From Polychytrium aggregatum (taxonomy: Eukaryota; Chytridiomycota; Chytridiomycetes; Polychytriales): a DNA stretch of 64,000 nt. The notes beneath the pieces are model-generated. The model was given only the letters and a program-made list of their open reading frames with translations, searched no databases and was not told the origin of the DNA. The DNA is taken from assembly GCF_025602895.1 (NCBI RefSeq), contig NW_026516217.1, positions 434,001-498,000 of the forward strand, given 5' to 3'. Shown piece after piece: positions 1-64,000 of the stretch (the stretch's first letter is position 1; the number at the start of each line of letters is the position of its first letter). The position numbers and the translations under genes are program-made.

Positions 1-3000
1 ACTGGCCGCCTGTTCAACGCCGGTCGCAAATACTTTGGCGCCTCCGCCAAGCCTGCTGGTGTGCCAATTCCCTCAACCAACGTGGATGGGCTTCTTGTGT
101 AAGGATACGGCCAGTCGGTGGTAGAATCTCCACTCGGCGTCTGTGATGCTTTCTAACCGCGCCACCATGTGCCATGTAGCTTTCCCTTCAACTCGCCCGA
201 GTTCCTGCTCCGAAAGCTCGCCGACTATTCGTTTATGCTCCGCGATTTCAAGTTTGCCTCCGCTATCTATGACATGGCCAGAAAGGACTTCCAGCAAGCT
301 GGAGACAAGGCCTGCAAATACTACGCAGGCACCCAAGAGATGCTGGCGCTCTGCAGTCTCATGTCCGACGCCGCTGCCGTTACCAAGGGGTCGATCGAGA
401 CTCTTCTTGACAACGCCGTTCTTGGATACAACGACGCCAAGACCCCCATTTATGCTGCGCGCGCCACCATGATGGTCTATGAGGGACTCAAAGATCGCAG
501 CGGGCATGCAGATGCCGCCAAGCTGCTTATCAAGATGACCGGCGAGGTAGGTTGAGCCGTAGCCGCGACGACCGCCCCCACCCTCTGGACACGGATGCAA
601 TATAGACATCGCACCATCATGTATGCTGACGGGCGCACCATGCTGACCGTGCCCGGCAACCCCTGATTATGCTTCGAATCATTTGCTTCAAAATTTAGGA
701 GTCCGACATCCGTAGTGGACTGTTCTATGAACAGGCGGCACACTGCCACATCCGAGTGGCACAAGGACCCATGATCCGCAAATACGCATTTTATCTGATT
801 CTAGCCGGGCAGAGATTTTCCAAATGCAGTCTGGTATGGTTTCACCCACAGTGCGTGCAAGCGGAGACTTGATGGTGCCGGCACTGGCATCGGGGCTCTC
901 GCATTGTTCTCTCCGCCAACACGCAAATGATGTCGAAACAGTGCCGACCACTAAACAAATCCAATCGCCCAAATCTCCAGCGGCAACATGCATATCGCTG
1001 CTACACGAACGCCTCGCACGTCTACTCCAAGCTGTCATGGAGCTTGATAGATGACCACATTTCATTTACTCTGGGTCGCCAATCTTTCCATCTTGGCGAC
1101 CTTGAGTCGTCCGTGGGATTCTTTTTGAAGCTACTCAAGGAAAGCCGGCAGACGGCTGAGCAACAAGCCTCCAACATGAGCGAATTCCTGTATATATACA
1201 AGGTAGCGTTTTGCCAGGCCGAGCTTCTCTCCGTGAATAGGGTCGGGTGGCTCGCTTCTCACGAGCCGGCAGATCTGACGCACCAAGCTAGTCCACCCGC
1301 TGTGTCCGCTGAATTGACAACGATGCTCTGCCTCTGTCGTATATTCACCGGCCGTGGCTCCTGCCCCGTCTTTCCCAGCAATATTCAGTCCGCAACAGCC
1401 TGACCAATGTTAGTCAGCTGCCCAAGCTGCCCATCCCGGTGATCAACGACTCGCAAATATACATATCCTCTCTCGATGAGCAGTTCAACAAGAGCTCCGG
1501 CGCGGTCTCTAGCTCGCTCGTCGTCGAAGAAGAGGTCTGGGAGTCCATGGAGAGAGACCTGATCGAGGAGGGCCTCAACAACGCCGAGATATTAGGATTC
1601 AAAAAGAAGGTCACCAAGGCGGTCACCTTTGGGAAAACCATCTGTGCCGTCCAAGGTAAGCCTCGTTCATGTTGCTTGGCACTGCCATCGCCGACCACTG
1701 CTCCACATCTGCTCTAACTCTGCTGCTGAACACCTTCGTGCCTGTCCAGAGCCTGTGTTTGTGTCTATCCCTATTCACAACCCTATGCAGACACCTGTCA
1801 CGCTGGAGGATGTGTTCTTGGAGTGCACCCATGACTCGGTCCCGGACGAGCAGATCCGGACCATCAAAGTCTCCATCCTCGAGGCAGGCGTTGTGGACGG
1901 CAAGAACCGCTCGAGGAGAATCTCCAACAACGTATACGACGTCGAGTGTCTCGAGCGAGTCGGCTTGGCCGCCAAGGAAACCAAAACGGTAAGTGGCCGT
2001 CGGCTCTGCATCGCGGCTCTGCATCGCGGCTCTGCATCGCGGCTCTGCATCGCGGCTCTGCATCGCGGCGCACACGTTACTGATCCACCTATGCGATGTG
2101 GTAACAGATCCAGCTTCGTGTGCTTCCCAAAGTCGAGGGGCAGCTTCAAATCGTCGGTCTGCGGTACACTTTCATGAACACCATTCCGGCATACCGGCCC
2201 TTCAAGAAGCGCGGCAAGCGCCTGAACGAAACGCTCCAACAGCGATCGCAGGCCAGTCCTCAGTACTCCACAGATCAGACCCTCAAGCTGATCGTCAATC
2301 CCCCGATGCCCATGCTCCATGCCCAATTCCTCGAGTTCCCGTCCTCTTTGCTGAGCGGCGAAGTCACAAGGAACGTGCTCGAGATCGAGAACCGCGGCAA
2401 CAAGGATATGAAGCGGCTGATACTGAAGATGAGCCATCCCACGTTTTTCCACTTTGGCCGCATTGGCGGTTCCTTGAGCGAGGATGCATATGGTGAGCCC
2501 GGTTCTCTTTCTCAGGGAAGATGAAGCTGCTCATTCCTGCCCCGGAATACTCAGCACATCGAAATCGAGCGAGAGCGGTGTGTGCTTCATGTCGGTGCTG
2601 CTCGGGTTGTTCTGGCGGATCGACCATGTCGAACTAAGCACTCACCCTTATGTCGTTGGGTCACCCAGTCATCCAGCCCTCGGATGGAAAGACAGATGAA
2701 GATTATGTCTTCAACAACTCCCTGACAAACCCCAGCATTTATGCCATCCACCTTCCCGGCAGTGACGAGTCGCTTGTCCAGGTCGGCTCGCTCGGCCCGG
2801 GCGAGAAGGCACTGATTCCAGTGTGGGTTCGCGGAGACAGAATTGGCAAGCACCTTTTCAAGTTTCTGTTCGGATATCAATCCGAGGTAGAACGTCGTGC
2901 CATCATGCATCATGAGGGGCTGTACTGGTTGTGCTGTACTCGCTGAGGAAGAACGGCGCTGTTGCTGATAATGACTTGCGCTTTGCCCCGCAGAACTTGA

Positions 3001-4841
3001 ATGATAAGATCAGCTACCGAACCCTGCGCGTAACAATACCAACCACAGTCGGCCCCTCACTCCGTATCAATGCCTTCACGCGACCGAGCACAGGGCTGCT
3101 CGACGAGTTCATCCTTGGCGTGGAGGTGAGAACCTGCCCTAGCCGTCTTGCTCGGTGAAGTGCGGCCTGGATTGGCGGAATGCGATTTGCTCCCTTCAGA
3201 GGACTAACGCCGGTCTGTTGGCGTCCAGATCGAGAATCTGCAGCAGTCGTCCGCCAAGGTCCGCTTGACCCAAATATCGTCGATGAGCTCGGCATGGGCC
3301 ATTACTGCCCTTGATGGCGCGTGAGTAGCAGTGTGTTTCCGACGCAGTCCGCCTGATAACAGGCGCAGTACAGTGGCCTTTGACCTCCAGTGTGCCCGAC
3401 TGCCGATCAAAGTATCAAATCGGGCCGCTTGAGGGCGTCAGGCTGTGGCCCTCGGCGACTAACCTCGACTTTGCTCGCGCACAGAACCTTCAAACCCGAT
3501 AGATGCACCATCTCTGGCAAACAGACTCTGTTTGTCTATTTCCGGTTTGTTCGCACGGCACGATGTCTGAAGGACGCAGCCGACACCACACCCGAAGCCT
3601 GGACGACCAAGTCCGTCGAGCGACTTTTGAGCAACGACGACGGTGCCAGATCCAAGGCGCCCGACGTTCACATTCACGTTGCTAGCTTGGGTCACGACTC
3701 TGCAATCTCGTTTGACAGTTCGCCTCTGCAGGGTCTTGCCCGCCACTCGCGTCTGCAGTGGAAGATGAACTCGCTGCTCAACCATTATCCTGGCCTGACA
3801 CGCAGCCAGGTCTCGGATCTCTTCCCGTTGTACTTTACGGAAGACGTCGATCTGTCGCTGTATTGGGAAATGATTCCCAATCGGTCCGAGTCAAAGGATG
3901 TCGTCCTGATCGATACTGAAACCGCCACAAATGTTGTCCGCGGGCACCACTATATCATTGGCATCAATCTGGGACTCCAGGCTCCCCTCCAACTGCAACA
4001 GAAACTGGCGCATTTCAATGACCGGGCGTTCTACGGGAAGGCACTCTTTGCGGCAACAGTGCGCGAGAAGCGGGCGCTGCTGACGAGTCTCATGAAGAGC
4101 CACCAGAAGGAAATCAGCCCACTTCGAGTCATTTTGCGAGCTCCTGATCTCCATAGCCATGACTTTGCCAACGGGTACGTGCGCAAATCCAGTCGTTGAC
4201 ACCTGAATCGACTGTCCGAATGCGCAATAGGGGTGGCACTGACCATTAGACGCTCTATCCCCCGCAAAACAATCGACTGCAGCGACTGCATCCTGCCAAT
4301 CCAGGTGTCGCTGCGCAATAGTTCGTGGACCAACCCCATCAACTACGCTGTGGAAGTGGTGGCGTCATCGTCGTCAAGGTAGGCATAGCCATTTCGGAGA
4401 GGATTGTGAGCATGCTGGCCCCGGTCGGGAGTGCATCGTCTGCACCCTTCGGCCCCACTTGGCGTCATCGCTCTGCAGACAATGCACTAATATTGACCTG
4501 TGTCCGCTCTGCCGCTCAGCGAAAGCAGCAAGAAGTTTGTCGAGGCAGTTCCATTTCACTGGTGCGGCGTCACCAATCTGCACGGCCGGCTCGGACAAGA
4601 AGAGGAGACAACCCTGAGCTTTGTTGCCTGCTTCACTGTGCCCGGCGTCTACAATCTGAACCAATGGAGGGCAATGGTGACGATTGAGCAGCCCGAGACG
4701 ACAGCCCCTGCCACCGCCGCTGCTGCCGCAGAAAACGTCAAGCACCATGACGACCGAGACAAGCCCAAGGCTATCGGAGCCGCCGCCAACTATGTCCAGA
4801 CGCCGAGCTTGCCTCACATCATCAACATTGTCGGCCTGTAG
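1..4841 (+). CDS. TRAPPC8: TRAPPC8 / Trs85-like TRAPP complex subunit (5' end outside window)
   Basis: Subunit of the TRAPP III Rab-GEF tethering complex, which acts on Golgi and autophagosome membranes. The N-terminal part lies left of the window; the first visible exon (GRKYFG) ends at a donor near 111. About a dozen exons follow, including 171-546 (FNSPEFLLRKLADYSFML, then a TPR-like stretch), 699-832, about 960-1202, about 1410-1654, about 1750-1989, about 2109-2492, and a large one at about 3485-4173. The C-terminus (SLPHIINIVGL) stops at 4841. Introns have GTAAG/GTAGG-type donors and AG acceptors. The order of helical solenoid followed by beta-rich C-terminal segments fits Trs85/TRAPPC8. 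Family assignment is firm; individual exon edges are approximate. Confidence 0.85.
2001..2065. repeat. 13-base minisatellite, five copies, inside a TRAPPC8 intron
   Basis: Five perfect tandem copies of CGGCTCTGCATCG lie directly after the GTAAGTGG donor at 1989 and before the next coding exon near 2109. The array is intronic, so copy-number change would not alter the protein. Confidence 0.9.
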
Positions 4842-5159
4842 ATGTTGCAGGCGATGATCCGATGCTCGAGAGGGCGTGCCGATTGCCATGCTGTGCCGAT
4901 CGCCGTGCGCTGTGTGAGCCACAAGGCCATCTGTACATCAAGTGCACGTCTCTCGCAGCGAGACGACCAGACAGGCATATCCACACGGATCGTCGAGCTC
5001 GTGAATACATCTGCGGTGTGCTGTTCGCTGGCCGATTGATGGGCGTGTGTGTGTGTGTGTGCTGTCGTGAGGGTGTCACGTTTCCGTTCGTGCGGCCGAC
5101 CAACCCCCATTTCGGTGTTTCGAGATCGCTTGGCACGATCGCCCGCCGACATCGCCATC
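4842..5159. other. Intergenic gap between TRAPPC8 and TAN1
   Basis: About 318 bases with no credible coding sequence. It holds a short GT microsatellite at 5045-5060. It must contain the TRAPPC8 3' end and the TAN1 promoter, but no clear motif is visible. Confidence 0.6.
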
Positions 5160-6756
5160 ATGAAGAGACTACCGGTGGAAGAGGGCCAAGACCAGGCGAG
5201 CAGCCAGCCCAAGGCCGCCGCCCCCAAAAGACAGAAAAAGGACCAGACTCACACCATCCCGATCACCCGCGGCCGCTTCAAGAATCGCTATCTGCGCAAG
5301 CACGCCTCTCTGCTTCGCAAGATCGATCCGCCGCTGGGTCTGCTTGTGTCCTGCGGCGTTCGCAACGAAACTCGGGCACTTGTAGGTTGGCATGTTTGGG
5401 CCTTCAACCGCTGGGTGTAGGCTTTCGAGCTTGGCAAGTCACGGCGGCTCGGCAATGGCCTGCTCCGGGGCTGAGTTTGCGGACATGGCAAGCAACATTG
5501 ACCTCATTGGCAACCTCACTATCTCGTGTCTTGGGCGATTCGACCGGGGTTGGTTGCTCGGCTGCATCAAGGGCCAAATACGGTCGTTTCTGGATGAGTA
5601 TGTCATCAAGCTCTTCCCCGATCACAAGACGGTGCCTATCCCGGTACCGGAGGAGCTAGACATTGATCTGGAGATCGTCGGCGAAGCCGCAGAGCCACCA
5701 CGGCGACCGCACCGTGCAAAGAAAGATGACGAGGAAGGCGGCAAGCAGCTCAGCAAGTTCCAGGTCGTTGACACCGCCTGTGCTGGTCTTTTGTTCATCC
5801 GATTCCGGATCGACGTCGTCCCCAAGACTTTTGTCGAAGCACTCTTTGGTATCAACCGAACTGATCGCCCGCATCACACATACGCTACCGACGCTGCCGT
5901 TGTGTCGCGAGCTCTGCTTGTGCATAACGCTTTGCCAATACGTGTGGGATGTGACATAGCGTGTGGATGTGTGGGACATAGTGTGGATGGGTGTGATATA
6001 GAATGTGGATATGTGTGATATAGGATGTAGGTAGTGGGGAGCCTGATGAATTGCGACGCTGTTCCAACAGATCATGTCGCGAGTCTGGAAGCCGATGCCG
6101 CCGGAGAACTCCTCTCCAAGATCAGCCACTGCTCGGTATGCATTTTTGACTTGCTGCTTGATCGGCTGCCCGATGCGATGATAAAAAGGGCACCAACTTG
6201 GTGGCCGACTGAGCTGGGCTTTTCATCGACTGACTTGGAGTCGCGATCGACTCCCAGCGACTGCTTCCCATCCACCACGTCTGCCCATCGGACATCAAAG
6301 AGATCGTGGACACCATCCGGCCCCTGATGGAAAGCGAACTGCCGGTGAAGAACGCGGACGATGAGGCTCGACCAGCCACAGTCTGTATCGTTGCAGAGAT
6401 ACGCAACTGCCCCACGATTCCAAAGGAAAGCCTCAAGCACGAGGTGGCGGCGCTGATCCCAACGCACTTCAAGTAAGCCCAGTCTGCCTTGGTGCATCAT
6501 TGCTGTTAGTTAGGCTTCGAGCCTTGCTGACGATGGCGTCCCTCCTCGTCCTTGATGACTTGTCTCTGCCTCGGGGCCCACTAGAATCGACTTGACCAAG
6601 CCGGACTACGTCATCTTCATATCGATATTCAAGAGCGTCTGCGGCGTATCAATCCTCCCCAGCTTCTACGACAAGTATCGCAAGTTTAATCTGCACATGG
6701 CTTCGAGAGCGCTCACCTCAGCAAATCAAGGTGCCGCGGCTACCAAGCTGGCATAG
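5160..6756 (+). CDS. TAN1: Tan1/THUMPD1-like tRNA acetylation factor (THUMP domain)
   Basis: Adaptor that presents tRNA to the Kre33/NAT10 acetyltransferase for N4-acetylcytidine formation. The start ATG at 5160 opens MKRLPVEEGQ, followed by a basic Lys/Arg-rich stretch (RGRFKNRYLRKH) and a Tan1-like N-terminal segment (LGLLVSCGVRNETRAL). Later exons give CAGLLFIRFRIDVVPKTFVE (about 5785) and the THUMP C-terminal core KPDYVIFISIFKSVCGVSIL (about 6598-6660), ending KYRKFNLHMASRAL and stopping at 6756. About five exons; an intron near 5940-6065 is filled with a degenerate TGTGGATGTGTG-type repeat. The family match at the C-terminal THUMP region is strong. Convergent with MED20 downstream. Confidence 0.85.
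5941..6036. repeat. Degenerate GTGTGGATRTG repeat in a TAN1 intron
   Basis: Imperfect tandem copies of a GTGTGGATGTG / GTGATATAG pattern fill most of the intron before the exon that starts near 6072. The array has no coding role. Confidence 0.6.
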
Positions 6757-6902
6757 TAGTCGGCTCTGCGCAATGCGCTACGCGATGCTCTGCGGAAATA
6801 TGGTTCGTGTAGTCGACTGAGGTCAAGTGCGGTCGACCGATCGATGTTGACGGCATGCCAGCCGAACTCTGCATTGGTCTCTATATTCCCTTCGTGCCGG
6901 GC

Positions 6903-8460
6903 TTACAGAATAGACTGGCTTCTCAGCAAATCCACCAGCTGCCAGACCCCGCGCAAGGTGTTGCCATCACGAGGCAGGGGATTCAGCTTCTCGGCTGCCT
7001 GCGATCGTCCTTCGTGTGGCTCGATTTCACCTTGGGACTCATCCAGCGGGGCCTCGTCCAACCAGCTCTGCTGTGCTGTGAGATATGGCTCCAGGTCGGG
7101 CCCTTCGTACACAGGCACGCACTTTGCGTTAATAGCTGGGAGGAACCTGCGACCGTCGCTTTTGTGTGGCAGCCGCTCGAACGAAACACTGTGAGACCCG
7201 CTGCATAGCTTCTGCAGGAGCCCATGGATCTGTGGAAGGCAGGCATTGTTTGTTGCGGATGTGTGTTCGATCTGGGTGCAAATGCCGAGTAAGTCGCCTG
7301 CAAATCGTGCGATCGCTTCCTGGGCCTGCGCTCCTGGCAGCACCTCGTGGGCTGTCAAATCCGCTTCACCGCATAGATCGCCGAGGTAACCGTTTCGCCC
7401 CGAGCGGCGCCGGGTATAACTCGGTTCACTTGCCATAGCCCTCGACAAGCCACCGGTCGGGATCGGCGATCGGCGATCGGCGATCGATCGGGACCTTACC
7501 TCGATGAGAACAGCGTGTGGCGACGACCCCATCTCGACAACCCCGATCGACACAACATATTCTCCAGTCTTGTATGTTTGGCCCTGAACGAGCAGTCCAC
7601 GGGATCGATGGGCGAGAGCTGGTCAGATGCGAGCTCCCGAATAGAGTATGTGAAGCAGCCTCAGATAGGTAGCGGAATCCGCCCACATCCGAGACGATCG
7701 ACAAGCGGTTCGACGGAATCAAAGTCCGCGCATCGCATACCTCGATCTTGGCCATCTGGCGAAGCGTCCAGATGTTCTTGAGCTTGCCCAAAATCAGCTG
7801 AAGCTCAAAGCTACCCTCGACAGCGGAAATCAAACTTCGATTCTGATAGACGAGCGAAAAATGGGAGTTCTGGAATCTCGCGTGGTGTACAGATATCATG
7901 ACCCGGCTCCCAGAACGATCGGACGACTTGGGCGTCGTGGTCGACCCTGCTGCTGGGCTCGCAGAAGCTGGAGCAGGCGAGGGCATCCGTTGCAGGGATC
8001 GCTGCAGAGCCGATGAATGGATCTGCGCCAACAAACTCGTCGAATCTTCAGGCATCCCATTCTCAAAAGCTCCAGGAGTGTGTTGTCGTGTGGGGATAAC
8101 GGACGAGTAGCTCGACTCTGGCAATGTTGCGGTCGAAGTCGAGTGTGTCATCATAGAAGCTGCCAGCGGTGCTGGCTTAGGTACGGGTGCGGCTGGAGGC
8201 GTTAGCAGGGCTCTGCCATCTTCCGGTGGACGGGAGGAAGCCGTAGTGTGCTGTCCCCTGCTGTCGGGCGAGCCCTTGGCAAGCACAGAGTGGTATAGCC
8301 GGCATTGAACCTGAAAGCGACCAACGAGCGGAGCGCTGAGGACCTTTGTGAGACGGTCTTGGAAGAGGGTTGCCAGCGAGGGGTCAGGGACGAGATAGGA
8401 GCTGGAGTCCCGGGGCTCGGGTCAGTTCAGGCAAAGTGGACGATCGACCACACCAATCTG
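6903..8460 (-). CDS. MED20: Mediator complex subunit 20 (Med20/Srb2-like)
   Basis: Head-module subunit of Mediator, in the nucleus. Conserved pieces read on the minus strand: SLATLFQDRLTKVLSAPLVG (N-terminal helix, about 8375), FSLVYQNRSLISAVEG followed by LKNIWTLRQMAKIE (about 7745-7860), then after a GTATGC...CAG intron at 7582-7740, GQTYKTGEYVVSIGVVEMGS and HAVLIE (about 7505-7580). The KIEG-x-Y, then beta-strand VxxGxVxMG, pattern is the Med20 signature. A Ser/Pro-rich insert of about 80 residues separates the first two blocks. The next intron (about 7430-7502) contains a GATCGGC repeat. C-terminal limits are less certain. The first exon is not resolved: a stop lies just upstream of 8415 in frame, so an upstream exon must exist, possibly near 8560-8694. 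Confidence 0.7.
7460..7492. repeat. GATCGGC short tandem repeat in MED20 intron
   Basis: The repeat GATCGGC occurs three to four times in a row just before the donor-side exon of the last MED20 intron. Confidence 0.6.
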
Positions 8461-9146
8461 CAAGGCAAGGGAGGCGGACAGACAAACTTCAGGTACAATC
8501 GGGGGCACCGCCGATGTCTGGAATGGGCCTCGTCGATTGCAGCATGGAGGTCGATATCGGCCTCTACTCACAAGGCATATGGCATGGCGGATGCGATCGA
8601 AGGCGGTCCCGGTCGCTGTGCTGATCACGACCAAGGCATGAAACGACAGAACCGAGAAGCCGCCACGCCCGGTTCTCGCCTCGTTCTCGCTCATGCGTGC
8701 TCGGTGAACGAGTTCAACACGTTCCAGGTGTGCTCACAGTGCCGGGAAGCCAAGCGGCTCGAGAAGGCCGAGTATCTTGATATCGAGAAACCCTGGAGCA
8801 GTCCAGAGGGTCGAGTGAATGCACTGCACTCCCACACCGAATGGATTTACCACACGTCCACATCGACACATAAAATCGACCAAGTGCATTCAAGACTGTG
8901 CTTCCCGAACCAACGAAATCAAAGTGATTGCCAACCAGGACGGGAACAGTCGCATGGCCGGCCCACTGGAGCCTATGGAAATTCAGCAGGCTTATGTCGC
9001 TGATGCCAGAAAGTGACTGTGCCGTTTCTTTCTGGACCGACTGTACGCACAAAGCGGTCGTCCTGGCCGGCTGTAGGCTTCGAATACACCATCTCCGTCA
9101 CCACCGCATGGCTGCAGAGCAGCAAGCAGAGCAGCAAGCAACCGAA
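8461..9146. other. Gap between MED20 and ASE1 with a dispersed repeat
   Basis: About 690 bases. The right two-thirds hold no gene I can support. The stretch 8770-8905 is a member of the short dispersed repeat described separately. The MED20 first exon may lie at 8560-8694, where a GTGAGT donor is present on the minus strand. Confidence 0.5.
8770..8905 (+). repeat. Dispersed short repeat, divergent solo copy 1
   Basis: It shares the ordered blocks GAGTATCTTGATATCGAGA, then a GTCGAGTGAATGCAC-type block, then CGACCAAGTGCATTCAAGAC, with the ends of the 3.6 kb inverted repeats and with 17140-17285. Spacing between blocks is preserved approximately, and identity outside them is low. Confidence 0.6.
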
Positions 9147-12100
9147 CTAGTTGCTCTTCATTCGTGCACGGGACCAGCGACTGCCAGTGCCGCTCTCTTT
9201 TGCGCCGCTACTTGTCCCTGTTTTCCACTTGCTCCAAGCTTCCTTGATATCGTTGCCGGCCTCGGAGAGCGTGAGTCGTCGCTTGGCGCTCCGAGTGTCG
9301 AGGAGACTGGTTATGGATCGGGTTCTGGTCATTTTTGTAGGTGTTTTGGGAACGCCATCAGAGTCAAACGCAGGTGGAGCCATTGCAGGCGGATTCTCAC
9401 GGAGGCTGTCAGCTTGGTTGTCCGGACGGAGTCCTGAAATAGACTCGGCTTGGGAGATGCGTCGGCTTGAGTATCCAGGCGAAGACGGCGCTGTACCCAC
9501 GGGTCGGCGGGAAGGAGCAATCTGCGGTGAGCTTCTGGGCAGAGTCTGGCTGGAGGAGGCATGGCGTATGCTCGTTGGGGTCTTGTTGATGCCCTCGGTG
9601 TTGCTGTTGGTACCGCCAGACAACTGTGAGATCGATCCCACACGCTTCAGCGGCGTGGTCGGGATTCGAGACTTGATTTGTGGCGATGCCGACGGACTGC
9701 TAGGGCCGTCGTTGTTTGCTGACAGCGAATCAGTGCCCCGGCCAGTATCCACAGCTAGTCTCGATTTTGACGGGACTCTGGCTCCTGCCGCCGAAGATAT
9801 CATGTTCTTGATGGGCCCCAGCACCTGCGACTTGATCTTGCGCAGTGACTTGCCATCCGAGGGATCCTCCTCGGGCACGTTCAGGCTGGCGGCGCTCGTC
9901 TTTCGGCCAAGGCTGGATGTCGAGGACGATGCCGACGGCGGACGTGGCGCTTGTGTCGGCGGCCTCAACTTGTCAGAGCGCAGGTTGCTGATCGACGGAG
10001 CCTTGGAAATGGATTTTTCCTGGAGTGTCTGAGAGGTCGACGGAGTTTTGGCCATCGCCGGACTTCCCAGAACCATCGCCGATGGGCGACGTCCGGGCGT
10101 TCGGAGTGCACCCGAATCCGTGCGGCTCACTCGCTCGGTTTCATATTCAAACACAAAAACGCCTTCGTTGATGAACCGGCCTTGGATTTCGGCATTCTGA
10201 GTCACCACAAGGCACCAAATCATCGTCAGCTGCAAGCAATCCTCAGTCCATGGGCCACGGCGAGAGCAAATCAGTGTTGCCGACCAACGAGCGCATGCGG
10301 ACATACCAGCGTATCAAGCCACCGAGCGCCATTGTACAGGAAGCTTTGGCCCGTCTCTGTGAATCGCCGCGATGGATCCGCCGCAGGCAAAGTGTTAGTG
10401 AGGCCACCACAGAGCGCGATGAAGTCGAGGCACGAATGCCATTGTCCTCGGACTCACAGAATCAGGACACAGCCAAAGCAAATGCAGGCATACCACTCTC
10501 AAAGGCCAAAACGTCGCGGTGTAGATCACTCTCCATATTCAACAGCGTAGGAAAGCAAGTTTTCCGGAACTTTTCCTCCTCGACAAGCTGGAATGACGGG
10601 CGAAAGAGTCTGTTCTTGTCCTGGGCACGCTTCTCAAAATCAACGATTTTCTGCAAGAGTGCACAGTCAGAATCCGCGAGACCGGACGCTGGTTACCAAT
10701 GGCAATCGATTCGGGTAGGAGCAGGATGTGTGGCCGCGGAAAGTACCTCGATGAACGCCGTTCGCTTCTCAATTTTAACAAAGAGCTGATGGCATTGCTC
10801 GTATCGCTGCTCTAGAATCTTGATCTGCTCGTTCAGCATCTCCACCGTAACGGGAGAATACAGATCTGCCAGGACAGTCGGAGACGGTATCAGCTATATA
10901 GCCCATCGTAGCGGCGGCAGGGTCGCAAATGTACGTACTCTCTTTGATCTTATTCATGAAGGACTCGCGCTCGGACTCGTTGACGTGACACTTGATCCAG
11001 AGTTCTTGGAGCCGCTCAAGCAGCTATGAAGCCCGAATCAGCACACGAGTGAGCACACGGATGTTGGGGATACGAGCTGTATCCAAGATACAGCAGCGAT
11101 GACTGGCGTTCTGGCCGGGCCTCCAGGTCTGACAGGCCAAAGACTCTCCAAAGCAACTTTACCAAAAAGGACAATTGTGAAAGAAATACACTCCGGGTCG
11201 CTATGGATACTAACCTTGTTGACTTGATCCTCCATTTGCCGCTTCCACTCGATGCGCAAGTAATCTGCAAGTTGGCGGTACTGCAAGCCCAGCCGGTACC
11301 GAGGCTGTGAGTATCCATGTGGCACCACCGGCCGTTCCCGCATCGATTCATCAATGAAGTCTGGCAGACACATACTTCCTGATAGCGACTCAGTAGTGGA
11401 GGAAGTTCCATCCGGTTTTGGACAGGAGCTCCCATCTGGTCCCAGAACATATGAATCTCGCGGATGACGATGTTGAGGGCTTCCAACTTTTGGCCGTACT
11501 GCTTCTGGATCGTCTCGAGTGCAGCGCGCACTTGTGACGTAAAGTCGTCGGATAAAGCGATTCCTTGAGATCGAATATACTCCTGAGCTGTCACTGGGCG
11601 GTCGCCGACGCTGTCCATCGCCAAGACAGCACTCAGGTCCTGGCACAAAGGTGACAGGACAGAGTCCACAATAGTGATGTCGGCTTCACGCGCAGTGTCA
11701 ATGAGAGCCAGGAAAAGTGTGGCGAGGATCTGGATCTTGTGGTGCAGCTCCTGGCTCAGAAGACCGATTTTGGATCGGAGGCCATCGAGGCTGGCCAACG
11801 AGTAGCATCCTGGCGCCGGGACATACTCGCCGGTGTCGTATCCAAGACGCGAACTGATGGCTCTGATCTCAGCAACCAAGCTCAACCAAAGAGCCGCACG
11901 CTCTTTGACGATCTAGTTCAATTGAATGATGAAAAGAAAGATAATGAGTGCATCTGCAGGCGTCCATAATGAATCTGGCCCCTCTCCCAGCAAAGCGCAG
12001 TGACATAGACCCAGCAGCAATTCGGAGCAAGTGTGAACGAATTTTACCTCTCCGACAGCCCCACGGATTTGTTCCAGGTCGACCAACTGACGATAAAGGG

Positions 12101-12896
12101 ACGACTTGGAGGAGACGGTCGAGTCGTTGACATGCTGGGCGAGATCCTCGCCGAGCCACAAGCAATGCTGAGCTATCTCATCCTGTGTCAAAGGAGGCGA
12201 TAGGCATGAAGCAGTCAACGAACAGCCGCAAAACCACACCGCAGGCCGTATTCGGATGGGTCGGATGAGGGGCGAGTCGAGGCATGTCCCGCAGTTTCGC
12301 ATGCCATGTCGATTCAGTGCCCTGTGACCGCAGACATGGCGATCGCTACAGACTGCAGAACCAGCCGGATAACTACACCTTGACTCGCGCAATCTTCTTG
12401 AAGGTGTTCTCGCGATGCTTGAGCTCCCTCTGCACCATCGCCTGCAGTGCATCCTTGAGGCTCTACAAAGACCAAGCCAGGCACCCACATCGACACAAAC
12501 CAAGGATAGACAGCAGTGGTCGAATGTCATTCAACAACCACGGGTCCAAAGTCGGTCAGATGGGACCACGTCGCAGCAAACGAACAAGACACCCAAAGGG
12601 ACACTGAAGCCCCGGCCAGGAGTCCAATAGGAGCAACCTGCATAGCAAGGTCAATGCGAGGACAGCCGAAGGATAATAACCTCGAGATCTTGACGGATGG
12701 GATCCAGGACACTGGAAGACTCATAACCCTCCTCGACAGCTCGCTCTCGCTCTTGGATCAGCTCGCCATAGACCTCGAGGGAGCATTGGACCTGGGCGAA
12801 CGACTCTCCAAGGGGCGCTTCCCCGGACTTTGAGAGCGAAAGCGCTTGAAGAGAGTCATGCAAGGCATCGGAAACGTCCTCCTGTATAAAGATCAC
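9147..12896 (-). CDS. ASE1: Ase1/PRC1/MAP65 microtubule-bundling protein
   Basis: Antiparallel microtubule crosslinker of the spindle midzone. About eight exons on the minus strand. From the N-terminus: EDVSDALHDSLQALSLSKSG (about 12885), LKDALQAMVQRELKHRENTF (about 12450), a helix with EDLAQHVNDSTVSSKSSLYR (about 12130), VKERAALWLSLVAEI (about 11900), YRQLADYLRIEWKRQM (about 11260), LLERLQELWIKCHVNESERE (about 11000), a coiled coil ending in EKRTAFIEVL, and the MAP65 core KIVDFEKRAQDKNRLF with EEEKFRKTCFP (about 10570-10650). The C-terminal third (9147-10080) is a Ser/Pro/Thr-rich basic tail with TPTKMTRTRSI, typical of the disordered microtubule-binding, kinase-target tail. The start codon is not resolved. 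Confidence 0.8.
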
Positions 12897-13374
12897 CCAG
12901 GGCGGGCAGAAAGGACACCATCATGGCACAGGATCAGTTTCCTTTCGAGTGCCGCTAGTCCGAGAAGGAGAAGCCTCGTTAGGAACACTGGAGGATCTCA
13001 ACCTGATCCGAGGATGCTCACCGACGGTAGTGCCAACATCAAAGCAAGACAGCTCCTGGGCGGGCGGACGGATGCCTCGACAGAAAGATAAGCGATTTGG
13101 GGCGGCTTTCGGCGCTTCAGCGAGTTTGCTGTAGCAGAGGGCTGCGAGATGCTGGGAGAAAGAGCGCCAGAGAAGCCGGGCCACACGCTGCACCAAGACT
13201 CACCACAAAAAAGGCGACATTCATGGCGATCCAAGACCCAAGCTGCTCCACGGGTCGGAATGCGAGGGACGGCCCCAATATCGGCCCGACATCTCAGCGA
13301 AGATCCACGCAGGATGAATTTGCGCCGCCAAGTGTATTCATTGGAACTGAAATGACGCCGTATGTCGGATATGC
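12897..13374. other. Intergenic, ASE1 5' side to repeat copy A
   Basis: About 480 bases. It probably contains the ASE1 promoter and possibly a small first exon (an ATGATG on the minus strand at 12924, not in frame with the first recognised exon). No other gene is supported. Confidence 0.4.
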
Positions 13375-13375
13375 C

Positions 13376-13545
13376 CACGCTGGCATCGACGAGCGGGGTC
13401 AACCCTCACAGGTGTGCTGCAAGTGCCGAGAGCCCTCTCGACTGTCGGATCGAGATGCACCAGGTATCGCCATATCGGAGCAGTATCGAACACATCTGGT
13501 CGACTGGCATTGACAGAGCAATGCAGGAGTGTAGTGCATGCTTTC
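13376..13545 (-). repeat. Dispersed short repeat at left end of copy A
   Basis: It holds GGTCGACTGGCATTGA at 13498-13513, shared with 16887-16902, and CGAACACATCT against CGAATACACCC. The outer 120 bases (GTGTGCTGCAAGTGCCGAGA) resemble the sequence at 8728-8760 (GTGTGCTCACAGTGCCGGGA) next to solo copy 1. Confidence 0.65.
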
Positions 13546-14058
13546 AATCCTCTGCCATTTCTCATGCGTTGCTTCCACGGATGCCCGATCATGGTGGCGA
13601 TGGATGGATGCATCGAGGACACAGCCATCTTCCTCAGTCGAGGCTGTGATCTCATTGGGGGTCTGGATGGACTGGAGTTGCAATGGTCATCATCACTCAC
13701 GGAGATCCACTAGCGACAATGCGGGAGAAGGCAGTGCCCCAGGATATCCACGACAACTGGTGTCTGCTCTCGATTGATTTCACGGCCAAGTGCGGTGTGT
13801 GGACTGTCATAGATTGTGAGGGATTTGGACTCGCTTCGGGTTCAGCAACCACAAAGCAGGATCGTCTCACACCACAGCACCAGAGCCATTCTCCAGTGTG
13901 AAGAACTCGCAATCCGATCGGACGAAGTGAGATGTCGGAAGTGGGAGGAAGAAATTTGAATTGGAAGAAACAAGTCGAAACGGAGTGGAGTGGAATGGAA
14001 AACATAGAGAGTAAAACCTGGAGAATGAACACATGACATTGAGCAGCTCCATGCTGAG

Positions 14059-14595
14059 CTACTTTGGGGATGAGCCAAAAGTGTATTCGAACGAATCGTT
14101 GAACACCACTCGACATCCCTTCGGAAGCCCGGAAATCCTCCGGCGAATGATGCTCCATCCAAGACTGAAGGAGCCAGCATATCGGCCAAACGTGCCAGCC
14201 AACAAGGATCGATCGGATGGCCTCATACTTGAGTCCAAATGCAGTGTCTTGAGCGAGGGAAGCTTGTCGACCAGTCCGCTGACTCTGCGAATCGATCGAG
14301 GGACGTGAAGAATCTCGAGCTTGGGATACGAGGGAATGTCATCCAGCGACGCCAATTCGCAGCAAGCTTGCAAGTCGAGGACTGTGAGGGAGCTTTGATT
14401 TACATGCAGATCGGCCAGGCTCACAAATTGACTTGAGAGGACGAGATGATTGAGCTTTGGCATCCTTGGGAGTTGGCTCAATGGTGTGGGGTTTGCGCGA
14501 GGAGATTGTGAGCTTGGTGAGGACGGAGGCTCCTCGGGAACATCGACGAGGGCCTCAATGCCGGTTGGAATGTCGAGCTCAAGCAACATCGGCAC
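14059..14595 (-). CDS. Downstream in-frame segment of LRR gene, copy A (C-terminal part)
   Basis: This segment reads in the same frame as the larger LRR frame immediately upstream and is separated from it by one TGA. It continues the LRR pattern (PMLLELDIPTGIEALVDVPE, LTVLDLQACCELASLDDIPS, YPKLEILHVPRSIRRVSG), so the two are probably parts of one gene. The last 50 codons differ from copy B: AGTFG here against VDMFD, and the ending FGSSPK against FGRFSR. It could be translated after an intron I cannot place, after stop read-through, or not at all. Internal Pro/Ser linker near residue 25. Confidence 0.55.
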   Translation of the reverse strand: MPMLLELDIPTGIEALVDVPEEPPSSPSSQSPRANPTPLSQLPRMPKLNHLVLSSQFVSLADLHVNQSSLTVLDLQACCELASLDDIPSYPKLEILHVPRSIRRVSGLVDKLPSLKTLHLDSSMRPSDRSLLAGTFGRYAGSFSLGWSIIRRRISGLPKGCRVVFNDSFEYTFGSSPK

Positions 14596-14631
14596 CGCTG
14601 ACGGCCAACCAAGAGACGCGAGTCCAATAGA

Positions 14632-16248
14632 TCATGGGGATGTGAGGAGCTTTAGCGAAGGCAGTTCCCTCGGCAAGCCTCCAAGGGACTCGGCGGACTT
14701 GGGGAGCTTTAGCGTCACCAACTTTGGCATCTCAGGCATTCCCTTGAGCGACTTGAGTTCACTGCATTCACTCAGGTCGAACCATGTCAGGCGAGGCAGC
14801 TCGTTTGGCATGCCTTCCAAGGACTCAATGGACTTGGGGAGCACAAGCGCTTTCAGATGTGGCATCTCGGATATTTCCTCGAGCGATTTCAATTGGTTAC
14901 ATTCTTTCAAGCTGAGCCTTTCAAGCATGGGCAGCTCGTTCGGCATGTCTTCAAGGGATTCGATGGACTTGGGGAGCCAAAGTTTCTCCAACTTTGGCAT
15001 CTCAGGCATTCCCTTGAGCGACTTGAGCTCACTGCATTCACGCAGGTCGAGCAGTGTGAGCATTGGCAGCACCTTCTTAGGGACATCTTCAAGGGACTCG
15101 ATGGACTTGGGGAGTTCAAGTTTCTTCAAATTCGGCATCTCGGGCAGTCCTTTGAGCGACTTGAGTTCACTGTACCTCCACAGGTCGAGCTGTGCTAGCA
15201 TGGGCAGCTCCTTTGGCATGCCTTCAAGGGACTCAATGGACTTGGGGAGCCAAAGTTTCTCCAGCTTTGGCATCTCAGGCATTCCCTTGAGCGATTTGAG
15301 TTCACTGCATTCACTCAGATCGAGCCTCGTAAGCATGGACAACTCCTTCGGCGTGCCTTCAAGGGACTTGATGGACTCGGGAAGCTGAAGTGACTTCAAC
15401 TTGGGCATCTCAGGCATTCCCTTGAGTGATGCCAGCTCACTGCATCTATTCATATCGAGCCTTGTAAGCATGGGCAGGACCCTCGGCATGCCTTCCAAGC
15501 TGATCAGCGAACCAGCCACTTGATTCCAGTCTCTATGCTCGATCGCCAGATTTGAAATATCGGAGAGTGTCTTGGGCCATCCAGACACTTCCAGAAATGA
15601 CACATCCTCGATTATCAGCTCCCGTTTGTTTGCGCCGTCGATCCATGGGATGTCGAATGGCAAAAGCCTGGAAACATAGGTGTTTCTGTCTCTGCTCTGG
15701 TTGGGTCGAATGGTGACACTGTACGCTCCTTCGACCACTATTGGCCACTGGGAGCGAAAATTTTGACTCTCAGCGATGGTGATCATCTCCTCGACGGATG
15801 GCTGCTTGGAACTGTTTGGTCTTGCGTCCTCAGGAAAGCGGAACTCTGGATCGGTCACTTGACAGAAGCGTTGCACTCGGCTAAACAGCTGTTCGTCTCG
15901 ATAGACTTCGGACCAGAACTCGTTCTCCTTCTCCAGCATCGATGAGTTGGTTGGCTTGTGCTGATTCTGGCGAAGTGCATAGCAGAGGAGCCCTTGGGCC
16001 ACTTTTAACCGATCGATGGAGGGATCGACACCGTCGAACAGGAATTCAGGTGTGATTTGCAAGTCGGCAAGCGATACCTGCACCCATATTTTGTCGGTAT
16101 CGAGGATGGCCCGAGTCTGCTTCGAGACTCTCAGAAGCTTGGTGAGCAAGGGTGGACTCGCAGTGTGAATGAAGGCGTCATTTGTGATCAGGATGGTGAG
16201 CAGGTCGAAGCGAGCGAGGTCCTCCTGGATCAGGGTTGATTCTGCCAT
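14632..16248 (-). CDS. F-box-like leucine-rich-repeat protein, copy A
   Basis: 538 residues from MAESTLIQEDLARFDLLTIL to the TGA at 14632. The start at 16248 is preferred because the longer upstream reading (to 16710) runs through GGATTGGAGT repeats and low-complexity sequence. Residues about 8-60 resemble an F-box (LLRVSKQTRAILDTDKIWVQ), followed by an unassigned 150-residue spacer. From about residue 250 there are six paired-LRR units of 45-46 residues: LTRLDLSECSELKSLKGMP, then EMPKLEKLWLPKSIESLEG. The hydrophobic spacing is that of LRRs, with Cys and Leu on the concave strand. F-box/LRR proteins usually act as SCF ubiquitin-ligase substrate receptors; that role here is inference. The encoded sequence is identical to copy B. 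Confidence 0.75.
   Translation of the reverse strand: MAESTLIQEDLARFDLLTILITNDAFIHTASPPLLTKLLRVSKQTRAILDTDKIWVQVSLADLQITPEFLFDGVDPSIDRLKVAQGLLCYALRQNQHKPTNSSMLEKENEFWSEVYRDEQLFSRVQRFCQVTDPEFRFPEDARPNSSKQPSVEEMITIAESQNFRSQWPIVVEGAYSVTIRPNQSRDRNTYVSRLLPFDIPWIDGANKRELIIEDVSFLEVSGWPKTLSDISNLAIEHRDWNQVAGSLISLEGMPRVLPMLTRLDMNRCSELASLKGMPEMPKLKSLQLPESIKSLEGTPKELSMLTRLDLSECSELKSLKGMPEMPKLEKLWLPKSIESLEGMPKELPMLAQLDLWRYSELKSLKGLPEMPNLKKLELPKSIESLEDVPKKVLPMLTLLDLRECSELKSLKGMPEMPKLEKLWLPKSIESLEDMPNELPMLERLSLKECNQLKSLEEISEMPHLKALVLPKSIESLEGMPNELPRLTWFDLSECSELKSLKGMPEMPKLVTLKLPKSAESLGGLPRELPSLKLLTSP
14640..15500. repeat. Tandem 135-138-base LRR-coding units, copy A
   Basis: Six consecutive units recur every 135 or 138 bases, each containing a near-identical block CTCAAGGGAATGCCTGAGAT on the coding strand. 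High nucleotide identity between units indicates recent internal duplication or gene conversion. Confidence 0.85.
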
Positions 16249-16649
16249 CGTTTCGGTTGAAGCAGGCGTGGCAGAAAGGAGCGATGGAGACAGGCCGCAG
16301 ATGGGAGACAGCCGAGGCAGATCGGAGAGGCGGGATGATGATGAAGAAGCAGGAGCAACGACGAACAAGCAGAGGCGACAGCGGGGTGTATGAGGGGCGA
16401 TGTGCTGATTTCTCGTTGATACCGTCCACATGGTGTGGCTTGGTGATACCATCGTCATACAGACCTGCTGTTTCGGGACGGGTGTCACCCAGCCAGAACA
16501 ATATTCCTGTGAAGCAAGATTCCATCCGATTCGGCCTGCAGCGACAGATGTGTGCTGGGCAACACATATCGACAGATGAATGGGATGACATGGACGGCAG
16601 AGCGTTGATGGGCAGTCCCAAGCCGGTGGACATGGGGAGTACGGTCTGG

Positions 16650-16705
16650 GACAGTTGTCTGAATCCACTCCAATCCACTCCAATCCGCTCCAATCCATGA
16701 ATGGC
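16650..16705. repeat. CCAATCCACT short repeat upstream of LRR copy A
   Basis: Three to four imperfect copies of CCACTCCAAT lie upstream of the LRR start. The mirror sequence is at 37568-37608 in copy B. CCACTCC runs also occur downstream of the LRR frame in both copies. Confidence 0.6.
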
Positions 16706-16857
16706 ATCAACGAGGTGAAGTGCCATGTGGGAGGTGGAGGGCTCGACAGTGTCCAACTTCTCCCGAGACTTGTCAGTGCTTTTTGATCGACTCAGTTTGT
16801 TTGGAATGGAACTGGACAGAGTGTTCCTGGGTGTCTCTCACGTCAATCCTTGCCTGT

Positions 16858-16996
16858 TGGTTTCCAGAGCAGTCTCGAATACACCCGGTCGACTGGCATT
16901 GATGTTGCGATGTGAGAGTGTGACTGTATGCATCCGACATTTGGACAGCTTCGTGCAAACTATTCTTGATATCAAGACACTCGACCTTCTCCGGTC
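16858..16996 (-). repeat. Dispersed short repeat at right end of copy A
   Basis: Terminal part of the inverted unit. The 16-mer GGTCGACTGGCATTGA at 16887-16902 also occurs in the same orientation at 13498-13513 near the left end, with flanking similarity (TCGAAcACA before, GAGTGT...TGCATGC-like after). The unit is therefore bounded by related direct repeats. Confidence 0.7.
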
Positions 16997-17905
16997 GCCC
17001 CGCCTCCCATTTCCTTGGAACCGGGACACTCTCCTTCGGCCAGGACTATTTTTTGTTCTGGAACGTGAAAACCCACCGCCCATCACAACCATGCCCAAAT
17101 AGTATTCTCACAGTGCCTGGAAATCAAGTGACTCGAACCCCCCAGTGTCTTGATATCGAGAGGCCACAGAGATGCCCAGACGGTCGGATGCATGCACCAC
17201 TTCCACAACAACGCAGCCAACAACATGATCGCATTATGTCACTTGATGGTCGCCACATGTGTATTCAAGACCATGCCACCTAAACCGACCGGTTGGATCG
17301 CACTTCCTGCACACTTGGTCCTCTGATACCGGGACAATGGACGCTATCCCATTTTATTTCTGGATTGATTGTATGATCGATGGCGAGCGTTCGGCTGTAA
17401 TTATGCAGTGAGAAAGCGTGGAGAGCGATAACGGGCGACTCGGCGCGGTGAATCCTTCTCTCCAGATCATGACGCCACGGCCGCTGTTTAACAGACCACG
17501 AGCTTTCAAGCAGCGAGTGAGAAAAATAAAGGGAGTATATGTGTGCGAGAACGTGTGCCATGAAGATAAAGATCAACGCAAGAGTGGTTGCGGATACAAG
17601 TATAGTCCTCTTCGCGAGGAGCTCTTGAAGAACGAAAGCACAGGTTTGGGAGTGACGGAAGCAGAGATTTGCCGCCTCGGGAACAAGTAAGGTGGTTGAG
17701 CGACTCACAGCTACTGCGAGACGGTGCCAAGAGCCAGCAGATCAAGATGGCTATCCACAACCTGTCGGATGAGGACCAGCGCGAATGTCAGTCAAGGACA
17801 GATAGGGCTAGGATCGCTCAAGCACACTTTGCGGGACTGCTCCATCAGGACTGCTGCGGATCCACGAATCTATGAACTGGGAGCCACCCTCGTCTGTTCT
17901 GGACA
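16997..17905. other. Gene-poor stretch between repeat copy A and MIC60
   Basis: About 900 bases without a supported gene apart from a possible terminal MIC60 exon near its right end. It holds a second solo copy of the dispersed repeat (17140-17285). The remainder is A+T-richer than its surroundings and shows no clear structure. Confidence 0.5.
17140..17285 (+). repeat. Dispersed short repeat, divergent solo copy 2
   Basis: The ordered blocks CAGTGTCTTGATATCGAGAG, GTCGGATGCATGCACCACTT and CATGTGTATTCAAGACCATG match the blocks seen at 8770-8905 and at 37273-37411. Confidence 0.65.
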
Positions 17906-20630
17906 CTAGTGCGTCGCACAATTCCTTGGGCTTACCTCGATGGCTTGGCGAACTTCGAGATGCCGGCGAGCAGCCTTCAGCCAGTCACCGGCCAGGATCT
18001 TGGGCCAGCCCTTGAGCTGATTTAGCTCCCGAGTGGCCTGCTCGAGCTCGCCGAGGCGTAGATGCTGCTCGGTGCGGGCCAGGATGGCCTCACAATCCTC
18101 GCCAGGAATCAGGCCGTGCTTCTTGAAGAGCAGGTTGGAGCTCACACGCGAGACAATGTACGAGATCGGGCCACCCTTCTCAGGCATAAGTTGGGCCTGG
18201 CGGACATACTTAGCAACGCTGTAGAAGCGTTTCTTCAGTCCGTCAAACGGAACGATGCCGCTCCTGGAGACATCCTCGGGAATCGACTCGAGCACAGACT
18301 CGATCAGGGCATCGCCCTTGCCAAGCTTTCGCAGGATCTGAATCTCGGTAGAGAAGGGCTGGACAGTGTTGGCATCCAACGAGCCTCGTAGGGCCTTCAG
18401 AGCCGTCTGAAGCAGATGGATGCGGTGCTTGAGCTGTCCGAACTCGCCGGCGTCGATGCTGATCTTCTCGAGTTGCATCAGCTTGAGGGAAAGGTGGTCC
18501 AGTCGGGCCAGGCGGCCGTCGCGCTCTTGATCAACTCGAGCCTTGATCTCCTTCTGCCAGTACTCGTCCAGATCTTTGGATTGGCGCACCAGCTCGGACT
18601 TGAACAAGTCGTTCAGGCGCTCAATCTCGGAAATCAGCTCGGCTTTGTGTTGGTCACGCTCGGTAGCAAGGACTCGCTCGTGCTTCAGGCTCTCAGCTTC
18701 GTGTTGCTCCGCTAAGGCGATCTGGAACCGGAGGACCTCGGTGTCCAAGAATGCCTTGAACTGCTCGCTCTGTTTCTCGAGCTCGCGGTCGATGTGACGA
18801 GCCTCCTCGGCCTCGATGTGAGCCAAAGCTAGGCTCAGGTCCACCAAGGTTTCGCGCGCCTTGGCCAGGCGTTCATCTGGATGCGACTGGAGATAGCTCC
18901 CGATGTACTCGGAGAGGGCGTGGATGCCTTCGGCCATACGCCGATAGCTGGGGTGCTCGTGTGTGATTTCAGGCAAGGTAAACTCTGGCAGTGTCGCGAC
19001 AGGAGCAGAGTCGGAGGCGGGCAAGGCTTCATCATTGCTCGGCCGGGCCTCGGATGAGCTCCTGGTCTCAATCAAACCAAGCAACAGGCTTGGGTCGCCG
19101 AGCTCGCCGTCAAAGCTGACTGATTCAGCAATTTCCTTGGTGAGGGCCGGGGTGGGGTCCTCGGGGATCAAATTGATGATCTCTTTGATCTCGACGTGCT
19201 TGATTTCGACAGGATCCACCAACAAATCGGTCTCGTTGAGCTCGCCATCGGTCGTCAGCGTCTCGGCAATCTCCTGGGTGAGTTCAGGGACAGGGTCCTC
19301 GGGAAGGATGTGGTGGCGATGATGAGACTCGCCTTGGGCTGACTTCTCAGCAGCAGCAGCCTCCGACTTAGCCACTTCGACGGCAGCAACGGTAGCAGCG
19401 GCGGCGGCAACAGCAGGGACAGTAGCTGTGGTCGTCTCGCGGGGCTGGGACGACTCCTTCGCAGCGGCGGGGGCAGCAACAGTCTCGGGCGCCTCGGGCT
19501 TCTTGGGAGACGAGGCCGGGCTGGGCTTGGTCTCGGTCGCGGGAGGGATAGAGGCTGATTTCTTGGGCTTCTCAGGCGCAGGCTGGCCAGTGACGGTGCT
19601 CTTGACGCTCTCGAACGTGTAGACAACCTTGTTGGAAGCGTCCTTGACCGAGTTCTCGACCTTGTGGTATGTATCGACAGTGGCTTCCTGGACCTTGCCG
19701 ACAAACTCTACCGTGTCGTGGACGTAACCACCAACGGTCGTGGCAATCTCGGAAGCCTTCTTGGAGGTGGTGTCGTAGATCTCCAGAGCCGAGTCCTTGG
19801 CATCGTTGGCAGCCTTCCCAACTTTGGAGATCGTTGCAGTGGCAACGTCCTTCGCGTCGCTGGCGGCTTGGACAGCTTCTCCGAGCTTCTTGTCGAAAGA
19901 TTGCTTGAGCTCGGTTGCGGTCTGGGTGGCCTGGCCGAGGGTTTCCGAAGCCTTGCTCGAATAGTCACCGATGGTCTGCGTGACCTTGGCCGTCTGGACT
20001 GACACTTGCTCCTGCACCTCCTGGATCGAGGTCGACTGGATCTTCTCAGCACCGATCTTGACGGCATCGAGGGCAGCTTCGCCTCCGGGGACGCCCGATT
20101 CAATCCAGAGCTTTCGGAACTGGGGGTCGTGGTTGGCATAGTAAGCGGCTCCGACATATCCCGATCCAAGGAGCACCGAGGTCGCAAGTGTCCATCGGAC
20201 CAGCGAGAAGGACTTTGGTGTGGATGAGGCCGAGGCGTAGAGCCGGATGCCCTGCGGGACCAAGTAAAGCAGGCAAGCGTCAGTGGCAAGACGGAAGCAG
20301 AGCTGCCGACCAGGGGTGGGGAGTTTGAAATGGCAAGCCGAGTTTGCGACACGCACGCCGACTGAGGGCTAGATCCTCCTGGTTGCCGTAGTATCAACAT
20401 GCGCCAGATGTCCTCTGGGATTGGCCATTGGAAAGGCGGCAGGATCCAGTATCCCTGATAACGAGGCCGCGGCGCTGTGGCATCCCTGGCCGACAGCGGG
20501 AGGCCGAACTGAGAGTCGCGCGAGGCTAGATCCACGAGGGCCGGCGACGAGCACTTCAGCAGGAAGTTGTATTTACCTTGTGCATGAACAGCGAGTGGGA
20601 CGGTCTGGCGACTCTTCCAGTCCGTAGCAT
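17906..20630 (-). CDS. MIC60: MICOS complex subunit Mic60 (mitofilin)
   Basis: Inner-membrane organiser of cristae junctions. Exon 1 (20630-20577) encodes a presequence, MLRTGRVARPSHSLFMHK. After a 325-base intron, exon 2 (from 20251) starts GIRLYASASSTPKSF, followed by one membrane helix (LVRWTLATSVLLGSGYVGAA), a long Ala/Ser/Thr/Pro-rich intermembrane stretch, coiled coil (about 18400-18900), and the mitofilin signature ending LNQLKGWPKILAGDWLKAAR then HLEVRQAIE. A GTAAGC donor follows IE at 17935, so a short last exon may lie further left; reading straight through stops at 17906. An internal duplication occurs in the linker (PEDPVPELTQEIAE and PEDPTPALTKEIAE). Confidence 0.9.
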
Positions 20631-20942
20631 GGTTGCGGGCGACGACGGAGGGAAATGAGCCGTTGGCTGAGGCAGATGGTGCTGGCAGATGCCTTGGCTC
20701 ATCCAGGACCAGAGCCCCCGTTTTGCGCTTTTTCGAGGGCGCGGACAGCGATTCGAGTGCACTCGAGCCAGACAACACCCTGGATTGTCGCTGTCGCACA
20801 GACACTGGATCGAGCCGGCGGGCCGGCAGAACCCACACCCGCACAGCGACCGGCAACCGGCAGCACAGTCGATTCCCAGGCTCGGCACGATCGCAGCCAC
20901 GCAGTATATTATGCATGCAGCGCATCTCGGTGGTCGATCGGC
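20631..20942. other. MIC60 promoter and RRP41 3' flank
   Basis: About 310 bases between two minus-strand genes, GC-rich. No coding sequence is supported. Confidence 0.5.
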
Positions 20943-22490
20943 CTATGAGATGGTTTGGGCCCTTGTCTTGGTGATCTTGCGGATGGCCTCGTCCAGGATG
21001 TCCAGGACAGCCGCACACCCGTCGTTGGCCAGGTTCATTGTCGCCTCAAAGTGGTCCAGATGCAGCCGTGCTTCGAGCTGCAAGCGAGCGAGCGAGAGTG
21101 CATCGTGGTGCGATGTCGTTGAGCATTGGGGCAGGCATTTAGCGGCCCGGTAGTCGGCCTGACACCCAATCTTGCGGTAATCAGAGCTCATCCATGCAGA
21201 TATTGAGGACGGCAAAGCTTACCCCAAGCATAGTGACCTTGCCTGTCTTTGGTAGAATGGCCATTGTGAGAGCCGGCACTTCGGCCATTTCCTCGATATA
21301 GTTCAGATCTGACAGCAAGCGAGACCGGGCGCAGCAGCAATCACAGCGATGCAAGATTAGCTTGGAGACCCAGTCGTGCCGCTCTGTCACTTTCGCAAAT
21401 ATGCTGTGACCGCACTACAGCGACGAAGGTTGTAGCATCGAGCCTCGGTGCCTGCTCCTCCGTTACGAGTACTGATGTTGTCGCGACGGCGGACGATCGC
21501 CGTCCCAAAGCAATTCCAACGCGCAACTCAACTCACCCAAGATGGCGTGGTCGTTGGCGAATCCGGACGAGCAGGCAGCGACATAGTCGGTCATGGCGAT
21601 GCCTGCATCAATCAGGGCGAGAGTAGTTGCGTTGATGGCAGTATGCAAGATGCCTGCCTCGTGTGCGCAGTCGTATGGGACGAATCAGCATCTAGAGTGA
21701 TGGTTCCGTGTCCGATCCAACAGTCATCAACGTCGCATGCGACGCAGCCGATCACGGGCAAAGCAAGAGAGCGTTCACATATCCGCAGCTTGCTGGCCAC
21801 ATACCGCCGTCTGTCTGAAGAATCTGGATGAAGATGGCGATCTCGGAGCGAGCATACGCCTGTGCCATGATCACCGGCTCAAAGGTTTGTCGGATGGTGG
21901 TGCCGAGTTCAAGAAGACGTCTGGAGGTGGGCAGAATTACATGAGTGCCAGACGCTGGCTCGACGCAGTACTAGTCTTTGAGTACATGGCAGGATATCTG
22001 CCAGATGACTGTGGTGGTCTACTAGACAGATGCCCAAGCCGTTTTGCCGGTGGCTCAGCGAGAGCATTTCATGCGGAGCTATCGAGGACGCACCTGTCCT
22101 GTCGCAACTTCTCCTTGTGCTCGCCCGAGCTGAAGCTTGCGACATTGAACTCGACTGATATGAACGCTCGATCGTGGACGGCCTGACCTTTTTTCTGTGG
22201 CTACGTTGCATATCATACCGCCCAAGGGCCATGTTGTGTGGATCGATACTATTGTTTAGTCCAGGCCCGCAACCTCGACATCCAGGGGCATGCCGGGCGG
22301 AGGACGCATCAAACTGGGCAAGCCGCCGTGCGTAAAATACCTCTCGAGGTCCGTAGACGGCTGCCAGACACTTTGTGTTTCCAATCTCGATGTATGCAGA
22401 CCCGTCGGCCTGTGTGAAGATCCCGGTGCGGCAGTTGATGCGTCTCAGCTCACCAGGCCGCCTTCCATCCACTCGCAGTCCTGCGGACGG
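20943..22490 (-). CDS. RRP41: Exosome complex subunit Rrp41 (Ski6/EXOSC4)
   Basis: RNase PH-fold subunit of the exosome ring for 3'-5' RNA processing and decay. Minus-strand exons read: LRVDGRRPGELRRINCRTGI then FTQADGSAYIEIGNTKCLAA and VYGPRE (about 22340-22480); a helix with the RQTFEPVIMAQAYARSEIAI-type segment (about 21820-21910); ILHTAINATTLALIDAGIAM then TDYVAACSSGFANDHAILG (about 21533-21650); DLNYIEEMAEVPALTMAILP (about 21230-21310); and a final exon LEARLHLDHFEATMNLANDG to the stop at 20943. Order and motifs match human EXOSC4 along the whole length. A TAA lies in frame just before the first exon shown, so the true initiation exon is further upstream and not identified. Confidence 0.88.
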
Positions 22491-23411
22491 AATCGAAAGT
22501 CGTTAGCGCCACGCTGCCGCGATAGGGCCGTTGCCGAGCGCTGCACTAACTAATAACCACATTGCTGCATCGGGTGCCGCCCTCGCAGCTGGATGCCCGA
22601 TGGCGATGGTCGGCCAAACACGGCATTCACGATCGCATGCTTGTCAGCGCCAAACAGTGTGAGCTGACGTACCCTCGGGGGAAACGATCTCGTGTCTTGA
22701 CATGGCAGGGCGCTATCGGTCTTGGTGCAGTGGGGCGATGGCGGGGCGATGGCGGGGCGCTTGTCGATTGCCGTGCTCCTGCAGCCCGTATTCCAGATCA
22801 GCAACAGCGAGGCCAGTTCCGAGATCGGCGCTCCGAGATCCAGATCCAGATCCAGATCCCGCCCGGCTTTGCACGTATTAATTTAATATCTGTGGCCAGA
22901 CTGTGGCCGGCCGCGCGGCGCCTGTCCCCGGCCTCCGATCGCACCATCTTGTCCTTGCGACCCATCTCGGCCGTCGTCTCGGCCATCCGTCTTGGCCATC
23001 GTCCTTCCTGCTTGGCGCTGCATACCCCTCCCGGCGCAGTCTCGCTCCCGACGCTGCTACTACCGCCGTCTGCTTGTCCTGCGGCCTTTGCTCTCGCTCT
23101 CCGCTCAGTCCCCCATGGGCACTGCCCCTCCGTCTGCTCTTGTTGCTGCAGTGCCCCCCTCCGCGCTTCGCTCTTGATCGTCAGGCTCCCTCTGCCCTGC
23201 CCTGGCGTTTGTCCTTTGGCTCGACAGTGCAGATCCCGGCCTGTGCCTGCTGCATCTCTGTTTTCATATTTTTATCCCGCGGCGCTCTTGCTGCTCTGTT
23301 GCGTCAGGCCGTGGGCTGCCGCACCCTGTTCGTTCTATTCTCCTTTCAGTGCTTGTGATCCCACAGTTCCTGTCTTCGCACCAGCGGCCCCAGCTGTGAG
23401 CAGCCCTCGAA
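22491..23411. other. Divergent promoter and 5' regions of RRP41 and ADA3
   Basis: About 920 bases, C+T-rich on the plus strand from 22900 on, which suggests a long 5' UTR of ADA3. It contains short tandem repeats: CGATGGCGGGG (about 22735-22762) and CCAGAT (22839-22862). Open frames here lack any recognisable protein. The RRP41 first exon should be inside the left part. Confidence 0.5.
22837..22862. repeat. CCAGAT hexanucleotide repeat
   Basis: Four tandem copies in the divergent RRP41/ADA3 promoter region. Confidence 0.7.
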
Positions 23412-26400
23412 ATGGCATCGAACGAGCAAATCCTTGGGCCAGATCTGAACTACGATCCTCTAAACTACGTCCCCAGTGAAGCCACCAAGTTCCTGCTGGA
23501 ATGCATCGCCAAGAATACCTTACCCTCAACCCCGGATCTCCTCCGGATCCGCCAGGAACTGACCCTGCACCTCAAGAACATCACCCAGACCGAGATCGAC
23601 ATTGACAGCAACCTGGTATTACTGGATCAGTGGGTCAAAGAGAATCCAAACCTCATTACCCCGACATCCTCAAATCGCTTCGAACGCATCGCAGAAGGCT
23701 CCAGGGGCCGAGACGACTTTGACCAGAACGATGCCGATGACCTATCCAGTAGCCGAAGCGAGCGACCAGAAAGCGGCGCACGGCGGGCGAGTGACGCCGG
23801 ATCGCTCGTGAAAATGGAGTCGGAGGATTCGGGGCAGCTCGATGCCTCCAAGGATACGCAGACCCTGGTCCGCGATCCCAAACAGCCCGAGTCCATCACA
23901 AGCTCAGGCTTCCAGACGCCTGCGACCGAAGACTCAGACACACACGACTCATCACGGGCAAAGAAAGAAGGTAAGCTCGGCGCTACAATATCTCATTGCT
24001 CCGGCGACACACTGAATCCGTGCCACCGTGAACTCCATAAGCGGCTCCAGTCAGAATGAGTACCCTTCCTCCAGCGCTAACCCCTTGAGAGCGAGCATGT
24101 CTGTCGTCGTGTCGGTTTACTGATTTTAGTGTGATCAACAGAACCACCGTCTCGGACACCTGGCCCGCCGGTACCGACATTGCTGGAAAAGATCAAAGTC
24201 GAGGATGCAAGTAAGGCCTGATGCGAAGGATGCAGGTCTGGTTGAGTATCTTGATGCGTCTCGTGCCGCTAACCCCTCTGTAAACATCCCCATATTGGCG
24301 CCTTCGTTCCAGACACCCCAATGTAAGTTGTCGAGCAAGATCGTCACCCTGCGATTGAACATACCAGGACACTGGACAGGCCATCATATTGGGGCTGAGT
24401 TTGATGGTCATGATGGATGATGATGATGGATGAAGACTTGACTGCCAGCAAACGGAAGCTTGATCGGCGAAGGACAGACTCAATAGCGATGGATGGGGAC
24501 AACTGATGGCACCAAATGCCATATGATACTTTGGCAGATTTGGACTCGGCCTGGCAATGTTGGGACGCTGGATACTGCTATCTTTACCAAATGGAATCGC
24601 CGCTTGAGCACTAATCAGCGGTTCTCACGCTACGCAGCGCCGATGCAGAGCCTGTCACTGCCAAGCGCGACGTTGTGCCGCCTCCGCCGCCGGCTGTTTC
24701 CGCGTCATCCAAATCGTCCAGCAACGAAGTACTTGCCGAACGTAAGGGCACCGCACACCTTGTCTCAGGATGAGACTACGAGTCGACCCTATCTGCGTAT
24801 GCCCAGTACTGGTCGTTGACACCTTCATCGAACTTTTTGCCAGATATCACACAAAATCCGGGCAGCGACGCCATCAAAGTCTCGATTACCCATCATGGCA
24901 TCATCAAGCTGCGGAAAGACAGTCTGTCGTCCGGACTCGACTCTGCTTCGAGGCCGCCCGAGGTGTCATCGTCTTCAGCGGGCTATCCATGGCCGCCATC
25001 GTCATCGTCGTCCGGGGCAGGTCCGTCGAGCTCCAGCGTGTCTGCCGATCTTTCTCGGACAAGCGGACGGCCCTCCACTCCGGGACCTGTAGCGTCGGCG
25101 TCAGCCACAAACAGTCAAGCGGGCTCGCCCTTGAACACAAGCTACTACACGGGACAGTCTGCCATTCCGTTCCGCGCCAGCACCCCAAGACCGTCGAAAT
25201 CGGTAAGGACTCGCCGCTTTGATGCGAGATCTCCATTCACCACGCTTTGTCGGAAATCAGGGCACTCCTCGGAGGTGCCTCTGGCGTGTCCACAGTCAAT
25301 ATGATACAACAGTCCCGCAACTTCTCGAAGCCGAGCGGATAGCTGCCAAGACAACCATAGACTTGCTGACGTTGTTCCATGGTCGCTCCAACAGAAAAGC
25401 ACAGGAAAAGATACCCCGTCCCAGCCAAAGGAGAAGCGAAGAAAGATCAAGCAAGAAGATGCCGATGATGCCTCGGATCTGGGCAAAGACGAAACGGGTT
25501 CGGTGGCCGATGGCGACTTTACACGCGTCAAGCCGGCCAACCAGATCCCGCTCCAACAGTTTTACAGCTTCTGCGATCAATACTTTCGCAACCTCACCGA
25601 GGCTGATCTCAAATATCTGGGCGAGTGCGTAAGTGTATGAGTCGACGCCAGCGCCTCGCATGTGTAATCGATGGCGGTCTGAGGAGGCTGCATCGCCACC
25701 GCTCCGGCACATACTCAACCCAACTTCTCGACCTGGTCGGACGGTGGCAGGATGACAACGTCACTCCGTACATCATTCCGCCGCTAGGGAGGCACTACCT
25801 TGAGCAATGGAATGAGGAGGATATGATTCTTTTAGGCGGAAGTGCCGACGGTTTGAAGGACTCGCAAGACCCCAAGGGCGCCAGCAATCAGCCGAGGGAA
25901 TACGACGAGACAGACGACGGCGTCATTCCGGGCGATGTTGGGTTCGGATCCCTGACAGAGCGCATTGTATCCTCGCTCTTCCATGAAGATCTTCTTGAGG
26001 CCGCTGAGGACCACTACCACGACGATGAGCCCGACGATCCCGTGGCCGTGGCCGCTCGCATGAAGGCTAGAACCAAAACAGAGATGAGCGATCTCGAGGA
26101 GCGGCTGAAAAACGAGCTGCGGTTTATTGGCTTGCTGCCGGAGGAGGAAGAGGTAGAGTAGCTTCACGACCAACGAGCCCAATGAGGTGGCAAGGGCTGC
26201 ATCGCTGCCGTACACATGTCACCTCATCTAGACCGGGCGAGTTGTGCACGACCCCTGGCGCGTGATGGCGGGATATTGCGGCATGGCCATCGATTCGCTC
26301 TGGCTGTGACTCGAGGGAAGCCGAGCCGATTGATATTGCCCCTGGTGGCAACCCGACTCGACCAAACTAACCCTCCGACATCTGCAGATGGACACGTCCA

Positions 26401-26995
26401 TGGATGGCGACGACGAGATCGTGGCAGAGCTTCGTCGGCTCCAAGCCGAGCTGCGCTCACAGGTCTCAGTCAATCGATTCCGCAAAGACAGGTTGCTGGA
26501 GGTGGCCAAGAAGTGGATGGCGTGGCAAGAATACAATAGCTTACTGGATGAAATCAACAAGCAAGTAGAGGCATCATACATCAAGCGATTTGTGAGTAGA
26601 AGCAGATGTAGCCGCCTGGGCGGCTTCGAGCAGTCGCTCTTTTGTATACTTGCTGCTGATTGCACACCCAGCAAGTAGCAGTGTATTTCCGAGCAGTCGG
26701 TATGACTGACTCCTTTGCCTCCCACTGTTCTTCTGGCTCCTCTCTTCCACTGTACCATCGATCGGTCGAATCTTTCCAGCGGGCAGTCAAGAAGAAAAAG
26801 TCCAAGCAGGCCGCCGCCCCGCCAGCGCCTCGGCCAGTGTCCGAGAGCACCACGCTGCTGCTGAATCGACGGAAGCGGCTCATCCAGGAGCTGGGCCATA
26901 TCTTTTCGCTCGAGCACTATGGTATCCCAAAGAAATCTATTTATCGCGAGGAGTCGCCTCCGCCGTCTGTGCCCAATACAGGCGGGAAACTGTAA
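23412..26995 (+). CDS. ADA3: Ada3/Ngg1 transcriptional adaptor (SAGA HAT module)
   Basis: Subunit that links Gcn5-Ada2 within SAGA/ADA. Exon 1 (23412-23970) begins MASNEQILGPDLNYDPLNYV and includes RIRQELTLHLKNIT and an acidic/Ser-rich stretch. Middle exons carry PPSRTPGPPVPTLLEKIKVE (about 24150), PLQQFYSFCDQYFRNLTEAD (about 25550) and YIIPPLGRHYLEQWNEEDM (about 25770), followed by GSLTERIVSSLF and an acidic end at about 26152. After an intron to 26387 the Ada3 C-terminal domain reads EIVAELRRLQAELRSQVSVN, then, after a second intron, a Lys-rich KKKKSKQ segment, ending LEHYGIPKKSIY and GGKL at 26995. The PYxIPPLGxHYxxxW box and C-terminal coiled coil are typical. Some middle exon borders are uncertain. 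Confidence 0.85.
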
Positions 26996-27441
26996 CATGG
27001 CCTGTGGCCACTCATCTCTGTCGAACACACTGCTCTCCCTTTCGGTTTTCGAGACTGAGATATCTTTCAGACCGCGCCAGCCGGAGACACTGGCTGTGTT
27101 GGGGAGTCTGTGGGCTGTTGCTATCCAGGTTTGAATACAAAAACGGCCGCAGACATCCAACTTTCCTGGAAGGGGCGCCCAACGGACCCAGCTGGATCGC
27201 CCGAGGATGCCTGAGCAATAGTCCTGATTTCTTCGCGAGGCGTCTCTCCGATCAGATGTGGGTTTCGCACGATTGGCCATCGGCATCGGTTGGACAGGCT
27301 GCCCTGTCAGTGCGCCCAAATGTGCCAGCGTCACTCTCCTGTTTGATCGAGGCTGCTCGTTCCCTGCCTCGCTTGTCGGTTGAATCTGGTGCCGTCCTCT
27401 CGTTCCTCCGGATCGACCGCTGGAACTGCACTGCGTTTGTC
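26996..27441. other. Intergenic between ADA3 and ARL6
   Basis: About 446 bases between codirectional genes. No gene or clear regulatory motif seen. Confidence 0.5.
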
Positions 27442-28539
27442 ATGGGCATCTGGTCCAATCTGCTCGCCAGCCTGGGGCTGATCAAGCGGCGGGTGTCCAT
27501 CATCCTTGTCGGCCTCGATAACTCTGGCAAGACCACCCTGCTCGAGCACAATTTCAAAGAGTACGACATCCACTCGACAAGCAATCGGTCCATCCAGAAC
27601 CCTGGTGTAAGAGAGCCGGCTGTGATTTGCCCAAGTTGCGCCGCCCTGGCCGACAGATCTTCCCACGCCTCCACCCTTCCCCAAAACGCGTCATGATATG
27701 TATCTCATCGTGCTCCTCCCCGCCTTCATCCTGCGCCAGGATGCTCCGAAGCTCGCCTCAATCGACATCGTTCCCACCATCGGCTTCAAAGCAGACCAAT
27801 TCCAGATCTCGAGATCCAAGCTCCAGATCACCTGCTTCGATATGAGCGGGCAGGGCAAGTATCGGGACCTCTGGGAGCACTTTTACACCAACGAGCTGGA
27901 TGCCATCATCTTTGTGATCGACGCCTCAGATCATCAGCGGATATGCGTCGTGAGAGACGAATTCGAGGGCATGTTGAAGCATCCAGGTTGGTTTCTCGTC
28001 ATTCCGCAAGTGGTCACATCCCTGTGCAGACAGAGGTCTGGGAGAAAGTAGACTGCTCGAAACCACGGTGATGGATATCCCCACCCTCAAGAGGAGCCAA
28101 CAGCTAGTCCGCCAAGGCAAAGCAATTGGTATCCACAACAGATCTTGAACCTGCATCTGATGGGCGATTTTGGGCTCCATCCGACCTTCTCTCGGGGCCC
28201 ATAGCCATCCAGTCCAAGAGAATCCCGATCCTCCTCTTTGCCAATAAGATGGATCTTGAAGCCGGCATGACAGTCGCCGAGATCTCGACAGCATTGGGTC
28301 TTGAGAGCATACGAGAGCACAACTGGCACATATGGTAATTTGGAGACTGCAAGCTCGGAGGCCAGTCTGCTGGGGGGCGGAGCGGGAGTCGAAAGGCACT
28401 CAGGGGCCCAAAGTTGCACTGAGCTCGCCTCTCATATCCTGACGTGCTATCTAGCCCATGTAGCGCCCTTTACTGCCAGGGTGTCCATCAAGGTCTGGAA
28501 TGGCTAGCAGGTAAAGTATTGGTCCTGGTCGAGCAATAG
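27442..28539 (+). CDS. ARL6: ARL6/BBS3-type small GTPase
   Basis: Arf-like GTPase that recruits the BBSome to ciliary membranes. Exon 1 (27442 on) gives MGIWSNLLASLGLIKRR, with Gly2 available for N-myristoylation, and the P-loop GLDNSGKTT. The next exon has SIDIVPTIGF (switch I Thr), CFDMSGQGKYRDLWEHFY (DxxGQ switch II), AIIFVIDASD and DEFEGMLKHP; a phase-1 intron follows. IQSKRIPILLFANKMDLEAG carries the NKMD guanine-specificity motif; LGLESIREHNWHI ends at a phase-2 donor. The last exon (from about 28456) gives CSALYCQGVHQGLEWLAGKV and stops at 28539. The DMSGQG and PWHIC-like motifs match ARL6 more closely than other Arf families. The exon 1 donor (near 27554 or 27606) is ambiguous. Confidence 0.87.
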
Positions 28540-28923
28540 TGGGCCCTGATAACGACATGGCGGGCATATCGCAGTTCTGGTTCGCAGAGTCTCGTGGCAA
28601 CCGCTCACTCTTTACTTTGCTTATGGACAGACGAGCTCACTCGGTAGCAAGCCAGCCGTCCGGAAACAAGCCGGCATCGATGAGGAGCGCATAACAAGCT
28701 TTGCGCCTAGCTCTCTCCCCTCTGGATGGGCCATCTGATCCGGCGCGGCCTGAAAGAACCAACAATTTGCCTATGCTCGAGCACGGCGCAGGCAGAATAC
28801 CAATTCCCTCCAAGTATCCGATGTTCCCTCAACAAATCCACAGAGAGACAAGCCGACGCCGTGTTCGCATGTGCAGTTGTCCTGATACGCAACGGGGCGA
28901 ATTGGATCGGATTGACACCAATA
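28540..28923. other. Convergent gap between ARL6 and the mutarotase gene
   Basis: About 384 bases of 3' flanks. Nothing supported. Confidence 0.5.
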
Positions 28924-30145
28924 TCAGCTGGCACGGACAATATATACGGTCTTCTGGCCCCAACGCTGCGAGCCTTCCAGAACGACGGCTGGTCGATACT
29001 CGGGCATGTTGACAGCGTTCGGGGGCTGCGATGCCTCGATGCAGAAACCTGCATACGGCCCAGTTACGGCATGTTGCTGATCTGCCTTGCCCCGGACGTT
29101 CTGCAGCCAATTTCCGGTATAGAGCTGGAATCCTGGCGCATCTGAAAGAACTTGCAGCGTCAGGCCGGTCGAAGGGCAATGCGCCGTGGCTACTTCACGA
29201 ACAGTGGGCTGGCCCTGCTGCTTGGGGACGAGGAAAAAATGATCGTAGCCCCTGGTAGTCGCCAGATAGGCGTCTCCAATATCCTGGCCCAGGGTCTTGC
29301 CTGCGCCCGCAAAGTTCATGCAGCTCGGATCGACCGTCGGGAGCTTTCTACCGGTTGGGATCTGGGTCTCATCCAGCTCCAGGAACTCGCTACTCTCGAG
29401 GCGAACGACGTGGTCGAGCACATTCGGTCGGGTGAGGCCCGAGAGATTGAAGTAGGCGTGGTTGGTGAGATTGACGATCGTTTGGTCGGATTTGCTGCCG
29501 TCCAGGCTGGCAGCGAAGGTCATGGCCAAGGCACCTGCATCCTCCAGTGTGAAAACGATGCTGGTTTGCAGCGTACCCGGATAACCCTCCTGTCCACCGG
29601 GCGAGACCAGAGTGAACTCGATTGTGGGCGGTGACTGCGAGATCACGCAGGACTTCCAGTTTTGCTTGTCGAAGCCAACCAGGCCGCCATGCAGGTGATT
29701 GACGCCGTTGTTGATGGCGAGTTGGTAGGTATGTCCTCCGAGATCGAAGCGCCCCTTGGCAATGCTACAGGCGGTATCAGAGTTGTCGATGTGTCAGTAC
29801 GGAGGCGATCGAGAACGCCACCAAGAAGCGTGCAGGCTTTGCTGGCATGTGGTCATACCGATTGCAGACTCTGCCGATCGAGGCGCCATAGTAGAATACC
29901 GAGGAGAGATAGTCGTTGGGATTGTCGAATCCAAGGACGACGTCTCTCTCCTTGCCATCCCTGTCGCTCACGATAAAGTGGGAGATGGCTGCCCCAAGCG
30001 AACTGAGCACGACGCGGCTCAAGCGATCAGACGAGGTCAGTGTGTAGATGTCGATGGGGGCGACGAAGCCATCGGCGACATATTCCGAGTGGCTGATGTT
30101 GGGTCCGAGCGACCGCTCAGACTGCTCAGACTGCTCAGGCTGCAT
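28924..30145 (-). CDS. galM: Aldose 1-epimerase (galactose mutarotase)
   Basis: Interconverts alpha and beta anomers of galactose or glucose in the cytosol. Two exons. Exon 1 runs from ATG at 30145 (MQPEQSEQSERSLGPN) through IYTLTSSDRLSRVVLSSLGA, GKERDVVLGFDNPNDYL and YYGASIGRVCNR, with a phase-2 donor GTATGA at about 29859. Exon 2 starts near 29766 with IAKGRFDLGGHTYQL, then NNGVNHLHGGLVGFDKQNW (catalytic HGG region), LTNHAYFNLSG (catalytic His), GYDHFF, DAPGFQLYTGNW and GFCIEASQPPNAVN (Glu base), to the stop at 28924. All family motifs are present, so it is probably functional. It sits 266 bases downstream of galactokinase on the same strand. The N-terminus contains a threefold ACTGCTCAG nucleotide repeat coding EQSEQSE. 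Confidence 0.92.
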
Positions 30146-30175
30146 GTCGGATCGTTTCGACAGATGGCGGGCCGG

Positions 30176-30229
30176 ATGGATAGATGGACGGATGGACGGA
30201 TGGATAGATGGACGGATGGACGGATGGAT
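30176..30229. repeat. GGATGGACGGATGGATAGAT tandem repeat upstream of the mutarotase gene
   Basis: Imperfect GGAT/GGAC/AGAT tetranucleotide array of about 54 bases beginning about 30 bases upstream of the mutarotase start codon, so within its promoter or 5' UTR. Confidence 0.85.
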
Positions 30230-30411
30230 TGCGGAGCGCTGGGAAAGAGGAGGGTGCGGCGCGCTTGCCCATGAGCCGGACATGGCCAAAGGCTTCCATG
30301 CTCCCTGGGACCTGGTTTCCGTGCTCTGCTCCGAGACAAGCCCTCGAGCCCAGACCCAGAATTGTATTGCTCGAACCCAGCCAACAGCATGGCTGCAGGT
30401 CCACGAGGACC

Positions 30412-33022
30412 TCAGGCGGGCAGCAGAGCGGCCCCACTGCAGGCCCGGGTGGCGAACAAATAGTTCGAAATGGATCCATCGCCACGCATTTCTGGCCATC
30501 TGCGGAAAAAGTACTCCTCCTGCACATGGTCCAGGAACCGATCCAGGTCGCTGCGCTGAACCAACGAGACAACGCATCCGCCCCAGCCAGCGCCCGTGAG
30601 CCTGGAGCCAAGAGCACCCGAGCGCCTAGATATGACAAACGAGAGCAAACAGCGCAGAGTGTGAGCCCCAGAGTGACCAGGTTCTCACAGCCGGACATAT
30701 GCACTCGATCCCAACCCACAATCACCTGCATATCTCGACCAGCTCGTCGATTTCGGGGCAGCTGCAATGGAAAAGGTCGCTGCAGCTCGCTTGCGACTGA
30801 TTCATCAGCTCCCCGAGTTCCTGACGATATTGAGCAAGAGTTGGATGAATGCCATATCGTTCCCTCACGAAGTCGCAGCTGTGGAGGAATGCGGCTCTCC
30901 GACACGGGGGTCTGTGTTCCCCAAGCCCATGTTACCTTTAGCAAGTCGCCGGAGGAATCGTCGCTGCTGATCAAGAGATCTCGGAACTGATACACTCGTC
31001 GCGCCTCGGAAAAAACATGCTTGGCGCGGCTGTGGAGCTGGAAGCCAGATGCTCGAATGGTAACGTCCGCAACGAGGCGGGACCGTACCTGAGCCACCTG
31101 TAAGATCGTCGACAGTCAGCATCGACGGGCTCAAAGAGATGAGGTATCAAATCCTGGCGGATCAGTAGTATAGCTGCATATCACGTACCGAGGTCTGGAG
31201 CTCTGCTGCAACGTCTTCGAGACTGTAGTACCCGGGCTTGAGCTTCGTGTCAATGTACGCCAGAACAATCTGGAGTTGTCTGTCGTCCGATAGACCTTGG
31301 CTCTGATCACCATATTGATCCAGGATAAATGACTTGTGGAAATCACGCAATGTAGCGACGTTATGAAGGTTTGCATGCTTGGCCAGGATTGCCGCCGCCA
31401 TACGAGTCTCAACTACACGCAGGTTGTAGTTTGTGGGGGCCGTGACGTGTTTGTCGGCAACGACCCGTGTGTTGGCGATAACAAACACTGGGGCCGAAGA
31501 AGCAACCGGCTGGAAAGAAACCGGGGTGGCGCGCAGGACTGGGACAAAGTCGATCAACAGAGCCTGCTCTTTAACGCCGTTGACACAAGCCGTCTGGTCC
31601 ATTCTGTTGCCAAAGTCATCAAAGAGTAAGTTGATCGCGGCTTGTTCCACATAGATTGCTAGCAGAGGAAAGACGGGGCGTGCGAGAACTATTTACCCCC
31701 CGATCTTTACGCCAGCATGTTGCTCGCCTTCGATGGCTCGCTGGGTCAGCTCGAGCTGGATGAGAAATGTCGAATCCCGATGCGTCGTCAATCATTTGTG
31801 TGGATGGTTCCCTGATAGACCGTCTGGGCGCTTTTGGCGTTGGTGCTGCTGTGTGAACAGCACGGCGTCTGGAAAGCTAAGCATACCTTACTGAGCTTGA
31901 TGCCGTTGACTTGCATCGTAGCGAGAGCCGAGCAGCAGACGAATGCTGAACTCGAGGAAAGGCCGGCGCCCTGGACCAACGCCATGAAGGGGATTCAGGA
32001 GTGTCAGTGTGAGTTATGGATCTGAATCGTGTCGCGAGCCACGGACTGGGTGAATTGTATGATATCCAACCCAACAGCCACCCGAATTCAAGTCGTTCGA
32101 GCTCAGAGACCCACCGTCGGTATGTTGCCGTCGACTAAGGCTCGGAATCCCCTTGGCTGGATGTTGCCATGGCTTTCGAGGAGCCCCTGCAACCGGCGAC
32201 TGAGGTTAGGTCCACATAAGCCGCTGCCCACTCTGGGCAGATTTGTCGTCGACTACCACAAAGGACGGGCCCAGAAAGCAACCTGCCTTGTATCCGCACT
32301 TGAAGTAGTTGATCCAGTCGTGCACCGAGGAGTCGATGTGGACGATCGAGTCAGACTGATGTTGGAACGACGTCTCGGTATACCGAGGGTCCTGATTGGC
32401 AACTGTGACCTGGACAGGCATCGACGATTCCAGAGATGCCACAGCAATCTTGATGCGCGGTGAGTGCATTCGTGAGAGTGTGAGTGGTTTGTGCTGGTGC
32501 TTTGGAATGCAAGTGAGCCGGATCCTGTTGCTTCGTGGCTGCCACTCGAGACATGGACACATACAACTACATCTCGAGAGACCGCCATTGGAAAAACAGA
32601 GTATCCCGAGTAGTCGATGTGCTCTCCTGCGATCAAGCAAGAGGGTATATGAGTTTGGTGAAAGAATGGCAAGGCGCAGGCCGGTAGAGGGCAAAGAAGC
32701 GGAGCCAGAGACACAGCGACCAGAGAGGCAGGAAGACTGAGGCGCAAGCAGCGATGTTTGTACCGATGATGTTTACTCGCCCGGGGCAACGTGCATAGAA
32801 ATCAGGCCAGACCCCGAAGCGCTTGTGGAAGCTCTCCTTCAAGGCTTGGTACCGCTCGCTGGGGGGGGGCAGCCGCAAGAACGGCAGCGCGGATCAGTGC
32901 ATGTGGAGAATGGATCGGCGCCGTGCGGTGTTTGGTACCGGATCCTACCGCTGGGCGGGCACCTCGTCATCAAAATACACATCGGCTAGAGAGCCAGAGA
33001 AGACCAGCGGTTCTGCAGTCAT
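30412..33022 (-). CDS. GAL1: Galactokinase / GALK2-type GHMP kinase
   Basis: ATP-dependent C1 phosphorylation of galactose (GALK2 relatives also use GalNAc). Exon 1 (33022 on) [20 protein letters not shown]; exon 2 [20 protein letters not shown] and [11 protein letters not shown]; exon 3 [20 protein letters not shown]; exon 4 up to [11 protein letters not shown] (32287); exon 5 [20 protein letters not shown] then NIPT; exon 6 [20 protein letters not shown] (ATP-binding motif 2); then [19 protein letters not shown] joined to [19 protein letters not shown] (catalytic Asp), [44 protein letters not shown], and the last exon [17 protein letters not shown], stopping at 30412. Exon order follows human GALK2 closely. 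One intron appears to use a GC donor. It forms a tandem pair with the mutarotase gene. Confidence 0.9.
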
Positions 33023-33557
33023 GTTTGGGCGAGACGGAGGCAGGATGCAGGCCCGCTTGCAGAGCGGATGCAGACGCAGTCCATGGGGCGCGCTGGCCCG
33101 GTGTCATGCCGCAAGCCCCGACCAGGGTCTCACGTGCGACAGAGTCGCACAACACACGTGACCACACTGATCAGCCGATCGCAGACGTGGCTTGGGCGGG
33201 CGCCAAATGAATGAACGGGGCGGGCGAATAAATTCGAGCGCGGCGGCCGGTTTCTCTTTCGCCTTCGAACAATTATAATCCGAAATGCGTCCTAGTGTGG
33301 AGACCTCTATATCCATGGAGGCCCTCCCGTTCCCGACGTCAAAGATTGAAAGCCAGTTCTAAAAACCTCCCTACGAGATATTCTCTGATGTGGGGACACC
33401 TGAGGGCTAGGACAATTTTATTGCGATCCATCTGTCGCTTTGGCTGTGTCGGTTTGCTGCTTGGCTTCCACCGAGCTCTCTCCTCCATCTGCGGTGGCAT
33501 CGCTGGGTTGAGATCCCACGGATCCTTCCGGGTTGCTGCCTGGGATCTTGCTTGGCT
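33023..33557. other. Galactokinase promoter and SET-gene 3' flank
   Basis: About 535 bases. No gene supported. An A+T-rich CAATTATAAT stretch lies near 33270. Confidence 0.5.
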
Positions 33558-35024
33558 CTACTCGTCCGGTCGCTCCTCGTTGAGCCGGCTGGACTGCACC
33601 GCTATCCATTCGAGCCCGTACTCGAGAATCTCCTTCTGCCCGATCAGGTAGATGAGCACATACCGCTCCCTTGCGCTGGACGTGCGGGCCAACCGTGCGG
33701 TGTCTTCCGCAAGCGTCGACGGGTAGGCATCCCTCATCGTGGTCAGGAGGAGCTTCAGCGTATCGAGGATCTGCCGTTCGTTGCGCATCGAGATGGGCCA
33801 GGCCATAATGTCTGCGAGATTGCCGATTTCGAATCCCTCGAGCTCGTCCAGAGTCGCAAAAAGCAGGCGCAGAGAGCCGACGAGCGTCTGCGGCACCCCG
33901 CCGGCAGCACCCAGGGCAATCTCGTGGTCCAGGCCGAGACCCAGGTCTTCGCCCAGCTCCAGCAGCAGCTCCTTGCGAATGTTCAGCAGGTAGTCGCCGT
34001 CCTCGTCTTCACTGGGGCTTGTGAACGACAGCGCGATGCGCTCCAGCGGGTTGTCCAGCAGCGAGAAACCGTAATACATCAGTAGCTCCCAGTTGGCGAG
34101 CCTGTTGTACGTCAGCGTCAGCGGGAAGTCCGCAGGATACTCAGCCAACCGAGATTTGCTCGAAATCCGGATCTCCAGGCAACCTGTCTCGGTCGAGATG
34201 CCACAGGATTCCAGCTCGCCTTGGATCGAGTGGTTGGCGAGGTCGCCAAGCGGCACCAGCACGGTGCTGAGCGCTTCGGGGTCGGGGCCGTCAGGTGCGC
34301 CGATACGCATCTTGAATGCTCTTGACTCGACGACCATGTGGGCCCACAGGAACGCCGGGAAGGATGCATGCTCGGCCGTGACGAAGCTATCGCCGAACTG
34401 TTCCGCAAGCGGAGTCATCACGGCATCGTATGTGTCTTGGACCTGTTGCCGAATGCCCCGGGCAAGCTCTGCGAGCGGCGAGCCGTCAAGCCGAGCCAAG
34501 TCGTCGTCATCGAAGAGAAGAGGCGAGTTGGCGAACGCTTCCGGTAGCAGGTCGACGTACGGATGCCAGGGTGTCCGCACAGGATGGGATTTTGCGTGCA
34601 GCAGCGTGAGCATCAGCAGCAGGTGGTCATCTTGGTAGTCCAGGATGGTGGTGCTCGGGAGACCCTCTGGCGAGGGAAAGACGGCCTCGAAGACGGCAGC
34701 CAGTGTCGGGATCTTCCTGGCCGAGTGCGAGCCAACGAGGACATCGACGGGGATGGAGCATGCCAGCTCGGACCGATGCAGCGGCTTCTTGGCAACGAGG
34801 ACGTATCCGTTTGCGCTGTCGGCTCGCACATCGACGTTAGCAAGCACGCCGGCACGGCCGATCCATTCGACAAAGCGAGCCACCTTGGCCAACATCGCAG
34901 ACGAAGACGACTTGGGGGAGCGGTCGATGCGGCCAGATCGAGTGCGACGGCCACGGCCCGAGAGCAATCTGGCGAGGTCTGGGATTGTGGCAAGCCATCC
35001 GATTTTTTTTTTCTTGCCTGGCAT
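33558..35024 (-). CDS. SET-domain protein methyltransferase (SETD3/RKM-like)
   Basis: Single-exon frame with a start at 35024 (MPGKKKKIGW); an alternative start at 34895 (MLAKVARFVEWIGRAG) also fits the family. It belongs to the SET plus Rubisco-LSMT substrate-binding class, which methylates ribosomal proteins, elongation factors or actin. N-terminal FVEWIGRAGVLANVDV and GYVLVAKKPLHRSELACSIP form the SET-N part; the long iSET insert is followed by LVPLGDLANHS (NHS, AdoMet site) and NWELLMYYGFSLLDNP (YGF and catalytic Tyr). The C-terminal helical domain has LRLLFATLDELEGF and TARLARTSSARERYVLIYL. The substrate cannot be deduced. Lack of introns is unusual here but shared with the peroxidase gene. 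Confidence 0.82.
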   Translation of the reverse strand: MPGKKKKIGWLATIPDLARLLSGRGRRTRSGRIDRSPKSSSSAMLAKVARFVEWIGRAGVLANVDVRADSANGYVLVAKKPLHRSELACSIPVDVLVGSHSARKIPTLAAVFEAVFPSPEGLPSTTILDYQDDHLLLMLTLLHAKSHPVRTPWHPYVDLLPEAFANSPLLFDDDDLARLDGSPLAELARGIRQQVQDTYDAVMTPLAEQFGDSFVTAEHASFPAFLWAHMVVESRAFKMRIGAPDGPDPEALSTVLVPLGDLANHSIQGELESCGISTETGCLEIRISSKSRLAEYPADFPLTLTYNRLANWELLMYYGFSLLDNPLERIALSFTSPSEDEDGDYLLNIRKELLLELGEDLGLGLDHEIALGAAGGVPQTLVGSLRLLFATLDELEGFEIGNLADIMAWPISMRNERQILDTLKLLLTTMRDAYPSTLAEDTARLARTSSARERYVLIYLIGQKEILEYGLEWIAVQSSRLNEERPDE

Positions 35025-35390
35025 GAGGGCTTGTGGGCTGGACCTGGTTCTGCCCATCATCAGCCAGGGATTTCTGCCCCGTCGACCGACTCTCCCGATC
35101 CAACCCGCTCGGCTCTGCATCAGCCCCATCCAGATACTGCCCGAACATGTCGGATCAACCAGGTGCCGCTCGCTGTGGCCGATACTGCCAACCCTCGCCT
35201 AGATCTGCCCCGCCCTCCACCCAATTCATGTGTCCGCGATCACTAACGCAGCCCTTCTCATCTCCATATCCTGTCTTCCTTCGCCAACTCCACACCGGCG
35301 TGGCGATCCGACCACACCCCGTAGCAGGCGACTCATCCAGCGGCTCAAAGGTTGGCTGCTAATCCTCGACCCCAGCAACCGACGCGGGGC
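35025..35390. other. Divergent region between the SET gene and RPC4
   Basis: About 365 bases holding both promoters. RPC4 initiation could be inside the right part; no ATG in frame with the recognised RPC4 N-terminal exon is visible after 35340. Confidence 0.4.
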
Positions 35391-37085
35391 AACCGCATTG
35401 GCTCTGCCCGGCAGAGCATCTCTTCTCATCCCAGCGCCGTTTTCGCTTGCGTCCAGCCCAAATTTGCACCACGAGTTCCTCCTCGGAAGGTCAAGACCGA
35501 GTATGTCCCCGATCGTGCAAGCCCCTCATCCACTCGGCTGCCAAATCGACCAGAAATGTGGCCGGATGGGTGGCTGTGCCCGCAAGCACTTCTGAGCGAG
35601 GGAGAATCTGGATCGGGAGATCTCATTTGTATGTGTCGCATTCATTTTTTTGAAGGTCAGCAACAGAAGCAGCACCTGTGAGTTTACTCCCGCGGCATGC
35701 GATCGCCAACCGGCAATCACATCCATCGATATCGTAGATCTTGGAGCCGTGATCGACCGACGTTAAGTTACTATTAGGTCGCATCGCCTCATCTCCACGC
35801 CCTTCGAAATTGACATTCTTTTGTCGGCAGACACCGACTCGCACAGATGCCCCCCGTGGTCGCGGACGAGGTCGAGGTCGCGGAGGCTCTGAGGCTGGTC
35901 GAGGCAGTCGTGGCGGTCGAGGAGGAGGTCGGGGTCGAGGCCGAGGCCGAGAAGAGCCTGTGCTTTCGATGGCTGGCCCGTTTGCGATGGGCCCGGCCGC
36001 ATACGTTCCTCGGACAAGAGCAGCCACGGCGATCGTTACGCCGTCAGCGCCCGTGTCGGCCAAGTCAGAAGTCATCGCTGAACAATTCGACGATGTCGAG
36101 GGGCCCACTGGCTTTGACCCTTCCGACAACTGGACACCAGTCGAGCTTGGGTCGATCAGGTCTGTGTTGGCCAAGCCTCCTACCGCCATCAAATCAAAGA
36201 AAATCAAGAGTAGGTTCTCCTCCGACCTCCCCTGCGAGTGTGCTCAGCTGCATGTTCTCGCTACCGACGCTTGGAGAGTGTGCCGATGGCTGCAATCCCC
36301 CCGCCAGCAGCCCATTTTCACAGATGCTCATGGCTATATGTATTCGACAGTCAAGCCCGATCCGGACGGCGACGTGAGCATGGGGACAGCAGGCGATGAT
36401 ATCATCGACGAAGAAGAGGAGCCAAATGAACCAGTCAAGCCGGAGAGTCTTCGAGAAAATGTCTTTGATGCCGAGGTAGCTGCTATTTGTGAATCATTGA
36501 ACCGCGGCTCGGGGACCAACGAGCGAATCATCTGTATCGCTGCTTGATCCGCGGACCTGTGTGCTCATGTCCTTTTGTTGGCCATTTGAACGACAGAATC
36601 CCACGCACGAGCTCTTGCACTTTCAGTTCCCGGCAGTTCTTCCAAAGCTCGAGAGCATGCCCGTCGATGGCGATACCATCCCCATTGAGGATTTCTCGCG
36701 ACACCCTTTCAGCCGATTCGAGGGCAAGCTCGGCAAGCTTGTCGTGCGGCGGTCAGGAGCGGCCCAGATCAAGATGGGAAACATTGTTTTTGATGTAAGT
36801 ATTGAACAGCTATGACCGGTTCGGGATTTCGGTAGCCGTAGTAACTGTGACGACCTTGACGGCTGCATCGGAGAATTGTTGTGGATGGGCTGCCTTTGGG
36901 TGAAGGGGTACTCACGTCCTCGACTCCTCCCCATTTTGACTCGATACAAGGTTGCACCGGCACCGGATATAAATATGTTACAACAGCTGGTGGTCGTCAA
37001 GCCAGAAGCCGGCAGGGCAGTTGTCCTCGGGGACGTCAAGAAGCGTCTGGTGTGCACCCCGAACCTGGACTCGCTTCTCAAATAG
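35354..37085 (+). CDS. RPC53: RNA polymerase III subunit RPC4 (Rpc53/POLR3D)
   Basis: TFIIF-like subunit of Pol III involved in termination and reinitiation. The N-terminal part reads NPRPQQPTRGNRIGS and then PKFAPRVPPRKVKTE (about 35458-35502). After an intron ending near 35830 comes an Arg-Gly-rich tract (GRGRGRGRGGSEAGRGSRGG), then DVEGPTGFDPSDNWTPVELG. Later exons have MYSTVKPDPDGDVSMGTAGD, the conserved FQFPAVLPKLESMP (about 36625), FEGKLGKLVVRRSGAAQIKM and GNIVFDV. After an intron near 36795-36930 the final exon gives LTRYKVAPAPDINMLQQLVV and KKRLVCTPNLDSLLK, stopping at 37085. The RPC4 C-terminal domain is complete. The start codon is unresolved. Repeat copy B begins 188 bases after the stop. 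Confidence 0.83.
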
Positions 37086-37272
37086 CAGGATTGGGGGCCG
37101 AATTTGAGTCGTTGTTACTGGACTCGTTGGTGATGTACTTGACTGTGGTGTACTGTCTGGGGAATATCGGTCACATTGAACCAGGACACCCTGTTCCTGA
37201 GCCAGGGTTACCGCTGTGGTCATCGTGAATACACCCTCATCCGATGCCCGCCATGACCAAACAATGTGCCAA
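37086..37272. other. RPC4 3' flank up to repeat copy B
   Basis: Contains a TGTATTCACG-type fragment reminiscent of the dispersed repeat. No gene. Confidence 0.4.
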
Positions 37273-37411
37273 GACCGGAGAAGGTCGAGTGTCTTGATAT
37301 CAAGAATAGTTTGCACGAAGCTGTCCAAATGTCGGATGCATACAGTCACACTCTCACATCGCAACATCAATGCCAGTCGACCGGGTGTATTCGAGACTGC
37401 TCTGGAAACCA
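37273..37411 (+). repeat. Dispersed short repeat at left end of copy B
   Basis: GAGTGTCTTGATATCAAGAA, GTCGGATGCATACAGTCACA and CAGTCGACCGGGTGTATTCG occur in the same order as in the solo copies at 8770 and 17140. Confidence 0.7.
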
Positions 37412-37567
37412 ACAGGCAAGGATTGACGTGAGAGACACCCAGGAACACTCTGTCCAGTTCCATTCCAAACAAACTGAGTCGATCAACAAGCACTGACAAG
37501 TCTCGGGAGAAGTTGGACACTGTCGAGCCCTCCACCTCCCACATGGCACTTCACCTCGTTGATGCCA

Positions 37568-37608
37568 TTCATGGATTGGAGCGGATTGGAGTGGATTGGA
37601 GTGGATTC
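37568..37608. repeat. GGATTGGAGT repeat upstream of LRR copy B
   Basis: Tandem GGATTGGAGTGG units upstream of the LRR gene. The complementary CCACTCC run is at about 40270-40287 downstream of the LRR frame. Confidence 0.6.
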
Positions 37609-38020
37609 AGACAACTGTCCCAGACCGTACTCCCCATGTCCACCGGCTTGGGACTGCCCATCAACGCTCTGCCGTCCATGTCATCCCATTCATCTGTCGA
37701 TATGTGTTGCCCAGCACACATCTGTCGCTGCAGGCCGAATCGGATGGAATCTTGCTTCACAGGAATATTGTTCTGGCTGGGTGACACCCGTCCCGAAACA
37801 GCAGGTCTGTATGACGATGGTATCACCAAGCCACACCATGTGGACGGTATCAACGAGAAATCAGCACATCGCCCCTCATACACCCCGCTGTCGCCTCTGC
37901 TTGTTCGTCGTTGCTCCTGCTTCTTCATCATCATCCCGCCTCTCCGATCTGCCTCGGCTGTCTCCCATCTGCGGCCTGTCTCCATCGCTCCTTTCTGCCA
38001 CGCCTGCTTCAACCGAAACG

Positions 38021-39637
38021 ATGGCAGAATCAACCCTGATCCAGGAGGACCTCGCTCGCTTCGACCTGCTCACCATCCTGATCACAAATGACGCCTTCAT
38101 TCACACTGCGAGTCCACCCTTGCTCACCAAGCTTCTGAGAGTCTCGAAGCAGACTCGGGCCATCCTCGATACCGACAAAATATGGGTGCAGGTATCGCTT
38201 GCCGACTTGCAAATCACACCTGAATTCCTGTTCGACGGTGTCGATCCCTCCATCGATCGGTTAAAAGTGGCCCAAGGGCTCCTCTGCTATGCACTTCGCC
38301 AGAATCAGCACAAGCCAACCAACTCATCGATGCTGGAGAAGGAGAACGAGTTCTGGTCCGAAGTCTATCGAGACGAACAGCTGTTTAGCCGAGTGCAACG
38401 CTTCTGTCAAGTGACCGATCCAGAGTTCCGCTTTCCTGAGGACGCAAGACCAAACAGTTCCAAGCAGCCATCCGTCGAGGAGATGATCACCATCGCTGAG
38501 AGTCAAAATTTTCGCTCCCAGTGGCCAATAGTGGTCGAAGGAGCGTACAGTGTCACCATTCGACCCAACCAGAGCAGAGACAGAAACACCTATGTTTCCA
38601 GGCTTTTGCCATTCGACATCCCATGGATCGACGGCGCAAACAAACGGGAGCTGATAATCGAGGATGTGTCATTTCTGGAAGTGTCTGGATGGCCCAAGAC
38701 ACTCTCCGATATTTCAAATCTGGCGATCGAGCATAGAGACTGGAATCAAGTGGCTGGTTCGCTGATCAGCTTGGAAGGCATGCCGAGGGTCCTGCCCATG
38801 CTTACAAGGCTCGATATGAATAGATGCAGTGAGCTGGCATCACTCAAGGGAATGCCTGAGATGCCCAAGTTGAAGTCACTTCAGCTTCCCGAGTCCATCA
38901 AGTCCCTTGAAGGCACGCCGAAGGAGTTGTCCATGCTTACGAGGCTCGATCTGAGTGAATGCAGTGAACTCAAATCGCTCAAGGGAATGCCTGAGATGCC
39001 AAAGCTGGAGAAACTTTGGCTCCCCAAGTCCATTGAGTCCCTTGAAGGCATGCCAAAGGAGCTGCCCATGCTAGCACAGCTCGACCTGTGGAGGTACAGT
39101 GAACTCAAGTCGCTCAAAGGACTGCCCGAGATGCCGAATTTGAAGAAACTTGAACTCCCCAAGTCCATCGAGTCCCTTGAAGATGTCCCTAAGAAGGTGC
39201 TGCCAATGCTCACACTGCTCGACCTGCGTGAATGCAGTGAGCTCAAGTCGCTCAAGGGAATGCCTGAGATGCCAAAGTTGGAGAAACTTTGGCTCCCCAA
39301 GTCCATCGAATCCCTTGAAGACATGCCGAACGAGCTGCCCATGCTTGAAAGGCTCAGCTTGAAAGAATGTAACCAATTGAAATCGCTCGAGGAAATATCC
39401 GAGATGCCACATCTGAAAGCGCTTGTGCTCCCCAAGTCCATTGAGTCCTTGGAAGGCATGCCAAACGAGCTGCCTCGCCTGACATGGTTCGACCTGAGTG
39501 AATGCAGTGAACTCAAGTCGCTCAAGGGAATGCCTGAGATGCCAAAGTTGGTGACGCTAAAGCTCCCCAAGTCCGCCGAGTCCCTTGGAGGCTTGCCGAG
39601 GGAACTGCCTTCGCTAAAGCTCCTCACATCCCCATGA
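38021..39637 (+). CDS. F-box-like leucine-rich-repeat protein, copy B
   Basis: The 538 residues are identical to the copy A protein. The start at 38021 (MAESTLIQEDLARF) is chosen for the same reason: the open frame extends up to 37559 but only through low-complexity sequence. F-box-like N-terminus (residues about 8-60), unassigned middle with RDEQLFSRVQRFCQV, then paired LRR units. The TGA at 39635-39637 interrupts the LRR pattern in the middle of a repeat (ELPSLKLLTSP, stop, then SIGLASLGWPSAVPMLLEL continues the periodicity). I could not find a GT-AG intron that removes the stop and keeps frame. Conservation of protein sequence between copies may reflect recent duplication or conversion rather than constraint. 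Confidence 0.75.
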   Translation: MAESTLIQEDLARFDLLTILITNDAFIHTASPPLLTKLLRVSKQTRAILDTDKIWVQVSLADLQITPEFLFDGVDPSIDRLKVAQGLLCYALRQNQHKPTNSSMLEKENEFWSEVYRDEQLFSRVQRFCQVTDPEFRFPEDARPNSSKQPSVEEMITIAESQNFRSQWPIVVEGAYSVTIRPNQSRDRNTYVSRLLPFDIPWIDGANKRELIIEDVSFLEVSGWPKTLSDISNLAIEHRDWNQVAGSLISLEGMPRVLPMLTRLDMNRCSELASLKGMPEMPKLKSLQLPESIKSLEGTPKELSMLTRLDLSECSELKSLKGMPEMPKLEKLWLPKSIESLEGMPKELPMLAQLDLWRYSELKSLKGLPEMPNLKKLELPKSIESLEDVPKKVLPMLTLLDLRECSELKSLKGMPEMPKLEKLWLPKSIESLEDMPNELPMLERLSLKECNQLKSLEEISEMPHLKALVLPKSIESLEGMPNELPRLTWFDLSECSELKSLKGMPEMPKLVTLKLPKSAESLGGLPRELPSLKLLTSP

Positions 39638-39640
39638 TCT
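38790..39640. repeat. Tandem 135-138-base LRR-coding units, copy B
   Basis: The block CTCAAGGG or a close variant occurs at 38843, 38978, 39113, 39251, 39386 and 39521, that is every 135 or 138 bases (45 or 46 codons, two LRRs per unit). Confidence 0.88.
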
Positions 39641-39673
39641 ATTGGACTCGCGTCTCTTGGTTGGCCGTCAGCG

Positions 39674-40210
39674 GTGCCGATGTTGCTTGAGCTCGACATT
39701 CCAACCGGCATTGAGGCCCTCGTCGATGTTCCCGAGGAGCCTCCGTCCTCACCAAGCTCACAATCTCCTCGCGCAAACCCCACACCATTGAGCCAACTCC
39801 CAAGGATGCCAAAGCTCAATCATCTCGTCCTCTCAAGTCAATTTGTGAGCCTGGCCGATCTGCATGTAAATCAAAGCTCCCTCACAGTCCTCGACTTGCA
39901 AGCTTGCTGCGAATTGGCGTCGCTGGATGACATTCCCTCGTATCCTAAGCTCGAGATTCTTCACGTCCCTCGATCGATTCGCAGAGTCAGCGGACTGGTC
40001 GACAAGCTTCCCTCGCTCAAGACACTGCATTTGGACTCAAGTATGAGGCCATCCGATCGATCCTTGTTGGTTGACATGTTTGACCGATATGCTGGCTCCT
40101 TCAGTCTTGGATGGAGCATCATTCGCCGGAGGATTTCCGGGCTTCCGAAGGGATGTCGAGTGGTGTTCAGCGATTCGGTCGAGTACACCTTTGGCCGATT
40201 CTCGAGGTAG
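39674..40210 (+). CDS. Downstream in-frame segment of LRR gene, copy B (C-terminal part)
   Basis: In the same frame as 38021-39637, 12 codons after its TGA. It continues LRRs (LTVLDLQACCELASLDDIPS) and ends in a non-LRR tail with SFSLGWSIIRRRISGLPKGC. The last 60 codons hold ten amino-acid replacements and two synonymous differences from copy A (VDMFD for AGTFG; S for N; V for F; RFSR for SSPK at the end). Whether it is translated is unknown. Confidence 0.55.
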   Translation: MPMLLELDIPTGIEALVDVPEEPPSSPSSQSPRANPTPLSQLPRMPKLNHLVLSSQFVSLADLHVNQSSLTVLDLQACCELASLDDIPSYPKLEILHVPRSIRRVSGLVDKLPSLKTLHLDSSMRPSDRSLLVDMFDRYAGSFSLGWSIIRRRISGLPKGCRVVFSDSVEYTFGRFSR

Positions 40211-40724
40211 CTCAGCATGGAGCTGCTCAATGTCATGTGTTCATTCTCCGGGTAATATTGTCTATATTTTCCACTCCACTCCACTCCGTTTCGGCTTGTT
40301 TCTTCCAATTCAAATTTCTTCCTCACACTTCCGACATCTCACTTCGTCCGATCGGATTGCGAGTTCTTCACACTGGAGAATAGCTCTGGTGCTGTGGTGT
40401 GAGACGATCCTGCTTTGTGGTTGCTGAACCCGAAGCGAGTCCAAATCCCTCACAATCTATGACAGTCCACACACCGCACTTGGCCGTGAAATCAATCGAG
40501 AGCAGACACCAGTTGTCGTGGATATCCTGGGGCACTGCCTTCTCCCGCATTGTCGCTAGTGGATCTCCGTGAGTGATGATGACCATTGCAACTCCAGTCC
40601 ATCCAGACCCCCAATGAGATCACAGCCTCGACTGAGGAAGATGGCTGTGTCCTCGATGCATCCATCCATCGCCACCATGATCGGGCATCCGTGGAAGCAA
40701 CGCATGAGAAATGGCAGAGGATTG

Positions 40725-40894
40725 AAAGCATGCACTACACTCCTGCATTGCTCTATCAATGCCAGTCGACCAGATGTATTCGATACTGCTCCGATATGGC
40801 GATACCTGGTGCATCTCCAATCGACAGTCGAGAGGGCTCTCGGCACTTGCAGCACACCGATGAGGGTTGAACCCGCTCGTCGATGCCAGCGTGG
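40725..40894 (+). repeat. Dispersed short repeat at right end of copy B
   Basis: It contains AATGCCAGTCGACCAGATGT, matching the block at the left end of copy B in the same orientation, so the LRR unit is flanked by related direct repeats. Confidence 0.65.
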
Positions 40895-41192
40895 TGCTCA
40901 CAAGAGGGCGATTGGGACGACAGAGGTGATGCTTGAACTGCCCAAAGTGTCAAGCAGCCTGTCTCCCGGCCCTGAAGGCATAGCCCTTGCCTAGTTGTCA
41001 CGATGTATTGCCAAAGGCGATCACCACACTGCTCCCGTAGGACGCGCTGCTTGGTCATACTGATTGATCACTGTGGGTATGTATTCAGGACCCAGAAAGA
41101 GAATTCGGATAACTAATGAATCTGGCTCAAAACACTCTGCCCCCATTTCGTTTTGGGGAGTAAAATCAGGACTTGCATTTTGGAATGTAGCA
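40895..41192. other. Gap between repeat copy B and the peroxidase gene
   Basis: About 298 bases, A+T-richer toward 41080-41200. No gene seen. Confidence 0.5.
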
Positions 41193-42863
41193 TCAAAGAC
41201 CAAGTGGGAACACAACGCCTGCAAAGGTCAGCAGGTCAGAGATTGTAAAGTTGCCGGGCACGGCGCTGGGCAGGAAAGGCACAAAGTGCGGGGCCAGGTT
41301 GAAGTACGAGTTGCGGTCAAACTTGAGCAATCCAATAAAGACCTCGCCGACGATGCGGCCGCAGACAGGACCAAGCCGCTCGCCCTGCTGGGTGGTCTCG
41401 GCCTCGAACAGGCAGTAATACCACAGCGGGGTGCTTGTGTTGAGGCCGAACGGGCTCAGTCGAGGCACCACCAGCGGGGTCTCGCCCATGAAAGAGGCTA
41501 TGGCTTGGCCCGAGGGAATGGCAAAGTTGACATGGCGGGCGAGGTTGCGGGCTGGAAGAGCAGACGGCCCGCTCGAGGGAAGGCCGTCGAGGGGGGCCTG
41601 CTGGCCGGGCAGATTGAACAGAGGGGACGAGACGTTGGTGTCGATCTTTTTGTTGTGGAGCGGCACAATGCTGCCTTGCAGATTCGGGGCCATAGGGAAG
41701 AACGTCTGCCAATCGATAAAGCGGCGGGCGGCCCGGTGGGTGCCTCGAAGATCGTTTGGGTCGGGATCGGTGGGGCTGATGCTGTTGTTGAAGACCAAAG
41801 GCGCAAATGCTGGAGGAACGCCGGCTGGCCCTCCAAAGTTTGCACGGTAGCCGGGACGAACCTGCGAATGGCCAAAGCGGTACGCAGCAACCGAAAACTC
41901 GATCGGAACCAGAGGCAGTGTACGTCGGGTATGGGCCAGACTGGCGGCTGAGGAGCCGAACTGGTCGTCGTCAGCGAGGCTGAGGACCTGATCGAGCTGC
42001 TTCAGCTGGAACGGGAATCGCAAAGGGTTGTAGAACTTGAGGCCGCCCTGGAGGATGCTGTCGACAACGTTCTGGCCAATGGTCGTGGGCAGAAACTGGT
42101 GGACAATGATCCACTGGTAGTGGTAGGTGACTATCTGGCGAGCGTCCTTGAAGAGCCGTCGGGGGTGCGCATGTTTGTACTTTGGCTGGGATCGGAGGTT
42201 TGCGACAACGGCGTTGTGGAAGAGCATAAAGCCCAGATGCAGCTGCGATACCATCAGATTTTCGTCGTTTCGGGACTCGGGGATGATGGAGTTGTTGTTG
42301 GAGTCTCGGGGATGGTCGAAGCGGATCACCCCGGCCAAAGAGGCCTTGTCGGAGCCAGGGATGGGCTCGACCCGGAAAGATACCTGGTCGGACTGGTAGT
42401 ACTCTGGCGAGCCGTCGGGACCCATGCCGTAGACCGAGTCGAGATCAAAGGCCGGGGTGCGGAAGTTGATGGTTCGGTATGGATCCGCCGTGGCATTGAT
42501 GGCCGATCGTTTGTCGAAGGTGATGTCGTGGTCCAGGAACTGGCCCAAGAATGTGAACCCGGCGGTCATGGCGGGATTGTCTGGGTTTCTGGGGTTGGTG
42601 ACGCCGGGAATGTCACCGGCATCAACGATTCCCGAGATTGCGCCGATGGCTTCGACGAGGAGACGCTCGGCGTTGTCTTGGGGACCGAACGAATGGAGAG
42701 TCGGAAACATGCGTGTGAAAGTGTTTTCAGGGAATCTGGGTGCGGCCGGGAAGCGAGCCTGGACGGTATCGGCCCGGGTGTGAGGCACAACGAGACTGGA
42801 GAGGCAGGCGGCTCCAAGCAGCCAGGCAGCGCAAGACTGGCTGTTGGGTGCAGCGAAGATCAT
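41193..42863 (-). CDS. Secreted animal-type haem peroxidase (peroxidase-cyclooxygenase superfamily)
   Basis: About 556 residues in a single exon. The start at 42863 gives a signal peptide, with MIFAAPNSQSCAAWLLGAAC followed by a hydrophobic core and a cleavage-like site near TRADT. Domain features: FLGQFLDHDITFD (distal His and the Asp of the HD pair), VSFRVEPIPG, RFDHPRDSNNN, NDENLMVSQLHLGFMLFHNA (helix with LHxxFLRxHN-like pattern), FSVAAYRFGHSQVRPGY (proximal His) and a C-terminal VCGRIVGEVFIGLL segment. These match the An_peroxidase fold and resemble bacterial and fungal short forms rather than mammalian ones. Expected to oxidise halides or organic substrates outside the cell; the substrate is unknown. 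Absence of introns and position beside a mobile-looking repeat make transfer possible. Confidence 0.85.
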   Translation of the reverse strand: MIFAAPNSQSCAAWLLGAACLSSLVVPHTRADTVQARFPAAPRFPENTFTRMFPTLHSFGPQDNAERLLVEAIGAISGIVDAGDIPGVTNPRNPDNPAMTAGFTFLGQFLDHDITFDKRSAINATADPYRTINFRTPAFDLDSVYGMGPDGSPEYYQSDQVSFRVEPIPGSDKASLAGVIRFDHPRDSNNNSIIPESRNDENLMVSQLHLGFMLFHNAVVANLRSQPKYKHAHPRRLFKDARQIVTYHYQWIIVHQFLPTTIGQNVVDSILQGGLKFYNPLRFPFQLKQLDQVLSLADDDQFGSSAASLAHTRRTLPLVPIEFSVAAYRFGHSQVRPGYRANFGGPAGVPPAFAPLVFNNSISPTDPDPNDLRGTHRAARRFIDWQTFFPMAPNLQGSIVPLHNKKIDTNVSSPLFNLPGQQAPLDGLPSSGPSALPARNLARHVNFAIPSGQAIASFMGETPLVVPRLSPFGLNTSTPLWYYCLFEAETTQQGERLGPVCGRIVGEVFIGLLKFDRNSYFNLAPHFVPFLPSAVPGNFTISDLLTFAGVVFPLGL

Positions 42864-44016
42864 GGCGAGTAACGAAGGAAAGGAGCCGAGGAGAGTAGCT
42901 GAGCGGATGAAGGAAGTACTCGGCTTGGGTGGTGCTGTCGCTGGCGATTCAGAGTGCTGCGAAAGCCGCACGCTTTATGCCTCGGGGCAAAGCTGCCAGA
43001 CTCGGGAGTGAAGGCGGACGATCCCTGTCGGTAGGATGAGACGGTCGACGGAAGGGATCGGTCTGGCGACGAGTACACGGGGCTCGCCTCTGCGGCGATG
43101 CAGAAGGAGCAAGACATGGGTGCAAGACATGGGTGCAAACCGCGGGTGCGGGACACGGCAGAGTGTCCCAAAGAGAAAAGACATCCTGGTGATACAGCCC
43201 AAGCCCTGTAATCTCGGAGGAGTTGCGGAGACTGTTTCCCGACGGCGACAGCGAGAACGTGCGGATGTCCCTTTGAGTGCGGGTCGCTTTTGCGCCTTCC
43301 TTGGGGCCAGGGTCTGGGGTATGCTGTGTCAGCTCGCTGCCCTGGGAAATCCGCAAGGACAGACTGACTGAGGGCCAACTCGGCGATACCCAGGGTCCAG
43401 GGGACCGCTGCGCTGCATCCCCGCAGGAGACACTGGACGGCGGTCTTTTCTCTTCCGTCGCTGGACGGGGTTGTGGGTGGGCAGGGTCGGTTGGACCAGC
43501 AGGATTGTGGGTGGCCAAGGGCAGCGAGGTCTTGGGAGAGATGCGAATATCGGGATGCTGATGGATCGATCGTGGATATCATCCAGATCCACTCACGGCT
43601 CGTGGCGTCCATACAACACAGCTCGTAACACCGCATCGAATCTCCTGGCACACCAACCGCCATCAACACCACCACCATCACAATCACAATCACCACCACC
43701 ACCATCACTATCGCCATCGGCGTCGAATGTCCTGGCCCGCTGGCCATACACCAAGCACCAGAACCCCTTCACCTCCCCGCCGCGCACAGCACGCTCGTCC
43801 CACGCGGCCTTGCCAAGCACTCCTCCCCCTCGCCTCTTCTGTTCCTCGACACCATCTTCCAGCTTGGCCCAGCACCGCCCCTCTCCCCGGCCTGCCTTTC
43901 ATCTCCCTGTTTGCGCGGGGCCTGTCGCTCGCTCCCTCGGCCCCCGTCGTCTTTGCTGCAATTCAACCCTTGCAGCCAGCCCTCGCAGTCAACCTCGCTT
44001 TCTATCCATCACCATC
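42864..44016. other. Long divergent region between the peroxidase and SH3 genes
   Basis: About 1,150 bases. Contains CAC/ATC trinucleotide-rich sequence at 43664-43720 and C+T-rich sequence from 43720 on, probably a long 5' UTR of the SH3 gene. The frame is open upstream of the SH3 start but shows no recognisable protein; an alternative upstream start cannot be excluded. Confidence 0.5.
43664..43720. repeat. CAC/ACAATC simple repeat
   Basis: CACCACCACCATCACAATCA-type low-complexity stretch in the upstream region of the SH3 gene. Confidence 0.7.
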
Positions 44017-45473
44017 ATGGACTCGTCCGCCATCATCGCTATCGCCGTCTGCTCCTCGCTGGTGCTCCTGGCCCTTATCGGCCTCGCGGCCTTCTGGATT
44101 TCACGATACCGCCAGCGACGGCAGCTCGAGTCACTGTGGTCCAAATCCGTCGAGGACCCTGTTCCGACACCGCTGTCGAGGCGGATCTCCGTTACCATTT
44201 CACGCAAATCAACGGCCGACAAAGAAAAGGAATCGCTGTTGCCTGCAGACGATACTTCCTCAACCGTCTCCCTGCTTGGACGGCACAACTCTGTCCGCAA
44301 GTCCCGTTCCGACACTCTGGCGGGGACCTCGCCCTTCATCGTGGAGGCCCCTGAAGCCGACCAAGACACCGCCTATCCGCTCCGGACCCGCGGCGCTCGA
44401 GAAGAAAGCGACTATCTCGACGGACACGAAGCTAGCGACGAAGAGCCTATGGTCTCGATTGATCTTGGCGACGGCCTGCAGCGACGAACCAGCGTCTCAA
44501 AGGAGTCGCTTCAGCTCATTCTCGACACCAGCGACGACAGCCTGCCGACCTATGTCGTTATCGAGGACCTGTTTCCCCAAAAACCGGACCAGCTGCAGCT
44601 GCGTCTCGGCGACGTTGTGACTGTCTCCATGGTGAGCATTTTGCTGTCTGCTGCGCCCCATCGCCAATCGGCCGACCCCGTTGCCTCCTGCCATGCCGGC
44701 ACTTCTGATACCCATGATACCCATGATGCCCACGATACCCATGCACGCCATACCCCCCGGTGTCGGGAGCGTCGCCCATCTCCTGTTCGTACGTAACTCA
44801 TGTCGGCTTCCACCACGACTCTGTCCCTCAGACCTTCACCGACGGCTGGTGCCATGGATACAACATGAATACCCAGAAGCTTGGTGTGTTCCCGCTCAAG
44901 TGTGTTGCCGTCATCGATCCCGAGAGCAAGAGGACAATCATGACTGCTGCGGCCCAGCTCTTTGGCAAATCCTCACGGTCCAGGACGAGCTCAAACACCT
45001 CTGCTTCGTCGCTGCGGTCTGGCGCGGCCTCGTCACCGGCGTCGCCCATCCCGCTCTCGCCGCCGTACAGCCCCATCGACCCAGACTTTTCTCCAAGCTA
45101 CCCTCCGTTGTCGCCGTCGCCATCTCTCTCCGAGACGCCTGTGCAGTTCACCATGGTCCCGCCCGAGCAGGCCATGCAAGTCGTCACCAAGTCGCTGTCG
45201 CCCGAGCGGCGCGCCCAGTTCTTTGCCCAGATCCTGAAGGAGCAGCCCGGCATGGATATCGACACCAAGCGGCATCTACAGCGGGCGGCTCAAGGACTGG
45301 AAGACCAGCTCGATTCGGAACAGAGCTGGAGACTGGCGCTCGAGGCTCATCTTGAGAAGGGATTTTCGCGCTGGATGGCCCGCGTGAACCAGGGCAAGCC
45401 CTCAAGCTCCCTCCCGGTTCCAAAGCCCCGACCAAAGCTCCCCACCCCGGTCCGGCAGCAGTCCATGATCTAG
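44017..45473 (+). CDS. Single-pass membrane protein with cytoplasmic SH3 domain
   Basis: Two exons, 44017-44631 and 44832-45473. MDSSAIIAIAVCSSLVLLAL and the residues after it form one membrane helix followed by a basic stop-transfer segment (SRYRQRRQLESLW), without a cleaved signal. A Ser/Thr-rich cytoplasmic region leads to an SH3 domain split by the intron: TYVVIEDLFPQKPDQLQLRL-GDVV, then DGWCHGYNMNTQKLGVFPLK (ALYDY-like start, W of the ligand groove, and G-x-FP end). The C-terminal part is Ser/Pro-rich with PPYSPIDPDFSPSYPPLSPS and a helical stretch ALEAHLEKGFSRWMARVNQ, ending in a PxxP-rich tail (PVPKPRPKLPTPV) that could bind SH3 domains, including its own. Topology resembles fungal Fus1/Sho1-type surface proteins, but no orthology is claimed. 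Confidence 0.8.
44705..44745. repeat. GATACCCAT nonamer repeat in SH3-gene intron
   Basis: Four imperfect tandem copies of GATACCCAT/GATGCCCAC within the single intron. Confidence 0.7.
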
Positions 45474-45939
45474 ATGAGTGTGTTGGCCATCGCGGCCTGT
45501 CGTTGCGATCTGTGACCCGCCCCCTGTGCTCCGTGTTCGAACTGTAGAAGATTTCTCAGTATCTCCACAGCGAGGCGGGGCGTCTTGGAATTTCAAAGCC
45601 GGTTGATGGTTTGTTTGGGGGATTCCTTTGAGTTTTGAAAAAAATACATCATAGGCATCAACCATGAACACTTGGAGAGTTGAGTGACACAACAGTATAT
45701 TAGCTCTCGTTACGAGCCATATGAAAATAGACACTGACATGGAGACGTGAAGCGGGGATGGTGGAATGAATGTAGACGGGTGACAAATGCACATGTCAGG
45801 TGTGCGCGAGGCGGATGCCGAGTGGGTGCCGAATGAAAGCCGAGTGGGTGCCGAATGGATACCAGAAGGATGCCTGGCGCATTGCTACCCGAGTTCCAGA
45901 GAGTCAAGAGTCGCGCAGCCGACCCAGCGTGCGTCCCGA
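45474..45939. other. Convergent gap between the SH3 gene and the ABC transporter
   Basis: About 466 bases of 3' flanks. A 22-base unit (CCGAGTGGGTGCCGAATGxA) is repeated twice at about 45818-45860. No gene. Confidence 0.5.
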
Positions 45940-48900
45940 TCAGGGGCTTTTGGATGCCTCGGGCGAGGACAGCCGCTCCTGCTCCTTCTGGTAAGCAATG
46001 TCGAGGAGATTCTGGCGGGCCTCGTCGCCCATCTCGTTGACCATGCGCGCAAACCAAGCATCGGCATGTCCGGCGTCTTTCTGGAGCATGGCCCAGGGAC
46101 GCCCGAACTCGACCAGGCGACCCTGGTCCAGGACCATGATGTAGTCAAAGTCAATGACGGTGTTGAGGCGGTGGGCTATCGTTAGAACCGTCGAGTTTGA
46201 GAACATCCCGGACTTGGATCGGATGGCCTTCTGCACCAGGGCGTCGGTGTGGAGATCGACTGAGGATGTGGCTAAACAGGCACCGGAGAAACAGAGTGAG
46301 CTGCAAGCCAGCACGCCGACAGGACCATGTGCAGAATCGCAACGGCGAGCCAAATCAGGATTGTAGGGGCAGTGCCAAGCGAGTATCCACTTACCCTCGT
46401 CCATGACAATCAGCTTGGTGTCTCGCAGGATGGCGCGAGCCAGGCATATCAGCTGCCTCTCACCGACCGACCAGTTGCCTGTGTGATCAAGACACATCCC
46501 GTGGTCAGCTTACTTGACGAGGCTGTTCGGAAAACGGCTGGAGCCGCAGACAAACGAGCCCCGAGATATATCACCTCCCCACACCACGAGCCAGCTACTT
46601 ACTTCCGTTCTCGGCAACCTCGCTCTCCATCTTGTCCGGCATGCCTTCTATTGTTGCCTTGAGCTCAACGGCCTCCAAAGCCCTCCACAAAGTTCGGTCG
46701 TCGTGATGGCCAAAGGGATCCAGGTTGAAACGCAGAGTGCCCTTGAAACAGAACGGCTGATGAAGGCAAGACATGGATCAGAGAACCGCAGGCGAGCCAT
46801 CACCGACTCGACTCTGGTGATGCAGCGACAACGCCGTCTCGATCATGCGGCCGGTCGGTTCACAAGCAGGGGCCTACATACCTCCTGTGGAATGATGCTG
46901 ATTCGGCTCCGAAGGTCGGTCAAGCCCAGATCGCTCGTGGACACATCGTCGATCCGGATCGAGCCTTTGGGCGTCGGCTCCACCAGCCGAAACAGTGCCT
47001 GCAGGAAGCTGCTCTTGCCAGCACCCGTGCGACCAACAATGCCGACTTTGCTGCCCGGCTGGAGCACGATCGAGATGTTCTTGAGGGTGGGCTTGTTCGT
47101 ACCGGGGTAGGTCAGCGAGAGATCCTGGATGTCGACCTTGCCGTGGGTGGGCCAGTGGCTCGGCACCTTGGCATCGGTAACATCCGGGGCTTCGCTCTCG
47201 ATCTTGGTGTACTCGACCACGCGCTCAACCGAGGTCATCAGATTCTCAGTCTCGGCGCTCTGTCGGGCAGCCCACTGGAGCATGCCCATCAACTGCAGCA
47301 CATAGCTCATGATCAGGCCGATCAGCGCCGGTGGCAGGTTCAGGGACTGGTAGAGTCCCACAGCGAGGAAGGTCACGCAGGTCAAATAGATGGCCGACAA
47401 AAAGTCCAGGCGGAAGCCGAGCCAGCGCGCCGCGGTGATGTTGATAAAGTACACCGTGGTGTTTTCGTTCTGCAGGTGCACAAAGCGGCTCATGAACCGC
47501 TCCTCGGCGTTGAAGGCGCGGACCGTCGACAGGCCTTCGAGGGTGGCGGGGATGGTGGCGTACACGGGCGAGCGGGTGATGCCCTCGAGACGCTTCACCT
47601 GCCGCGAGGTGGCAATATAGTACTTTCGGAGGTAGTAGAACGCAATGCCGATGGGAGGCAGCAGCACCACCACGTAGGGGATGACGACAATCGACAGCAC
47701 CATCGTGCCAAGGACCATGAAGGCGCACTGGAGAAAGTCGAACTGGATCAGCGGCAGAGATTCGTCCGCTAGGTTCAGGTCCTTGGAGAATCGGCTACGT
47801 TGTAGTTGGGAGTGCACAGCGGTTAGAAAGTAGCTTGAAGGCCACAGTGTCCCTTGCGATCGGCGGTCATGAGAGATGCAACTACCACTGGCTGTGCATG
47901 CGTGCGAGCGAGCGATGGCGGCGAATGCAGCGGCACAGCCGGCGGGACCAAAGTAACTCACTTCATAAGTCGTCCGTGCGGGTTGGTGTTGAAAAAGTAC
48001 ATGGGCGCCCTGAGCACCGACTGCAGCATCTTGCGGAACAGCGCATTGGAGCATTCCAAGCTGATCCAGAAAAAGAAGATGGCCCGAATAATGGCGATCG
48101 TCAGGGTCGTGACTCCGAGGGCGAGGTAGAGCGTCCAAAACACAGTGTCCTGGTTGTTGGAGGCTTGGACCCAGTGGGAGAGCCACCAGTCCGAGGTCAC
48201 TCGGATAACCTCGCCAACAAACAGTAGCATGCACAGTCCAACCAGACTCGGGATGGAGGCGCCGGCTGTCCAGTAGGACTTGTAGACCGAGAGCGACACC
48301 TTGCCCTGGGCAGCCGATTCTTTGATTGCATCGGGCTTGGCCGAGTCGTCGGCGTTGGCCAGGCCGGGCTTTTCGAGATCCGATGGTTTGGTTGTCTCGC
48401 ACACAGACGAGTCCTCGATGACCAAGCTCTCGGCAATCTTTTCCGAGTTGGCGGCGCTGGCCGGTCCCATAGCGTCGTCGATGGAGTCATCGCTGATCGG
48501 CTGTTTGGAAAAGTCGCGCAGGACGCCGCAGAACTTGGAGGTTTCATTGTCAAGAATCGCAGAGAAGGAGCCATATGTGGAGACGCTGCCATCTTCGATG
48601 ACCATGATGTTGCTGCAGCGCGAAATGAACTGGAGCTGGTGGGTGACCAGGACCGTGGCCTTGTCCTTGAGAGCACCGAGGATACACTCCTCAAACAAGT
48701 GCCTGTCGCAGGGTCGTGGGACGGGGCAGCCAAAGACATATAAGTACAAACACGGCGCGAGGGCAGCGGAGCACAGGAGCAAGGCAGCGCTGGCTACAGC
48801 AAACCAGATAATGACTATGCGAGCCACCATCTTAGACACCGCCATGTAGGCATCGTCTCCAGGAGCACCCGCACCCGCACCGAAGGCACGGTGTTTATCT

Positions 48901-51500
48901 GCAGACAGGGATACGGCCTCCTGGCCACCAAGATGCCTACCTGCCAACCTTGGTATCGACGGCACTCAGGGGATCGTCAAGAACATAGATATCGGCATCA
49001 TAGTACAGAGCACGGGCCAAGGCCAGACGAGCCTTTTGTCCACCCGAAAGCGCGACGCCGCGCTCGCCGACGATGGTCATGTCTCGGTCCGGGAAGCCTG
49101 CGATGTCTGTGTCCATGGCACATGCCTTGATCACTTTGTTGAACCAGGTGGGGTTGAATGGCAGGCCGAAAGTGATGTTATCCCGGATTGTTCCCGCCAC
49201 GACCCAAGGGTTCTGTGTGGCATACGCAATCTTTCGCGATCCGAGTGCCGAGCGACCAGAGACGCACTCCATTTCTCCGAGAATGGCATGCAGAAGCGAG
49301 GTCTTGCCGCTGCCGACGGGGCCGCAGACACCCAGGACCTCGCCAGAACAGACGACAAAGTCGAGTTTCTTGAGAACGGTCTTTTGCCCGGGCTGTCCAA
49401 GGGAGCTGACGACTTCGCTTTCTTGGCGCTGCAACTTGACGGCAGGGACTTTGTCCATGGACGACGAAGACGGCCAGGCAAACGAGGCATCTTCGAAAAC
49501 AATCCGAGCCCTAGGATTGTTGATCTTGCCGAGGAGCTCTTTCTCGTGCTCAGGGTTGCGCGAAGTGCCAAGCTCGGGGAGCGAGAGGAACTGCTGGATG
49601 CGCTTGAGCGACACGAGCGACTCGGAGCCGAATTGGAGGGCCTTCGGGAAGAAGTTGGTCATATCCAGCCGCACGACCTGAATCAGGGTGATGGAGGTGA
49701 AGATTCGAGAGGCCACGAAGGGGCCGGCCTGGATAAAGTAGAAGGTAATGAAGCCGCAGACTGAGACGACGGCTGGTCGATGGAAGCAGCAGAGAAGGTG
49801 GGTGCGAAAGGTTAGCGAATGCTGCCAGTTCGCAATCAGGGCGGCTGATCTTGCTACCAAAGGAAAGACACGGCCGCCCAAGCAGCAGAGATCGAGAGGA
49901 CGCTTGCTACGTACTCGAGGCAGCGAAGAAGATGGCCTCGTTCAGCGCTCGCAGGATCGAGGCTTTCTTGACATGCCGCATCTCGTTGTTCCTGCTTTCG
50001 GTGATCTTTTCAGAGAAGGGCCGCTCCCATGCGCTGTTTAGTCGATCGAGACTCCGTTAGCAACCCGGCCGCATTTGCCATCGAACGATGCAATGGCACG
50101 ACGCTGCCAGAACAAGGTGGGAGCTGAGCAGAATCCACTTACTAGAGTTTGACGATCATGATGCCCGAAAGCATGTCCGAGAGACTCTTGATGCGGTCGT
50201 CGCGATGGATCAGGGTATCCTTGCGGATCCGGCCAAAGGATCTGGCAATGACGCCTTGAGCGGGGATCATCAGGAGCATGACGGCAATCGCCACCAGCGA
50301 GGCCCAGCCAATGAGATTCCACAGGAAGTAGAGGACCACGACAGACTCGAGTGGGGCGAGCCATATGGCGTGAACGAACGGCGCAAGGTCCTCAAAGCGC
50401 TGGACATCGTTCGAGACCAGGTTGACGATGTATCCCGTTGAGGCCGTGTGGGAGATGGAGAGCGAGAGGCACTTGCGGTAGATGGCAGCGATGAAGGCAA
50501 TACGCATGCGCATTCCGCCCCGCATGGCCTGTTGTTGGGAAGCGAGCAGTGTCAGCCTCCGGCTTGCATCCCAGCCGCCACCTCGGCCCTGTGTTGTCGG
50601 TGGCGTGCCTTGCACACAGCAAATGTTTGGCAGACCAGCCTGCACCGAACAGGGGCAGGACACTCACCAGGAAAAAGTCAACGTGATGAAGAACAGCATT
50701 GATTAAGGCACAAACAGACAGAGCAGTAGCATATCCATAGGCCTGCATCCAAGAGAGGAGACATTCCGACAGTGAGAGTGGTGAGAAAGGTGCGGGACAG
50801 GCCAGTGACTGCTCGCAGACGGGTCAAGGCTCGATTTCGGACAGATGCTGCATTCCAGTCAAGCGCTAGCCACCAGACAATGCAGCATACCTGGGCGACG
50901 GGAGCCCCGGGGGTCTGGAAGAATACGAGCAGGTTGCCCAGGAAGACGGCCTGAGCAACCTTGAATATGGCTTCGGCCAGGAAGGCCAAACCGGCTTTGA
51001 TGAAATCCATGCCAAAGACTTTCCAGGAGACCCTGAGGAGGCTAGCCTTGTCGCGGCCGCGAGCAGTGATTTCGGCATTCCAGGCGTTCATGAGTCTGTC
51101 GCAGAGCTCCTCGGCCGAGTCGGTGTGGCTGTGGTGAGCGATGCATAAGCCAGAGAGGATGTCATGGTGCAAGGAGAGTTCAGTCGGAGGGGCAAGTTTG
51201 GGAGAGTTGGCATGGGTTAGGTCGGGCGGACACTATCGAAGGTGCTTGCATTCACCGCAGGGCTGAGAGCCATGCAAATTGCTGCCTGCAGCCGGAGGCA
51301 GGACGGAATCGGAATGGGCTCCCGACGGCGACAGGATGGGCGGCGGCTTACTCTATGTCGGGATATTCCTCGAGGGCCAGCTCGTTCTTTAGACCCTTGC
51401 GGATGATTGGGTCCATGAACAAGTATGACCAGCGCATGAACCAATTGGACTGGCTGAAGCTCTTGAAGCGCCGAGGAGCGGCGTCGGGCAGGGTCGCCAT
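45940..51500 (-). CDS. ABCC/MRP-type ABC transporter (ABCC4-like full transporter)
   Basis: ATP-driven exporter of organic anions or conjugates. More than ten exons. The start at 51500 gives MATLPDAAPRRFKSFSQSNW and FMRWSYLFMDPIIRKGLK, without an N-terminal TMD0, as in short MRPs. TMD1 exons lie between about 51150 and 49560. NBD1 (about 48940-49530): Walker A GPVGSGKTSL, LSGGQKARLALARAL, Walker B DIYVLDDPLSAVD. A linker and TMD2 follow (about 47300-48590). NBD2: Walker A GRTGAGKSSFLQ (about 47010), NWSVGERQLICLARAIL, Walker B LIVMDE joined by an intron to ATSSVDLHTD, H-loop TIAHRLNTVID. Stops at 45940. All catalytic motifs are intact in both NBDs; the second signature is SVGER rather than LSGGQ, as is usual in ABCC NBD2. 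Confidence 0.9.
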
Positions 51501-51984
51501 GATGGAGACGGATGGGTGTTTGCGGGTATAGCGTGCCTGGGACCGGGTTTTGGCCGGAATGGGTGACTGGGGCTGGATGCCGTGCGCCGATGCAGGCCGG
51601 TGCGGGTCGATGCAGGTCGATGCGGGTCGGTGCAGGTCGATGCCGAGGTGGGCAAGCGCCAGCTTTTATGTGCAGATTCCTCCGGAGAGGCCCGGTGCTG
51701 GCAGGAGAGCAAGCATTGCAAACACCCGCCAGAGAGACCTTTGCCGGACCTTCAAACCCACGACAGCGCAGCGTTCGCAAAGTGCTCCCACGCCAGCCAA
51801 TCAGCGCGCGGCTTGCCCGGAAAAACACCCCGAGCCAGCCGAAAGCGCCCGAGGGCGGCTGCCCGAAATCGCCCTCAGGGCCCGAAAGCGCCCGCAGCGC
51901 AAGCCTTTCCAGCGCCCGAAATCGCCCGGCAGCCCCGAGCATCTCCGGCAGCCAGCCAGCGTCCCTGCGCCCCGCATCGTGGGT
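51501..51984. other. ABC-transporter upstream region and YARS2 3' flank
   Basis: About 484 bases. Contains GGTCGATGC-type tandem repeats (51590-51650) and a GCCCGAAATCGCCC repeat-like GC-rich stretch (51836-51935). Open frames here are compositional. Confidence 0.5.
51588..51650. repeat. GGTCGATGCGG / GGTCGATGCAG tandem repeat
   Basis: Imperfect 10-11-base repeat, about five copies, just upstream of the ABC transporter start. Confidence 0.75.
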
Positions 51985-54557
51985 TCAGGCGAGATGCACG
52001 ATCTTGTAATGGCTCTTGCCCGAGCGCAGCAGCAGCAGCGACCCATGGATCAGATCGTCGGGAGCGATCACGTGGTCGATGCTGGCGACCGGCCTGTTCT
52101 GGATATACAGCCCGCCTGAGCCAATGAGCTTGCGGGCTGCGCCTGAGCAGGGGGGAGGGGAGGCAGGCGGAGCGGTCAGCCAGTCGCGATCAAGAGCCGG
52201 TTTTAGGCTCAATACCAGATGCGCCGCAGATCCAGCAACAGCGGCCGCTGAGCCCCCCGGCCACAGCAGCGATTTCCAATTACTCGTCTCGCCCCCAGCA
52301 GCGGCGAGTTCCGGTTGCTCGCCACGCTGCCAACGACTTACTCCTCGACTTGGTCAGCGTCGACTCCGCCGCAACTTCCATGATGCCCTTGCCAATCACA
52401 GCCGAGCGCGGCATGCGGATCATGATCTCGTCGCTTTCAAATGCATCCAGGATCTCCGCCAGCGTGAAAGCGGCAAAGTCCGAGTCGAACAGAACATTGG
52501 ACTTGGTTTCCGCGCGGATTGCCGCTTGCTCTGTGTGCAGTAGATACATTTGTAAATGAGGCGCAGGGCTGATTTGCCATGGGAGATCCGACCAGGCTGT
52601 CTCGGGCTGGGCTCACATCCGCCTGGTCATGTTCCTCTCGATTGTTGCTGCCTTTCGGCGCCAGCCCTACCTCCATGAACGAGCTCGGTTGCTTCGCGTG
52701 CCAGGGTTCGCTGAGGCAGGTGGCCTGCTGGATCAGCCTGAGGATAGTGGCCCAACAGCACCGGTAAGAGTTTGGCGTAAGTATGGGCGTTGGGGGGGGG
52801 AGTCGATGACCACAGGTTTCGATAGACACCGCAGCTGCCAGGACGACTGCTAGGATCCAGGGAAGACGCAAGCGATAGCAGCGGTCACTCACAGCATGCC
52901 GTGCCATGAGCTCGTTGATCGTCTCCACCGGCAGGAACGTGAAGAATCGCAAGAGCTTCTCCACTTCCGAGTCCGGTGTTCTCCGGAAGAACTGGGCAAC
53001 AAGACTGAGGGTCAGCAGAATCACCAAAAGCCAGACTGCTATCCCGTCGCTGATCCGTGGTCCTTGCTGCACCACTAGGTACAACGAGCATACACCGACA
53101 GATACCGCACCGGCAGCTCGGCGTACCTGATAGAATTGGTAGTGTGAAACCAGATTCTCATCGAGCCATACGGCATTGCCGGCGCTCTTGCCAAATTTCT
53201 CTCCCGCTGCCGTCGTCAGCAGCGGCATCGTGACCCCAAAGGGGGTTTCCATGGCTGTTTCAGCGGCCGATCCTGCCTCGCGGCCCTGCTCGAGTTTCTC
53301 GTTGAATCGCTTGCGGATCAGCTCGGTGCCGGTGATGATGTTGCCCCACTGGTCACTGCCACCCAGCTGGATCCGGCATCGTTCGGACTGGTAGAGGTGC
53401 AAAAAGTCATATGCTTGCAGCAGCTGGTAGCTGAACTCGGTGAAGCTGATGCCCTCCGGACTATCGAGCCGGCTGCGGACGCTGTCTCAGGCGGGTCGGG
53501 CGAATGTCGTGCCAATGTCAAAAGTTACTCGTTCGGAATATGCCTTCCCCACTGCATCGGCATGTCAGCCGCAGGCATGCCGAATCGATCTTTATCCCAT
53601 TGTGTCCCTCGATCTCAGAAAGTCGATCAACTAGTCTGCATCTCTTGGGCACCTCCCTCCAGCCCCAGCCCTCAACAACAACAGATATACCGTCGATCCA
53701 GGTAACCGCGACTCCATTGCTTCGTCTTGCCGCCTACCTGTCGCGTGAGATCATGTCGCCGACCCGGATGAGTCGGCCAACATCCGAAATGAAACTGAGG
53801 AAGGACATGTCTTTATACCAGGCGTAGTTGTTGACGCACTTGATCGGCTGCAGAGCCTGGTTGATGCCCTGGCGCTTGGCAATGTAGCGCTCGGCGTTCT
53901 GAAACACCCGCTCGAGCTGGCGCTGGATGGCATGGACGTTCTGCTCGACAGCGTCTCTACTGAGCGCCGTCCGCTCTGTCGACCTGCCGCTGGGATCGCC
54001 AATTGTGCCTGTTGCTCCGCCAACCTGGTAGCGGACAGTCGGGAATGAATGGTGCAGGACATGCGCAACCATGATCAGCGCAAGGACGGATGGCTCGCTA
54101 CTGTGCACTGGTGTCTCGGGTGTGGATCAGCCAAGATCAGAGGCTGCATTACCAGAGCAATGACTTGATGTCCGTGGGCATAGAAGTGCAGCAGGCCCAT
54201 GATGGTGACCAGGTTGCCACAGTGCAGACTGCTGGCGGTTGGGTCGAATCCAGCGTACACAGTGTTGGGTCGACGGACAGCTTCCTGAACGGCATCGCTT
54301 TGGAGGGTGGGGAATAGGACAGCGCAAAGGCGACGGCATCAGTCCGGCGATGTAAATGCTGGCGACGACTCGGCCCGGTGAGATGTCTGCTTGGGAGCGC
54401 ACCTGGTTGTTTGCTGGATCAACGACCGCTGCTTGAGTGTCTGGATAACGTTGTGGCTCTGGGCGCAGGCCGAGAAGCGAGCCGCAAACAGGCGAGGACG
54501 GTGCTGGCCGATCCACTGCGAACACTGTCGGAGCGCTCTGCCGCTTGTCGTGGACAT
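51985..54557 (-). CDS. MSY1: Mitochondrial tyrosyl-tRNA synthetase
   Basis: Class I aminoacyl-tRNA synthetase that charges mitochondrial tRNA-Tyr. Exon 1 (54557 on) [20 protein letters not shown] begins an Arg/Ser/Gln-rich, acid-poor presequence. Then [20 protein letters not shown] (HIGH-like HCGN), [100 protein letters not shown] (tyrosine/adenylate binding), [20 protein letters not shown] (KMSKS-like KFGKS), [20 protein letters not shown], and a final S4-like exon [20 protein letters not shown], stopping at 51985. Eukaryotic cytosolic TyrRS lacks this bacterial-type C-terminal S4 domain, so the mitochondrial isoform is indicated. Several introns are GC-rich; one holds a run of nine Gs. Confidence 0.9.
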
Positions 54558-54914
54558 TGCTGTCGATGTCGCCAAATCCGCCGCGAGATGGGGACAGCAA
54601 GTACCAAGAGCCTGCGAGCGAGCGAGCAAAAAAATGGCAGCTGGCGCTCGTTGGTGCGCTGCCGCGGATGTGTCTTGGTTCTCGATCGCCTCTGATACCG
54701 CTGCCCGCCCGCCCGACTTGGCCTTCATCGTCTCCATCCGCCTTGGCCTCCATCGTTTCCATCCGTCCAACAGATCGCTCCCCTCCCCGTCGTGCTCGTC
54801 AGTACCTTTGCCTCGGCTGCGACTGACCGCGCCGTTGCTGACCACCCGGAGCTGCCTCCCCGACATTCCCTGGCGATCTAGAGATCAACACCCCACATCC
54901 TTGCAACACACGCC
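54558..54914. promoter_or_regulatory. Divergent promoter of MSY1 and XAP5
   Basis: 357 bases separate the two start codons on opposite strands, so both promoters must be in this gap. No TATA or other defined box is obvious; the right half is pyrimidine-rich on the plus strand. Confidence 0.55.
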
Positions 54915-57304
54915 ATGTCGAGCATCGGCGGAGCCACCTCCCAGGCCGAGGGCCAGCGCCAAAAGCTGCTGGAAAAACAGCGCACTCGTATGATGGACGA
55001 GATTCAGAAGAAAAAAGAGCAGATCTCGAAGGTGAGTCTCCGTCGCTTGGCTCAAGTCAACTCTCGACTCGGCTCATGGCTCGTCTCTGCAGCAAAGACA
55101 CGACCGACTGAACCCACACTTTCCGGAACGGCACCTCTCCACTTTTCCCCCTCTGTGCTGGGTGGCTATATGGGTCGGATGCCCTCGGTCTGCAGGACGC
55201 TCAAGTCAAAATCGGCGCCGACAAGTTTGTGAGCCAGCACGACGAGCTCGAGAACGAGTTCAAGCAGCAGACCATCGGTCTGGTCAAGCTCGAGGACTTC
55301 CAGAGGATCCGTGAGACCGTCGATCGCAAGAAGGAGGAGCTGCGAAACAGTTCTCTCAAGTGCGTTCGCTATCCGCGCGCTGCTTTCCGTTGCTTCCGTG
55401 GCGGCTCCCATAGACGTTGGTCCATCCGAGGCCTTGCCCGCTGATGCCTTTGTTGCCGCAGACCCGAGGCTGTCAAAAAGAAGAAAAAGAAGGCGGCCAA
55501 GATCAACCTGTCGTTCGATGTCGAAGGAGAGGAAGACGCAGATGCAGACCAAGGTGCGTGTCTGGGGGTATAGTTGGTGAGCCACCGGCGATACTATCGT
55601 ATAGGTCTGGGAGATCCGCCGGAGCATCAGCCTGCTCCTGTGTGAACCGAAAGAAACCCGCCTTGATAGCAAGCCCGATCGATGGCGTTCGCCGGGGGTG
55701 CTGTGTAAGGATGATCAGTTTGCGGCCTCCAGCTAGTGCAAACGAGCTCCATGATGCAAACCCCATGTATCAACTTCTACGGATACGGATCGCTCCTCGT
55801 CCCAGCCGGGCCGGACGCTTGCCTCTGTCCATTCAGTCATTAGTGGAGGAGAGGCTGTGGTGCTCTGGAGGACCACTCTTCCCGGACCCCGCTGCTTCTT
55901 GCATTTTCAGTATATGGAAATGCGTCTCTGCTTCGTGGCAGGATGGTCGGATATCACGCTGCCGACCCGACGAACGAGTAAAGCCAAGATCCGAAAGACG
56001 AATTAATCTTCTCGCTGAGAGCCTCGTCTGAAAGCTGGATGTCCAACTTTCATGGTCTACTTGCATTCAGGCGCCATTGTGCTCGGATATGGGCCAGTAA
56101 AGAGCCGGCACATCGGCGATTCGTCGATGCACGAATGACGAACCCTAACCTGCCCCCTCGGCTGTCTCTACCGCAGAGGAGGTCCCAAAGAAGAAGATCA
56201 AGAAAGACCCCACCATCGACACATCGTTCTTGCCCGACAAAGAGCGCGAAACGGCCGAGCAGCTCGAACGCGAAGAATTGCAGAAGGAGTGGGAGCAGCA
56301 ACAGGCATTGATTCAAAGTACGTATCCTCGGGACCCATGTAGCAAGATATGACAGAGATCGATGGTCGACAGCATCATATTGCTCTTATACTGTCGCGTG
56401 ACATCGACACACTTGCAGCCCGATGCTCACAAACTCTGCGATTCCATGTGCCGTTGCAAAGAGGAGAGAATCAAGATCACATGCAGTTACTGGGACGGCT
56501 CGGGTCATCGAATGCAAGTCGACTGCGTGAAAGGAGACAGCATCGGCCAATTCCTGGAAAAGTGTCGACAACAATGCCATCAGCTGCGCAGCGTTCATGT
56601 GGACAACCTGATGTACATCAAGGAAGATTTGATCATCCCGCATGTGAGTGCTGAGTGGTGTCCCCTCTTGATTGCCATGCGCACCGCCTTGGAGATGGGG
56701 GTGGGCCAGTCCTCCGGCGATGAGCGATCTTTGACTGACTCGTGCGATTGCTATTTCCCGCCGATGCCCTTGCCTTGCCTTGCCTTGCCTTGCCTTGCCT
56801 TGCCTTGCCTTGCCTTGCCTTGCCTTGCCTTGCCTTGCCTTGCCTTGCCTTGCCTTGCCTTGCCTTGCCTTGCGACACTAGCACTACACATTCTACGACT
56901 TCATTCTCAACAAGACCCGTGGCAAGTCCGGACCGCTGTTCTCGTTTGATGTCCACGACGACATTCGATTGCAGAACGATGCATCCGTTGAGACCGAGGA
57001 GGTAAGGGGCCATCGGGTGGTGTCAACGCTGCCGCCTCCGTTCTCGAACCCACTATTGTTGGTGCTTTGTATTCCTGTCGCCGCCGTCATCATGGCCGCT
57101 AACCAATCGAGTCGAACGAGAGCCGCTGACACATATTCCAATTCAACTCCCGCTTTCCGAGGACAGTCCCACGCCGGCAAGGTCATCGAGCGGTCCTGGT
57201 ACGAGAAAAACAAGCACATCTTCCCTGCAAGTCGGTGGGAGGTCTTTGACCCGCAAAAGGACTACGGCAAGTACACCATCAAAGACAAGAAACAGGATGA
57301 CTGA
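54915..57304 (+). CDS. XAP5: XAP5/FAM50 family nuclear protein
   Basis: Conserved eukaryotic nuclear protein linked to the spliceosome and chromatin. Exon 1 (54915-55032) [20 protein letters not shown] to KEQISK; exon 2 [20 protein letters not shown] and [20 protein letters not shown]; exon 3 [19 protein letters not shown]; exon 4 [29 protein letters not shown]; exon 5 (about 56468-56643) [20 protein letters not shown] and [29 protein letters not shown]; exon 6 (56882 on) [20 protein letters not shown]; last exon [38 protein letters not shown], stopping at 57304. All signature blocks of the C-terminal XAP5 domain are present. The intron at 56644-56881 contains a CCTTG microsatellite. Confidence 0.93.
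56768..56872. repeat. CCTTG pentanucleotide microsatellite, 21 copies, in XAP5 intron
   Basis: 105 bases of perfect CCTTG repeats end nine bases before the 3' splice site (CACTAG at 56876-56881). The array therefore supplies the pyrimidine-rich tract of this intron. Confidence 0.95.
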
Positions 57305-57567
57305 GTGCAAATCAGCCGCGAAGACGGGGTTGTCCTGCCATCGTCCACTCTGCGGCGGTTGCTCCATGTACCATAACCGACCCAAGAAAAGCACTCTGGA
57401 GCCAACCCGACCCAGGCCGACCCCAATAGCGCGAGCTACTTGATCCTTCATACCAGCCACGACCGAGATTGGGCTGCTCAAGTACGACACGACAGGAAAG
57501 CTGTGATGCTGAAAGTGGAGGCGTGTGTATTCTTGCAGTCCAACAAGTCCGGCGTCAGGGCTCAGAC
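57305..57567. other. Convergent gap between XAP5 and APT1
   Basis: 263 bases of 3' flanks. Nothing else supported. Confidence 0.5.
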
Positions 57568-58859
57568 TCAGTCGTCAATGGTGATGACGCTGTAGGAGGG
57601 GGCGTTCAGAGCCTTGGTGCCCTGGAGGAAGGAAAGCTCGATGAAGAAGACATACTCGGCAACCTTGGCGCCGAACTTCTCAACCAGTTCGCCAGCTGCC
57701 TTGGCGCTGCCACCGGTGGCTGTGGAGGGGGGGGGAGAGCAAAACAGAGCAAATTTCAGAGGCCAAGGGACACCATTCGCGTATACCGGCAGGACGAGAT
57801 GCCGATTTCGGAGGCTCGCATCGCAAGATACTTCGGTGGCCAATATGACGGACGAACGAGCAGATGACGGGCAGCCATCAACAAAATTAAGCTCAGATAG
57901 CATACCAATGAGATCGTCCAGGATGACGACGTTCTGTCCAGGCTGGATGGATCCCTTCTGCATCTCAAAGTAGTCCTGTCGCCCAGCAAACACATCGTCG
58001 TCAGTAAGCATCGAGGGACCATCGGTTGACGGGCGATGGTGGCACGCATATCGATAAAACCAGGATTGGCCAGTTGAGGCAGGTATCGCTGGCATGCCAG
58101 AAAACCAGCGCCGGAGCCTACCGTTCCGTATTCCTTCTCGTAGCCAACAACGATGGTGTCGCCAGGAAGCTTGCCAGCCTTGCGCACAGGAGCAAAGGCA
58201 GCACCAAGACGCAGAGCGATGGCAGGGCCAAGCAGGAAGCCGCGGGACTCAAGGCCTGAAGCGTGAAGCGAGCCAAAGATGAGACACGGAATGGAGTAGG
58301 GATAGTGAGCGCTTGGCCAAGTGCGAGCCGAGAAATGGATGCTGAGATCGGCACGCCAATCGAGGTCTGCTCTCAGCGTCAGCACCCGGACAACATTTCG
58401 AAGCCACTCAACACTTCTTGAGCAGACTTGAGCGCACTCTCTTGACTGAGGATATCGCTGGGACTCACCAACGATGACATCGATTTTGGGCAGACCCGAG
58501 GCAAGGATGTGATGAACAATGTGGGTAATCAGCATCTGTGGCAGATGAGGTGAAGAGCGAGGGTGAGAACCCATTGGCGGGTGCGTGTACAAGCGGACGG
58601 CACGCGGCGATGCACAACTGCATATCCAACTCTGCCTTTGCACCGCACCTCGACAGCCTTGGGGTCCTGGAAGACAGGGAAGATGTCTGATGTGCGCGGG
58701 GTGGCAGTGGTAAGTCAGACGGGGTGAGCATAGCACAAGCAGGGCCAGCAGGGCCAGCAATCGCAGGGACACTGCGGACATGCCTTGGAACATGATGCCC
58801 TTCTTGGGGAAGTCGGGGACCACACGGAGAAGCGACTTGATGTACTGGACGTCGGCCAT
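57568..58859 (-). CDS. APT1: Adenine phosphoribosyltransferase
   Basis: Purine salvage: adenine plus PRPP to AMP, cytosolic. Exon 1 (58859-58784) [20 protein letters not shown] then GIMFQ; exon 2 [13 protein letters not shown]; exon 3 [20 protein letters not shown] and IVG; exon 4 [45 protein letters not shown]; exon 5 [20 protein letters not shown] with the PRPP-binding motif [12 protein letters not shown] split by an intron after G; exon 6 [20 protein letters not shown], ending [12 protein letters not shown] at 57568. The ESRGF and DDLIGTGG motifs are intact. The first intron seems to begin with GC (CAAG|GCATGT), because only that join restores the conserved MFQDIFP sequence in frame. Confidence 0.92.
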
Positions 58860-59398
58860 GGTGCGCGGGGGATACTGGATCGGCGGGTCGGTGGGAGATG
58901 CTGGTCCAGGAGGACGATGCAGCCGGGTTTGCTTTTTCGCTCGCCGGCTTGGCTGATTCGCCTTGGTCCGGCGCGCTGATTGGCCGGCGGGGCTGATTGG
59001 CGCAAGGCGGCCTGGGGCGGTTCGAGTCGATGGATGGATCCAGCGTGGCTCTCGGCGTGCTCTCGCTCGCTGCCCGAGAGCGCGTCTCGCTCTCGCTCTC
59101 GCTGCGCAATCACCCGCTGCATTGTCCCGTGCTCCAACCAGCGCGAGCCAGCTTCATCGAGCGACAGCAGCATCCCCAAGGAGCCTGGGTCTGATCTTGG
59201 GCCTTGGCGGAAGGAGGAGTACAGCGTTAGGTGCTGCTGCTGGTGCTGCTGCTGCCGGTGCCGCCCTCGCCAACAAGCACTCCGTTCGATCGCCTGTCTG
59301 CTCTACCAAAGTGCCGTTTGCGCCGATTTGCCTGGACCCTATCCCACACACCACTCTTCCTGGAACTCTAATAAGCCGACTTTGAGCCCGACATCGCC
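58860..59398. promoter_or_regulatory. Divergent region between APT1 and the EDEM/Mnl1 gene
   Basis: 539 bases between start codons of genes on opposite strands. CTCTCGCTCTCGCT-type and GCTGCTGCTGGTGCTGCTGC simple sequences occur at about 59088-59102 and 59230-59260. No gene. Confidence 0.55.
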
Positions 59399-62300
59399 AT
59401 GGCCGCTCTCATCCGCTCGCTCTGGGCCATGGCCGTCCTGTGTGTTGTGCTGTCGCTAGCAGTCCACACCGAGGCCATGAAAGACTCGCACCGGCTTCGG
59501 CTGAGGTAAATGATCAAACGGACCCATTGGCGCTCTGAGGGATTCGGCTGGGTTGAGGGTTGCAGACGGTTGCTGAAGGCATACTCAGGTGCTGACTGTG
59601 TGGATGTATACTTCCACATCATCAGGAACAAAGTCAAGGAGATGTTTTACCATGGTAATAGCGAGCCATGCACAGACACTGGAGCAACCAGGGGGGGGTA
59701 TTCAGCTGGGCCTGTCAGCGTACTCCAAACGAGTCCGTACCCCTCGCCTAACGGACTCTGTCGCTCCTGCAGGCTACAACAGCTACATGACGTACGCCTT
59801 TCCAAAAGACGAGCTCAATCCCATCAAGTGCAACGGCCGAGGTCCGGATAACGATCCAAACAACTGGTGTGTGTCCATATCGGGTTCATTTGCCAGCGAT
59901 TTGCTAGACTGCAGCGTCGGTGTCGGTGTCAGTGTCAGTGCTGCCCTTTGAACCTCCGCTGAAGCCTCGCATCGCCGCTCACCGAATTGATTTCTAGGAA
60001 TGTGAATGACGTGCTCGGCGGCTATTCGCTGACGCTGGTCGATACTCTCGATACGCTTGTGGTGGGCATCGTCGTCCATTATCGCCTGGTGCTGTGTTCC
60101 TGAGTCTCCAACTCGGGCGCCATTCTGACAGCCGCCGTGCATCCAGATTATGAACGACTTCAAGGGATTCGAGACCGCGGTCAGGAAGACGATCGAACAT
60201 GTACACTTTGATCTGGATTCTCGAGTCCAGGTCTTTGAAGTCACCATCCGGATGATGGGTGGGCTGCTGTCAGCGCACATCCTTGCCAGCGACCCTGCTT
60301 TTGGATTCCGAATCGACTGGTACTCTGGCGAGCTGCTGGCTCTGGCAACCAACCTTGCCGATCGTCTTCTCCCGGCTTTCACCGAAAGCCCGACCGGAAT
60401 CCCGTTTCCCCGAGTGAGTCGATTGTGATGGGCGCGATGTTTCGTGGACTGTCTCTGTTGGATGCTCGCCTTGCGTAGTGTTTCGGTATACGAGTGCTAA
60501 AGCATAGCCTGTTCCATCCAGGTCAATTTACAACGGGGCGTGCTGTCCTATGAGGCAAACGAGACTTGCACAGCCGGGGCCGGCACGCTGGTGCTGGAAA
60601 TGGGCGTTTTGAGCCGGCTCACCGGAAACGACGTTTACGAGGTAGGTCGAGTACAACAACGCCGATACCCGCGGCTGCGGAGATGCGCCACGAACGAATG
60701 CCGTAATAATCGAGTCGTGATGTCGCAACTTTAGAATCTGGCCAGGCGGGTATGTTATGACGGTGATGGAAGCTGGTTCGTGCACAGATTGAGCTGTGGT
60801 GCGACGCACAGACTCCAGAACATCATCCTCGGTGCCGGATCTGATCGTGGGACTCGAGGTCTATGGCAAATATCCAAGCTACACGACCTCCGGCAGTGCC
60901 GCACCTTCATTCGACGCTCTTGTGGGCACTCAACATGACGCCTTGCTACCTCGTCCTTACTACCCCATCCTCGATGGCACTATACACAGGCGCTTGACGA
61001 GCTGTGGAAGAGACGCACAAAGCTGAACCTTGTCGGCAACACCATCGACGTTCAAACCGGAGAGGTAAACTTGCCGCCATGGTCCGCCCTCAAGCACCGC
61101 CGATAGCACCATCAAGCGTGGCATTGATGCGCGGTGGTAGCGGATCGTACCGAAATGTGCGATCACATATTCACATCGCTTACTTTTGCAGTGGCTCGAA
61201 ACTATGGCCGGAATCGGGGCCGGGATTGATTCCTTCTACGAGGTAGGCCTGTCCCGGATATCCACGGCAGCCGAGCCCGATACGCTGGATGCGCGCGGAC
61301 ACGGGTTGCAAGCTGATCGATACTGCGACCGTTACATCCACAGTACATCTTCAAGGCATACGTGCTCTTTGGTGAACAGCGATACTTTGATATTTTTGCG
61401 ACGGCCTATTCTGCTGTCCAGCAGTATCTCCCCGATGCGGGCGGTCTGTTTTATCGCAACGTACATATGGAGAAGGGCCACTTGCTGACGACGTGGATTG
61501 ATTCGCTGTCGGCATTCTGGCCCGGTCTACAAGTGGGTATCGACTCGATTGTCGCGGCATCCATCACCCACCTCCAGCAATACGCTACTGCCCTTGGATC
61601 GGAGCGCATCCAGGCTTGACTTGACCGATTAGAGATTTCTGACTTGCTCTGTACCAATAGGTCCTCGTTGGCGATGTCGAGCGAGCCAAGGTGCTCCACC
61701 AGCTCTACTTCACGATATGGAACAAGTACCACGGAATGCCCGAGCGATTTGACTATTACCACCGAAATCTCGCCATACCTTCGTATCCGCTACGGCCCGA
61801 GCTCATCGAATCGACGTATATGCTCTACCAGGTGCGCTGCCGCGAGCACTTTGGTTATCGATGCAATCTCTGCCCCACCCCCGATGTGCCATTGATCCTC
61901 CCGACCTTCGGCGGCTCCGCTAAGCAGGCCACCAAGAACCCATACTATCTCGAAGTCGGAGAAATCATCCTCAAGGATATAGAGCGCCTTGCCCGCACCG
62001 AATGCGGGTTCGCCTCGCTTGGCAACCTGTATCTGAAACGCAAGGAAGACCGTATGGAGAGCTTCTTTCTGAGTGAGACACTCAAGTATCTGTACCTTCT
62101 GTTTGACACAGGCAAGTCTTGGCGGCGCCACCGCACTATCAGCCGGACTGCTGCAAGATTCGTGGCAATTCGTAAATCATTGCGACGCCCCCCGCCAAGG
62201 TCGCCTGTGCAGCGAATGAGACCAAAATCTAACATTTGGTGGTTTCTCTGATTAGACAACTTTGTGAACCGAGTCGACAGCAACTTTGTGTTCACCACAG

Positions 62301-64000
62301 GTACAATGTTTGCGCAGAAGCTAGCACGGCTGAGTATCCCACTAACCCTATGATCCGTAGAGGGTCATTTTCTGTCGCTACCTCGAAGACTCCTCAAGAA
62401 CGCCAACGAGAGCTCGACGGCCCAGCACGTGTGCCCACAAGTCTCCCGCGAGCCTCTTCTCTCGATGGCTCCATATCCCCTTCCAGTCAATGTCTCTCAG
62501 ATTCACAAGATCAACCAGGCTGTCGGTATTGCCCACCTCGCTCCACCTCTGGGCGGCCGCGCCTCGAAATACCCCTGGATCGATGACAAATCAAGCCACC
62601 CGGCCCAAGCCCCTCTCCGAATACAGCCAGAAAGCTTGCCGTCGTCGACCCCGGGGTCTCCAAACGCACCCATTGAAATCAAGTATGCACATCTTGCCCA
62701 AGATCTGATTCGATTGTTGATATTGGTGTACATCAGCATGAGGATTCTCGATCTGGCGCGCGGCATCCTGGCAGGAAAGACATGAGCTTTTGGCGGCGCT
62801 GGGCCTCTGGCTCATTGTCCGCAGCCCATGTAAAGATCTCTCTGGCACAACACCCCCTCACTCTATCTCACTGCACTAGTCTCGCCGGCATGCTCGAGTC
62901 TATTTATGCGACCTGCCCATCATCACTTTTACGCCCTGTGTTGGACTGCGCATCTCCTCCCCTGTCTATGTTGAACTTTTCTGGTTGCGTTCCCAGATGC
63001 TCTGCACTCCCCGATGATATGCACTATCCCAATGATCGACATACCCTGATCTGCATCTTCATTCTGTTTCTGGTGATACGCCGGACTCTATGTTACTCTT
63101 GATCACCCCTGACTACTCCTGGCCGCCCTTGGCTATTGCTGTCGACTTTATCTGTAATGCATGTACCACTGCGCCCATGAGACGATCGGATGCCTGCGCC
63201 AGATCGGGATGAGCACATGGATGGCGCCGGTCCAGGATACGATTCAGTATCTCGATGTCCTGGGCAAGCTGGCGACAACACGGAGTCCAAGCCCATGCCG
63301 GAGCAGAGCAACAGCGCGACAGCGCGATAGAGCGATAGAGCGAGGATGGTAACTGAAACTGACTCGCTGTTCCTCACCACTAGAATCGTTCCCACCGGCC
63401 ATACTGGGCCACTGCTTGCTCCTGCGATCCTGCGGGTAACTATGACGGCATCTGGATTGCTCCTGACAACGATGCACTGCCTCGATTGGGTAACGCTCTC
63501 AAGACCCCTGTATTCAACCTCCCAATTCAACTCGCTTCCAGATTCCTGGCGGCTATATTGCCGATACCCTGAAGGGGGCAACAGTCACTCTTGTGCATGA
63601 GAACGGTGGCTATATCATCACCAGAATCGAAAACATCGACATCCAAAGTTCGGAGAGACTCTCTGTGCCCGCGAGCGGCGTCAAGTTCATCATTGGCGAC
63701 GAGTACGAAAACATCGACCCGGATGAGGAGCTGCTGCCGGCGATTTCGGTTAGTACTTTTACGGTCAGCGACTACGCAACCGAGCCGCTCGTCTTCCAAG
63801 CCACTCAGGGCTGGATTGGCCCTCTTCTCGAAAAGACCCTCAAGCACGTCGAGATCTATCCGGTCTTGCATCCCGAGGACAACACCGATCAGGGATGGTG
63901 GGAAGACCTGGATGATGGCTGTCAGCCCTTGCCACTGGCCCATCTAGTCCCGATACAAGGCCGAGTGATTGTGTTGAAGCGCGGAAACTGCTCCTTCAGT
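59399..64000 (+). CDS. MNL1: EDEM/Mnl1-type GH47 ER mannosidase-like protein with PA domain (3' end outside window)
   Basis: ER-associated degradation factor that trims mannose on misfolded glycoproteins. The start at 59399 gives a signal peptide, [20 protein letters not shown]. At least ten exons: [103 protein letters not shown] (conserved GIGAGxDSFYEY); [70 protein letters not shown]. Beyond a long intron (about 62780-63530) the C-terminal region has [20 protein letters not shown] and a PA-type segment [12 protein letters not shown] that runs off the right edge. GH47 plus PA fits EDEM3/Mnl1. Active-site acidic residues appear conserved in the exons seen. Confidence 0.88.

Follow-up and report, generated by a model that had tools for sequence, protein, structure and literature searches.

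Inverted, near-identical copies of a dispersed LRR gene on either side of a 20-kb block of housekeeping genes in Polychytrium aggregatum

The locus

The window analysed in the present work is a stretch of 64,000 nucleotides (C57:434001-498000) from the P. aggregatum assembly, which comprises 64.7 Mb in 418 contigs; the genes of the window are eukaryotic. Two copies of an LRR gene, A and B, lie within it in opposite orientations, separated by a segment of housekeeping genes:

13375..17018, minus strand: copy A, homologous block with its gene on the minus strand (3,644 bp; near-identical to B until 16996, followed by 18 bp and then TTGG)
14632..16248, minus strand: LRR ORF of copy A, 538 aa plus stop, protein identical to that of copy B
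14059..14631, minus strand: cut-off C-terminal LRR domain of copy A, coordinates mirrored from B
17019..37268, no strand assigned: spacer with MIC60, RNase PH, ADA3, Arf-like, aldose epimerase, galactokinase, SET-type and RPC4 genes
37269..40894, plus strand: copy B, homologous block (3,626 bp)
38021..39637, plus strand: LRR ORF of copy B, 538 aa plus stop (LRR_4, 5.4e-19)
39638..40210, plus strand: in-frame C-terminal LRR domain beyond the shared stop, copy B (LRR_4, 3.6e-6)

The distance between position 16996 in A and position 37273 in B, which corresponds to a spacer at 16997-37272, is 20,276 bp. The spacer genes had been named individually in a preliminary description of this DNA, and the names are supported at the level of Pfam domains: Mitofilin (3.5e-80), Aldose_epim (1e-36), RNase_PH (3.5e-12), Rubis-subs-bind (6.6e-12), RNA_pol_Rpc4 (2.2e-10), GalKase_gal_bdg (9.8e-9) and Arf (2.4e-5). 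The support is less complete for ADA3, since the Ada3 match (1.8e-4, 22.0 bits) falls under its cut-off of 24.5, and for ARL6 and RRP41, whose domain matches do not separate them from close paralogues. The Rubis-subs-bind domain accompanies SET methyltransferases, and the SET domain itself gave no Pfam match. Three unique probes of the region each matched a single place, the window itself; the spacer, whose probes are single-copy, is thus a unique segment. A probe of 5000-13374 likewise had its full match only at the window among the best 40 of 766 candidates, and the remaining 42 rows fall on a repeat near 8690-9063. A second haplotype contig of the locus was considered and rejected, because the three unique probes matched only the window.

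Each copy had been said to carry the whole LRR gene. The 538-aa ORF is indeed present in both, but it ends at a shared stop codon, so that a C-terminal LRR domain is cut off. The domain is open in 5 of the 8 other members examined (C375, C230, C360, C112 and C408, whose first stop comes after 988-1033 aa; for C375 and C230 that stop lies just ahead of the end of the matched stretch, and C360 and C112 are apparently two haplotypes of a single place). A similar truncation, at 447 aa, is seen in the member at C57:368k, and the members on C146 and at C57:310k have several stops and a shifted frame. An unrecognised intron may be responsible for the shared stop instead of a true truncation. The best solved relatives of the LRR protein are the LRR domains of plant NLRs and bacterial internalins, with which it has repeat similarity only. 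Literature on chytrid LRR and F-box families contains, among the matches listed, no account of this dispersed LRR family.

Differences between the two copies

Over 3,622 bp, copy A (13375-16996) differs from the reverse complement of copy B (37273-40894) by 34 substitutions and 0 gaps, an identity of 99.06%, and the inverted repeat is therefore real. The features that bear on how the copies differ are the following:

37488..39945, plus strand: no A/B difference over 2,458 bp (pairwise comparison and random placement)
39946..40871, plus strand: stretch of B with 33 of the 34 differences
16997..17014, minus strand: 18 bp kept in A and absent from B (member alignment)

The copies had been described as exact reverse complements in length, with no visible indels, which holds inside these limits, but just beyond them B lacks 18 bp that are retained in A and in all four of the other aligned members (C375, C230, C57:310k and C212). 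Past the 18 bp, A and B agree for 4 more bases. The inner edge of the 3,622-bp alignment is for this reason not the end of the duplication.

The clustering of real differences noted earlier was borne out by the statistics: 33 of the 34 fall at B 39946-40871 and the remaining one at 37487, which leaves a difference-free run of 2,458 bp that was reached in none of 200,000 random placements (largest random gap 1,310). All 34 lie outside the shared 538-aa ORF, with 33 within a quarter of the length. The identical run reaches 533 bp beyond the ATG on the upstream side; with a truncated gene besides, selection alone is a poor reason for the identity.

A dispersed LRR family with mosaic members

When copy A was used as a genome query, at least 81 matches were obtained among the best 40 of 58 candidates scored, and grouping by eye, again within the best 40 of 58 candidates, placed these in at least 34 places on 24 contigs, some of them apparently haplotype pairs, together with 6 places that have short matches only. 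The search for further genome copies and their ends that had been proposed earlier thus found them, with ends that differ among the members compared, and the A/B repeat is part of a dispersed LRR family. Among the matches listed, A and B are closest to each other (99%), followed by C146 (93%, part), C57:368k (92%, part) and C375 (89%, part).

The nearest relative of B, apart from A, changes from segment to segment when nine further members are compared. Upstream, the nearest is C57:310k (95.1% over 81 bases); in the promoter it is C375 (96.8%), and in the C-domain it is C146 (97.5%). At 40208-40560, C57:368k and C57:310k come closest (95.4%), followed again by C146 at 40561-40894 (97.6%) and beyond (99.3%). 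In the N-domain A and B are 100% identical, and the next best member compared, C375, stands at 92.9%. At the 33 differences within B 39946-40871, C146 has the A base at 27, the B base at 5 and a gap at 1, where one other alignment gives it the A base. Of the 27 sites shared by C146 and A, 10 have the B base in both C57 members; at 12 of the 33 differences these two carry the A base. Some bases of B are private and some are common to the C57 members; the few departures of A are mostly near its outer end. This distribution of bases among A, B, C146 and the C57 members, as read from the alignments, is that of patchy ectopic conversion.

Edges and flanks of the two copies

The sequences around the edges relate A and B to different third loci, and contain the following features:

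17006..17289, plus strand: inner flank of A, 87% to DNA beside an LRR member on C212 and C16; its first 13 bases overlap the block
17102-17251: dead TnpB/Fanzor-like fragment in the inner flank of A (E 0.033)
37178..37268, plus strand: inner extension of B, homologous to other members (C57:310k, 95.1% over 81 aligned bases)
37338..37402, plus strand: 65-bp direct repeat flanking the LRR unit, 5' copy, 80% to the 3' copy
40728..40791, plus strand: 65-bp direct repeat, 3' copy
40835..41033, minus strand: dead TnpB/Fanzor-like fragment at the outer edge of B (E 6.3e-11; tblastn match 41033-40728); copy A ends inside it
40895..43791, no strand assigned: outer flank of B with an animal-haem-peroxidase ORF (41196-42971, minus strand), 98% to C146:5455-8331

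Outside the borders, the flanks of A and B resemble each other no better than random pairs do, with best local scores of 19 and 22 compared with a median of 21 for 200 random pairs. The boundaries had been called sharp, and the outer one at 13375 is a plain discontinuity, but the inner end is an indel and the inner flank of A is old LRR-associated DNA: over 284 bp it is 87% identical to sequence of C212 and C16 that adjoins an LRR copy there, with order and orientation conserved. The C212 arrangement includes about 235 bp, between the short similar words CCCATTT..TTGG, that are missing from A. The promoter side of B falls 18 bp short of that in A, C375, C230, C57:310k and C212, beyond which B continues for about 90 bp that are common to other members. 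Comparison of the flanks agrees with the earlier statement that a target-site duplication is absent at A.

At the 3' side, three of the five members compared with B stop at 40788, one stops at 40835, and only C146 continues. The outer end of A carries sequence of the type found at B 40789-40894, and beyond 40894 the sequence of B remains C146-like, with 99.3% identity over the first 606 bp. The C146 copy of the peroxidase flank (L017) is 98% identical over 2.9 kb and directly adjoins the 3' half of an LRR gene whose frame is broken. Members A, C375 and C230 also have the 65-bp direct repeats at both ends, and C57:310k has them in weaker form; in the sequence pieces examined, C408 lacks both and C360/C112 lack the 3' one.

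A Fanzor-like repeat near the edges

The fragments at the edges are related to a second dispersed repeat, two copies of which have long open frames, one of 628 aa in L016 that runs off the locus and one of 514 aa in L041. The first of these is listed here:

L016:1247-3130, minus strand: Fanzor/TnpB-like element, long ORF

Both proteins match the TNB zinc ribbon PF07282 (38.1 and 38.5 bits, cut-off 26.3), and the repeat, which is high-copy among the best 40 of 273 candidates scored, is by its sequence probably a TnpB/Fanzor-like element. The best solved relative is the Fanzor of Spizellomyces punctatus, a non-significant match (E 0.3) aligned over the zinc-ribbon end, and a single-sequence structure model of the protein (mean pLDDT 41.2) was too poor to use for the question of a RuvC fold. 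Copies of the element were compared in 11 rows representing ten places (L014 and L040 are one place, L041 and L042 look like haplotypes; L015 and L043-L047 were also included). Different places are about 92-97% identical in DNA in the listed matches, and L041 and L042 share a 99.9% stretch that includes flank. Eight of the 11 rows (seven places) end about 100 bp after the stop codon, after which the flanks differ, and these eight have the common 3' end TGAATAAAGTGT(A); L041 and L042 stop matching earlier, and L045 is without flank by which to judge. By eye, the intact copies adjoin varied ORFs.

Dead C-terminal fragments of the element occur inside the outer end of A (E 8e-4) and at 8701-8763 (E 8e-4). 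The latter belongs to another dispersed repeat of the window at 8690-9060, which has at least 42 further matches among the best 40 of 766 candidates and of which 8701-8763 is a zinc-ribbon-like piece. The promoter-side sequence of the LRR family itself resembles a Fanzor fragment at the DNA level (74% over 89 bp to L035, which holds a longer remnant), and it is entered in C360/C112 by a remnant about 150 codons long.

It is conceivable that the shuffling of the LRR family is fed by breaks at Fanzor-like sequences, dead or live, so that a domesticated or parasitic nuclease diversifies it. Such a link, if true, would connect the diversification of a gene family with RNA-guided nucleases; we attach very little probability to it. 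Copy A does end in a Fanzor remnant on its outer side; on the inner side, a remnant-like stretch (16896-16983) stops about 35 bp before the end of A, and another remnant starts about 84 bp after it. Indels or breaks at the inner edge fall within about 22 bp of each other, comprising the 18-bp loss of B and the loss of about 235 bp in A, and in the same zone C375 and C230 have a loss from TTGG onward and C360/C112 run into the long remnant. Enrichment of Fanzor-like matches (E 0.01) at LRR loci was not seen, with matches in 3 of 9 10-kb LRR pieces (L017, L018, L022, L024, L028-L032) and in 3 of 7 without a listed LRR match (L019-L021, L023, L025-L027), in a small and non-random sample for which a 10-40-fold larger count would be needed. 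The matches in the non-LRR pieces are short; among the three LRR matches, those in L030 and L031 apparently represent two haplotypes of a single place, and L017 has the fragment shared with B. Among smaller loci, the same protein search matched L035 and did not match L010-L012 or L033. The formation of the outer edge of A by recombination between two Fanzor remnants was also considered and was rejected because the outer flanks of A and B are dissimilar; by eye, the outer flank of A could not be aligned with 11 aligned repeat loci.

Origin of the inverted pair

On balance we lean towards a recent copying of B-type LRR DNA onto an older LRR site at A, 20 kb away and in inverted orientation, with later patchy conversion. 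The donor would have been of B type, an already mosaic LRR gene followed by the peroxidase locus. The likeliest route is that a break at the A site was repaired with B-type DNA as template, with the promoter-side join made through homology and the outer join (13374|13375) without it. Other family members would afterwards have overwritten short stretches at the 3' end, for the most part in B, and B would have lost its 18 bp. We infer the direction of copying, the repair mechanism and the order of these events from the relations described above. The older site at A is suggested by the inner flank, with its C212/C16 similarity in conserved order and orientation; the direction from B to A by the B-type outer end of A, given that of the five members only C146 continues as B does; and the recency by the 100% identity of the N-domain, set against 92.9% for the next best member, and by the long identical run. 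The differences are non-randomly clustered beside that run, as would be expected of conversion, but homology bounding both sides is not found, since A has no homology to B beyond 13375, while the inner edge continues; the whole block is therefore not classed as one plain conversion tract. The copying model does not explain the coincidence that the 18-bp loss of B ends 4 bp from the inner junction of A. The promoter side on C146 is too short to assign the upstream sequence of the peroxidase locus, so that a past inversion could have swapped flanks. A donor outside the sample, C212-like in its upstream DNA and B-like in its downstream DNA, would fit as well.

The main rival is a simple recent inverted segmental duplication, in which a 3.6-kb piece of B was inserted at A by template switching or end joining and the inner flank of A resembles C212 through its landing beside an old LRR or transposon relic. 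This is a possibility to be taken seriously, although we think it unlikely. It agrees with the 99% identity, with the absence of a target-site duplication and of homology between the junction flanks, and with the recurrence of the LRR 3' half and peroxidase on C146, which implies that pieces of the locus move; at the outer junction of A, where there is no homology, plain insertion does nearly as well as copying. What random landing would not give is the inner side, where A keeps the 18 bp and its flank is in register with the C212 family context. That the pair is instead an assembly artefact, with one LRR locus placed twice or two haplotypes joined, we hold to be very improbable. Many loci do seem to be present twice with equal or similar scores (C376/C101, C364/C385, C360/C112), which indicates that haplotypes are partly separated in the assembly, but the three unique probes each have a single place, and the clustered differences, the 18-bp indel and the four different flanks, which relate differently to third loci, bear out the preliminary description in disfavouring a mis-assembly. 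Less credible still is a 3.6-kb mobile element ending at the repeat borders. The places related by eye (at least 34) and the 65-bp direct repeats that bracket the unit in A, B, C375 and C230 could be read in this way, but the ends vary among members (3' at 40788, 40835 or 40894, and at several points 5'), C408 and C360/C112 lack one or both repeats in the pieces examined, the unit's two largest ORFs encode nothing but LRRs, and the constant ends with a target-site duplication that would mark a DNA transposon were not found.

Relation to known systems

Ectopic gene conversion in dispersed multigene families produces clustered differences, long identical runs and mosaic affinities among paralogues. 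A and B share all three, and differ in having one non-homologous junction, so that a plain two-sided tract does not cover the whole block. The new pair is explained by known processes in a dispersed gene family, and it illustrates how a scattered LRR family continually yields both mosaic and near-identical members.

Near-identical inverted repeats are the usual substrate for non-allelic homologous recombination. The A/B repeats are inverted and highly identical over kilobases, with a unique segment between them; given 99% identity with 2.46 kb of perfect identity, a flip is mechanistically reasonable, and inversion of the spacer would plausibly be expected to be possible. The pair thus offers a concrete 20-kb housekeeping block that may differ in orientation between strains. 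In humans, inversions through inverted repeats have been documented, with orientations genotyped in individuals (PMC3961182, Aguado et al. 2014). The human set described there likewise has unique gene segments between near-identical inverted repeats, as at the FLNA and EMD locus, whereas A/B is known in one orientation and its repeats carry a dispersed-family gene with patchwise differences.

Like the Fanzor elements described in PMC3627910 and PMC10432273, the second dispersed repeat is present in many copies and encodes a PF07282 TNB domain. Its dead pieces in the present sequence are C-terminal, a state shared with the Chlamydomonas Fanzor families that PMC3627910 reports to be 5'-truncated. 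The present element differs from those in that its match to the solved S. punctatus protein is non-significant, and only dead fragments of it are found at the A/B repeat.

Other features of the window

No tRNA was found in the window. Known RNA families gave no match at the gathering threshold in 5000-50000 and none up to E 1 in 40500-41300. A subtelomeric placement received no support from the first 300 bases of three contigs, from which TTAGGG/CCCTAA is absent. The window also contains, at 56768-56873, a perfect array of about 21 copies of CCTTG.
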